Source: Axinella damicornis (Eukaryota > Porifera > Demospongiae > Axinellida > Axinellidae). Taken from it: a stretch of DNA of 64,000 bases. The stretch is from positions 12,066,932 to 12,130,931 of the forward strand of contig OZ007507.1 in NCBI GenBank assembly GCA_963931865.1, read 5' to 3'. The position numbers and the translations under genes are program-made. A model generated the notes under the pieces. The model was not told where the DNA came from, did no database searches, and saw only the letters and a list, made by a program, of their open reading frames with translations. Numbering within the stretch: position 1 is the stretch's first letter; the number at the start of each line of letters is the position of its first letter. Below are positions 1 through 64,000 of the stretch, piece after piece.

Positions 1-1760
1 TTGAGGCCCTGGGTGGGGTCTATGAATATCATTAGAATCAAAAAATTCTCGGGTCAATGAATCTCATTAAAATCAAAAGACGCCCGCGACAGGCCGAAGG
101 GGGGGCTGCCGCCCCCCCTTCGAAACCCCCCCGCGTGTACGTTTAGTGGGGAAGGCGCGCCGAAATCTGACCAAATTTTTGAGTTCGTGCCTTAAAGTCG
201 TCCCTAGGCCCTCTGAAGACTTTTTGGTCTCTTTTTGGACTGGCGAGAAGCCCTACAAGTGCATAGGGTCTAAATGACGCCTATAGACGTCAATGGGGCT
301 TAAAGGGTTAATGAGATTCATAGTTGGTGAGAATGGGCCCTCAAAACGGCCTAGACTTGCACTGTGTGCCAGTTTGGGATGGTTTGCCGATTTTTAATGA
401 GATTCATTGATCCTCCATGCACATATTAACCCTTTAACCACCGAATTCTTCCCACCAAGACAACACATTTTCATGCATTCAGCGCACACCACTTTCGTAG
501 GTACTCCTCTCCCACAGCATTCGCTCCTCAGAGGCCAAACTTGGTGGGGCCCGCACACATGGAGGGACGCCTCTGGCAATACCGTTAATGATATTCATGA
601 CCCCCCACAAGGCCAGCAATCGGAGGTCAAAGGTGGATGTCAGCCGGATTTTCGCCCAGCATTTCCCTAAACTTGGGCCAGATCTGACTGATGCCACACC
701 TTACACCACCAATTTGCAGGTTTTCTTGAGGCCCTGGGTGGGGTCTATGAATATCATTAGAATCAAAAAATTCTCGGGTCAATGAATCTCATTAAAATCA
801 AAAGACGCCCGCGACAGGCCGAAGGGGGGGCTGCCGCCCCCCCTTCGAAACCCCCCCGCGTGTACGTTTAGTGGGGAAGGCGCGCCGAAATCTGACCAAA
901 TTTTTGAGTTCGTGCCTTAAAGTCGTCCCTAGGCCCTCTGAAGACTTTTTGGTCTCTTTTTGGACTGGCGAGAAGCCCTACAAGTGCATAGGGTCTAAAT
1001 GACGCCTATAGACGTCAATGGGGCTTAAAGGGTTAATGAGATTCATAGTTGGTGAGAATGGGCCCTCAAAACGGCCTAGACTTGCACTGTGTGCCAGTTT
1101 GGGATGGTTTGCCGATTTTTAATGAGATTCATTGATCCTCCATGCACATATTAACCCTTTAACCACCGAATTCTTCCCACCAAGACAACACATTTTCATG
1201 CATTCAGCGCACACCACTTTCGTAGGTACTCCTCTCCCACAGCATTCGCTCCTCAGAGGCCAAACTTGGTGGGGCCCGCACACATGGAGGGACGCCTCTG
1301 GCAATACCGTTAATGATATTCATGACCCCCCACAAGGCCAGCAATCGGAGGTCAAAGGTGGATGTCAGCCGGATTTTCGCCCAGCATTTCCCTAAACTTG
1401 GGCCAGATCTGACTGATGCCACACCTTACACCACCAATTTGCAGGTTTTCTTGAGGCCCTGGGTGGGGTCTATGAATATCATTAGAATCAAAAATTCTCG
1501 GGTCAATGAATCTCATTAAAATCAAAAGACGCCCGCGACAGGCCGAAGGGGGGGCTGCCGCCCCCCCTTCGAAACCCCCCCGCGTGTACGTTTAGTGGGG
1601 AAGGCGCGCCGAAATCTGACCAAATTTTTGAGTTCGTGCCTTAAAGTCGTCCCTAGGCCCTCTGAAGACTTTTTGGTCTCTTTTTGGACTGGCGAGAAGC
1701 CCTACAAGTGCATAGGGTCTAAATGACGCCTATAGACGTCAATGGGGCTTAAAGGGTTAA
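1..1760. repeat. 725-bp tandem satellite, about 2.4 copies
   Basis: Positions 1-725, 726-1450 and 1451-1760 repeat the same sequence with a 725-bp period. The only difference I see is one A missing from an A-run near 1493. The third copy stops at about 1760, just after the motif aaagggttaa, and the first begins at the window edge, so the array may continue leftward. Each unit holds a strong G/C hairpin (near 98-122) and AT-rich motifs such as aatgagattcat. The short reading frames repeat with the DNA period and look non-coding. Near-identity implies recent amplification or homogenisation. Confidence 0.95.
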
Positions 1761-1874
1761 ATAGCAACAAATTACTGTAACTATAACTATGACTGATATG
1801 ACTTTAACTATAGGTTAGCAACCCATAATATTTAGTTACCACATTAATTTGGGAGGTTAGTTGAATGGTATATC

Positions 1875-1921
1875 TAGCCTCGTTCCCATGCAGGCCTCCA
1901 CGCCGCCTGGGAATGAGGCTA
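1875..1921. mobile_element. 47-bp micro-MITE with perfect 9-bp target duplication
   Basis: The element starts TAGCCTCGTTCCCA and ends with the near inverted complement TGGGAATGAGGCTA. The 9-mer tggtatatc lies immediately left (1866-1874) and immediately right (1922-1930). A perfect 9-bp target-site duplication is the signature of Mutator-like (MULE) integration. It lies close to the last CFAP68 exon. Confidence 0.85.
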
Positions 1922-2007
1922 TGGTATATCCATATTGAATACAGAATACAATGTACACACTATAGCTGTATTTGAGAAGGAAGTATATAGCTATGGTTTT
2001 TATCAAG

Positions 2008-5000
2008 TCACACATCACCCTTTCCTCCTCCTCCCTCCTCCTTCCTCTCTCTAGTCTCCCCTCCCTCCTCTTCTCCTCCCTCTCTCCCTTTTTTTCCTTC
2101 TGGTTCGCCATAGGCCTCCATAGAGCTAGTAAGGAATGAGTTGTAGTTATGCTTCAGTTGAGGAGGGTCCAGGACGGGCTGGTGAGCAGGGAATGCCGAC
2201 GGCTCATTGCCTTTGGAGGGGATGTGCATGTGCATGGACAAAATGTTTCAGCTATGCGTACCATGCGAAGTGTCTTGGACTGGGATGAGATACATGCAAA
2301 TAAGGCTGAGATAAGTCTAGCCACTAGCTAGCCCCTCTCCACCAGGCCAGTTATGCCTGCTTGACCGGCCGGGCGGAGAGGGGCTAGCGACTAGACTGGG
2401 CTGGAATTGCACCACTGTGATCAGCATGTGTGCATGAACGTTTTCTGATGCTGTTCATTAACTCCAGTATCCGTGAGCATGCATACAAAGCATGCTTAGA
2501 ACCGGTATATATGTCGCATAGATTTTTCAGGCACAATAATTATTGCAATGGGTATACGTTTTCAGGCATAATGGGCTGGAGTTTTGGAATAGCATAAATT
2601 AATGAGACACTTGTTGAGCACAAGGAACTGGTGCCAATATGCCGTTAGGCTGATCAGTGAAATGATGAATTATGCATATACAGCCTTTGCGAATTTTGGC
2701 AATAAATAAATTAAATGCAGCTGACTGACATTACATTTAGGACTTCATTTCGAAGCCATGCTGATCACAATGGCACAATCCCCAGTGTAATATCTCATTC
2801 ACATAACAGATATACAGAGGGTAGGATCAGCCCAAACATTTGAGCTATGTATAGTAGGATAGGTTTCTTGGACATAAGAGGCTGGGGTTTGCACCAGCAT
2901 GAATGGAGCTCTCAAGTTTGCTGTAGGGTGAAATTCGACCCAAAATCCATGGATTATAGCCTCTGGTGACGTTTGGTCAAGTACCGGTATGTTTTTGGAA
3001 AAAAATGTGATCGACATTTACATTTGAAGTCCTTTTCATGCTGATCACAATCACACAATTGCCAGCTTCATATCTCATTCACATACCAAGCTACAATGTG
3101 ACCTTCCTTAGATAACGGATGCACAGGATAGGAATTAGGCCAAACATTTCAGCTATGTACTATGTTAGGTATCTTGGGCTAGGAATGAAGTGGATCTGAG
3201 GCTACACCTTATTGTGAACAGGGAGCACCAGCCCTTGTACAACCCAGCTGTTTCCTCCTCACCTCTGCTGTACCGGAGGCCCTCAGGTACTCGGGGTGGA
3301 GACTTGCTGTATGCCTGACGGTAGGTCGTCTCAAAGTAGTGATCATACTACAGTGTAGGTAAGTGTGTGAGTGTTTGTGGTATGACAATCTCAAGTAACC
3401 TCTGGAATAATCTCCAATAATCTGTAGCAATTGTAGTCCAGTAATCTGTGTACGACCTCCAGTGATCTGTGAATCTTCAATAATCTCTAGTACTGTCAAT
3501 GTGTGTACAACCTCCAGTAAGCAGACTAATCTCAGTAATATGCTATGCTAGCAATATTGCTGTATTAGTGTATGGTTGTGAGCTGTTGCCAATGTCTGTC
3601 AGTAGGGAGTGCTCCTAATCAGATCAGAGAAGACTTACAAGTGCATGGACAAGTGTCAATAGCATAAGGTAGTAATTAACTTTCCCCATAACTTCAATTT
3701 ACTGACAGTTGTAACATCAAAGATTGGTCTCAATTGTGCTGCATTACTATCATACTTAGTCAGGGACTTGGGAATGAGGCTATATCATACTGGGTCCGGT
3801 CATTAACAAAGCTGTATAACAGAAATCATGCAATACGTGCTTGGGCAAGAGGGCTGGGAACAGAGCCTGTGCAGCGGCCGATTCACAAAAAACACGGAAT
3901 ATTTTGTCACTTATATTTCTAGCTGTAAAGAACCAGCTCTCATAGACTAACGTGCACTACATTGAAGGTCATGCACTAACATTATGTACACATCGATCCG
4001 TCTCTGAGCCATCTGTTCTTGCACCCTACTTTGTTATGACAAGCTCAGGAAGTCCACGCCTGGGTTCAAGGCTAGTTAGGGGACTGGTCTGCATGTGACA
4101 ACCTAGTCTCGCGTGGCCCAGACCCTTCCCGCGGCGATTAGTGGGCGGGGCGGGAGGAGGGGAGGAGGGAAGAAGGGTCTGGTGACTCTGAACAAGATGC
4201 CGTTGCAAAATGGAATGTAATTATTGAAATAATCTTCCGTAAATGTAATATTGCACGTGATTTACTCAAGTATACTATACTAGTAGTTAATCGAGCACAC
4301 AGCTAGAGCCATAGCTATCAAGGAAGAGCGCTGTACCGTCTGCCTCAAAGACTTGCCGAAGAGTAGTATGTGAAGGAGACTTAACAGTGAGACATTCCAG
4401 AACCCGTGTGGAGACTCACGGAGACGTCCGTATCGCACGCAAATTATCTTCGCTTTGTTTGGACATTAACTGCGTGTAACCTAGCTGTGAAGCTGCTAAG
4501 GAGGCAGTCTTGAATCTTCTCATCTCGGCCATGTCAAAATCTAGTCACGCACTCAAAGCGGAAATCGTGCCACAAATTACAGGCTTCTTCAATCTGATTG
4601 GCTCTACCCACATTCCGGCAGAGCCAACAACATCTTGTTCAGAGTCACCAGACCCTTCTTCCCTCCTCCCCTCCTCCCGCCCCGCCCACTAATCGCCGCG
4701 GGAAGGGTCTGGGCCACGCGAGACTAGTGACAACCAGGGTACTCTACTACACTGTTGTGATAAGGACAGCAGTACAAATTCCAAGCCAGACTAGTAGCAC
4801 TGGTTACTATAGAGCAAAATGGATGCCAAAGACAGTATTGTGGTGATTCTGCTGCTGTTATCACTCGGTCTGTTTGGTAGTCTGACCTACTGTGTGTGGA
4901 ACAAGCAGTCACAGCTGGCCAGTGAGCTGGATGACCTACAAAACAAGCTGCAGGAGTTGCAAAACCAAGTTGCACTGAATGACAAGGAACAGTTTCAAGC

Positions 5001-8000
5001 AAGTGGACACTCCCAGGCCAAAGGTCAGCTCAAACGAAATATGCGACAATCTGACGGAGAAACTGACACACTTTCTGCTACTGAAATTCTGACCAATGCT
5101 CTGACTGAGATTATTGAAATGAAACTAATATCTTACATGGACTGCAATGGGAATGACGACAATTACACCAAATGTACACTCAAACCAGGACCCAAGGGTG
5201 AACCGGGTGATACTGGACCACCTGGGATGCAGGGAGGAACTGGACAAAGAGGATCACATGGACCAAAAGGTGACACTGGGCTTCTGGGACCACAGGGGCC
5301 TACTGGTGAGAAAGGAACAAAGGGAGAACTAGGAGACATGGGACAAAGAGGTGAACCAGGCAGCAAAGGAATGAAGGGAAATGCTGGCTACCCGGGCTAC
5401 AAGGGTGAGAAAGGAAAGGAAGGGGTAGATGGTCCTCAAGGTCCACCTGGCCCAACTGGTCCACAGGGCCCACCTGGAACACAAGGAAAAGACGGACGGA
5501 AAGGAGAGCAAGGACTAGCTGGACCAATAGGTGAACCCGGACTTTCAGGACCACAGGGGCCTACTGGTGAGAAAGGAGCAAAAGGTGACATTGGAGAGAG
5601 AGGCCTCAAAGGTGACATAGGACCTTCCGGCCCACGAGGAGGAACTGGTGAAAAGGGTGACATGGGACAAAGAGGTGAACCAGGTAGCAAAGGAATGAAG
5701 GGAAATGTTGGCTACCCAGGATACAAGGGTGAGAAAGGTGCAGCTGGTCCTCAAGGTCCACCTGGTCCAACTGGCGCACAAGGCCCACCTGGTCCAACAA
5801 CTGCTCCAACTACTGATGCACCCACAACTGCTCCAACAACTGGTGCACCCACAACTGTTATGACTACTGATACACCCACAATACCAGCTACTACACCTCG
5901 GCAATGTGGAGGTCCAGGATGGAGGCGAGTCGTTTTTCTCAACATGACGGATACCAGCCATGGATGTCCTTCTGGACTTAGGCTCACCTCTCATTCAAGG
6001 AGGACATGTGGACGAGCTAGCTCTGCTCGGAGAAGCTGTTGGTCTACTACATTCAGTGTGGGTGGCTCTCAATACAGTAGAGTATGTGGCATGGCACGAG
6101 CTTACCGGTGGGGTAACAATTACGCCTTTTACGGGTACCATACAACTCACCATGGCATTAATGGTCAATATGTGGATGGTCTGTCTCTGACTCATGGAGC
6201 TCCTGGTTCACGCCAGCACATCTGGACATTTGCTAGTGGCTTGTTTGCGGGTGGTGGTAGTAGTAGCTCTCATCCAAACTTTCGATGTCCATGTGATAAT
6301 GGGAACACCTATCCCTCACCTCCTTTTGTGGGCAATGACTATTTTTGCGGCAGTATTTTCGCAGTCGGTAATTGGAGCAATCAGCTGCGTTTCCATCCCA
6401 ATGCTGTTCTCTGGGATGGTCAGGTTTGTGAGGGTGGTGGGAGTTGCTGTCAGCTCAACAATCCTCCGTGGTTCACCAAGAACCTGACCACTCCTACCAC
6501 AGATGGAATTGAACTACGACTCTGCTTAACTGACGGTAGTACAATCTCTGATGTTGCACTTGAACTACTCGAACTCTACGTTCAGTGAGCACTCGTTCCC
6601 TACTAATTCATTATTCGACAAATGTTGTTTGATAATGCCTCCCCTACATCAACCCTTTCCACTGCTCTTAAGGTAAGGCGGGGCTATTCCGACGGCGGGG
6701 TAATTCCGATAGTTGGCTGCCTTTGTTACCGGACAAAGTTTGGTAATTCTTCTGTGGTACCGCAGGGTAGGTTGCTCAACTCGGAATTACTCCGCCGTCG
6801 GAATAGCCCCACCTTACCTTACTCACTAACCATCCTGCACACAATAACTAACATTGTGGGGCGAGCCTGAGCAATAACTATATATGTACAACACAGGAAC
6901 AGACTCAACATATTGCCGCAGGCACACATGGTGTTACTCAAGCCACAACCTGATCCAGCACACCATGCGCTCAGCAGGACAGATGGCGGTATTCTTGTAA
7001 CAGCAGACAAACAAATAGGGAGACTCAAGTATAGCTACTAACACAAGTCACTGCTGCATTTCTCCCATCTGTTTTGCTGCCCATTGTTGGAGGGCCACGG
7101 GTTCAGTACATACGGTACGAATATGACTTATACAACACCCTGTTGCTATGTATCTGTTCTGCGCAATTATTGAGATTGCGCTGCACATTCTCGGAATCCG
7201 GAAATTGTGTGCCAATCCAGTAATCATAAATATATCTGTAGTAAACTCTAGCGCAATTATGTGTATGATCTCTAGTACTCTCCAGTAATCTGTGCAAGTG
7301 TGTGTGACCTCCAGTAATCTCTAATGTCAATAAAATCTTAGACTGGTATATGTGTGTACGACCTCCTGTAATCCCTAGTAAGTGAGCTGAGTATGTGTAC
7401 GACTTCCAGTAATCCTTAGTAATATAACTGAGTGTGTGTGAACAACCTCCTGTAATATCTAGTAATCTAGCTGAGTACGTATGTATGTAAGACTTCCAGT
7501 AATCCCTAGTAATCTAACTGAGTATGTGTGAACAACCTCTGTAAATCCCTAGTAATCTAGCTGAGTATGTGTGAACAACTTCCTGTAAATCCTTAGTAAT
7601 CTAGCTGAGTATGTGTGTACGACTTCCAGTAATCTCTAGTAATCCCCAGTAACTAGTAATCTGTTGCTGCTCAAATCTCTGACTCCTGTTGATGTAGATA
7701 CCACTTACCTGGGAGGGGAGGCATCTGGGCTGTGCCAGTCTTGAGACATCGAATTGTTCCTCGTTCCAGTTTCCAATGAGTGTGTCCGAGGAGTAAGCGC
7801 TCTCATTGGTGCGTGTGCGCCAGCCAAACTGTCAGCAGGTGTGCATGTGTGTGTGTGTGTGTATGTGTGTGCATGTGTGTGTGTGTGTGTGTGTGTGCGT
7901 GTGTGAGCATGTGCACGTGAGTGTGTGGATGTGCACGTGAGTGTGTGGATGTGCACGTGTGTGCCATTTTGAATATACTGTTCCTTGTGTGCATGCTGTA

Positions 8001-8239
8001 TATCAATGTGTGTGAGAGTGTGTGTGGAGGTGGGTGAGTGCATGTGAGTACGTATGTGTACATGCTGCATGTGTGTATGTGTATAGCTGTGAGATCGTCC
8101 TGGGTGTGTAGTGACACAGTGCAGACACAAGAAGCACCTGGTTGAATTTCTTCTTGTCAGTGTCGTCCCACACCTCTGCCTGGCCCGAGGCCTTTAGGAA
8201 TCCACGGAATGTTGGGTGTCCTCCCGTTCCACCACTCAT
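2008..8239 (-). CDS. CFAP68: CFAP68 (C11orf1/UPF0686 family) ciliary protein, spliced
   Basis: Hand-built model on the minus strand: exons 8239-8138, 7828-7709, 3347-3263 and 2210-2008, giving 169 aa with all phases closing. The second exon reads [13 protein letters not shown]...[13 protein letters not shown]...LPSQ and the third YDHYFETTY. The last contains [11 protein letters not shown]. These match, from memory, the conserved blocks of vertebrate CFAP68, a small microtubule inner protein of motile cilia. A splice donor at 8940/8939 (CAG|GTACGT) suggests a 5'UTR exon ending at 8940. The exon at 8248 opens in frame at ATG 8239. The C-terminus after GEPE is low-complexity Glu/Gly/Lys. The 4.4-kb intron 3347-7709 contains the transmembrane collagen gene on the other strand. 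TMEM218 lies divergently next door. Confidence 0.88.
2314..2397. repeat. Imperfect inverted repeat (foldback)
   Basis: Left arm agtctagccactagctagcc pairs with the right arm ending ggggctagcgactagact, and both arms contain the GGAGAGGGGCTAG/CTAGCCCCTCTCC core. The element is about 84 bp and looks like a further MITE-like foldback. I see no clear target duplication. Confidence 0.6.
3390..3545. repeat. Degenerate 'ccagtaatct' tandem repeat, first block
   Basis: Short imperfect repeats of the type 'gacctccagtaatct...tgtgtac' lie in a CFAP68 intron. A second, longer block of the same repeat is at 7260-7680 in the same intron. Both blocks are non-coding. Confidence 0.6.
4104..4726. mobile_element. 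623-bp MULE-like MITE with about 100-bp TIRs and 9-bp TSD
   Basis: About 100 bp at 4104-4203 are inverted at 4630-4726, including the blocks cccttcccgcggcgattagt and tcaccagacccttcttcc. The termini are TAGTCTCGCG and CGCGAGACTA. The 9-mer gtgacaacc flanks both ends exactly (4095-4103 and 4727-4735). Long TIRs plus a perfect 9-bp duplication fit a non-autonomous Mutator-like element. No transposase is present inside. The right end is only 92 bp upstream of the collagen start codon at 4819, so it may contribute to that gene's promoter or 5'UTR. Confidence 0.9.
4819..6588 (+). CDS. Transmembrane collagen with Thr/Pro stalk and Cys-rich C-terminal domain
   Basis: Single-exon, 589 aa. Residues 6-28 form one hydrophobic segment with no signal-peptide-like cleavage region, so a type II membrane topology is likely. 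Residues 31-55 have a heptad-like coiled coil that could seed trimerisation. RNMR at 73-76 fits a minimal furin site, as used to shed other transmembrane collagens. Gly-X-Y repeats run from about 124 to 325. A Thr/Pro/Ala stalk follows (326-360). The last 225 residues form a globular domain rich in Cys, Gly, Trp and His, with motifs [46 protein letters not shown] and ELLELYVQ. I recognise this domain as recurrent in sponge and cnidarian predicted proteins, but its function is unknown to me. The gene is nested in a CFAP68 intron on the opposite strand. A MULE-like MITE ends 92 bp upstream. Confidence 0.9.
6671..6821. mobile_element. 151-bp foldback MITE downstream of the collagen gene
   Basis: Arms of about 40 bp: ggtaaggcggggctattccg at the left and cggaatagccccaccttacc at the right, with the shared inner block gacggcgg..aattccga. 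The flanks are ttaa on the left and ttac on the right, so a TA-type or TTA-type duplication is possible but not proven. This is a different family from the TAGCCTCG elements. Confidence 0.75.
7260..7680. repeat. Degenerate 55-60-bp tandem repeat (ccagtaatctctagtaatct type)
   Basis: About seven imperfect units alternate 'gacttccagtaatc', 'ctagtaatctagctgag' and 'tatgtgtgtacgac'. The block ends about 30 bp before the splice donor of the CFAP68 exon at 7709-7828 and shares its unit with 3390-3545. Confidence 0.75.
7835..7962. repeat. TG microsatellite (CA in the CFAP68 sense strand)
   Basis: Nearly pure (TG)n with gcatgtgcacgtgagtgtgtgga variants, starting 7 bp beyond the 5' edge of the CFAP68 exon 7709-7828. 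In the sense strand this is a CA tract directly at the 3' splice site. Confidence 0.9.
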
Positions 8240-8256
8240 TGCAGCCACCTGCAATT

Positions 8257-8261
<5 letters not shown>

Positions 8262-8326
<65 letters not shown>
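8262..8326. repeat. Compound (TG)n-(G)n microsatellite
   Basis: About 30 bases of TG alternate, then about 35 uninterrupted G. It lies just upstream (sense) of the CFAP68 exon 8138-8248, so it reads C-run then CA-run towards the acceptor. The G-run has strong quadruplex potential and its true length may be uncertain. Confidence 0.9.
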
Positions 8327-8552
8327 AGAGTAGAAATGGTGACTTGATTGTCTGTAGAACCCATGGTTGGAGAGACGAAGTTCGAAGTTGCTTGCTACTG
8401 TGTCTTCCATGAAGGGCTAGGTTAGGGCTAATTAATTGGTTGTACAAATCACCATCAACTTTGCAAGACACAGTAGCAGAATGAGGATTGTACAGATCAC
8501 TCACTTATGTAATACAGATCATCCATTACCTAGGCAGCACCATACAAGAGAC

Positions 8553-8629
8553 TGGCCTCATTCCCAGGCTCCCCTTGCACGCATGGCGACATCACCGCAC
8601 ACACCGAGGGGAGCCTGGGAACAAGGCTA
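8553..8629. mobile_element. 77-bp TAGCCTCG-family micro-MITE
   Basis: Starts tggcctcattcccaggctcc and ends gagcctgggaacaaggcta. The flanks are acaagagac (8544-8552) and tcaagagac (8630-8638), matching at 8 of 9 positions. It lies in the 5' intron of CFAP68. Confidence 0.8.
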
Positions 8630-8939
8630 TCAAGAGACATGAGCGACACATGGTGCCTAGGTAAATTATTATAACAGGTACAAACCATTCGATTATTTAA
8701 AATCATTCAATTGGAGAACGCAGTGAAATTTCATATGAAAAGGGATTTTACAGACCATCCTTTTTACAGATAGATTGCTCATCCATCGTCCTCACATTAT
8801 TTCATCCACAGGCCACATTCGACTGCTACAATATCATCCCCACTAGGACGGTTTACACAATTGTATGATCTGCAGTAATAACGTCTTACAAGCTAGTGCC
8901 CACCTGGATCATGGAAAGGAACTACTGACAGTTACGTAC

Positions 8940-9040
8940 CTGAAATCCGGAGTTCCGTTGTGCGGTATGTGTATGCTAATGTTTCAGTAGCCATAGCAAC
9001 AGGTTCCGCTCCAAATAGCGCCCACCACCTCTCATCATAC
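8940..9040. promoter_or_regulatory. Divergent CFAP68/TMEM218 promoter with X-box-like site (8987-9000)
   Basis: The CFAP68 5'UTR donor (8940, minus) and the TMEM218 start codon (9041, plus) are 100 bp apart. GTAGCCATAGCAAC at 8987-9000 differs at one position from the RFX X-box consensus RYYNYYATRRNRAC. On the other strand it reads GTTGCTATGGCTAC, close to the palindromic GTTGCCATGGCAAC. RFX factors drive ciliary genes across animals, and both flanking genes are ciliary. Regulation by RFX is inferred. A partial second site, gttgccatgg, lies at 9229-9238. Confidence 0.65.
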
Positions 9041-10197
9041 ATGGCGCTGGTTCCCGGGCTGAACATTGGAGTTGGGCTGCTGCTCCTCATCGTCATTTGG
9101 GCCGCCACACTAGCAGCCACGCTAGCACTCGCAGCAGTGCCAAAGGCGAGGTAGGACCCTTGCGCGCATGACCTCCAGCGCATATTAAATTTTGAGAGGG
9201 AGACCAGCCACTGCACTGGATAGTGTTTTTGTTGCCATGGTTTTCATGTTGAGAACGCCTGTCAGCTTTCAAGCCAGTCAGACACAGTTACAGTTGTACA
9301 ATGTCAAGTAGATCTAGCAGCTGACGGTAGTTCGCAAACAAATTTATTTTGCAACATTTCGATCACCATCTTGTGATCTTCAGGCATCAAGACAGTGATC
9401 GAAGATGCGAAATGAAATTTGTTTGCGAACTACCGAGAACCAATTTCTATAGAACATTGCTGAGTACGGTAACATGACACTAAAGGATTACATCTAGCGT
9501 GAATCTCTTCAATATATTGAAAGACCCCTGAGGCCATTCAGAAAGGGCTATAGCTAGCTACATAGATTGATGCATAGCAAATCATACAAGAGTAGGGATC
9601 ATGGATAATACATTATGTATTATCCAAGATTGGGCAATTTACTGATTCACGTATTGATAATGCATATCCCCCTAGTCTCGTTCCCAGCCCCAAACCAACC
9701 CCAGTGCGGATCGCTTCCAGTATCCCCGCGCGTGATACTGGAAGCGATCCGCGCTGGGGTTGGTTTGGGGCTGGGAACGAGACTACATACGTATCCCCCA
9801 TGGCATGTGTAGGTATGGTATCCCTGTGGTGTTGGTGGTATGTGTTGCTGTCAGCCTCCTCCTCCTCTTCTACCCCCGCCAGTCGCAGGGGCAGCTAACA
9901 CCCAGCACACAAGTGAGTCCTTGCATGAATGTTGTTGGGAGTGTAAAGTGGGTTTGAAGTACACACCACCATTCCTTTGCTACTTCTCCCTCTATCTCCC
10001 TTACTCCTCTCCTTCCTCCTCTCTTCCTCACATCCTCCCCTCCATCACAGGATGTGGATGAGCTCTACTTTGGCAGGCTGGTATTGCTGCTCTTGCTCAG
10101 TGTGTTTCTGGTGGGAGGTGCCGCTGCCATAGCAGTCTTCTACATTGCCGAGCCTGTCCACGCCCAACCATCCAGAACAATGTACATCACGTCATAG
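9041..10197 (+). CDS. TMEM218: TMEM218, ciliary transition-zone membrane protein, spliced
   Basis: Three exons: 9041-9150, 9813-9912 and 10051-10197, with phases closing to 118 aa (vertebrate TMEM218 is about 115 aa from memory). Three membrane segments are clear: GVGLLLLIVIWAATLAATLAL, PVVLVVCVAVSLLLLFYPR and VLLLLLSVFLVGGAAAIAVFY. The tail FYIAEPVHAQP parallels the vertebrate ending ...HYVLEPIYAKP, and DELYFGRLVLL parallels DDFFIGRYVLL. TMEM218 works with the MKS/tectonic module of the transition zone and is mutated in Joubert syndrome. Intron 1 contains two foldback elements. Intron 2 ends in a 75-bp pyrimidine tract. It shares a divergent promoter with CFAP68. Confidence 0.92.
9325..9435. 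mobile_element. 111-bp foldback element in TMEM218 intron 1
   Basis: Terminal arms cggtagttcgcaaacaaatt and aatttgtttgcgaactaccg are perfect inverted complements. The inner parts (tttcgatcac / gtgatcgaa) also pair. No flanking duplication is evident. Confidence 0.85.
9673..9785. mobile_element. 113-bp near-perfect palindrome of the TAGTCTCG family
   Basis: Begins TAGTCTCGTTCCCAGCCCCA and ends with the exact inverted complement. Pairing continues through gcggatcgcttccagtatc to a loop of only a few bases (ccccgcgcgt). It lies in TMEM218 intron 1. Flanking sequences catatccccc and catacgtatccccc resemble each other but are not a clean duplication. Related copies are at 62542 and 63618. Confidence 0.85.
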
Positions 10198-10288
10198 CTA
10201 CCATCACCAATGACCCAGCTGGTTGGCTCTAAATTCCCCTGATCATTAGCTCTTCGTATGTTCTGAATAATCAAATGTTTTATACATG

Positions 10289-10294
10289 AATAAA
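10289..10294 (+). other. Polyadenylation signal of TMEM218
   Basis: AATAAA lies 92 bp after the TMEM218 stop codon, in an AT-rich 3' region. Confidence 0.7.
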
Positions 10295-10299
10295 AGTTT

Positions 10300-11520
10300 G
10301 GTGTCTGTGTTGCATCTTGAACTTGAAATGGGCAGCTCTGGGCTTTTTAACCAATATACGTAGGCCTGTTACTTAGGCAACATCATGCATGACATATGAG
10401 AAGTAGTCCAAATGTGTTGCCTATGTGTCCGTTAGGATGGAGGGAGTCCGACAACAACTGACTGGCTCGATCAGTCTGGACTACTATACCTTCTGCAGAC
10501 CACAGTAGGGGATTAGCTAGCCTCATTCCACCTCTTTGTCTTTGATCACTTGCAGCAAGCGATCAAAAATTGGTGGTGGGAATGGCCTGGGAACAGAAAT
10601 GTAAATGTCAGAAGTAACTCGACCACCTCTAGGGTAGTTACCAGTGCTACCGTAATCTGGTTATGGGGGTGCCTTCAGCATTGCCTTTCTTTCTACAAAA
10701 ATGGTTCTCAAGCCGGACGAGGTAACTTGCTTACCATTTGATGAGGTTTGGAATGATATACATACTCATCCTCAGAGTCGATCTCGCCTTTGCTTCTCTT
10801 TGGGAGGATACGGCCATGATTAATTTGTTACTTGAAAATCGAGCAGTCATTGTTCATCAGGAATGACACCATCATTATGCCTCAGCCATACGTATTATGG
10901 GCTAGTAGTGTAGCACTGCATGTATGTAGCAACAAGCTTATTTCTATACCAATAATTGGACAGCCACTGGGCTAGTAGCTCCGAGGTAGGGTCTGGGAAC
11001 CAGACTAGTAGCTAGTATGAATATCAGTTATTAAGTCCCAAGTCATTGACAAGTGTCGATCAGGAAACTGTTCTACTTTGTGCTCCTGACCTCCCCAAAG
11101 ACAGAAATGTGTCGATCCAGATAACAAAAAGCACTGATCGTCCCCAAGACTCCAGTTTGCCACAAAGTAGCCTCATCTTCTGGCATCACCACTCGTGCAC
11201 GCTTCCTGACATCAGCACCAATTCCTTGTATTGCACAAGGAGACACAGATAGATTTTGTTTGTTGGATCTGTATTTTAGTAAGCTTCAGGCAGTACTTTC
11301 TCTACCATAACTATATAGCTAGCTGCTTTATTACTTTTCAGCACGTCACTAGATTGAAAGTTCACAAACTGTAGCTAGCTACTTCAGTATAGCTAGCTAC
11401 TGGCATGAAATTTACCATCTTGGACTAAAGTTTGTAATGAAGATGGCACTAACAAATGAAGTTACTCACAGCATACAAAGCAGGAGAACAGTAACGAGCC
11501 TCGATTTCCCGAGCAAGCCC
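10300..11520. other. Intergenic, no gene seen
   Basis: No convincing exon on either strand. A weak inverted repeat at about 10519-10588 (tagcctcattccac ... gtggtgggaatgg, with inner gatcacttgc/gcaagcgatc) looks like a decayed relative of the TAGCCTCG elements. Confidence 0.5.
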
Positions 11521-11534
11521 GCGGATCAACCGCG

Positions 11535-11600
11535 GATTGGTTAGCCGCTGCATTCTGATTGGTCAACGTTGTTGGTAGCTGTGAATTTTTTGGCGGGAAT
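11535..11600 (+). promoter_or_regulatory. Promoter-like segment: two inverted CCAAT boxes and an E2F-like site
   Basis: GATTGG at 11535-11540 and TGATTGGTCA at 11556-11565 are inverted CCAAT boxes. TTTTTGGCGGGAA at about 11587-11599 resembles an E2F/DP site. About 315 bp downstream is a strong splice donor (GTG|GTAAGTG at about 11914), so a plus-strand transcription unit running into the exon-like array is plausible. Activity is inferred. Confidence 0.4.
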
Positions 11601-11639
11601 TTTAAAATTCAATTGATGGACTCCTTTCTCATTTCTGTT

Positions 11640-11913
11640 GAATACCTAGGCTTCAGCGCGACAGGAGACGGACCCACACTCTGACCATAGGCCTACTTCC
11701 ATACCTCCTGCCGCGCCAGTAGCAAGCCATTGTGCGCGATCCGTCCTCACGACGTCATTCTCCACCAAGTCCGTACTCTGACTACTCTAGAGCTCTACAG
11801 TCGCAGAAGGGTCTGGGCCCGAACCAAACTACTAACCACCAGCTGTACCACCTAACCAGTCTCCTCTCACCAGATTTGTTCACCGTCCCACACTTTACTA
11901 CTCACTCGTTCAG
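11640..11913 (+). other. Candidate 5' exon ahead of the exon-like array
   Basis: About 270 bp of moderately GC-rich sequence after the promoter-like segment, ending at GTTCAGTG|GTAAGTGTTG. It contains an open frame without an obvious ATG or a recognised family, so it may be untranslated. A long hairpin (gggccaggg...cctggccc) lies just downstream at about 11980-12030. Confidence 0.3.
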
Positions 11914-12092
11914 TGGTAAGTGTTGTTACTGTTATCATGCTTCTCTGTCCATCGCAATACGACAATACTGAGGGTATGATCGGGCCAGGGAAGGCTTCCA
12001 TTCCTGTTTATGAAGCCTGACCTGGCCCTAATGTATTGTATCTTCGCGAAGTTTCGCGCCTGGAGGCGAATATTTCTATTCCTCATCTCATC

Positions 12093-12163
12093 ACCTTAGC
12101 TCAGTAGGGTCTTGATAGTGCCTTCCAACCCCTGAGGGCCTAGATTTCGGCTCCAGCGCAGGG
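12093..12163 (+). other. tRNA-like sequence (box A intact, box B weak)
   Basis: TAGCTCAGTAGG matches the RNA polymerase III box A consensus. About 40 bp later atttcggctcc matches box B at roughly 8 of 11 positions. It could be a decayed tRNA-derived SINE head or tRNA pseudogene. No clean cloverleaf is drawn. Confidence 0.3.
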
Positions 12164-12289
12164 AAATCTCGCGGGGCCAGCACGGGGTGCCTGATGGCCT
12201 AGCTCCCGGCTCCCTGGCTCCAAAAAGGGTGCAGGATGATAGTGGAGCGGTTTTTAGGTGGAGAAGGGGGACTGCCAGTGGAGAAGCAG

Positions 12290-15200
12290 CCTGGAGATTA
12301 AATTTGTGCCACGGTGAATGGACATACTAGCCTTCCAGAAGAAACTTGTTCCTCCTCCCGTTATCTGCAGCCACCACCTCCTGTTTGCCTCTCTCCCGGA
12401 TTCAGCAAGTGGTGCAGTTTCTACTTGGAGTACGTGGAGAAGGAGCCTGGACATGATATTTGTGGCTTGGTGAGTGGACATGCTAGCCTTGCAGAACCTG
12501 TTCCTCCTCCCGTCATCTGCAGTGAGCGCCTCCTGTTTGCCTATCATCCGGCTTCAACCAGGGGTGCAGTTTCTACTTGGAGTTCGTGGAGAAGGAGCCT
12601 GGAGATTAAATTTGTGCCACGGTGAGTCAACATGCTATAGCGTTGTAGATACTTGCTCCTCCTCCCGTTATCTGCAGCTAGCACCTCCTGTTTGCCTCTC
12701 TCCCGGATTCAGCAAGTGGTGCAGTTTCTACTTGGAGTACGTGGAGAAGGAGCCTGGACATGATATTTGTGGCTTGGTGAGTGGACATGCTAGCCTTGCA
12801 GAACCTGTTTCTCCTCCCGTCATCTGCAGCGAGCGCCTCCTGTTTGCCTATCATCCGGCTTCAGCCAGTGGTGCAGTTTCTACTTGGAGTTCGTGGAGAA
12901 GGAGCCTGGAGATTAAATTTGTGCCACGGTGAGTCAACATGCTAGCGTTGTAGATCCTTGTTCCTCCTCCTGTTATCTGCAGCTAACACCTCCTGTTTGC
13001 CTCTCTCCCGCATTCAGCAAGTGGTGCAGTTTCTACTTGGAGTACGTGGAGAAGGAGCTTGGACATGATATTTGTGGCTTGGTGAGTGGACATGCTAGCC
13101 TTGCAGAACCTGTTCCTCCTCCCGTCATCTGCAGCGAGCGCCTCCTGTTTACCTATCATCCGGCTTCAACCAGGGGTGCAGTTTCTACTTGGAGTTCGTG
13201 GAGAAGGAGCCTGGAGATTAAATTTGTGCCACAGTGAGTCAACATGCTAGCGTTGTAGATACTTGTTCCTCCTCCCGTTATCTGCAGCTAGCACCTCCTG
13301 TTTGCCTCTCTCCCGGATTCAGCAAGTGGTGCAGTTTCTACTTGGAGAACGCGGAGAAGGAGCCTGGACATGATATTTGTGGCTTGGTGAGTGGACATGC
13401 TTGCCTTGCAGAACCTGTTCCTCCTCCCGTCATCTGCAGCGAGCGCCTCCTGTTTGCCTATCATCCGGCTTCAGCCAAGGGTGCAGTTTCTACTTGGAGT
13501 TCGTGGAGAAAGAGCCTAGAGATTAAATTTGTGCCACGGTGAGTTAACATGCTAGCGTTGTAGAAACATGTTACTCCTCCCGTTATCTTCAGCCACCACT
13601 TCTGTTTGCCTTTCTCCCGGATTCAGCAAGGGGTGCAGTTTCTACTTGGAGTACGTGGAGAAGGAGCCTGGACATGATATTTGTGGCTTGGTGAGTGGAC
13701 ATGATAGCCTTGCAGAACCTGTTCCTCCTCCCGTCATCTGCAGCGAGCGCCTCCTGTTTGCCTCTCTCCCAGATTCAGCAAGGGGTGCAGTTTCTACTTG
13801 GAGTTCATGGAGAAGGAGCCTGGAGATTAAATTTGTTCCGCGGTGAGTCAACGTGCTAGCGTTGTAGATACTTGTTCCTCCTCCCGTTATCTGCAGCTAG
13901 CACCTCCTGTTTGCCTCTCTCCCGGATTCAGCAAGTGGTGCAGTTTCTACTTGGAGTACGTGGAGAAGGAGCCTGGACATGATATTTGTGGCTTGGTGAG
14001 TGGATATGCTATAGCCTTGCAGAAACCTGTTCCTCCTCCCGTCATCTGCAGCGAGCGCCTCCTGTTTGCCTATCATCCGGCTTCAACTAGGGGTGCAGTT
14101 TCTACTTGGAGTTCGTGGAGAAGGAGCCTGGAGATTAAATTTGTGCCACGGTGAGTCAACGTTCTAGCGTTGTAGATACTTGTTCCTCCTCCCGTTATCT
14201 GCAGCTAGCACCTCCTGTTTGCCTCTCTCCCGGATTCAGCAAGTGGTGCAGTTTCTACTTGGAGTACGTGGAGAAGGAGCCTGGACATGATATTTGTGGC
14301 TTGGTGAGTGGATATGCTATAGCCTTGCAGAAACCTGTTCCTCCTCCCGTCATCTGCAGCGAGCGCCTCCTGTTTGCCTATCATCCGGCTTCAACTAGGG
14401 GTGCAGTTTCTACTTGGAGTTCGTGGAGAAAGAGCCTGGAGATTAAATTTGTGCCACGGTGAGTCAAGATGCTAGCGTTGTAGATACTTGTTCCTCCTCC
14501 CGTTATCTGCAGCTAGCAACGAGCTCCTGTTTGCCTCTCTCCCGGATTCAGCAAGTGGTGCAGTTTCTACTTGGAGTATGTGGAGAAGGAGCTTGGACAT
14601 GATATTTGTGGCTTGGTGAGTTGATATGCTAGCCTTGCAGAACCTGTTCCTCCTCCTGTTATCTGCAGCTAGCACCTCCTGTTTGCCTCTCTCCCGGATT
14701 CAGCAGGTGGTGCAGTTTCTACTTGGAGTTCGTGGAGAAGGAGCCTGGAGATTAAATTTGTGCCACGGTGAGTCAACGTGCTAGCGTTGTAGATACTTGT
14801 TCCTCCTCCCGTTATCTGCAGCTAGCACCTCCTGTTTGCCTCTCTCCCGGATTCAGCAGGTGGTGCAGTTTCTACTTGGAGTTCGTGGAGAAGGAGCCTG
14901 GAGATTAAATTTGTGCCACGGTGAGTCAACATCCTAGCGTTGTAGATACTTGTTCCTCCTCCCGTTATCTGCAGCTAGCAACGAGCTCCTGTTTGCCTCT
15001 CTCCCGGATTCAGCAAGTGGTGCAGTTTCTACTTGGAGTGTGTGGAGAAGGAGCTTGGACATGATATTTGTGGCTTGGTGAGTTGACATGCTAGCCTTGC
15101 AGAACCTGTTTCTCCTCCCGTCATCTGCAGCGAGCGCCTCCTGTTTGCCTCTCTCCCGGATTCAGCTAGGGGTGCAGTTTCTACTTGGAGTTCGTGGAGA

Positions 15201-18200
15201 AGGAGCCTGGACATGATATTTGTGGCTTGGTGAGTTGACATGCTAGCCTTGCAAAACCTGTTCCTCCTCCCGTCATCTGCAGCGAGCGCCTCCTGTTTGC
15301 CTCTCTCCCTGATTCAGCAAGGGGTGCAGTTTCTACTTTTAGTTCGTGGAGAAGGAGCCTGGAGATTAAATTTGTGCCACGGTGAGTCAACATGCTAGCA
15401 TTGTAGATACTTGTTCCTTCTCCCGTTATCTGCAGCGAGCGCCTCCTGTTTGCCTACCTCCCGGATTCAGCAAGGGGTGCAGTTTCTACTTGGAGTTCGT
15501 GGAGAAGGAGCCTGGACATGATATTTGTGGCTTGGTGAGTGGATATGCTATAGCCTTGCAGAAACCTGTTCCTCCTCCCGTCATCTGCATCGAGCGCCTC
15601 CTGTTTGCCTATCATCCGGCTTCAACCAGGGGTGCAGTTTCTACTTGGAGTTCGTGGAGGAGCCTGGAGATTAAATTTGTGCCACGGTGAGTCAACATGC
15701 TAGCGTTGTAGAAACATGTTCCTCCTCCCGTTAACTGCACCCACCACTTCCTGTTTGCCTTTCTCCCGGATTCAGCAAGGGGTGCAGTTTCAACCTGGTG
15801 TACGTGGAGAAGGAGCCTGGACACAATATTTGTGGCTTGGTGAGGTGACATGCTAGCCTTGCAGAACCTGTTCCTCCTCCCGTCATCTGCAGTGAGCGCC
15901 TCCTGTTTGCCTCTCTCCCGGATTCAGCAAGGGGTGCAGTTTCTACTTGGAGTTCGTGGAGAAGGAGCCTGGAGATTAAATTTGTGCCACTCTGAGTCAA
16001 CATGCTAGCGTTGTAGATACTTGTTCCTCCTCCCGTTATCTGCAGCTAACACCTCCTGTTTGCCTCTCTCCCGCATTCAGCAAGTGGTGCAGTTTCTACT
16101 TGGAGTACGTGGAGAAGGAGCCTGGACATGATATTTGTGGCTTGGTGAGTGGACATGCTAGCCTTGCAGAACCTGTTCCTCCTCCCGTCATCTGCAGCGA
16201 GCGACTCCTGTTTGCCTATCATCCGGCTTCAACCAGGGGTGCAGTTTCTACTTGGAGTTCGTGGAGAAGGAGCCTGGAGATTAAATTTGTGCAACGGTGA
16301 GTCAACATGCTAGCGTTGTAGATACTTGTTCCTCTTACCGTTATCTGCAGCTAGCACCTCCTGTTTGCCTCTCTCCCGGATTCAGCAAGTGGTGCAGTTT
16401 CTACTTGGAGTATGTGGAGAAGGAGCCTGGACATGATATTTGTGGCTTGGTGAGTTGACATGCTAGCCTTGCAGAACCTGTTGCTCCTCCCGTGATCTGC
16501 AGCGAGTGCCTCCTGTTTGCCTATCTCCCGGATTCAGCAGGGGGTGCAGTTTCTACTTGGAGTTCGTGGAGAAGGAGCCTGGAGATTAAATTTGTGCAAC
16601 GGTGAGTCAACATGCTAGCGTTGTAGATACTTGTTCCTCTTACCGTTATCTGCAGCTAGCACCTCCTGTTTGCCTCTCTCCCGGATTCAGCAAGTGGTGC
16701 AGTTTCTACTTGGAGTACGTGGAGAAGGAGCCTGGACATGATATTTGTGGCTTGGTGAGTGGATATGCTATAGCCTTGCAGAAACCTGTTCCTCCTCCCG
16801 TCATCTGCAGCGAGCGCCTCCTGTTTGCCTATCATCCGGCTTCAACCAGGGGTGCAGTTTCTACTTGGAGTTCGTGGATAAGGAGCCTGGAGATTAAATT
16901 TGTGCCACGGTGAGTCAACATGTTAGCGTAGTACGTAGATGCTTGTTCCTCCTCCCGTTATCTGCAGCTAGCGACGAGCTCCTGTTTGCCTCTCTCCCGG
17001 ATTCAGCAAGAGGTGCAGTTTCTACTTGGAGTACGTGGAGAAGGAGCCTGGACATGATAATTGTGCCTTGTGAGTTGACATGCTAGCCTTGCAGAACCTG
17101 TTCCTCCTCCCGTCATCTGCAGCGAGCGCCTCCTGTTTGCCTCTCTCCCGGATTCAGCAAGGGGTGCAGTTTCTACTTGGAGTACGTGGAGAAGGAGCCT
17201 GGAGATTAAATTTGTGCCACGGTGAGTCAACGTGCTAGCGTTGTAGATACTTGTTCCTCCTCCCGTTATCTGCAGCTAGCGCCTCCTGTTTGCCTCTCTC
17301 CTGGATTCAGCAAGTGGTGGGTGCAGTTTCTACTTGGTGTACGTGGAGAAGGAGCCTGGACATGATATTTGGTGAGTGGATATGCTATAGCCTTGCAGAA
17401 ACCTGTTCCTCCTCCCGTCATCTGCAGCGAGTGCCTCCTGTTTGCCTATCTCCCGGATTCAGCAGGGGGTGCAGTTTCTACTTGGAGTTCGTGGAGAAGG
17501 AGCCTGGAGATTAAATTTGTGCAACGGTGAGTCAACATGCTAGCGTTGTAGATACTTGTTCCTCTTACCGTTATCTGCAGCTAGCACCTCCTGTTTGCCT
17601 CTCTCCCGGATTCAGCAAGTGGTGCAGTTTCTACTTGGAGTACGTGGAGAAGGAGCCTGGACATGATATTTGTGGCTTGGTGAGTTGACATGCTAGCCTT
17701 GCAGAACCTGTTCCTCCTCCCGTTATCTGCAGCTAACACCTCCTGTTTGCCTCTCTCCCGCATTCAGCAAGTGGTGCAGTTTCTACTTGGAGTACGTGGA
17801 GAAGGAGCCTGGACATGATATTTGTGGCTTGGTGAGTGGACATGCTAGCCTTGCAGAACCTGTTCCTCCTCCCGTCATCTGCAGCGAGCGACTCCTGTTT
17901 GCCTATCATCCGGCTTCAACCAGGGGTGCAGTTTCTACTTGGAGTTCGTGGAGAAGGAGCCTGGAGATTAAATTTGTGCCACGGTGAGTCAACATGCTAG
18001 CGTTGTAGATACTTGTTCCTCTTACCGTTATCTGCAGCTAGCACCTCCTGTTTGCCTCTCTCCCGGATTCAGCAAGTGGTGCAGTTTCTACTTGGAGTAT
18101 GTGGAGAAGGAGCTTGGACATGATATTTGTGGCTTGGTGAGTTGACATGCTAGCCTTGCAGAACCTGTTGCTCCTTCCGTGATCTGCAGCGAGTGCCTCC

Positions 18201-19865
18201 TGTTTGCCTATCTCCCGGATTCAGCTTGGGGTGCAGTTTCTACTTGGAGTTCGTGGAGAAGGAGCCTGGAGATTAAATTTGTGCAACGGTGAGTCAACAT
18301 GCTAGCGTTGTAGATACTTGTTCCTCTTACCGTTATCTGCAGCTAGCACCTCCTGTTTGCCTCTCTCCCGGATTCAGCAAGTGGTGCAGTTTCTACTTGG
18401 AGTATGTGGAGAAGGAGCTTGGACATGATATTTGTGGCTTGGTGAGTTGACATGCTAGCCTTGCAGAACCTGTTGCTCCTTCCGTGATCTGCAGCGAGTG
18501 CCTCCTGTTTGCCTATCTCCCGGATTCAGCTTGGGGTGCAGTTTCTACTTGGAGTTCGTGGAGAAGGAGCCTGGAGATTAAATTTGTGCAACGGTGAGTC
18601 AACATGCTAGCGTTGTAGATACTTGTTCCTCTTACCGTTATCTGCAGCTAGCACCTCCTGTTTGCCTCTCTCCCGGATTCAGCAAGTGGTGCAGTTTCTA
18701 CTTGGAGTATGTGGAGAAGGAGCTTGGACATGATATTTGTGGCTTGGTGAGTTGACATGCTAGCCTTGCAGAACCTGTTGCTCCTTCCGTGATCTGCAGC
18801 GAGTGCCTCCTGTTTGCCTATCTCCCGGATTCAGCTTGGGGTGCAGTTTCTACTTGGAGTTCGTGGAGAAGGAGCCTGGAGATTAAATTTGTGCAACGGT
18901 GAGTCAACATGCTAGCGTTGTAGATACTTGTTCCTCTTACCGTTATCTGCAGCTAGCACCTCCTGTTTGCCTCTCTCCCGGATTCAGCAAGTGGTGCAGT
19001 TTCTACTTGGAGTACGTGGAGAAGGAGCCTGGACATGATATTTGTGGCTTGGTGAGTGGATATGCTATAGCCTTGCAGAAACCTGTTCCTCCTCCCGTCA
19101 TCTGCAGCGAGCGCCTCCTGTTTGCCTATCATCCGGCTTCAACCAGGGGTGCAGTTTCTACTTGGAGTTCGTGGATAAGGAGCCTGGAGATTAAATTTGT
19201 GCCACGGTGAGTCAACATGTTAGCGTAGTACGTAGATGCTTGTTCCTCCTCCCGTTATCTGCAGCTAGCGACGAGCTCCTGTTTGCCTCTCTCCCGGATT
19301 CAGCAAGAGGTGCAGTTTCTACTTGGAGTACGTGGAGAAGGAGCCTGGACATGATAATTGTGCCTTGTGAGTTGACATGCTAGCCTTGCAGAACCTGTTC
19401 CTCCTCCCGTCATCTGCAGCGAGCGCCTCCTGTTTGCCTCTCTCCCGGATTCAGCAAGGGGTGCAGTTTCTACTTGGAGTACGTGGAGAAGGAGCCTGGA
19501 GATTAAATTTGTGCCACGGTGAGTCAACATGCTAGCGTTGTAGATACTTGTTCCTCTTACCGTTATCTGCAGCTAGCACCTCCTGTTTGCCTCTCTCCCG
19601 GATTCAGCAAGTGGTGCAGTTTCTACTTGGAGTACGCGGAGAAGGAGCCTGGACATGATATTGATATTTGTGGCATGGTGAGTGGACATGCTATAATTCT
19701 ATAGCCTTGCAGAAACGTGTTCCTCCTACCTTTACCTACATCCAGCGGCTCCATTTTGCCTATCTTCCGGCTTCAACAAGGGGTGCAGTTTCTACTTGGA
19801 GTTCGTGGTGAAGGAGCCTGGAGATTAAATTTGTGCTACGGTGAGTCAACATGCTAGCTATGTAG
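12290..19865 (+). repeat. Array of about 50 exon-like modules (99-nt block plus 53-54-nt spacer)
   Basis: A unit of about 152 bp repeats through 7.6 kb, organised as A/B dimers of about 305 bp. Each unit has a block of exactly 99 nt in the copies counted. The block is preceded by a pyrimidine-rich stretch ending ctgcag and followed by gtgagt. The 53-54-nt spacer therefore has the form of a minimal GT-AG intron. In the phase where A blocks are open (PPVCLSPGFSKWCSFYLE...), B blocks end in TAA. B blocks are open in the two other phases, where A blocks carry a stop. So no single frame crosses A and B. Copies differ by scattered substitutions and small indels. 16602-17230 recurs almost unchanged at 18899-19530, and about 17985-18900 holds three near-identical dimers. 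It is either a minisatellite that captured splice signals or a repeatedly duplicated exon. Confidence 0.85.
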
Positions 19866-20598
19866 AAACATGTTCCTCCTCCCGTCATCTGCAGCCACCA
19901 GCTCATACTTACAGTTCCAAGGCTGCCGGTTGGGCATAGGTGGCTAGCTCTACAACAAGTAGTGCACACGTAGCTGTCTCATTCCCAGCAGATCCAGAAC
20001 ATAAAAAATTCCACCCCACACAAGGAGGGCAAAAGTGACTGCCAGAAAAGACAAAAACGCTCAAAACTCCACCACAAAGGTGAGTTTAGCAAATCGTTCG
20101 GGTCAGTAAAACAATTACAATGATGTTGTCGGAATCACTAGTGATCTCCATCCCCACCACTGAGCCCAGGAGTTATTTATTTTTTGGCTTACTCTGATTC
20201 CCTGCCAGTCATTGTTCATAGGATGTCTTGTGTCGTTACAGAAGAGCTCATGCACTTCGGATATTTGCATATTGATATATGTTTAAATTTGTTTTTGGAG
20301 GATATAGCTTAGCTAGCACTCTCTGCTTTGCATCGCATGTAACATTTACTGTTTGTCTTTACTCTCTGAATATGATCATTACATCATGAAAGTACAAAGG
20401 GTTGTAACATAAAGAGGCAGTAAACAAGTGCTTGTCAACACCATCGTATAGCTACGTAGCATGACAAATTATACCCCCATGTGACATGAATACCAGTCTC
20501 TTTGGAAGGATGTATTGTGGTGTACCAGAAAGTTAATAGTGCAATGGTGGTACAGGAAGTACATTTCTTCTTTCATCCAGGGGCTGCACCGTCTCATG
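19866..20598. other. Non-array region with one exon-like end
   Basis: After the array the sequence becomes unique. AAAG|GTGAGT at about 20079-20085 is a good donor preceded by an open basic stretch. I cannot assign it to a family. The rest shows nothing identifiable. Confidence 0.35.
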
Positions 20599-20599
20599 A

Positions 20600-21115
20600 A
20601 TGCTCACGACCTCTGAATACCGAATGCCAGCAAAGCACACTATTTCCTTCATCCAACGAACCTATAAAAGAAGCAATGAACTGTACACACTTCAAAAGCT
20701 GAAGAAATCCGTACCAGCTGGTACACAGGTTGGACGAGCATACCTGTATGGAGCTGAGTATGAGACTGGAGGGTCTCACTCTGCAGACAACGGTCCACTT
20801 CTCTCTGTTGCTGAACACAATGTCCCATGTGCAGTGTGTTACACTTCAACACAGGTGTCAGTGGTGATGATTCCTGCGCGACTTTCCTGTCCATCATCCT
20901 GGACTCGAGAGTATTATGGATATCTGATGGCAGCCTACTATGGTCAATATCGCACAGTGTTTGAATGTATGGACAGATATCCACAGTCGATACCGGGTAG
21001 TGCAACGGACGGAGAAGGAGCTGCATTCTATCACGTAGAAGCAAAGTGCAATGGGATTCCCTGTCCACCATATGACACACAGAAGGAAATAACATGTGCA
21101 GTTTGCACTAAGTAG
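20600..21115 (+). CDS. Short-chain collagen C4-type C-terminal domain, partial
   Basis: The frame ends at TAG 21115 and carries the hallmark run of the short-chain collagen C4 C-terminal domain: AYLYGAEYE, HNVPCAVCY, MIPARLSCPSSWTREYYGYL, FYHVEAKCNGIPCPPYD and the ending CAVCTK. Six or more Cys are in the expected places. The 5' half is not found. Weak similarity to the upstream part of the domain (VVYQ...FHPGAA) lies in another frame just before about 20599, where an in-frame TGA occurs. So either an unrecognised intron or a frameshift separates the two halves. No Gly-X-Y stretch is nearby. It may be the last exon of a gene whose 5' part is upstream, or a remnant. Confidence 0.6.
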   Translation: MLTTSEYRMPAKHTISFIQRTYKRSNELYTLQKLKKSVPAGTQVGRAYLYGAEYETGGSHSADNGPLLSVAEHNVPCAVCYTSTQVSVVMIPARLSCPSSWTREYYGYLMAAYYGQYRTVFECMDRYPQSIPGSATDGEGAAFYHVEAKCNGIPCPPYDTQKEITCAVCTK

Positions 21116-22477
21116 TTAACTGACTGCAAAATGATACTGCTATACTGCATGCATATAATTGAAGGGCTCAGAACCATTGAACTAGCCCCCCTAAACTTGA
21201 GAATACTGTTAAAATGTGTTTCAGGAGCTGCTGAAATTTCAAGAATTTGAAAATTTCAGTCATATGCTCATACCCATTGCATATTTTTTAATCCATTTTT
21301 GTGCAATTCATGCAATTTCCAGTACTTGATTTTGGGTTAGACCACTCTGGTTCTCAGCCCTTCAATTATACACTGTAACCTGGCTGCACACTTTGGTATA
21401 CCATTGCCCAGCAGTTTAGCTAGTCATGATACATTGTAGTTGTATGACATTGTGTAAGATTGACTTCACAGTTCTGTACATTGATCTTGTGGTCATGCAT
21501 GGACATTTGTTTCTTAAGTTCTAAGCTATAGCAATACAATGTACAAATGTATTACTTGCTATGAACTTAGCTACCATACAACAACAACAGAGAACAATAA
21601 TAGATAGAATATGAGATTCTTAATTTCTATTGATGGACATTGCAATTAAGGTAGTGATCAATAAGAATAATTCCTATGTAACTGAAGGCAGTAGCTATGT
21701 AGCTACTGACATGCTTTTGTCAACGAGTTGTTTAACTGATCCCAAGTCAATTTTTTTTTTTTGGGGGGGGGGGGGGGGGACATAATGCATGTTGATATAA
21801 GCATCATAATCCTGTGGCAAACATCATGAGATAGATCATTTGTGACAGGAATGCTCCTTCGGCCTGCAGTCATGCAGCCACTTCCAGGAGTTCCTACAAA
21901 TAAAAAAAGAGAACAGTACAAGACAGTGCAGTGAATATATACAGCACATGACCATGTAAAGACATGACAAAAGAGAGTCTGCATGTACAAACAAAAAATA
22001 GTCAAAAATTCATGACTGCTTAATTGAACCTGTGTATTCCTAAAGAAACAATGTCTCAAAATGTTTTCAACAACAGCAGCAACACAAGAAAGCATCAGCT
22101 GTGGAGCCAGTTAGTGCCATATCTACCAACTTCACTTAGGAGCCAGCAATAAAACGTGCACGCTATTTTCAATAATTTAGTGTAAGTGTGATGGAAGTAT
22201 TCTGTACATATATCCCTGTTGTCATTAATTCATTCATTCATTCTAACCTCGTTCCCAGACACACTGGTACCCAGGCTGAGGGGAAGGGAATTTCGAAGCA
22301 GGCTGGAGCAGTTTGTTCTGGCTCTACTGGAAGTCATGGATGTAGAAGGCTAGAGAACACACTTGACTAACATTATGACAGGGATTGTGAGAGGGTCCTT
22401 TGACTCTGCAAATGATTGAGTCCATGGCAGCTCCTGAATGAAGTTAAACATGTTGGAGATATGAAGACCAGTACTGC
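21116..22477. other. Intergenic, AT-rich, no gene seen
   Basis: A T-run followed by about 18 G lies at about 21751-21779. A partial TAGCCTCG-type end (taacctcgttcccag) is at about 22243. No other feature is supported. Confidence 0.5.
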
Positions 22478-22483
22478 AAGTAT

Positions 22484-22804
22484 AGGGGTGGCTGGTGGCC
22501 TAGCGGTTAAAGCATCCGACTGCTAATCTAAAGGTTGCAGGTTCGAATCCCACCATTGCCATAGGAGAGATTTTCTTTCTCTCCTAGGAGTTGACTCAGC
22601 TCTACCCTTAAAAATGAGTAGGTGTGTTCCTGAAGGTGTTTTCACCTGTTACAGTTCACACCGCATCCTTCGGAGGGGATGTAAAGCCGTTGGTCCCGGG
22701 GTACTGGTTAATATTAGCATTCATGCTATTCCGGTTACCTCGTTAGCCACTCTACATGGTGGTTTCTCATAAAAATAATAAAAATAAATAAATAAATAAA
22801 AAAT
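22484..22804 (+). mobile_element. tRNA-derived SINE, copy 1
   Basis: The head is tRNA-like, with box A ggcctagcggttaa and box B ggttcgaatccc, and resembles a tRNA-Ser type with a long variable arm (gactgctaatc). The body contains gagtaggtgtgttc, ttcacaccgcatcctt and gatgtaaagccgttggtccc, and a variable (aaataa)n tail ends it. The 6-mer aagtat flanks both ends (22478-22483 and 22805-22810). A second copy with the same head and body is at 45306-45591. Confidence 0.85.
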
Positions 22805-23099
22805 AAGTATGCATACACTGGCCAAGATTCGATCAGGGCGTTCTCAGCCTAGAAATATTTGTCGAGCTTTTCATGGAAGACTCTAGCTATTCATGGTGCA
22901 TATCGCCTTGTTGGTTATGACCAAGAAGAGTGACCAATGGAACTGCAGAAGTTGTGGTTCAAGGGTATAATGACACGTGCATGCCATTGCATGTGTCTGA
23001 AGACAATGCCCCTACTCACTCTGATGTGACAGCAACAAGTTGCCACTCAATGCCTCATTAACTTATGTGTGTGTTCTGTGTACATGCATGTGGGTGCAT

Positions 23100-23740
23100 G
23101 TGTAAACTAGAGGTGTTCATAGAACACATACCCCGCGCTGAACGTCAGGCCAGGATGCATGCAGTGCAGCTACAATCGACGTGACATCTCTGCCGATGCG
23201 CATGGGCTGCTATCGCATATACTGTGTTCGTGTATGGCCATATCCAAGGTGTGGGAGTGACCGCTTACCGTATAAGCTTATACTATATTGTGAAGCTGGA
23301 GAGGTGGGGCCAAATGTTACGAATAATAGGAAATAGCTGGAAAAAACAGCCGAAACAATAGCCATGATGTCTGTGAAGTACATAGATCGTGAGAAAGCAC
23401 TGTTTCCTAGCGGTCATCTCGAAGCATGAAGTTTCCAAATGCACTGCGTGTCCTGTTCTTGAAGTCACGAAGAGGTGGAGCCAATGTTATGAATAGTTAT
23501 AAAAGTAGGAAATAGCCGAAATACAGCGAAACGGAGCGCCTTGACTTCAGTCAGGTACACGTAGAGCAGTTTTTTGCTATTTGCTATTGTTTGACTCCAT
23601 TTCGATGGTTTATGAGAGTAGATTTCAATTTTTTTCGCCTGACAGACAGACGACAGACAGACGACAGACAGACGACAGACAGACAAAACCGATTGCTTAG
23701 CCCCGCTTCGCGCATGCGCGCGCGGGGTAAATACATAAGT
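23100..23740. repeat. Dispersed repeat ending in gcgcatgcgcg...cggggtaaat
   Basis: Two internal segments resemble each other (gaggtggggccaaatgttacgaat near 23300; gaggtggagccaatgttatgaat near 23470). The right part has a gacagacagac tetramer run and ends ccccgcttcgcgcatgcgcg. Its reverse complement matches the start of the insertion at 49080-49534 (accccgtgcgcatgcgc ... atcggtttgtctgtc), so both belong to one repeat family. Confidence 0.55.
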
Positions 23741-24021
23741 AGCTATAGCTTACTTGCTGTTGTATGACTTTTGTGGCATATTCTCACTGTACTGTACCTT
23801 GAATGTGTAGATGTCAGTTGTGCATGCATGCGTAATTCCATGGTTTTACTTCCTGTATTTGTATGGTTCTGTTTCCTGTATTGGTCCTTTATAAGTTGTG
23901 CCATTTGTATTTTGGATCAGCGCAAGAGTATCACCTAGGTCTTGTACCAGTGTTGCTCTCGCTCGGGTTATCACAACTTACGTGTAGCTATAGTGTTCCC
24001 CTAAATGGGGTTTCTTAATTG

Positions 24022-24275
24022 AACTCATGGAACTGGAATGTTTCTTTTTGCAGCTGGCCTTGAGGTTTAGCTACACTCACTCTTGTTTATATGTTCATGT
24101 TATTGTAGCAGGCAGTTATTTTTTCAATACGGTTAGAATTAATAGGATGTGTGGTAATATTGCTCACGGAACTGGATGTTTCTTTTTGCAGCTGGTCTTG
24201 AGGTTACACTCACTCTTGTTTATAATATTATGTTGATGTTATTGTAGCAGACAGTTATTTTTTCAATTTGCACCT
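24022..24275 (+). pseudogene. Two eroded copies of a segment of the downstream beta-helix gene
   Basis: 24022-24142 and 24160-24275 each resemble about 100 bp of the neighbouring gene at 25108-25220: ggaactggaatgttt, then cttgaggtt/cttgatgttt, then cttgttta, then gttattgta, then cagttattttttcaat. Reading frames are broken in both. They are local, diverged duplicates of one beta-helix coil region. Confidence 0.75.
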
Positions 24276-24433
24276 TCACTGCATATATATAGCTGTGTAG
24301 CTATTCCCATTATTAGTGCTGAGCAACAACAAGTCTAGCTGGCAGTGTAGTGTATTCAGAAGTATATAGCAAGCTATCTATTCTCCCGTCGCTGTGTCCT
24401 GCACTGAAGAGGCAACAATAGCAATTGTTCATA

Positions 24434-27400
24434 ATGAGTATGTCTTCCCTTCCTATTCTGCTACTAGTAAGTGCCATCATCAACATCTGTTCAATGCAGC
24501 AGGTGGTTTATGTCATCTCTTCAAGTTCAACACGAGCAGGGCAAGCAACATGCCCAGCACAACCTTGCCATGATGTGAACTACTATGCGCTGTATCCTAC
24601 CTGGTATTTCACATCCAACACAGTGTTCAACTTCATGCCTGGGATGCACATAATGAACCTTACAATATGGGCAAATTTTTACTTCGTCAGAAATCTAACC
24701 ATACGTGGTACTGGAAAACTTGAAACTATTGTATGGTGCACAGAAGGATCGGGCTTTATCTTTCTCAACATTGATGGGTTGTTCATTCAGAATATCACAT
24801 TCACACACTGTGGTACAGATGCTGGATTTGGACCACTAGAACCAGGACACCCTGAGTATGTGCAGCAAGCTGCCCTCTGGTTTTTTAATGTAGCCAATCT
24901 CTTTATTTCTCAGGTGATACTTCATAATAGCACTGGCTATGGGCTAATTGATTTCCTGAAACTTGGAAATGTCTCCATCGTGGAGTCAATGTTTGTACTT
25001 AATGGTGCCCAAACTGGTGGAGATATTTTGATCTACCATGATACAATAGAGAAGTGCGTACAGAATACTTCCATCACAATTACAATCGAAAGCTGCACAA
25101 TTGTTCACGGAACTGGAATGTTTACCATTCCACCTGGTCTTGATGTTTACATTCAATCTTGTTTAAATGTTGATGTTATTGTAATGGACAGTTATTTTTT
25201 CAATAACACCTTCAAAGGCAACACATTGCGAAGAACATCTGGTAATCTGGGATTCAGGATTGACGTTAGCAGCAAACCTTGCTCTATCACAGTTCAAAAC
25301 TGCTTTATTGACTGGGGAATTCCAAATGGAATGAATCTACTTTTTCTGGGAATAGACCCTTTAAACTGTTCCATACCTTGCTTCTCAGAGGATACATCTG
25401 CTTCGAATACTGTGCATGTTGTCAACACCACGTTTACAAATAACAGGTGTTTTATCAATCAGTTCTGTCCTGGTGGAGGAATGGCCATTACTTTCACGGA
25501 AGGACTGTGTCGTGCAACTCACATACACCTAAAAGATACGATCTTTGTTGAGAATTATGACTCCGGTATAACTGCAACTGATCTCCAGATTGAAGGTACG
25601 AGAGTGGCCAACATCATCAAAATTGAAGACAGCAAGATCATAAACAGTGTGGGTGCAGTAGGAGCAGGAATATCATTGAAGGTATGGTCTGCTCCTCCTG
25701 TAAACAGGATTGCTTCCCAACGAAGTGAAAGTGTTCCTCTCAGACTGGAGATTACTGGGACTAGTTTTGTTGGAAACAAAGCCGTGTGGAATGGAGGGGG
25801 AATACATGCATTTACTTCTGACAAGGCAGAGATGGTTATACTGGACTCCACCTTCCTTCACAACACTGCTGTGATGGGAGCAGCCATTTCTTTAACTCGG
25901 TTTGGCAACCATCCCTCTGCAAATTGCACAATCACTTTCAAAAATGTTCACTTCTTATATCATGTCCCATCATCAGTTTTCGGGAGTGTCATCTCAGCAT
26001 TTAACTGGGATGTGCAGTTTCACAACTGTAGCTTCAGTCACAACAGTGGTACAGGAGTGTCTGCTTCAGCTAGCCGACTGTTCTTCCTTGGAAGCACGAC
26101 CTTCCAGAACAACACAGGAGAGAATGGTGGTGCACTCTCCCTTTGTTTGGACTCCACCATCTTCCTCCATCCAAACACTGACGTGTACTTTCTTGGCAAC
26201 CATGCAAACAGTGCAGGAGGTGGAATCTACCTTCAGCAAGATTGTATCCCAAATCAAATCAGTTGTTTCTTTCAACCAGTTAGACCTTATTATATGCCAC
26301 TGTCATCTACTCCAGAGCTAAACATCAGTATGCACTTTGCGAACAACACAGCTGGAAGGGCTGGGGATGCTCTGTATGGGGGACATGTTGACATTTGTAC
26401 GTGGACTAAGCAGTCGATAGCATATGATGATGTGTACCAACCACATCAATTAGCTGGGTTCTTTGTCTCATTTAAGGGCTTCAACAATTTTGATTCTGCT
26501 CTGAATTCATCTGAATTTCATGAATTTGCGCTTGGGTTTGGAATATTTGACCTCTTCTTCCACCTAGAAAACCAACCAGGCTTATCTCCCATATCTTCAG
26601 ACCCCATAGGAGTTTGCTTGTGTGCAGCAGACAGCCAACTGGAGTGTAACCGGACAAATGAAGTCATCTCAGTTTACCCTGGAGCCAATTTCAATGTGAC
26701 AGCTGTTGTTGTTGGACAAAGAATTGGTGTAGTTCCCGGGGTTGTGATTGCTAATCTCAAAGACCCTGATGTTATCACTGTGTCCAGAATTGTTGAGCTA
26801 CAAGGTTCGCAGTCAGTTGGCAAGGAATGCACTCAACTGAACTACACAATATTCTCCCAAAGGCCTTTTGAAGTCCTCTCTCTCACAGCAGCTAAACATA
26901 CACATTTACCCATGCCTTGGAATCACCCTCCACGTACACTCAATATCTTGCTGTTATCCTGCCCTGCTGGATTCACCCTCTCCAACAACACTGGAGCATG
27001 TGAATGCACTCAAAAACTCAAGGAGCGAAATATCACATGCAACATCAACAGTCAAATGGTTCTTCGTCCAAAACCTCTGTGGATTGGTTACAGCAACACC
27101 ACGCCTACTACCGAAGGAGTGCTGGTACACAGCCACTGTCCATTCGACTACTGCAAGCCGGTGGATCTGTACATAGCCCTCCACAATCCAAATATGCAGT
27201 GTGCATTCAATCACATCGGAATCTTGTGTGGTTCGTGTCAACCACACCTCTCTCTGTCCCTCGGAACTTCCATGTGCAAGCAGTGTACAGACAAGTTTGT
27301 TGCCGTAGTATTTCCTTTTGCTTTGTCTGGTCTTGCGCTTGTGTTTGTGCTCACTCTTCTCAACCTGACTGTTTCGGAGGGAACACTCAATGGACTGATT

Positions 27401-28507
27401 CTTTATGCCAACATTTTACATAGCAACCAAATCATATTCGGATATTCCAGTGCTGCAACAGTATTCATAGCGTGGATTAACCTAGACCTGGGGATAGAGA
27501 CCTGCTTCTTTGATGGTATGGATGCCTATGCTAAAACATGGCTGCAGTTTGTGTTTCCGCTTTACATCTGGGCAATTGTAATAATGGTGATAGTTTTGAG
27601 TCACTACTACATCTTTGCTGCAAAGCTCTTCAGAAGACATGCGGTGAAGGTCCTAGCAACTCTATTTCTCTTGTCGTACGCAAAAATCCAGCGTGCTACC
27701 ATCAGCGCCTTATCCTTCACCACCCTAACATATCCAGATGGACACGACAGAGCTGTATGGCTGCCGGATGGAAACATCCCATATCTTCAGGGAAAGCACA
27801 TCCCACTCTTTATTGCTGGTGTAGCAACCCTCGTGATTCTGTCCATTCCATACAGCTTCCTGTTGCTCTTCACACAATGTCTGCAGCGCAAATCAGGAAA
27901 TACTTTCTTGAAATGGGTGGTAAGAATGAAGCCACTGTTCGATGCCTACTCTGGTCCCTACAAAGACAAGTATCGGTTCTGGACAGGGTTCATTCTCAGC
28001 TGCCTGAACTGCTTGTTTCTTGTGTTTTCATTCAATTCTCTCGGAGACCCTGCACTCAATCTGCTTGCAATCTCACTGGTCTCCATACTACTGCTAGCAG
28101 TCTTACTAGCGTTGCATGGGGTATACAAAAAGTGGCCCACAGATGTTCTAGAAGCGTCCTTCTACACAAATCTTGCAGTAACTGCATCTGCTACTTTCTA
28201 CGCTGGTCAACAGAATGCAGGCAAGCAGGCAATCGTTGGAAACCTGTCAGTGGGCATAGCATTTCTCGAGTTTATTGGGATCATTCTTTATCACATCTGG
28301 AAACACACGTCACTCTCAACAAGGTTAGAGCAGTTTAAAGTCTGCTGCAGGAGAAACAGTCCCTTTCATCACCAAAGTCCACGTGACTATTCAAATGATC
28401 CTGATCGGTGTAGCTCAGATGAAAGTGGTGGTGTGGAGTTGCAACCACTTGTTCTTGAGTTTGATGAGTATCGAGAGCCAGTACTGAGATATGCTGACAG
28501 TGACTGA
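24434..28507 (+). CDS. Large parallel-beta-helix, Cys-rich and multi-TM surface protein
   Basis: Single exon; the first ATG gives 1357 aa. A hydrophobic N-terminus (SLPILLLVSAIINI) is a signal peptide. Residues about 40-750 have many N-x-S/T sites and short repeats of the NNTGENGGALSL type, typical of right-handed parallel beta-helices (polymorphic outer membrane protein-like). A Cys-rich juxtamembrane part follows at about 840-950 (CPAGFTL, GACECTQ, HCPFDYCKP, GILCGSCQP, MCKQC). Seven to nine hydrophobic helices follow at about 955-1295, with conserved-looking blocks NGLILYANI, WINLDLGIETCFFDG, TWLQFVFPLYIWAI, FLLSYAKI and VYKKW. The tail of about 60 residues is cytosolic and acidic. I recognise this as a highly expanded sponge family of unknown function; receptor or channel-like roles are inference only. 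It is convergent with the SPFH-like gene. Confidence 0.9.
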   Translation: MSMSSLPILLLVSAIINICSMQQVVYVISSSSTRAGQATCPAQPCHDVNYYALYPTWYFTSNTVFNFMPGMHIMNLTIWANFYFVRNLTIRGTGKLETIVWCTEGSGFIFLNIDGLFIQNITFTHCGTDAGFGPLEPGHPEYVQQAALWFFNVANLFISQVILHNSTGYGLIDFLKLGNVSIVESMFVLNGAQTGGDILIYHDTIEKCVQNTSITITIESCTIVHGTGMFTIPPGLDVYIQSCLNVDVIVMDSYFFNNTFKGNTLRRTSGNLGFRIDVSSKPCSITVQNCFIDWGIPNGMNLLFLGIDPLNCSIPCFSEDTSASNTVHVVNTTFTNNRCFINQFCPGGGMAITFTEGLCRATHIHLKDTIFVENYDSGITATDLQIEGTRVANIIKIEDSKIINSVGAVGAGISLKVWSAPPVNRIASQRSESVPLRLEITGTSFVGNKAVWNGGGIHAFTSDKAEMVILDSTFLHNTAVMGAAISLTRFGNHPSANCTITFKNVHFLYHVPSSVFGSVISAFNWDVQFHNCSFSHNSGTGVSASASRLFFLGSTTFQNNTGENGGALSLCLDSTIFLHPNTDVYFLGNHANSAGGGIYLQQDCIPNQISCFFQPVRPYYMPLSSTPELNISMHFANNTAGRAGDALYGGHVDICTWTKQSIAYDDVYQPHQLAGFFVSFKGFNNFDSALNSSEFHEFALGFGIFDLFFHLENQPGLSPISSDPIGVCLCAADSQLECNRTNEVISVYPGANFNVTAVVVGQRIGVVPGVVIANLKDPDVITVSRIVELQGSQSVGKECTQLNYTIFSQRPFEVLSLTAAKHTHLPMPWNHPPRTLNILLLSCPAGFTLSNNTGACECTQKLKERNITCNINSQMVLRPKPLWIGYSNTTPTTEGVLVHSHCPFDYCKPVDLYIALHNPNMQCAFNHIGILCGSCQPHLSLSLGTSMCKQCTDKFVAVVFPFALSGLALVFVLTLLNLTVSEGTLNGLILYANILHSNQIIFGYSSAATVFIAWINLDLGIETCFFDGMDAYAKTWLQFVFPLYIWAIVIMVIVLSHYYIFAAKLFRRHAVKVLATLFLLSYAKIQRATISALSFTTLTYPDGHDRAVWLPDGNIPYLQGKHIPLFIAGVATLVILSIPYSFLLLFTQCLQRKSGNTFLKWVVRMKPLFDAYSGPYKDKYRFWTGFILSCLNCLFLVFSFNSLGDPALNLLAISLVSILLLAVLLALHGVYKKWPTDVLEASFYTNLAVTASATFYAGQQNAGKQAIVGNLSVGIAFLEFIGIILYHIWKHTSLSTRLEQFKVCCRRNSPFHHQSPRDYSNDPDRCSSDESGGVELQPLVLEFDEYREPVLRYADSD

Positions 28508-28976
28508 CAATTAATTAGCTATGCACATTTTGATTCCACATTGCACACCAACATGAGTGTTTGTTATTGTATAATTATTGTGTTGTTTGTTTTATATATG
28601 CTGAGATGCTATTGTAGGCTATAGCAGTGTAGCTACAATGTGTAGTTTCTTATACAATACAGTTTTGCAGGATTGCATAATGTGCACCTTATAATTATTG
28701 TATATTATTGCATAATTATGTATACCATCTGAAGTCAGTTTTCATTGAGGGAAATAAAAAAAAACATTGTGCCTAATACATGCATAGCTAGATTATTAAA
28801 TACTGAAAACAACATCATATCTATCACGTACTATACACCATAACAACAACAGACAGTAACTGTTAGGGATTGGAATTCAATTGAATGATCATATAAAAAT
28901 ATAATAACAGCTACACTTCGTACATCTTCTAAAAGGACACTGACACAGCACCTAACAATAAATGTGTGAAGTCCCA
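28508..28976. other. Convergent intergenic region
   Basis: Shared 3' region between the beta-helix gene (+) and the SPFH-like gene (-). AT-rich, with aataaa at about 28752 usable by the plus gene. No other feature. Confidence 0.5.
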
Positions 28977-33161
<4,185 letters not shown>

Positions 33162-33571
33162 CTGTCAGGTGTGCATAAAGGTGCCAGATTGATTCTGGAA
33201 ACCCAACTAAGGCCAACCACAGACAGTAGCTGGGAGTTTGGTTTGCTACCTGTTACTCGCGGGAGGATTAGCAAGAGGAGTCACTCAAATATGCTCCTAC
33301 ATATACAGCTATGACCAGGATTGTAATCCTGTATATGGTAAAGTGGATATGGGTATAGCTTGGGTGCCCACTATGTACTCCAGATACAGTCCTACACATG
33401 TACGACACACGCCATCCAGTCCAGACACAGTGGACTTTGCCAAGGTCGCAGGGTAACCAGCAGTTTCAGCAGCATGGTGACACAGTCATAAGCAGAGTTT
33501 GAAGAGTCACAGGCCATGATCGTATAGTTGTGGCTGTACTTGCATGTACCCCTTCACTAAACTCAAGCAGT

Positions 33572-33767
33572 GAGATAACACTGCCCTACCGCACAAGGGG
33601 AGATAGCACTGCCTTACCGCACAAGGGGAGATAACACTGCCTTACCGCACAAGGGGAGATAACACTGCCTTACCGCACAAGGGAGATAACACTGCCTTAC
33701 CGCACAAGGGGAGATAACACTGCCTTACCGCACAAGGGGAGATAACACTGCCTTACCGCACAAGGGG
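33572..33767. repeat. 28-bp minisatellite, 7 copies
   Basis: Unit gagataacactgccttacc plus gcacaagg, repeated seven times with almost no divergence and no unique spacers. It lies upstream of the SPFH-like gene. Confidence 0.95.
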
Positions 33768-36043
33768 GTACAGACACCATAGTTACAGCTGCGACTGGTG
33801 TCAAGATATCATCTCAAATGTACATCGAGGTGCTTACCCATAACTATATGCTAGGTGGTTCGCGACATTTGACCGTCATTTTTGCTGTTTGACTGCTTCA
33901 CCACATCACAAAAGGACTCTTGACCATTTGACGGTGCTGTATTCAGCGGTTGACCATTTGACCACACACACATTTCACCCTTGACCCGATTATATATGGA
34001 AGAATGCATAGCGACCCAACCCCTTCCTTAGCATACCATATCAAGGTGCCCAATCCTAGCTGTGACTAATTATTATGTGAGTGACACTCCCTTACCGCAC
34101 ACATGGACAACAAGCTAACTCCAAAAAATAGAGTAACCCTGAGCTGCCAGGGTCTTCCTTCATTCGTTAGTCTCCTGATATTAGGCTGGGTTGTCTGTCT
34201 AGCAGTCTAGCTGGGGATGGCACAATCTCCCAAATTATAGCAACTGCCAAACTGCCCCCCCCCCCCCCCCCACCATGATGGCCATTCCTCCTAAACTAAA
34301 TTCCCCCTCACCCTCCTGGGTCCGACCACCAGCCTCCCCGAGCCACCATGGCTAAATATCAGCGCTTGCTGCCCGTCCTTGACCGTCTGAAACGACATGG
34401 TTCACTCCACCGTGGGGGCAGAACTTGACGTCAAACTCAAGTTGATACATTGGCACGCCCTTCGAGCTGAGAACCAATAATTTGCATTGCTTGCATACTT
34501 TGTCTCGTTCCCATACCCTGCATGCCTGGGAACGAGGCTAAATGTCTCATTGCTGAATATATATATAGCTCCATTTCATAGGAGATTTTGGAATAGTGTA
34601 TTAAGCATTATCAATATAAGAACCCATTGAGATACTCCACAACAGCAAGAAAAAAGGGGAACAAAGTAACAAGGAGCAGTGTACAATGTAGAGCTCAAGG
34701 TTTGTGAAAACTATTGCACAGAGCAGAAGGGAATAGGATGACAACACAAATGCAATTAATTATAAGCAATGAACAGCAAGTGCAAATCAAGTTAAGTTAC
34801 AAAAAAGACCAGTAACGGGCTTGAAGAAAGTAGAACTATGTTATAAGGTAATGGGTTCCATATAAAAGGTAATTTGATAAAAAAGAGTACCTGTATACAT
34901 GTAACTACTAAATGGTTTGCACACGAGAGATAAAATGTAATTATAGGAATGAGTACAGTTGAGGTTGAAAATGAAAAGTATCGGCCAAAGTCTATACAAT
35001 CTAACTTGTTTATTATCTTGCGCACCTAAATCCTGTTGTTGCTGCAGGGAAGGCCAGGCTAGCTCTACACAACAAATCTCTGCTTGTATTGGTGCCTACC
35101 CACTAGAGTAAGTTTGCAGTGTGGGGTAAAAATCTGGCTAAACATGCCTAAAACTGCCCCCAGTACAGTACAGCCCCAGTAACGCTCTCGTTTGATTGGT
35201 TGGCATCAGCATTAAAACTGGACGGGGAAAATGTGCACGGAAAATGTTTCTGCTCATGTGATAAATATTACCCCCCTTTTCCATACGAAAAGCTGGGCAG
35301 GGGCCTGGGTACGAGGTTAACGCATACTAGCTGATTGCTGCAAATTTCCATAATTATAGCAACGTTGCTTTTGATTCTAGCTAGTATTGTGAACTCTGAC
35401 TGATATCCATGCCATGATTGTATTCATAAGTTGTACTCTGGAATGTGTCTCTGCACATGCGCAAAAGAGGAGTTGTTGCCAAAAGAGAACGATAACACGC
35501 GTTGGGTTGCACCCGTCGTTTACAGGTAGAAGCCCGGTACCACTATATACCTGTACAGGTCCACTGTAAATTATAATCAGCATGGGTTAAACTTTTGTAG
35601 AGACCCGGCCGGGTTCCACTGCATGTACAGGTCTGTAAGCTGATCAGCATGGGTTACACTTTTGTAGAGGCCCGGGGTTCCACTGCATGTACAGGTCTGT
35701 AAGCTGATCAGCATGGGTTACACTTTTGTAGAGGCCCGGGGTTCCACTTTATGCACATGTACCATAATAAAAACTGCCGTGTATAAAGATGTTTATCAAA
35801 AAATGTTCAGTGTGCATGTTACAAGTACAAGGGGATAAAAACCTCCATCAACTAGGTGGGATAAAAACCTCCATCAACTAAGTTATTAAAAGAGTTTATA
35901 ATGCTTATAGCTTATAGGTAACATATATACGTTGCCATGGAGTATGACCTCTGTAAGAGGGTTAAGATATATGCAGTATAAGGAGGGAAGAGTGTGTGTT
36001 TGTCTGTGCTCATGTTTAAACTCCTAATACAACTATGGTTTGG
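33768..36043. other. Intergenic region with small repeats only
   Basis: A C-run of about 18 bp lies near 34255. A roughly 41-bp TAGCCTCG-type relic is at 34500-34540 (tgtctcgttcccat ... tgggaacgaggcta) with no matching target duplication. A roughly 65-bp unit repeats three times at 35565-35755 (gatcagcatgggttacac, then ggcccggggttccac). No gene recognised. Confidence 0.6.
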
Positions 36044-36569
36044 CTAGTATACGTCCTTGCGATGTTTAATCTTGGATGCCAGGTACACGATCTCATGGAA
36101 CAGGAACACAACGATCCAGAGAAGGCCCAACCCACACCACACTGCCCAGACAGTGAGGGGCGGAGCAATCAGAAACACTCCCAGTGTTACCTGTGGGAAG
36201 GAGGAGGGGAGGAAGAGGAAGTGAGTTAGGAAGGGATTGGAGGTGGGGAGGAAAGAAGGGGGAAAAAGTTCTTTGTGTAGCCCAATTAACCTGCAGGCCT
36301 CATTCCCAGACTCCTCCCAAGCTTTTGGCCGCATACTGTATAATATGCAACAAAAAGGTGGGGAGGATCCTGGGAACGAGGCTAGTCCGATCCCCTATAT
36401 ACGTTGCGTGCTAGAGTCCCCTCCCTCACCTGGCCCAATCCTATGGCGACAGCGATAAAACCGCTGATGGCATGGTAGATCTCCCAGCATATACGATACC
36501 GAGACTTGTCATCAGACAGCGTCTTACCATCTTCACGCTCAACACATGGGTGGCTGTGTGCATGGATGG

Positions 36570-36615
<46 letters not shown>

Positions 36616-39459
36616 ATGCATGGATGTGTGCATGTGTGTGCATACAAGATTGCTGTTAAGGAATAATTATGTGCGAGTAAGCATGCACACTTTTTTTAGT
36701 CTACCGAGCAGAGTTTGGTAGACTATAGCCTCGTTCCCAGGCTCTCGTTCTGGGAATGAGGCTAGGTAGACTATGAGACGTGCTTGAGGCTGGAGCAATA
36801 AGGTTTGAAAGAACTCTACAGTTATTTTATTGCTGTGGACTTCTCTCTCTGTCTCCATAGCTTACGTAATTCCATCAAACATATAGGGCTGCGTGATAAT
36901 CATGAATTTCGAGATACTATTTAGATACAATTTCACATTGGTTTTCAAAAAAAACAATGCAATAATGAGACACGAACTGACTTATCGCATGCTGCAAAAC
37001 TGGCTGTTTATGCTGAATGTGATTGGAATTTCTATGTGGCCATATTGACTAGGGACACTATATGGCTAGTAATGTTCAGCAAGGGGCTCTTGTGTAGTGC
37101 TGGTTAGACGGAATTACACCAGTCGAGATTTCCAATTTGAAAATGCAATGTTTCGACCACTCTTTCTTGGTCTTCTCATATACACACTTAGAAACAGCAC
37201 AGTGAGCTACTTACAAATGCATATGATTATACAAATTACATCATTGTCTACGTAAAGAAGGAAATTACATCATAATAATAAAACTTATAATTGTCTCGCC
37301 ATTGTTTGAGCTGCTTTCTCCCCGCACACATGCTATGCTGATTTTCTATAAGTAGCTCACTGTGCTGTTTCTGTATAACTGCCTGAAGAAGACCAACAAA
37401 GAGTGGTCAAAATGTTGTATCTTCAAAAGTGGAAATCTCGACTGGTGTAAGTCAGACTAACCAGTGCTACATGCTAAGGGGCTCTTGTGTTTCCAAGAAG
37501 GGTTCTTCTACCCTTCAGAAAAGTTTGGAGACTACCCGGTTCTAGTGTCCCACTGTTGTGGGTGTGACTTACAATATCCCATTAAGGAATTGCTGTATGA
37601 GGATGGCTGTGAGCACGATGCCGACAATGGCGTGGGGGAAGTTGGGCTGGCTCCAGGATCCCACCAGGAAGATGATCACAAAACCAGCCACAGTCAGAAG
37701 GAGACCAGCAGACTGCGAAAAGGAAGTAGGGGTCAGGTAGGTGGAGGGAAAGAGGAAGGCGAAAGGAGAGAGTGAGGGGAGGAGGTGGAGGGGAGAAGAC
37801 CCAAGCGGTGATCACAAACAAAGTACATGATGTCTTTTACAGCGGAGGGTTGTGCCAAGGTTGGCTGCACGAAATAGAGACACAATATACTACACCTGCT
37901 TTTAAATTATTTGAAAATCTGCAATTTTAAAACTCAAGAATTAGCAAAATCACAATTAGTAATTATTTCCCTGGTACGGTAATAGGTATATTCCAGATGA
38001 GATGGTTAGAACAAAATTTCAATGTAGGCCAGGGAACGAGGCTAACAATTTCATTCCTAGCCTGAACATAATTGCACTTGTGTCATGTTTGACAGTCTGG
38101 GCCCGCCGGCCACCTGATATTTGCAGCAATACGGCTGAAACTCCTGAAAACATGTCAGTTAATTAGAATAATTGACGCATTGTAGGCCAGGGAACGAGGC
38201 TAACAATGTGTTCCTAGCCTGAACGTAATTGCACTTGTGTCATATTTGACAGTCTGGGCCCGCCGGCCACCTGATATTTGCAGCAATATGGGTGAAAACA
38301 TGTCAGTTAATTATTGGTGTATTATAGGCCAGGGAACGAGGCTAACAATGTGTTCCTAGCCTGAACGTAATTGCACTTGTGTCATATTTGAGCTATCGTG
38401 GTAGTCACGTAATGTGTGATAATTGGAACGAACTGTCACACTTAGCTTGTGCTACCGTTTAACCGCGGCTACCAGGAGTGTGGTTGCCCCTCGGTTAATT
38501 GAGAATAATTGGTGTATTGTAGGCCAGGGAACGAGGCTAACAATGTGTTCCTAGCCTGAACGTAATTGCACTTGTGTCATATTTGACAGTCTGGGCCCGC
38601 CGGCCACCTGATATTTGCAGCAATACGGCTGAAACTCCTGAAAACATGTCAGTTAATTGAGAATAATTGACGCATTGTAGGCCAGGGAACGAGGCTAACA
38701 ATGTGTCCCTAGCCTGAACGTAATTGCACTTGTGTCATGTTTGACAGTCTGGGCCCACCGGCCACCTGACATTTGCAGCAATATGGGTGAAAACATGTCA
38801 GTTAATTATTGGTGTATTGTAGGCCAGGGAACGAGGCTAACAATGTGTTCCTAGCCTGAACGTAATTGCACTTGTGTCATATTTGAGCTATCGTGGTAGT
38901 CACGTAATGTGTGATAATTGGAACGAACTGTCACACTTAGCTTGTGCTACCGTTTAACCGCGGCTACCAGGAGTGCGGTTGCCCCTCGGTTAATTGAGAA
39001 TAATTGGTGTATTGTAGGCCAGGGAACGAGGCTAACAATGTGTTCCTAGCCTGAACGTAATTGCACTTGTGTCATGTTTGACGAAAACAGAACAATTGGC
39101 ACATTGAAAACGATAGGAGAATAAAGGAATAGGAGAAGCTTGAGCATGATCTACCTCTAGCCTCGTTCCCAGGCCACATGGGAATGAGGCTAGATCTACC
39201 TCCTACCCACCTGGCAGATGACGTGAAGGATGAACCAGCACGGCCATGTCCAGCGGTAGTACCTGCCCAGCAGCGCCCCCAGCGGCAGTAGCAGCCCCCA
39301 CGCTGCGTACATCAGGGCTCCATGGAGGTGGACAAACGTGAAGGTGGGGGAGGGGCAGCCAGTCTCATCCGAGCCACCCCCATCCCCAATTAGTCGCCAA
39401 GCATCATTCACAAAGGTTTGCTGCGGCCTGTTGTGAGTGTGCGTGTGTGTGTGTGTGCG

Positions 39460-39533
<74 letters not shown>

Positions 39534-42500
39534 ATTTCACAACGAGAAGTGCCCAGTAGAGCATTGGCCTACTGTAAAGATCAAAGTATAGAGTTGTTGA
39601 TAATTGGACAGAGACTAGAGCGAAAACCTTGCTTTTCAGAGCTATATATATGACTAGAGAAAGTAATAGATTACAATGTACAATACGGAAAGACTACGGA
39701 ATCTGCATGTATGCACATAACTCTTTGCAGCTCAAACTGGATCTGGCTATTCTGGACTGGCCTGGTCTATAGTCACACCTACCTCAGCCCCACCCCTTTG
39801 CATGGCAACTGAAGGAATGTTGATTGTACAGTTTCGTAGACTCAACCATTATGGCAAGGTTAATTCAGAGTGCAAGGTGTGACCTTCCTGACTATTGTGG
39901 CCGGCTGGTGTGGTCATCATACAACTCTCATTTGTGAGATATGGAATGCTATGCCACAGAAAGGGGAGGCCTGTGTGAATCATGTTAGGAAAATTTTTGT
40001 GGGACTCACTCATCAATTGTCCTCCCTCCAAATAGGACCATGTCTCCACTCGCAGACACAACAAAGGTGCTACCCTCAATCCGGGAGGGTAGACTAAGAC
40101 CAGTGGCCAGCATTCTCATCCACGTGGAGTTGTCAGCATCGAGTACATAGAGCTCGCTGGAATTGTAGTCAGGCCCGCTGATCTTCTGTGGGAAAACACC
40201 TCCACCTGGACCAGTGTTGTCATTGCCTCCCCACAGCACTGCCATCCTGCGGGGACCTAGCATCTGTGAGGAGATGGTGGAGAGGGAGGGGGAGGGAGAA
40301 GGAGAGAGGGGGAGAGAGAAAGAAGGGGATGGGGGGGAAGGGACACAGGGAGGGAGGGAGGGAGGGAGGGAGGGAGGGAGGGAGGGAGGGAGGGAGGGAG
40401 GGAGGGAGGGAGGGAGGGAGGGAGGGAGGGAGGGAGGGAGGGAGGGAGGGAGGGAGGGAGGGAGGGAGGGAGGGAGGGAGGGAGGCAGGGAGGCAGGCAG
40501 GCAGGCAGGGAGGGTGGGAGGGAGGGAGGATTGAAGGAAGAAAGGGGAAGGAGAGACACAGGGAGGGATGAAGGGAGTGAGGTTGGGAAGAAGGGAGGGA
40601 GGAAAGAATGGAGGGAGGTAGGGAGGGAAGGAGGTAGGGACGGAGGGGAGGAGAGGGAGAGGGAAGCAATTGTCACGCACAGCAACCTTGTGGCAACGTG
40701 TCATCTAGACTCTAAATCCCCAGTACATGTAGCTGTTACATGTAGCTACTCACAGGCACCATGACAGCTCCATTTCTTGGTGAGGGGCACTGAGGGAGCT
40801 CTTCCCACACCCCACTCTCCAGTGTGATGCGCCAGACGTCCTGTAGTGGGCACGGGCCACCCACCTGACCGCCACTGTTGTGTATGTGTGTGTTGGGGTG
40901 GGGGTAAGTGTGTAAGTGTGTGTGTGTGCGTGTGCGTGTGCGTGTGCGTGTGTGTGTGTGTGTGTGTACTCTGTCAACAGTGCACCACACTCACCTGGCA
41001 CATCCGCCAAATATAACAAAGGTATCGCCGGACAGAGGTGCTCCAGCGTGCTGTGATCTGGCATGTGGCATGAAGGGATTGTACTGGTTCAGTCCTTTCC
41101 CTGGCGATACCAGCCTCCACTCTCCTGGGGAACAAACCGACCAATCATGTTACTTCCCTCAATGAATGATCCTCAAATCATTCAATTGTGGTCTACTAGA
41201 GAATACTAGAGATTACTGGAGATACCTTCATAGTCAAATCATCTACAATCCTACGATACATTTTCACGTAAAGTTGCAATACACGTGATCCCATATTCGT
41301 TCCCAGGCCTTCACACCCCAGCACTACTAACTACTACAAGCGAGGCTAATTGGTTGTTAAAGTACCGCGGCGAGTGCACTACGACAAATATTGCACAAAG
41401 GTTGAGAGGCTAATATAGCACGAGGCTTCGCCTCGAGACCATGCCCACGTGCACTATGTTCCCTAGTGTACAGCATAAACAGTACTGGTTTATTGCAACA
41501 TATACAGAGTGCTATTTCTGGTGCTATATTTCCCGGTGGAAAATATATTATGCGCATTGTGGGAATTAAGGCACACTTCGGCCCTTTCATCTTCTATGGC
41601 TTCATACAATAAGACGTTATATGCCCTTTGGCTTTGATAAGACTCAGTGGACTGAATGCTTGATTGGGATTGCACAAAATATACTCCAATTTCGGAAGAC
41701 TTTACAGGAATAATATACATTGTAAATTTGGATGATATTTTTAACCATGGACAAACTCCTATAAATCATGATTCTAACCACTTTTCCCTTCTACAAAATG
41801 GACCAATCAATTATCAAGAGTTCATAATATATCCACCCAGCAGACCAACCAGATTCCTTCCATCCAACAAATGGAGCCCTCCAACTACCAATTGCAGCAG
41901 ACCATTTGTGTAGCCTCATACCCAGGCTCGCCTCCCGCGCGCGGTAAGAGGAAATGAGCCTGGGTACGAGGCTACCATTTGTGGGTATTAGATTTTGTTC
42001 GGGTATCTTTCAACTCCAATGCCCTGGCGAGTGATACGAACTGGGTCAGAGGCTAGCCTCGTTCCCAGGCCACCTGGGAACGAGGCTAGGTCAGAGGCCA
42101 GCTGAATGGGTTCAGCAGGAAAGAAGGAATCTTGTAAGGTACCATCCACCAGCAACAGAAACCTAAGCACTGCACACACAATCATCAATTCCATTCCCAT
42201 CACAAGAGGTAATGGGAGCAGCTTTGTTGTGGTTGCAGAGAGCACCGGCTCAACATGCCAGTGTTGTGGGGATGCACTACTAGTGTGTGGGGATGCATAG
42301 AGTGCACCGGCTCCTGGTTTAGAAGCTTGCAACATGCTAGTGTTGTCTGACACCAGCATTCCTGTTTAGTTAGGTATCATCGTACTGTTGTCATAACACC
42401 GGCTGGCGTCACTATTGTGGAGGGAGGTACCTGATTGGTCAGCAGTGGAAGGCAGCGATCTACACACACACACACAGTGACACACACACACAGACACACA

Positions 42501-44833
42501 CACACACACACACACACCATACCTGTGAGGTCTGTGGTGCTGATATTGAGTACCCAAGTATCTGACAGCTGTCGTCCCTCTTGTCCGCTCCTTCCCATAC
42601 TCAACCACAGCAGGTTACTGCCGGGGTACACCCCTCCCGCTGCGTGTAGCCTTGCCTGGGGGGGGTCTTCCCCGCTTGACACGTTCAGTGTTTGCCAACG
42701 CATAGCGACAAAGTCGTACGCCCAGGTATCACTGAAACACTCACTGTCACCACACCCTTGGGGGAAACAGAGGTATACTGAGGTATACTGAAAGGTATAC
42801 ACTGAAAGGTATATACTGAGAGTTACTGAGAACTGTAAGTTTGCAGTGAGCCGCACGCATGCACAGGGTCTAGACCATGGGTAACTTCGGGCTGATGGAT
42901 GGAGATGGACGGCATGGGGTTATGTATCAGATTACTGATGCTTAACTAGCTTACACCACATGGGAATTGGAATAAACACAGACTGTATTTAGCCAACTAG
43001 GCTAAGCTATTGTGGGTGTGTTTGTGGGTAAGCAAGATGATGGACGTACACCATACAATCTGCTGAACTCACATGCAACATTCAACTCTGATAGCAATAC
43101 AGAGTATTTCAACTAGCAAATTAAACTAGTAAGGGAAGTGGTATTTCAACTGGCAAGTAAAGTAACTAGCATTTCAACTAGCAAATTAAACTAGTAAGTC
43201 CATCAGCCCGAAATAAGCTCGGTAAGGGAGGGGAGTTCCTGGTGGCTGGCTATTTTCGACATGGCCGGCACTTCATGGCCCTCGCATTCACTCCTCCAGC
43301 AATTCTTCCGATTTATGGTAGGCATACACGACCTTTGAACTTTCCGGTGTTTTACTTTTGTTAGCAAAAACTGCTGCTAGACGGCGACAGCTGGGGCTGT
43401 GTCACTAAGTCCCATCCCTTAACTTATTAACGCAACAGACAAGAGGTGAGATATACGACACACGTGGTACGAGAGATCAGAGCATCTGCTGCCACAGGAC
43501 CAGGACATGGCACCCTGTGATGTACTACAGCTATAATCTCATGTGTATGTGTGTACGTGTGTGTGTGTGTGCGTGATGGTCTCACCATGTGTGATGATCC
43601 AGTAGTTGTCAACCACTCCACTGACAATGCTGTACTGTGGTGGGGGCATCACAGGGCCAGCAGAGGATATCTCAGACCAAGCGCCACTCGAAAGATCAAG
43701 CATCCAAAAGTCATCTAGAGGGGAGAGGGTGGAGGGTGAGGAGAGATGGGAGAAGGTGGATGGTGAGGAGGGAGAGGGGAAAAGGTGAGGGTGAGGAGAT
43801 CGATGAGAGGGAGAATGTGGAGGGTGAGGAGGGGAGAGGAGAGAGGGTGAAGGATGAGGAGGGGAGAAGGTGGAGGGTGAGGATGGGAGATGGTGGAGGT
43901 GGCCGTGGGTGAGGAGGGAAGACGGTTTGAGAAAGCCATACTGTCCACTTATCACTACTAGCTGAAGTCATGATCAGTTAGTTAATATTTGGTCAGCTAG
44001 ACTAATAAATACTCCTAGACCTTCCAGCAATGTGTGATAGAACATGGACTTTCTTCCTCCTCACCCTCTCCACCTTCTCTCCTACTCACCCTCCACCTTC
44101 TGCCTTCTCCCCTCTTCACCCTCCACCTTCTCCCCTCTTCACCGTCTAAGTAGTACTTAGCACTACTCATGTGACCCTCAATGAATCAGATGCCTCAGGG
44201 TCGATCACATGACTGAACATTAAATCGCATAATGCACACAAGACCAATGGCTGTTTCGGGTCAGTGAGTGACACTAAATACTTTTGAAACCAGTTTTCGT
44301 GCATTCCGGGGATTGTTATTAGTGCACTCGGGCAATAACTATTATGGTTAACAAGATAATGCACGGGCCGAATGTCCTCGTGCACTAAAACCCTGTAATG
44401 CACTGCAAATTGGTACTTAAATATCACTAACTGCATGGTGTAGTTGTTAAGGTCTAGGCGCCTAGGCATACAGCTGTCACAATTATACCAATGCAGTGCA
44501 CATATCTAAAAAATTCTTCCCTCACCCCCGGCCCCCGGCATGAAGGGGGCGTGTCGTGCGTCAAATACTGCACTATAGGGACACGAGAGCCATCATTTGA
44601 GCAGGCTCTGCAGTTTAATAGTCCTCACCTCGGATGCCAGTAACGTTGGACCTTGGCCTCAACCCCTCTCCTCCAAACACGAACAAGTCGTTGTTGCGGA
44701 GGGCGGCACCCGAATACCACCGGGTGGTTGGGGGTACGGACGCACTAGGTTCAACGACATTCCAAGAGAAGGGTTGCGCGAGGGAAACAGCGACAAGGGA
44801 GGAGAGAAGGATGGTAGACAGAACAAATGCCAT
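36044..44833 (-). CDS. Kelch-repeat/cytochrome b561 fusion, secretory-pathway membrane protein
   Basis: Ten exons with all phases closing (44833-44629, 43714-43586, 42756-42523, 41124-40995, 40874-40754, 40263-40010, 39427-39211, 37712-37573, 36553-36430, 36190-36044) give 566 aa. Residues 1-20 are a signal peptide (MAFVLSTILLSSLVAVSLAQ). Residues about 25-358 hold kelch-type blades (DLFVFGGEG, DDFWMLDLSSGAWSEI, DTWAYDFVAMRWQTL, TFVIFGGCA, DVWRITLESGVWEEL, MVLFGGRTIDE). Residues about 389-560 are a cytochrome b561-like core of about five helices. The four expected haem-ligand histidines are visible: H393 (HGALM), H426 (HVICQ), H457 (HAIVG) and H504 (HAISG). b561 cores move electrons across membranes from ascorbate to ferric iron or monodehydroascorbate. 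The lumenal kelch propeller presumably binds a partner. The start faces the USP25/28 start across 222 bp. Confidence 0.88.
36295..36384. mobile_element. About 90-bp TAGCCTCG-family element
   Basis: ggcctcattcccagactcct at the left and gatcctgggaacgaggcta at the right, with inner arms cctcccaagc / ggtgggg. The left TA is lost and no duplication is seen. It lies in an intron of the kelch-b561 gene. Confidence 0.65.
36563..36614. repeat. (TG)n microsatellite
   Basis: Starts about 10 bp beyond the acceptor of exon 36430-36553 (CA in the sense strand). Confidence 0.9.
36726..36764. mobile_element. 39-bp micro-MITE with perfect 9-bp target duplication
   Basis: TAGCCTCGTTCCCAGgctctcgttCTGGGAATGAGGCTA is 39 bp (termini TAGCCTCGTTCCCAG and CTGGGAATGAGGCTA). 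The 9-mer ggtagacta flanks it exactly at 36717-36725 and 36765-36773. Confidence 0.88.
37095..37469. mobile_element. 375-bp MITE of a second family, about 80-bp TIRs
   Basis: Left tagtgctggttagacggaat and right arm ending ccagtgcta are inverted, as are caccagtcgagatttcca / ggaaatctcgactggtg and gaccactctttcttggtctt / its complement. The 14-mer aaggggctcttgtg occurs immediately left (37081-37094) and again at 37476-37489, six bases past the right arm. It lies in an intron of kelch-b561. Confidence 0.8.
38025..39080. repeat. Higher-order tandem repeat, 495 bp = 158 + 142 + 195
   Basis: The motif taggccagggaacgaggcta recurs at 38025, 38183, 38325, 38520, 38678, 38820 and 39015. The spacing 158, 142, 195 occurs twice in order, so three subunits form a 495-bp higher-order unit. 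Every subunit carries a TAGCCTCG-like end and a nearby inverted copy (ttcctagcctgaac). It lies in an intron of kelch-b561, just left of the micro-MITE at 39158. Confidence 0.9.
39158..39192. mobile_element. 35-bp micro-MITE with perfect 10-bp target duplication
   Basis: Only two arms of about 16 bp: TAGCCTCGTTCCCAGG and CATGGGAATGAGGCTA, with almost no interior. The 10-mer gatctacctc flanks both ends (39148-39157 and 39193-39202). Confidence 0.88.
39430..39528. repeat. (TG)n microsatellite
   Basis: About 95 bp of TG/TGCG immediately beyond the acceptor of exon 39211-39427 (CA in the sense strand). Confidence 0.95.
40344..40665. repeat. (GGGA)n tract
   Basis: About 150 bp of pure GGGA, then imperfect purine repeats. 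With the purine-rich stretch from 40264 it reads as one 400-bp polypyrimidine tract in front of the acceptor of exon 40010-40263. Confidence 0.95.
40880..40970. repeat. TG/TGCG microsatellite
   Basis: Begins about 6 bp beyond the acceptor of kelch-b561 exon 40754-40874 (CA in the sense strand). Confidence 0.9.
41911..41974. mobile_element. 64-bp micro-MITE with perfect 9-bp target duplication
   Basis: TAGCCTCATACCCAGGCTC at the left and GAGCCTGGGTACGAGGCTA at the right. The 9-mer ccatttgtg flanks both ends (41902-41910 and 41975-41983). A close relative, left end diverged, is at about 60560-60622. Confidence 0.88.
42054..42088. mobile_element. 35-bp micro-MITE with perfect 10-bp target duplication
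   Basis: TAGCCTCGTTCCCAGG and CCTGGGAACGAGGCTA with a 3-base middle. The 10-mer ggtcagaggc flanks both ends (42044-42053 and 42089-42098). It differs at only two positions from the 35-bp copy at 39158. Confidence 0.9.
43715..43920. repeat. GGAGGGTGAGGAG purine minisatellite
   Basis: Repeats of the type ggtggagggtgaggag, directly abutting the acceptor of exon 43586-43714 (pyrimidine-rich in the sense strand). Related pyrimidine repeats in the opposite orientation lie at 44050-44145. Confidence 0.9.
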
Positions 44834-45055
44834 CTTTCTGGTCGTCTATTAAAATACGAGAAGCTAAGCAGCAGCACTATGTTGTTCCGCCCACTTTGAT
44901 CAGAATTTTGTGCCACGCCCTTCCCTTGCCCAAGTTGCTGCTCCCTAAATAACCGTTTCGTACAGAAAGTCTGTAATATTTTCGTTCTTGTAGCCACGTG
45001 AAGTGATGCGAGAGGTGGTGATACCAGCCAGGCGAATAGGTGGCAGATCCTAGCA
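44834..45055. promoter_or_regulatory. 222-bp divergent promoter of kelch-b561 and USP25/28
   Basis: The two start codons (44833 minus, 45056 plus) face outward across 222 bp. The interval contains ccgccc near 44887, an E-box CACGTG at about 44994-44999, and no TATA box. A shared housekeeping-type promoter is the simplest reading. Confidence 0.55.
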
Positions 45056-45102
45056 ATGGAGAGGCGATCTGCACCAGGCACAAGCCCTGCGGTACGTCGA
45101 GA

Positions 45103-45138
<36 letters not shown>

Positions 45139-46582
45139 TGTCCTACCCCCACATAATATGATACAGTCCCCCTGACCTTGAGCGGTCTGTGGTGTTGCCA
45201 TAGATAATAGAGCGTAATGGTGTTGCGTAGGTGCAACTGTAGGGGGGGGGGGGGGGGTGTTGCTGTGACGCCGCAGTATACTGTTCACATGAGGGAGGGT
45301 CTGGTGGGATGGCTGCTTGCCGAGTGGTTAAGGCGTTGGACTGCTAATTGAAAGGTTGCTGGTTTGAATCCCTCCAGCTGTAGGGAAGATTTTCTGTCCT
45401 AAGAGTCGACCCAGCTGTACCCCACAAATGAGTAGGTGTGTTCTTTCAGGTGTTTTCGGCTGAAAATAGTTCACACCGCATCCTTTGGAGGGATGTACAT
45501 GTAAAGCTGTTGGTCCCGGGGGAATTGTAAGCTCTGCCGTCTCTAGGCCCTTGTTAGCCACAATCATGGTAACCTCACAGGGGAATAAAAAGTGATCTGG
45601 CCAGACTAAGATAAGCAGTATCCTAAAGCAAAGTTGATATCAGATTTTGATCAGATTGTGCTGCTACAATGTGGACCAGTACCATCTGATTGGGGCAGTC
45701 TTTACACATTTGCTGCCATCGTGCACTCTTGCAAGGGGTGACCACTCCAACAAGCACTGCACCAGGAACTGTGACAGGTTTCAATATGTGACCGTCCAAA
45801 ACTGCCTATGACCACATGACTATTCTGCTAAACTGCTAGTGACCTTATGACCTTTGCGAAATCCACCGTTACTTCACGATTACATCTAGATACGGAGTAT
45901 CATGGTAATTGACACCTTATCTGCCGTGTACGGGATTGTGACCCCAATTGCAGCTCCAGGTACAATACTTACTGGAGTGACTGCCTATTGTTTATGTCCC
46001 CCATCCCAATTCACAAGCACCTCATCCATCTCTTTCTCCGTGCAGCGTGATGACTCAGCCAAGCTGGCCAGGCTCCGTGCAGAGTTTGGAATCACCGAGA
46101 CTGAGGCCGGGAATGTGCTGGATGTAAGCTGTGTGCAGTATATAGTCTTGTAGTCTTGACCCCATTTCACAAAGTTGAGAGACCTTGGTCTTGGAGCCAG
46201 CCACATTTTACTTCCACTAAGATCTTGGCGGATGGAACAGAAGCGTGGCGAAACCTACCCGTACTTTCCCCTCCTCCGGGGGCATAAAACTGGCTTCCCC
46301 CAAGACTAGGAAGACCTCTGGGGACTTGCTGCACTGCAGGCTGACCTGAAAGCCATCTGCAGCTGTTGTAGCAGCTGAAATTATAGTGAATTTGCTCCTC
46401 GTCCTCCCTTCCGTCCTCTGTCCCTTCCTCCATCCCTCCTTCCTCCCTCCCCTGCTTCGTCCCACCCTCATCCCTTCCATGCTCTGTCCCTCCTTCCTCC
46501 CTTCCCTCCTCCGTCCCTCCTTCATGACATCCCCCCCTTTTCCGTCCCTCCTTCCTCCCTTCTGTCCTCTGTGCCTCCTTCA

Positions 46583-46620
<38 letters not shown>

Positions 46621-49600
46621 TCCTCCATTCCTCCACAGGGGTGCAGTGGCAGCCTTGATCAGGCATTTGCATTATTGTACGCTGGAGGAGGAGTCACTGC
46701 TGGGTACGTTGCTCAGGAGACAGCAGGAAGAGGGGATGCCCAGGGACCCAGGACAGGTGAGAGTGCTTGGAGAAGGGGTGGTGGTGGTGGTGGGGGGGGG
46801 GGGGGGGGGGGGCAGGGACAGTATGGTGGGTGCTACATGTAAATAGAAGGTGCCCATAGCAGTTGGTGTTGTTCTCACTGCCCCCCTCCCCTCAGCTGGG
46901 GATGGAGCCACTGCTAGCGGAGAGGCTGACCAGTCCGCTGGAACCGTCAACAGTGAGTGTGTACATGTATGAATGTACATGTAGGTGTTCATCGTTCTAT
47001 CCGTCTGTGTGCATCACCCCTTCCAGATCCCATTGACCTGACTGGGGAGGAGGACGCCCTTCAGAAGGCTCTGGCTCTCAGTATCCAGGAGATGCAGCGG
47101 CAGTCGGGTGGAGGGGGGATTTCCATAGAGGAACAAGAGCTAAGCAGGTGTAGTGTCAGACCCAGTTCGGGATTACCAGTTCAGCGATTGTGTTTTCACC
47201 TTCTTCCTCCTCCCTCACTCCTTGCCTTCCTCCTCCTCCCTCATTCCTTGCCTTCCTCCTTCCCTCGCTCCTCCTCCCCCCCCCTCCCCCCCTCCCCCCC
47301 TCCTTCCTCTTCCTCCTCCCCTCTCGCCCCTCCTCTTCAGGGCTCTGGAGGCCAGTTTAGCCGACAACCAAGCAAACATGGCTCGGCTAGGAATGCCCAT
47401 GGTGTTTGTGGACCCCCTCAATCCGTTTGAGAGGAAGAGGAAGGGGCTCACTCCAGTTGGGCTCAAGAACATTGGCAACACATGCTGGTTTAGTGCCGTC
47501 ATACAGGTGGGCGTGGGTTGGGTGGGTATGGGTATGGGATTGGGTGGGTATGGGATTGGGTGGGTGTGGGTATGGGGTTGGGTGGGTGTGGGTATGGGAT
47601 TGGGTGGGTGTGGGTATGGGATTGGGTGGGTGTGGGTATGGGGTTGGGTGGGTATGAGATTGGGTGGGTATGGGGTTGGGTGGCTGTGGGTGGGTGTATG
47701 GGATTCCCTGGGACAGTCCTGCCTATCCGGTGTTAGCACAGTACAATCCTGAGGAATTCAATCCGATTGGACATACAGGATCCGTAGGATTGCTGGGATC
47801 ACTGTGACCGTCCTGCCTATCCCGTGCTACATGTAGGACAGTACAATCCTGAGAAATTCTGCTGGGAACACTGGGACAGTCCCGCTACCCTGTGCTAGGA
47901 CAGTGCAATTCTGTACAAGCCCCGTGGCATACAGGACCCATACGAATGCTGGGATCATTGGGATGGTCCCGCTACCCTGTGCTAGGACAGTACAATTCTG
48001 TACAAGCCCCGTGGCATACAGGACCCATACGAATGCTGGGATCATTGGGATGGTCCCGCTACCCTGTGCTAGGACAGTACAATTCTGTACAAGCCCCGTG
48101 GCATACAGGACCCATACGAATGCTGGGATCATTGGGATGGTCCCGCTACCCTGTGGTAGGACTGTACAATCCCCAGGGCATTCAGGACCCATAGGGTTGC
48201 AGGGAACACTAGTGGGACAGTTCCGCTACCCTGGTACAATTCTGTATAATCCCCGGGGCATACAGGACCCATACATGTACGAATGCTGGGATCATTGAAG
48301 GCCAACCTGGTGGGTGGGTGGTTATGAGTGTGTGTGACACTTGGGCTCTCTGTTGCATGTATGGTCTGTCAGTGCATGGACATATTTACTCTCTGCAGTC
48401 ACTGTTCCACGTCCCCATGTTCCGTGATGTGGTCCTGACCTACAGCCCTCCCTCCCTACCCAATGGCATGTCAGAGGTACACCTGTGCAGCACTGGCTGC
48501 CACACACACCATACTCCTGCACACACCACACTCCCACACACATCACACTCCCACATCTCTCACTTCCTCACACACATCACACTCCCACACCCCTCACTTC
48601 CCCACACACATCACACTCCCACACCCCACACATATCACCCCACACAATCACACTCCCACACCCCCACACCCCTAACTTCCCCACACACATCGCACTCCCA
48701 CACACATCACACTCCCACACCCCTCACTTCCCCACCCCTCACTTCCCCCCACACATCACACTCCCCCACATACATCACACTCCCACACCCCTCAGTATCC
48801 CCAGTGTGTGCGTTTCATTCTGGAGCTGCAGAAGTTGTTTGCCCTTCTCCTGCGCAGTGAACGGAAGTACATCAACCCCCAGCCAGCCATCCAGGTACAT
48901 GTACAATGTACATCAACCCACCATCAACCCTTAGCTTGTCATCTGTCGCCGCAAAATGATTATTTGCTTGGCTATATATACATGTACATGCATGTATGCA
49001 TGCACATTTCATAAGTCTGATAAAGCCCACCAAAATATTTCTGAGGGGGCTGGCAATCTGATTTTTGTAGGGTAGTTATAATTACCCCGTGCGCATGCGC
49101 AGCAGGGGGTAGAGTGATCGGTTTGTCTGTCAGTCTGTCCGCAGTCCAAGCGCTGTTTGAGCAGTGAAGGCCTTATTGAAGGCTTATTTCAGGATAGAAG
49201 TGTCAGAATTCAGAAAATACTAGCGTCTACATAACTCACAGACCAGAGATCTACTCGAGAGGCTGAGAAAAGCTGCGTGAAAGTCGTGCTTCTAATTTAT
49301 ACAATTTGACCACACCCAATTTCTAACATTACTGCCACAACTTACGGTATCTCATTCTGCATGCGAATATGCTATGCTGACATTGCTGTATTATAGTACT
49401 ACTGTATTAAATCATGGCCTACATGTAGCTAGTGTGTATTATCCATGAGCTAGCTCATCGTGCATGCTGTATGAATAGGCCTATAGCTGTCAAGTCAAAG
49501 TTGCGCACGGGGTACGTGCTCTGCTGAGCACCTCTAGTTATCATGAAGTCTCCAAGTTTGAAGCTTAAAGGATGTTTACATTTTGTAGTTTCGCAGTTAG

Positions 49601-52600
49601 AGGGCACCAAAAGTTGCAAACATTACATACATGTATGGTTAACTGGTTGGGCAGTATAACCTAACCCCCCAACCACATATACATGTATGCATAACATAAT
49701 GAGAAAAGTGCAATTTTTGGTGCCTTCTAGCTGCCATAATAAGCAAGCTTTAGGCTTCTAACTTGGAGGCTTCACTAACTACCCTAAGGCCTACAAAGAA
49801 ATCAGATTGCCAGCCCCCTCCGAAATGTTTGGGGTGGGCTCTATTTAGACTTATGCAAATGTGTACAGCTGTATAGACATCACACACACACACGTACATA
49901 CACACACACGTACACACACACACACGTACACAGTCATTGCAGGAGGCATTTACCAAGAACCCAGTGCCCTCGGCTGGGGCGCAGCAGGACGTGAGCGAGT
50001 TCACTCATAAGCTGCTGGAGTGGATCGAGGATGCCTTCACTTTCAGCCTTGGAAATAAGCGGTGAGCCACATTTCTTGCAACAGCAGACCACCACCACTT
50101 CTACCTCACACCACTTCTACCTCACACCACATGACTCGATCCTTCCTTCCATTGCTCTTGCCTTCCTGCTTTCTTCCCTCCCTCCCTCCTCCCCAATCCC
50201 TCCCTCACCCCCCTCCCTCACTCCCCTCTCTCCCTCCTCCCCAATCCCTCCCTCACTCCCCTCACTCCCACCCAATCCCTCTCCTCCCTCCCACCCAATC
50301 CCTCCCCTCCCTACTCCCTCACCCCCCCTCCCTCACTCCCCTCTCTCCCTCCTCCCCAATCCCTCCCTCACTCCCCTCCCTCACTCCCCTTCCTACTCCC
50401 CAATCCCTCCCTCCTCTCCCTCACTCCTCCCCAATCCCTCCCTCATTCCCCTCCCTCCCTCCCTTCTCCCCAATCCCTCCCCAATCCCGCCCCCTCCCTC
50501 AATCCCTCCCATCCCTCCTCCCCAATCCCTCTCCCTCACTCTTCCCTAATCTCTCCCCCTCCCTCACTCCTCCCCAACTTCCTCCTCCTAAATCCGTCCC
50601 CCCAGGGCAAATCCAATGCTGGAGTTATTTAATGGGCAATACCTGACGGAGGGTGTCATAGGAGAGAAACCGTTTGTGAACGAGTCTGAGTTTGGGGCAT
50701 TCCCAATGCAGGTCCAGAGCCACACCCACTTACATGATAGCCTTGAGGCTGCAACCAGCAACCCAGAGATGCAGCAGGAGGTACAGTACCTTACCCACTC
50801 ACACCTGCACCCACTCACACCTGCTCCCTCATCCCCATCATCCATCACCCTTGCATCCCCTCACCCCCACAGACTTGCTACTTTTCACTTCCTCATCCCT
50901 CAAACATGTACTTGCACCCCCTCCCCCTCCTCCTCTCACTTACACCCTCTCCCCCTCCTCCTCTCACTTGCACCCCCTCCCCTCCTCCTCTCACTTGCAC
51001 CCCCTCCCCCTCCTCCTCTCACTTGCATCCCCTCCCCTCCTCTCACTTGCACCCCCTCCTCCACTCACTTGCACCCCCCTCCTCCTCCTCTCAATAGACC
51101 AGTTGCACGGAAGAGTTAAGGAATTTCAATTGCTGTGACGTTACATCCGGTTGCTCTTTTGCAGCCGCGTTAAGTATTGCAGTGAATGGCAAAATCGGCA
51201 GGTGGGCGGTTTGAAATGCGCGCTTACCAAAATCTATACAGTTTACATAATTTAAGTGACCATAGTTACAAACAATAGAGCTGGGCGTTGACGACGGTGT
51301 GCGAAGAAAGAAAATCGGTTGCAGTACGAACGAGAACGACGCGGTTTAATTTGCTGGATCGAGAAATGCCTGGACATACCTGCACCGTTTGCGGCAACAA
51401 CCGTAGCCAGGACCCAAGCGTCTCCTTCCACCGATTCCCAAGCAATCCAGATAGGAGGGCAAGGTGGCTGAGCGTGTTTGGGATGGAAGAGAGCGAGCTG
51501 CGGTCGCAGACGCGAGTTTGTTCCAGGCACTTTCCCGATGGCGATGCCAAAACAGAACCTATGGCAACCTTGGGTAAGAGGTTTGCGTCGCCAATAAAGG
51601 GAAAGCTTCCCAGAGCAAAGCGAGCGAAGTCAAGGGATGTCACAAGGAGTTTGCTGAAATGAGGCGTTCTGTGGTGAGTAGGCCTGTCGAAACGTCCTCG
51701 CTTCCAACCCCAATGGATCTGCCTGGTGATGATGTTGGAATGTTCAATACCACATTAACATCCTCGTCCCCAGCTCCTACATCTGCATTGATAGGACAAA
51801 GCTCAGAGCTCCTAGTGAGCACAGCTCTCCTTGCCAGAATTGATGCACTGGAAGCAGAAAGCAGCCGTCTGAAAAGTACCATTAACAGCCAGCCTTTGTA
51901 CTTCAGGATTGAGCAAATCCAGAATGATGACCATCTTATACGTTTCTATACTGGCTTCGTATCATATATAATCTTCATAGCATTTTTTGAGTTTCTGGGA
52001 CCTGCGGTCAACACTCTTAATTACTGGGGTTCAGGAAAACATGCTCGTCAAAGGCACTATTCTCGCAAATTGAACCCTAAAAATCAGTTCTTCCTAATGC
52101 TAGTGAAGCTGAAGCTCAATCTAAAAGTTCAAGATCTTGCTTTTCGTTTCGGAATCTCAACTAGCTCGGTATCTCGCTACTTAACAACATGGATTTGTTT
52201 TCTTTATCATCATTTAAAAGAGTTAGATTGGTCACCATCTATTGAACAAGTTATGGGCACATTACCACACTCTTTCCGGAAGAACTTTCCTTCAACCTAT
52301 GCAATAATTGATGGCAGTGAGATATTCATACAAACACCTTCAGATCTTTATATGCAATCCTCAACTTGGAGCAAAATTCTTGTTGCCTGCACCCCAAATG
52401 GGGCTATCAGCTACATTTCCCCAGTGTTTGTTGGATCCATCTCGGACATTGAACTGACTAGAGCTTCCGGTTACCTAAAAACACTGCAAGACAAACCTGG
52501 TATTTCGATTATGGCTGATAGGGGGTTCACCATAAAGGACATGCTGAAGGAGTTGAATATTGAACTGAATTTGCCACCTTTTATGGAGGGGAGAAAGCAG

Positions 52601-55600
52601 CTTCCCGCTGAGGAAGTGCAGGATGGGAGGAAGATTGCATCCTTACGCATACATGTAGAGAGGGCAATTGGAAGGATCAAGACCTTTTCCATTTTAAAGG
52701 AAACCATTCCAATCAGTCTTGCTCGTCTTACGAATCAGATCGTACATGTCTGCGCTTTTCTGTCTAACTTTCATCCTGCTCTTGTTCCTCTGGCAGAAGC
52801 AACATCAGAGGACAGTGTTGAGGAGTACATAGAGGCACTTAGTGATTCTGAAAGCAGTGATGAGTCCGATTGTGAAGATACCGTAGATCCGGAAATTTTC
52901 GCGTTAAATATACTTCGCCTTTTAATTTTTCGCGTTGTTTTATTTTCGTCGCTCGAGTACACCGACGAAAATTAAACCACGGGAAAATTTTGTTCACGCG
53001 TATATACACGTGCACGTTCCCGATCCCGGGACCAGATACCACGTCGCGCCATTGGAGAGAAGCTGGAGCCTCGGACCAGCGCCAGCGAGGGAATGCAGCA
53101 GATGCCCATGCCGTATCACTGGTAGAGAGGGAACTGCCATCGGCTACTTACCTCGAAAGATTTCACCCGTCTGTCTCGGTCCGCGGTTCCAACTGCCTTC
53201 AGAAGTTCGCTTCCACGATCGCGCGCTTGAGCTGGTATAGAAGAGCTCAGCGATCTTCCAGGATAAGGAACACCATCGACAGGTTTCTGGTAGCGCAGCA
53301 GAACCGTGCTTGTACTTCGATTCACGAAAACTCGCATGTTAAATAGAATCATAAATTATTCGACATTGAAAATATTTCGTGTTTTTAATTTTCGTCGTAA
53401 TGTAATATCGACGAAAATTAATTACGGCGAAAATTTCCGGATCTACGGTAGTAGTGTCTTATGTTAAGGAAACTTACTCCCCTTCCCAGGATTTTGTATA
53501 ACACTCTTTGCATCATACATTAATAATTCATTTCAGATTACGGATAGGGAGTCCCAGTACATGTACTGGGCTGACAATTTCTGGCCCAAGAATATTATCA
53601 TAAAACTCAATCAATTTTGGCAGAAGAATGTTCTCCCAGTAGTCCTTGTCAAACTGTATACGTTGTACACTGATTCCCTTGGTGGTATACACTACAAAGT
53701 CACACCATGGCTTGCCACCAACACCCATTTGGCCCTGGACTTGTGCATAATAAATGTGGTTCCTACGTAGATATAACTGTTGAGTACCATCAGAATTGGC
53801 CTCCAGTGAACAGCAAAATCCCGAAGTTGAGGAAGCTTCCTCAGGTGTGTTGCTCCGATGTGAGTATGGGCACTTAACCTCTAGAAAGCCAAAAGGTTCA
53901 TCCAGGTTCAGTGGATCGTACACTACACCATCAGGGGTAGCACCAAGGTATGGGTGTGATTTGCTGATATGGAAACCACATGGAGCAACCGATAAATTTG
54001 GGTGACCATGACCTTGCTGGTGTCTGATGTACTCCTGGATCGCTAATGGTTCCTGATGGACTCCCCACTCAGTCGCAGCAGATTTAAACTGCTTTGGTTG
54101 CAGGATCTTCAGCACCAAAGCATCTGGGGGTGTATCAGGTCTTCGTCGAAGGATGACTCCAAATATTGAGGCTGTGATTCGGTAGCGTCTCACTTCATAC
54201 CAGAATGGAGAGTTCCTCTGATTTCTCGTATCACACTCAATCCTGTGTATAGTATCACCAGAGGTTGTGAGACTATCCTTAAATGCCTGTACTGTTTCTC
54301 TTAAGGCTGCTATGTTTGGAAGTGCAGGCTCCGACACTGTTTTGGCACCGTCCCAGTGGCGGAAGTGGTCATCAAAGAGCAGTGAGACACACAGATTTTC
54401 ACCACGAATCTTTTCCAAAAGAGCAGGAAGGCCAGCACGTACAGTACCTCTAAACTCAACAGGGCGAGGATCAAAATCCTCCAATGGCTTCAATTTTCTC
54501 TTATTCTCCTTCCCGTAGACATGTTTCTCAAAGGGCGCTTCTGCCAGTGGCATAGTGCTCTCTTTTCTTTTTCTAGGCTGTTTCCATTGACAAGGTTGAG
54601 ATGTTACAGGCACAGTTTCATCATCAGTGCCCAACAGATCAGCTTCAGGGATGCCAGCAGTTGGTTGAAGCTGGAACTGAGAAGCTGTCATGGACACGAG
54701 TGCATGTAGTAGTGCTGATATATGAGTGCAGCTTGCTGATTTCCTGAATGTGGCAAACATAAGCATTACGAAGTCAACAAAGCACAACCAGAACATAATA
54801 ATTATTATGCACATTTACCATGCAGCACACTCGCATGTTGCACGCTGAACAGAGGCAAAGGGTCCATCTCGTCCTAGCAGTAACCACACATGGTAGCTAC
54901 CAGGCTTCATTGAGGGCTTCATGACTGATTGGATGTGGCAGTACTCTGGATGCTGGGTATTAATGTCTAGGCGGTCAATGCGGCCTGACGCCCAGTGAGT
55001 GTATCCCTGAGTAAGTGCCCTGAATGTTCCCTCACCACTCTCACGACCAGCATGACTAGAAAGGTAGGTATAGATGGTACCAGCTGTGACACGAGGAATT
55101 CTTTTTGCCAGGTCATTGGCATTGCTCTCGGTCACACACTCCCAACCAGTGATAGGGGAAGATGGTGGGTTCAAGGGGGCGATTACCAGTCCAGAATCTT
55201 CAAGTCTTCTACACTTTTTGTACAGGTATGAGCCATCCACATCAATAACCTCAGCATTGTCCTTGACAGCCTGGTGAATCCTGCAGCATGATTATAGCTA
55301 GTATTTAGCTACAGCAGCGAACAAATCAGTCGCAAAGTGTCTATATTACCAACCAATGAATTTAGCTCACCTGTTGATCAACTGCTTTTTCCTCAGGCTT
55401 GAAGGTACCTTTAGACCCCTGCAGAGAAGCCACCATCTCAGTGCCGGCACCGCGTGGGACTCTAGGGGCTCGCTCAGGACTGCTCCCGGTATATCCGTGG
55501 CACTAAGCACCACAGAAGCCATGGCTATTATGAATAATAATGTAGAGGGAATACTTGGGCTGTTCTATGCCTCTGGACAGAAGTAAAACCGTGTCGTTCT

Positions 55601-58600
55601 CGTTCGTACCGCAACCGATCTTCTTTCTTCGCACACCGTCGTCAACGCCCAGGTCTATTGTTTGTAACTATGGTCACTTAAATTATGTAAACTGTATAGA
55701 TTTTGGTAAGCGCGCATTTTAAACCGCCCACCTGCCGATTTCGCCATTCACTGCAATACTTAACGTGGCTGCAAAAGAGCAACCGGATGTAACGTCACAG
55801 CATTCCATGCATACTTTAGCTTGCGTGCAACTCGCCTATTGCACCCCCTCCCCTTCCTCCTCTCACTTGCACCCCCTCCCCCTCCTCCACTCACTTGCAC
55901 CCCCTCCCCCTCCTCCTCTCACTTGCACCCCCTCCCCCTCCTCCTCTCACTTGCACCCCCTCCCCCTCCTCCTCTCACTTACACCCCCTCCCCCTCCTCC
56001 TCTCACTTGCACCTCCTCCTCTATCTTACCCCCTCTCCTCCTCTCACTTGCACCCCCTCCCCCTCCTCCTCTCACTTGCACCTCCTCCTCTATCTTACCC
56101 CCTCTCCTCCTCTCACTTACACCCCCTCCCCCTCCTCCTCTCACTTGCACCTCCTCCTCTAACTTACCCCCTCTCCTCCTCTCACTTGCACCCCCTCCCC
56201 TTTGGATGCAGGCGTGGTTCTCCCACCTGCCTCCCGTTCTAGTCCTGGAACTGTCACGGTTCAAGTACAACCAAAAGAGTGGCCAGGCTGAGAAGATCCA
56301 CGATGCTTTCACATTTGACAGGCAGCTGTTCATGGACAGGTGTGTTTTGTGAGCTGAAGTGCTTAGAATGTCGTAAGTAAATGTAGAGGAGGTATGCAGT
56401 ACCCTGCTGCTGGATCTTGAGATGTACGTGTGTGTACTTGTGGATACACTAACGGAAGTGCTGTATGTGTGTATGTACATGTAGGTATCTCGTTGCAAAC
56501 AAGTTGGAATCTCGACAACGAAGGAGGGAGGTGGGGAAGTTGAGAAAAAAGCTGGCAGACCTTGAGAAACGTCTGAACAGGTGAATATACATGTAGCAGT
56601 GTACATTGTTCATTTGATTTGAGTCTTTACATCCTCCTCCCTCCCTTCCTGTCCCTCCCTCTCCCCTCCCTCCCTCCCTCTGTCCCTCCCTCCCTCCCTC
56701 CCTCCCTGTCCCTCCCTCTCCCCCTCTCTCCCCTCCCTCGCTCCCTCCCTGTCCCTCCCTCTCCCCTCCCTCCCTCCCTGTCCCTCCCTCTCCCCTCCCT
56801 CCCTCCCTGTCCCTCCCTCTCCCCTCCCTCTCCCCTCCCTCCCTGTCCCTCCCTCTCCCCTCCCTCCCTCCCTGTCCCTCCCTCTCCCCTCCCTCTCCCT
56901 CCCTCCCTCCCTCCCTCTCCCCTCCCCCTCCCTCCCTCCCTTCCTCCCTCCCTCCCTCCCTCCCTCCCTCCCTGTCCCTCCCCCTCCCTCCCTCCCTCCA
57001 GCTATACTCACTATGATAGAAAGCCGATCTCTGTTGTGGAGACATTGGGACTGACACTGAAGTTTGTGCATGAGCAAGAGAGTAACGAGGAGAGGGAAAA
57101 GGAGAGAGAAGTAGGAGGGGAGGGTGGTGAGAAGAGACCACGCCACTCCCTGTACCCCCTCCCTCGGTTTGTATCACTACAGGAACGGGAGACGCTGGAT
57201 GTGTGTTTAGGGAGATGGAGGGAGGAGCTGGAACAGGACATGGCCGGTGAGGGCGGACGGAGGGCAAGGGGAGGTGGGGGGACTTGGGACTGGTGTGCAG
57301 TGAGAGGGGAGGGATGGAGGGGAGATGGAGAGGGGAACTGCAACTAGATTTGACCAGTAGAGGAATAGATTGTGCCCGACCTGATGTGCTGAGTTTCTTG
57401 AACACTTGGAGATGTTGGATTGTCTTCCTCTCCCCTCCCTCTCCATTCCTTTGTCTTCCCTCCCTCCTACCGTCTTGTTTCTAGAGCTTTGGGAGAGCAT
57501 CAGTGCTGTTCGTGCCTCACTGGAGGCTGTCTACAGTGACAAGCTCATGAACAGCACCTGCTACCACCTCCATGCGGTGTTGGTACACCAGGGCCAGGCG
57601 TCCGGGGGACACTACTGGGCATATGTCCGGAAGAACCCGGTGGGCTATCACGAAGAATGTGAGCAAGTGGAGATTAGAGTGGAGCGGAACAATGCTGCTG
57701 ACTCTGTTCAGAGTGGTAGGCATGGCAGTGAGTCATGTGACCTGTCACATGATGCCCGGAAGTCATCCCAGCGTGGGCCTCTTCTTGCAGAGTGTCAGGT
57801 GACTGAACTAGTTGTAACGGACATTATACCTCAGACCGGTCAGGCAGATCTGGACAGCACAAGTCTGGAATCTGGTTCCAGAGGTGGTGACTCTCAGAGT
57901 GAAGGCAGTGAAACGGATGACTCTCCACCTCCCTCGGTCCTCGTTGCCACAGAAGCTAGTGAATGTGGAGCTCCGTCTCAGTCCGATGGGAGCAGTGTGG
58001 GGAGGGGGGAGGGGATGGAGGTGGTGGGGGGTGAGAAGAGCGAAGAAGAGGTGTGGTTAAAATTCAATGACATTAGCGTCTCCGAGGTGACCTGGGAGGA
58101 GGTGGCAAAGGAGAGCTACGGAGGAAGGCAGAACACCAGTGCCTATTGCCTGATCTACATCAGCGATGCACTCTGGCAGCAATGTCGGAATAATGGTAAG
58201 AGTGTGAGGCATGGGTAGGCCTGACAGCATTGCTAGTAGTCATGACGACTAGCAAGGCCTGACAGCATTACTATACAGTCATGTACATAAACTCCCTGCC
58301 CCTCCTTCCCCTTGCCCTTTTCTCCCCCCTCTTCCCCCCATCCCAGTGGCCCCCCCTCCACTGAATGTCGTGCTGCAGCAGTTAGTGGGTGCAGATAACA
58401 CACTCTTCAAAACGGAGATGGTGGAGTACAGTACCAGACAGAAGGCCATCTCCATCACCAAGCAGGTAAACACTGAACACAGGGTTTATTTCAGAAAATA
58501 TCCCAAGGGTGGGCAAAACAGAACATACAGTAGAGGAAGTAGTCATGTACATTGACCCCCCCCCCCCCCCCCCAAAGAAAAGAAACCCTGACTGAGCAAG

Positions 58601-61600
58601 ATGGGCTCAAACTAGGATAGTGACGATACTGACACTCCGCGTACTCCGAATGTATTGTGTACCAGTTGGTGACTTTGTGTACGTATATGTCACACACGCA
58701 CAACTCTCACTCATACACACACGACTCACACTCTCACACGTGTGGTAATATAATGATGTCGCAACATGAATAATGACAGTTATTCAACCATCAATATCAC
58801 TTGCAACTTTGAATGGCCTAACGGTGTTACTGTAGCTGCATTGGAAATAAATCGTGATCATAACTTCCAAATTAGATACTATACATGTAGATGTTGTGAT
58901 AGGTGACATTATTATTGTGACATTAATATGACTTAGCAGTTCCTACATGTATATCGTGCGTACGTGGCATATCCCTAATACATAATTATGCACTCACACA
59001 TCACACATACATGTGCATGCACACTAGTAATGCTTTAGCGCTTCCACAAGCCAGGCTGGTGACACGAGACCCTCTCCCCTCGTAGGTAGAGTCCGAGCGC
59101 GAGACTACCACTCCCCAGACCCGCCTGGAGGGTGGTGCTGGTGTGCTGGCACCTGCCTCCTCAGAGGAGACTCTGGTGGAGGGTGAGGCCTCACCCCTGG
59201 CTGCCCAACACACTGGCAGTCATCCTGTTCGCAGTCCTGAGCGGATGCAGGTCAGAGGGAGATGGATACTCGGTCTGTTGCACTGGTTGTGTGTATGATC
59301 CTTGATGGTCCCCTCTGTTGTAGGTGGACCCCTCTCCCTCCTCCCCCCCTCCCCTCCCTGTCCACCCCCTCCTCATTTCTGAGCTAGCGATACGCCTGGA
59401 GCACAAGCACCAGCTGATAGCATCTCTTGCGACAGATACCCTCGTCGACCCACGGGCTGTGACCCTTGCTTCCTACGCACTGCACTCAGGTGTGCCAGAA
59501 AGTCTTTTGAGGGCGTGTCTGCTACCAGAGGTGGAGCGAGAGGCAGGGAGGTGCGTTTCGTCTGCGTATTTATTCCAGTTCATGCACATCACTAGTTTAC
59601 AGCTTTCACTGTAGATGTACATGTACACCCCTCTTTTACTTCCTCTCCACTTTCCCTCCTCCAGGACTGACCTTGTGCTCCTAGCTAAGAAGCAGTTAGT
59701 AGCTCTCCTACACCAACAGGGGATGCAGACAAACCTTGAGGTGATCTATTTTAACCAGCTCTGCTTGTGCAGTACACATATGACATCATGGTTGTACCAT
59801 GTATATACATGTACACTTGTCGGGAGCTAAGTACAGTGAAGGAGTGTGGAACTAGCAACTGAGCAACTCTTGTTGAGTGGAATGCCAGAAAACTCCTTAT
59901 ATAGATTGTGGATTTGCAGGATATCACCTGCCGGTAGCCTCGTTCCCAGGCCGTCTGCCGCTTCGTTTTTAGTCGCATATGTGACCTTTGAACCCCCATC
60001 AGATAAGCTGAAGGACTGGTACCACTCCTACGTCATTTACAAGCAAGGTGGACACGCTGGCACATTGCCATTTTACATGAAACGGTGTCCACCTATGTCA
60101 CAACCGTGTCCGCCTTGCTTGTAAATGATGTAGGAGTGGTACCAAGCCTTCTGCCAGCTTATCTGACGGGGGTTCAAAGGTCACGTATGCGACTAAAAAC
60201 GAAGCGGCAGACAGCCTGGGAACGAGGCTAACCTGACAGCTCTGATCTGTTGAGTCATTTGTACTAGCAGTGACATGCTGGAATAAACAAAGCCTGGCCA
60301 TACCTACTCTCAGCTACAGACTAAATACGTACCTCTTTTAATCTCAGAATGTAGTGAACAGCAAATCCAACCTTCTCTTGACAAAATCACCATTCCCTCG
60401 GGCCCTCAGCAGTGACTCTGAGGCAGTGATGTACACATACATGCAGTGTTTACTGTTCAAGTCTTGTTACTCTATTGATGGTCACAGATCCACATGATCT
60501 GTTTTGCAATCTGATTGCATGGAGCCGCCTGGTTTCAGGTGCCAGAAATCAGTGGTTTGACCCCCCGCAATATTACCAGGCTCTCTCCTCCCTAAGAGGA
60601 AATGAGCCTGGGTACGAGGCTAGGCACTCATAGGCTCCAGGTACTTGTACATGTATGACTGTTTCATATAGTCACCATGGTTACATGCACAAGTCTGGAC
60701 CACTTTCACATTGACTGTGTCCTAGGTGAGACATTGGTACGCTCTCTCTCCCTCCCAGAACCTCCGCATGCTGTACAAGTGGTACTGTTCCGCATGCTAC
60801 CACTGTGTTCAGGCCGCCCGCTACATCTCACAAGAGAAGTGAGTATTCCCACTGCGGTGCGTGTACTGTGTATCACTCTGTTGTGTTGACTGGTACTGTT
60901 GTTGCAGGTGGGAGATGGCGTTGACATACGCAGTGCATGGGAGTACTGTGAACACCGCTATAGTGCAGAGTTCTAGCAAGCAGCTGGCCGTGGACCCAGA
61001 GGTGGTGGGAGAGATCAGACGAAGGGCGGTACAGGTGACTTGTTGTGATGAGTCAGGAATGAGACAATGAATGGAACATGTATAGTCCACCTGCACAAGG
61101 TAGAGCCCATTGCCCACCTGGTGTTGCCCCACCTGCGCATGGTGTTGCCCCACTTGCGCATGATGTTGCCCCACCTGCATGCGCATGATGTTGCCCCAGC
61201 TGCACATGGTGTTGCCCCACCTACCTGCGCATGGTGTTGCCCCACCTGTGCATGGTGTTGTGGTGCCCCACCTGCGCATGGTGTTGTGTTGCCCCACCTG
61301 CGTGTTGTTGCCCCAGCTGCACATAGTGTTGTGGTGCCCCACCTGCATGTTCAAAATGGCAGTTCTGTGGCAGAGCTAATAGCTGTACAGTCGTGAACAA
61401 TGGACTGGGTGTCCACCCAGCATCGTTCCCAGGCTCGTAGGGACATAGTCTCGTGCCCAGCTGGAAACCTACGGAGTAACCGTCTGGCGACTTTCAGCAA
61501 CATTCACAGCTCAGCTAACTGCCTGAACCGGACAGAACCGGAAGTCCTACGCATTAAATAATATACGTAATTGCAAGATAAATTTGCAACTTAATTCTTG

Positions 61601-62865
61601 CTACTAACAAAGATTTCATTGGCAGCTAGTCTGATATTCCTGCCTAACTTCTTAACGAAGACCGAGGTTTCTGTGCAAAGTCGCCAGACCCTCTTTCCCA
61701 CAATGGTGGGGTTTGGGCACGAGACTCTAGTAGGGACGAGGCTATGTGTCCGCCATGTGGATGATAAATTATGAAGCCCGTTTCTCTGCAGGGTACCAGT
61801 AATGCGGCCCTGGCTCTGTTTGAGTCTGGTGAGGCCAGTAAGGCTCTGGATGTGGCGGGTACGTTGCTGGTGGCAGGTCTGAGGGAGCTGACCGAGAAGC
61901 CGAGTGCAGGGGACAAGGAGGCAGTGGAGGCAGTGAGGGAGGAGTGGTGCCAGTGTCTTGTCCACCCTGGGCTCAACGAAGGTTAGTAGAGTTGTTCAGT
62001 ACTTGGCCACTCCCTCTCATATTCCACTCTCTCATGTGCCATTCTGTCGTACCACTCTTCTCCCACATGCCACTCCCTCTCAAGTGCCACTCCCTCATGT
62101 GTCACTTCCACATTATTCCTTCATGCCACTCCCTCTCGCGTCACTCCCCTCATGCCACTCCCTCTCATGTGCCACTCCCTCATATGTCACTTAACTTCCA
62201 CATTATTCCCTCGTGCCACTCCCTCTCATGTGCCACTCCCTCATGTGTCACTTAACTTCCACATTATTCCCTTATGCACCTCCCTCTCGAGTGTCACTCC
62301 TCTCATGCCACTCCCTCATTATTCCCTTATGCACCTCCCTCTCGAGTGTCACTCCTCTCATGCCACTCCCTCATGTGTGACTTCCACATTTTTCCCTTAT
62401 GCCACTCCCTCTCACGTGCCACTCCTCTCATGCCACTCCCTCTCATGTGCCACTCTTCCTGCCTCCCCTCGTGCTATTTGTAATTCCTGTACATGCTATG
62501 GTCTATGGAGTAAGGCTTGCCCTTGCCCTCTTGACAGGTGGTAGTCTCGGTCCCAGACCCAAACCAACCCCAGCGTGGATCACTTAGTACTTAAGCTGGG
62601 GTTGGTTTGGGTCTGGGCCCTCTGGGGCTGAAACTAGACGTGGTTGTCAGCCTTTAATTAGTCATTCAAGTGATACTACACACATGTACACACTCATGCA
62701 ACAGGTGATCAGGACCGTCTTGCAGATTTGCTGACCAGGATGTTCGATGACTTCTCCAAGGCGCCTTCCCTCTCACCTCCAGACACCCCCTCCTCCGTAA
62801 ACTACCACGCCCTCTCAGTGGAACTCTCTCGTGTTCTCAAAAAATACCGTCAAAAGGAGCCATGA
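45056..62865 (+). CDS. USP25/28: USP25/USP28-type ubiquitin-specific protease, spliced
   Basis: Twenty-two exons, phases all closing, 1134 aa: 45056-45091, 46046-46123, 46639-46756, 46896-46952, 47027-47147, 47341-47506, 48399-48476, 48796-48894, 49943-50061, 50606-50780, 56212-56339, 56485-56580, 57002-57246, 57485-58195, 58347-58465, 59086-59250, 59324-59550, 59665-59740, 60726-60838, 60908-61034, 61792-61981, 62705-62865. UBA-like helices lie at about 15-55, a SUMO/UIM-like segment at about 97-145 ([20 protein letters not shown], then ALEASLAD). Catalytic Cys185 is in NIGNTCWF, His548 in SGGHYWAYV and Asp701 in WLKFNDISV. The coiled insert at about 393-423 matches the USP25/28 insertion arm. 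The C-terminal helical region resembles human USP28. A Ser/Glu-rich stretch of about 136 residues between the His and Asp boxes is unusual. The first 12-codon exon is the least certain. The intron 50781-56211 carries a 4.74-kb transposon. Confidence 0.92.
45100..45257. repeat. Poly-C run and poly-G run in USP intron 1
   Basis: About 30 C at 45105-45135 and about 16 G at 45242-45257 sit 110 bp apart and could pair. Lengths may be affected by sequencing. Confidence 0.85.
45306..45591 (+). mobile_element. tRNA-derived SINE, copy 2
   Basis: Same family as 22484-22804: head gccgagtggttaaggcgttg with box B ggtttgaatccc, body gagtaggtgtgttc, ttcacaccgcatccttt and gttggtcccggggg, short A-rich end. 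It is in the sense orientation in USP intron 1. Confidence 0.85.
46393..46638. repeat. CCTCCTTCCTCC tract ending in about 35 C
   Basis: Pyrimidine repeat running up to the acceptor of USP exon 46639-46756. Confidence 0.9.
47200..47340. repeat. Pyrimidine-rich tract at a 3' splice site
   Basis: CCTCCCTC/CTTCCTCC repeats end at ctcttcag, the acceptor of the USP exon holding the catalytic Cys (47341-47506). Confidence 0.9.
47516..47700. repeat. G/T-rich minisatellite (gggattgggtgggtgtgggtat)
   Basis: A roughly 22-bp unit with variants, starting just after the donor of the catalytic-Cys exon. G-triplets give quadruplex potential. Confidence 0.9.
47885..48235. repeat. 88-bp minisatellite, about 4 copies
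   Basis: The motif accctgtgctaggacagt recurs at about 87-88-bp spacing (47885, 47973, 48060, 48148). The fourth copy is diverged and partial relatives lie at 47700-47880 and 48236-48300. It lies in a USP intron. Confidence 0.85.
48500..48795. repeat. CACACTCCCACACCCCTCAC minisatellite
   Basis: CA/CCTC-rich tandem repeat ending at the acceptor of USP exon 48796-48894. Confidence 0.9.
49011..49854. mobile_element. Inverted-repeat element split by a second insertion
   Basis: Left ataagtctgataaagcccac and the right end agagcccacc/agacttat form TIRs that share gggggctggcaatctgattt. Left-arm homology stops at 49079 (gtagggtagttat) and resumes at 49541 with tcatgaagtctccaagttt. The right arm is continuous, so the 49080-49534 insert arrived later. 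No clear flanking duplication of the outer element. Confidence 0.75.
49080..49534. mobile_element. 455-bp insertion with 7-bp target duplication
   Basis: Flanked by tagttat at 49073-49079 and 49535-49541, interrupting the TIR of the outer element. It starts aattaccccgtgcgcatgcg and ends with gcgcacggggtacgtgctct plus gctgagcacctc. Its first 70 bp match the reverse complement of 23640-23740. Confidence 0.75.
50155..50600. repeat. CCCTCCCTCACTCC pyrimidine tract
   Basis: About 450 bp of CT repeats ending at the acceptor of USP exon 50606-50780. Confidence 0.95.
51366..52975 (+). CDS. THAP-domain DDE_4 transposase, likely two exons, 3' end altered
   Basis: 51366 starts a THAP zinc finger with C6, C9, W34, C52 and H55. 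Its frame stops at 51660. A GTAAG donor at 51574 and an ag at 51619-51620 would join it, through a 47-bp intron, to the frame that runs to 52975. Alternatively a frameshift separates them. The second part has an HTH-like segment ([20 protein letters not shown]) and DDE_Tnp_4 motifs: [31 protein letters not shown] and [14 protein letters not shown]. The usual D, D and E residues are all present. The last about 32 codons (after ...SDCEDTV) come from the inverted-repeat insertion at 52881, so the native C-terminus is replaced. Confidence 0.8.
52881..53448. mobile_element. 568-bp MITE nested in the transposase 3' end
   Basis: Termini ccgtagatccggaaattttc and gaaaatttccggatctacgg are inverted complements. 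TA flanks both sides (52879-52880, 53449-53450). A second inverted pair, attttcgtcg / cgacgaaaat, occurs near each end. The interior has frames on both strands that I do not recognise. Insertion changed the transposase C-terminus. Confidence 0.85.
53528..55522 (-). CDS. Transposon-borne SAP-SWIM-YqaJ nuclease, three exons
   Basis: Exons 55522-55371, 55280-54819 and 54743-53528, phases closing to 609 aa. Residues about 26-52 look like a SAP DNA-binding motif ([20 protein letters not shown]). A SWIM zinc finger is formed across the second intron: C200-x-C202 ... C210-x-H212. The C-terminal 330 residues carry the YqaJ/lambda-exonuclease-like core: [16 protein letters not shown] in [14 protein letters not shown] in [12 protein letters not shown] and K in GFLEVKCP, and [10 protein letters not shown]. 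Such proteins accompany ISL2EU-type transposases, presumably in end processing. It is convergent with the transposase inside one pair of TIRs. Confidence 0.88.
56633..57001. repeat. (CCCTCCCT)n pyrimidine tract
   Basis: About 370 bp of CT repeats ending exactly at the acceptor of USP exon 57002-57246. Long frames on either strand are repeat translations. Confidence 0.95.
58466..59085. other. USP intron with C-run and CACACA stretches
   Basis: A run of about 19 C at 58556-58574 and scattered CA repeats at 58680-58740. No gene or mobile element recognised. Confidence 0.6.
59935..60230. mobile_element. 296-bp TAGCCTCG element with about 110-bp arms
   Basis: Ends TAGCCTCGTTCCCAGGC and GCCTGGGAACGAGGCTA. 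Arms continue through ctgccgcttcgtttttagtc and cctttgaacccccatcagat and their complements, then caagcaaggtggacacg. The flanks acctgccgg (59926-59934) and acctgacag (60231-60239) agree at 7 of 9 positions. USP intron. Confidence 0.85.
60560..60622. mobile_element. Truncated TAGCCTCG-family relative
   Basis: The right end gagcctgggtacgaggcta and the interior cctaagaggaaat match the 64-bp element at 41911. The left end is diverged (taccaggctctctcctcc). Confidence 0.6.
61090..61345. repeat. Minisatellite 'gcatggtgttgccccacctg'
   Basis: About ten copies of a 20-25-bp unit in a USP intron directly after exon 60908-61034. Confidence 0.9.
61446..61729. mobile_element. 284-bp TAGTCTCG element, apparently nested in a smaller one
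   Basis: Left TAGTCTCGTGCCCAG ... gtctggcgactttc; right gtcgccagac ... gggcacgagactcta. The flanks gtagggaca (61437-61445) and gtagggacg (61730-61738) agree at 8 of 9. Just outside are agcatcgttcccaggct (61420) and gacgaggcta (ends 61744), the two ends of a micro-element with gtgtccacc / gtgtccgcc beyond them. So one element seems to have landed in another's loop. Confidence 0.7.
62000..62460. repeat. 'ccactccctctcatgtgcca' minisatellite
   Basis: Many imperfect units alternate ccactccctcatgtgtcac, ttccacattattccct and tcatgccactccctct in the last USP intron. Confidence 0.9.
62542..62635. mobile_element. TAGTCTCG-family palindrome, right end decayed
   Basis: tagtctcggtcccagaccca pairs with gttggtttgggtctggg, sharing the ccaaaccaaccccagcg core with the 113-bp element at 9673. 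The extreme right end is degenerate. Last USP intron. Confidence 0.65.
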
Positions 62866-63600
62866 ATCCTTGATGTCACTCTCTCTTGTATGTAGTCACT
62901 GCTTAATCCATTCCTCTCTCTGACTTAATGTGCTGCCCGGCCTAGATCTGTTGGGACATTCCTATCATTAATACTACTTGTGATCAGATCGATAAAACGT
63001 GATTACTGTGGTTACAAGTAGCGTCAAGTTGTGACCTAGCCTTGAACCCTGGAGCATCGGAAGGAGAGAGTCGTTGTCGTCGTCGTCCCCCCCCCATGCA
63101 CCTGGGACCCTGGGTGGATGGATGCCCAACCACCTTTAGCTTGCACTCCTACTAGTGCTTACGCTATCTCAAATTCAATTCCCATGCAGTGCAATTATAC
63201 TTCAATGCATTGTTTCCCACTCGGCAATAGAACCACTGGAGCAACTATTAATATACTTTCTTCAGCTGAAGTTGTTTGCAGTAGTAGGTAAATGCACTGT
63301 AAGGAATCCTAATGTATTTACATGAGGTAACAGGATATGGTTGCACAGGCCAACTAGTCCGGGGGGGCCCCAACCATCTTTCTATATAGAACACCTCACC
63401 CTCAACCTTTTACTTGAGGGCACATTGACCGTCGGCGGCTCGATACGCCCTTGTTAACACAGAAACCACTAGCTGTTGTACTTGAGGAATCCTGCCTCGG
63501 GCAGAACAAGGTACTTGAGCAGTTGTGCAATGTAACACTCCAAATATTGACCTGGTGCTATAGTGCTATATAGCAGTATTTATCAGTTTATGTGGGCCCA
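62866..63600. other. 3' region of USP25/28 and intergenic sequence
   Basis: No further exon seen. A gtcgtcgtc plus C-run lies at 63075-63098. No canonical AATAAA is obvious close to the stop. Confidence 0.4.
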
Positions 63601-63617
63601 TGCAGTATCTCTTGAAG

Positions 63618-63700
63618 TAGTCTCAGCCCCAGCCCCAAGCCAACCGCGGTGCGGATCGCTCCCCATGCTATGGTTGGTTTAGGATCTGCAGCCAAGACTA
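63618..63700. mobile_element. 83-bp TAGTCTCG-family relic
   Basis: tagtctcagccccagcccca at the left, gccaagacta at the right, with gccaacc.cggtgcggatcgct in common with 9673-9785. No target duplication. Confidence 0.6.
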
Positions 63701-63871
63701 CATGTACTCTGGAAGGGCCTATACACAAAATTGCAGTTGTGTGATCAAATAAAATAGGTACAGTAGATGTAATAATTGTCCCTCCCTCAATAATGATAAT
63801 GGCAACTGGACTACAAGTCATATAATAGCACAAGGTGTGCATCACTAGCTGTGGCTGACCACGCCTCTTCC

Positions 63872-64000
63872 TCAGCTCTGGCTAGATGAGGAGGAGGTCA
63901 GGTGGAAGGCGAGGGTGTCCACCTGCTGCTGGGTATCCTCCACGGACCGGGATAGCGCCTCCAACTCCAGCCTCATCCGAGACGTCAGGGATACCACCTC
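63872..64000 (-). CDS. C-terminal exon of an unidentified coiled-coil protein, partial
   Basis: An open frame of 42 codons plus TGA (stop at 63874-63872) reads in from the window edge. Its sequence is amphipathic and heptad-like (SRMRLELEALSRSVEDTQQQ), ending in a Ser-rich tail (TSSSSSQS). This fits the last exon of a coiled-coil gene convergent with USP25/28. The rest lies outside the window, so the family cannot be named. Confidence 0.55.
   Translation of the reverse strand, partial: EVVSLTSRMRLELEALSRSVEDTQQQVDTLAFHLTSSSSSQS

Follow-up and report, generated by a model that had tools for sequence, protein, structure and literature searches.

How a palindrome of 35 bp, little longer than its own two arms, comes to lie between two copies of the same nine or ten bases, and whether a unit of this size has itself moved, are the questions raised by a 64-kb stretch of the Axinella damicornis genome (C3:12066932-12130931 of a 226-Mb assembly; this whole stretch is the window, to which plain coordinates below refer). 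The original prediction, made on the window, named five such elements with exact 9- or 10-bp flanking repeats that differ from site to site, and all five are found where it placed them. The first is a 47-bp palindromic element (1875..1921), a hairpin with TAGCCTCG...CGAGGCTA-type termini and one mismatch in each 16-bp end, which lies between copies of TGGTATATC (1866..1874 and 1922-1930, 9/9). It is followed by a 39-bp element (36726..36764) between copies of GGTAGACTA (36717..36725 and 36765-36773, 9/9), a 35-bp element (39158..39192) between copies of GATCTACCTC (39148..39157 and 39193-39202, 10/10), a 64-bp element (41911..41974) between copies of CCATTTGTG (41902..41910 and 41975-41983, 9/9) and a second 35-bp element (42054..42088), with 16-bp ends that are exact on both sides, between copies of GGTCAGAGGC (42044..42053 and 42089-42098, 10/10); these features, and the other window elements described below, are given without strand. 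As claimed, two positions distinguish the two 35-bp copies from each other, and a 35-mer identical to the second is present at C1:4996495, where it is flanked by a different duplication (8/9).

Flanks agreeing at seven or eight of nine positions had been claimed for three further copies, and two of these stand. A 77-bp element (8553..8629) lies between ACAAGAGAC and TCAAGAGAC (8/9), and a 296-bp foldback element (59935..60230), both of whose 16-bp ends are exact and which has a 573-bp relative in another part of the genome, has flanks that agree at 7/9. A convincing partner was not found for 61446, the best available pairing being that of a neighbouring end at 61418 with 61744, which has 8/10 flanks and degenerate ends. 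Two near-perfect hairpins with family-type termini, of 113 bp (9673..9785) and 110 bp (29437..29546), have no duplication, and in the former the same departure from the family end is seen in both arms (TAGTCTCG / CGAGACTA). Altogether the window contains 20 left and 25 right 16-bp ends with four mismatches or fewer, seven of the right ends being part of a tandem repeat (38023-39082) and not separate elements. Collagen repeats and a ubiquitin hydrolase domain are among the window's reading frames.

In the whole 226-Mb genome the exact 16-mer TAGCCTCGTTCCCAGG has 10,965 forward and 12,067 reverse matches, 23,032 in total, a density of about one exact end per 10 kb, and the same pattern read backwards gives 0 forward and 0 reverse matches. 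Hairpins composed of two exact 16-bp ends with 0-30 bp between them number 1,304, a count that takes in the units of tandem arrays (control, 0). When the viral contig and genome contig collections were searched with the hairpin pattern no match was found, and literature searches with end-sequence strings and by topic gave no report of a TAGCC-ended family.

The flanking repeats were compared with chance in a sample of 292,200 bases, made up of the window, MULE loci and the surroundings of exact ends, without eight loci that repeat others and without three tandem-array loci (L-numbers denote sampled genomic loci). Left and right ends with three mismatches or fewer per end, no more than 2 kb apart, form 78 pairs in this sample (rows that are in part dependent, since two MULE copies carry the same insertion at L028 and L035, and that of L058 represents two tandem elements), and the flanks are equal at 9/9 in 20 and at 8/9 in 6, compared with 0.45 and 0.12 respectively expected per shuffle when the right flanks are shuffled among the pairs. 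Exact duplications in the same sample are 9 bp long in 20 cases, 10 bp in three, 8 bp in one (L004) and 7 bp in one. A second sample holds 35 short hairpins of 32-62 bp, taken from the 39 non-array hairpins among the matches listed; 12 have an exact 9-bp duplication, one has an exact 10-bp duplication, nine have a 9-10-bp duplication with one mismatch, 12 have none, and one is uninformative in that its flank match lies inside a CA repeat. The other four of the 39 listed hairpins have an exact 9-bp duplication in three cases and an 8/9 duplication in one. Mispaired flanks of the short hairpins gave exact 8-10-bp matches in 0 of 1,190 comparisons, a control that covers exact matches only. Exact 9-bp duplications are present even at two perfect 32-bp palindromes, in which the 16-bp ends stand back to back, and among nine longer copies (360-632 bp) the duplication is exact in seven, has one mismatch in one and is absent in one. 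Both the shuffle of the 78 pairs and the mispaired flanks place the duplications in these genome samples far above chance, the opposite of the outcome that had been named beforehand as speaking against insertion. At the first two positions of the duplications G seems to be in excess, as does C in the final two, each with a frequency of 0.42 (38 duplications, strands pooled).

Insertion with target duplication is further supported by paralogous empty sites, which now add to the duplications and were found for four elements, of 1,681, 43, 44 and 44 bp. When the flanks of the 1,681-bp element are joined with one copy of the duplication, a retroelement-like reading frame runs on, and the joined flanks (query 1-300) match C7:4777003-4777288 across the junction with 87 % identity; this empty site has a single AGAAGGAAG, and its 14 gap positions are all away from the junction. 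Among 23 short elements searched together, three were positive. The joined flanks of the 43-bp element make up 38 of the 40 scored places, three of which were aligned (98.6-99.3 % identity, with one exact AGGATGACC); for two 44-bp elements the identity of the empty site is 97 % in one case and 86 % in the other, with one mismatched base in the single target copy of each. No empty site was seen for the other 20 of the 23 among 40 scored of 415 candidates, and 3/23 is accordingly a lower bound. We note that these observations also bear on the reading of the hairpins as conserved structural RNA or regulatory palindromes, with flanking repeats that would be due to chance or repeat-mediated. The hairpins are predicted to be stable, as this reading would have it, but flanking repeats so far above chance and the presence of empty sites contradict it, and we regard it as highly improbable; a search of the window against Rfam gave 0 matches at gathering scores.

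The longer copies belong to several families with unrelated interiors, and only the outermost 16 bp or so are common to all. The first family comprises copies of 632, 625, 622, 620, 499 and 360 bp, the 499- and 360-bp copies being internal deletions. The second (584-590 bp) has about 70-80 terminal bases in common with the first, at roughly 80 %, and an unrelated interior; the third consists of copies of 573 and 565 bp together with the 296-bp window copy, and copies of 586 and 369 bp have little beyond the outermost 16-18 bp in common with the rest. The end pattern of the first two families is found 151 times forward and 152 times reverse (control, 0), and the 100 matches listed include 21 neighbouring end pairs, of which 19 span 576-638 bp and the others 360 and 499 bp. 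In 13 longer copies the longest stop-to-stop frames are 60-124 codons, and seven of these longest frames gave no Pfam match that reached cut-off. The 1,681-bp element was considered as an autonomous copy and rejected, since it is a member of the 632-bp family with about 1 kb extra, and in three of its ORFs no Pfam family reaches cut-off. Short elements with inverted terminal repeats, no coding capacity (in the 13 longer copies and the 1,681-bp copy), a near-constant duplication length and empty sites have the properties of MITEs, and we conclude that these elements are a very abundant, apparently non-coding group of terminal inverted repeat (TIR) DNA transposons of this type.

How the shortest copies arose, and what moved the group, can be answered with less certainty. 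We think it probable that this is a non-autonomous group whose ends, TAGCCTCGTTCCCAGG...CCTGGGAACGAGGCTA, would be recognised in trans by one common transposase, which would make a 9-bp, sometimes 10-bp, staggered cut and would most likely be of the Mutator/MULE kind, and that the palindromes of 32-60 bp are mostly internally deleted remnants. The middle of a hairpin-forming element may have been lost by slippage between short repeats, or alternatively by incomplete gap repair after excision, and the model for both routes would be the 'nearly precise excision' of Tn10, which leaves some 50 bp inside a 9-bp duplication. In the Tn10-type process (PMC12524634) a hairpin assists deletion between short direct repeats, and the expected product would be a short palindrome still enclosed by the duplication; that system is bacterial, however, and the hairpin-slippage route proposed for the TAGCC elements is drawn by analogy with it.

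The short copies are read mainly as remnants because there exist both a deletion series and copies with broken ends inside duplications. Of the right end, L001 (30 bp) and L056 (57 bp) have kept no more than about 10 bp, and both lie inside 8/9 duplications; L064 (27 bp) has kept less than this inside an exact 9-bp duplication. The right end of L006 is lost, yet GCTTTGAGC flanks the remnant, although a third GCTTTGAGC nearby weakens the case. These four broken-end copies probably could not have jumped in their present state and, with the deletion series, they favour shrinkage after insertion. The duplication itself dates from insertion, at whatever length the element then had, and the mobility of 35-bp units therefore does not follow from it. 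An inner CCTGG, in inverted sense to the end, was looked for within 65 bases of 88 ends that are not joined directly to a right end. It is present at 22 of them, where inner left arm and outer right end thereby share a direct repeat, and was not found there at the other 66, so that the proposed deletion repeat is not general. Decomposition of the 35 short interiors into the arms of known longer copies yielded no clear junction rule.

That the 32-60-bp palindromes were instead mobilised as units themselves seems to us unlikely, although several observations speak for it, among them the exact 9-bp duplications at the two perfect 32-bp palindromes and a group of array loci described below. The 44-bp class has 96 copies genome-wide. 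The 50 copies listed, in which all 32 end bases are exact, have 39 distinct interiors, and identical interiors recur 6, 4, 2, 2 and 2 times; in the sixfold set L144 and L145 are one duplicated locus and L141 has no duplication. L104, L142 and L143 have identical interiors and different exact duplications, as mobile short units would. Moreover, 26 of the 39 distinct interiors have a neighbour that differs at a single base, and when such neighbours are linked the 50 listed copies fall into 19 groups, the largest of 18 and 10 copies. On the other side, the truncated copies show that deletion after insertion occurs, the variation among the 44-bp interiors is similar to that found in the ends of longer copies, as would be expected if varied parents had undergone deletion, and abutting 16-bp ends would leave nothing to loop for end pairing in cis. 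The 39 distinct interiors are not strong support for remnants, since they form 19 groups at one-base linkage; the variety of the 44-bp class is weaker support, and it is possible to fit it either with amplified short units or with deletion from varied parents. We are equally doubtful that the perfect palindromes of 32-45 bp, which are two abutting 16-bp ends with hardly anything added, were transposed as units by some transposase. If they were, end pairing would need no DNA between the ends, and to our knowledge such palindromes would rank among the smallest mobile DNA elements.

The ends also occur in tandem. Exact 16-bp ends in direct orientation and 5-30 bases apart are found 762 times (305 forward, 457 reverse; control, 0), and the 100 pairs listed come from 30 loci, of which 16 contribute one pair each and 14 several rows. 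Five of the 30 are those that agree with mobile short units: a 34-35-bp element opens the repeated unit, and a spacer of 9-10 bp separates it from another left end; the L040 array, with a unit of 49 bp plus AGCCTGGAC, is akin to these five. Other arrays repeat one end alone, as in L041, where GCTAGCACG plus 16 bp is repeated, followed by one full element and then GCTAGCATG. Spacers of the listed pairs span nearly the whole range permitted by the pattern, and duplication-sized spacing is therefore not a general rule. The arrays could have formed by repeated insertion into the duplications or by slippage between them. For the P element, PMC9659126 describes multiple insertions at one site that give tandem copies with a duplication-sized junction, and those arrays here with units of an element plus a 9-10-bp spacer are similar, whereas the others repeat a single 16-bp end and their spacers vary in length.

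As to the enzyme, nine-base duplications are typical of MULE or Merlin elements, the range for Mutator/MULE being 8-11 bp, and hAT and P elements make duplications of 8 bp. The lengths observed here, predominantly 9 bp with some of 10, lie within the Mutator/MULE range, and it is solely this length that places the group in the Mutator superfamily. Integration of the MULE type had been predicted, and the 9-10-bp duplications, the inverted repeats and the presence of MULE-domain genes in the same genome agree with it; the MULE ends that could be read do not. Matches to the MULE domain (PF10551) are found at 51 places genome-wide, where the open frames reach 1,336 codons, and PF10551 was recovered in all eight MULE frames sampled, in two of these with scores under the curated cut-off. 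In the 36 of these 51 places that were examined (as stretches of about 3-10 kb, often short of the element ends) none is bracketed by a TAGCC end pair with matching flanks, and MULEs were thus not found as direct owners of the TAGCC ends among these partly covered loci. At the six MULE loci with readable inverted repeats, these repeats are 89-111 bp long (324 in L086) and begin with GGG (L080, L081, L083 and L085), CCGGG (L082) or TTATTAG (L086), and not with TAGCC. The L080 MULE has an exact 9-bp duplication, and that of L082 adjoins a satellite. At L085 a MULE and a 573-bp TAGCC element adjoin, with the flanking GACAACAGA common to both, a single case that hints at shared target choice.

The lack of TAGCC ends at the examined MULE loci would be in keeping with a transposase of another superfamily, be it Merlin, hAT, P or one not yet described, which we view as somewhat unlikely. 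The IS1595-type DDE transposase domain of Merlin (PF12762), however, has 0 matches in the genome, and the 8-bp duplications of hAT and P disagree with lengths that here are mostly 9 bp; for hAT in particular, one exact 8-bp duplication (L004) stands against 20 exact 9-bp and three exact 10-bp duplications. A Mutator/MULE-type transposase acting in trans on the TAGCC ends is the reading that we prefer.

Close parallels to the TAGCC group are provided by Tetris/DAIBAM, a foldback element and a MITE of Drosophila virilis (PMC4079207). As described there, these are likewise modular non-autonomous elements in which the final parts of the inverted repeats are common, with 8-10-bp duplications, a provisional placement in Mutator and no autonomous copy found, and they too are a source of satellite repeats. 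The likeness is one of description; in the TAGCC group the common end measures about 16 bp and many copies amount to no more than a 32-60-bp palindrome, and the group is unusual in its extreme reduction and copy density. It offers a natural size series that runs from about 630 to 32 bp, with one end sequence and clean target duplications in a single genome, and makes testable both the minimum size of a DNA transposon that still moves and the ways in which palindromic elements shrink and seed minisatellites. With about one exact end per 10 kb, these elements matter for the assembly, the annotation and the hairpin-related instability of the Axinella damicornis genome.

Elsewhere in the same genome, at the sampled locus L085 (1793-8913), a 573-bp element of the TAGCC family of palindromic MITEs adjoins a coding Mutator-type (MULE) transposase element, and the flanking 9-mer GACAACAGA is present in three copies, common to the MULE and the 573-bp element. 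Within the window, a DDE_Tnp_4 transposase frame on the plus strand neighbours a YqaJ nuclease frame on the minus strand (51578-54814), a gene pair known from ISL2EU/PHIS-type transposons. A further frame of 1,361 residues (24422-28507) contains a match to the right-handed beta-helix and has 34 further relatives among the protein database matches listed, one of them at 58% identity.

The 113-bp hairpin at 9673-9785 carries the same departure from the TAGCC-family end in both of its arms, as though one of them had served as the template for the other. The window also contains a 7.6 kb tandem array with a 152/305-bp unit (12278-19895).

Seven right-type TAGCC-family ends lie inside another tandem repeat (38023-39082), as though a satellite had taken up the end of a transposon. 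At several loci elsewhere in the genome (L041, L039 and loci on C1 and C2 among those listed with 16-bp ends in direct orientation), the minisatellite unit consists of one 16-bp transposon end and a spacer, with the spacers private to each array.
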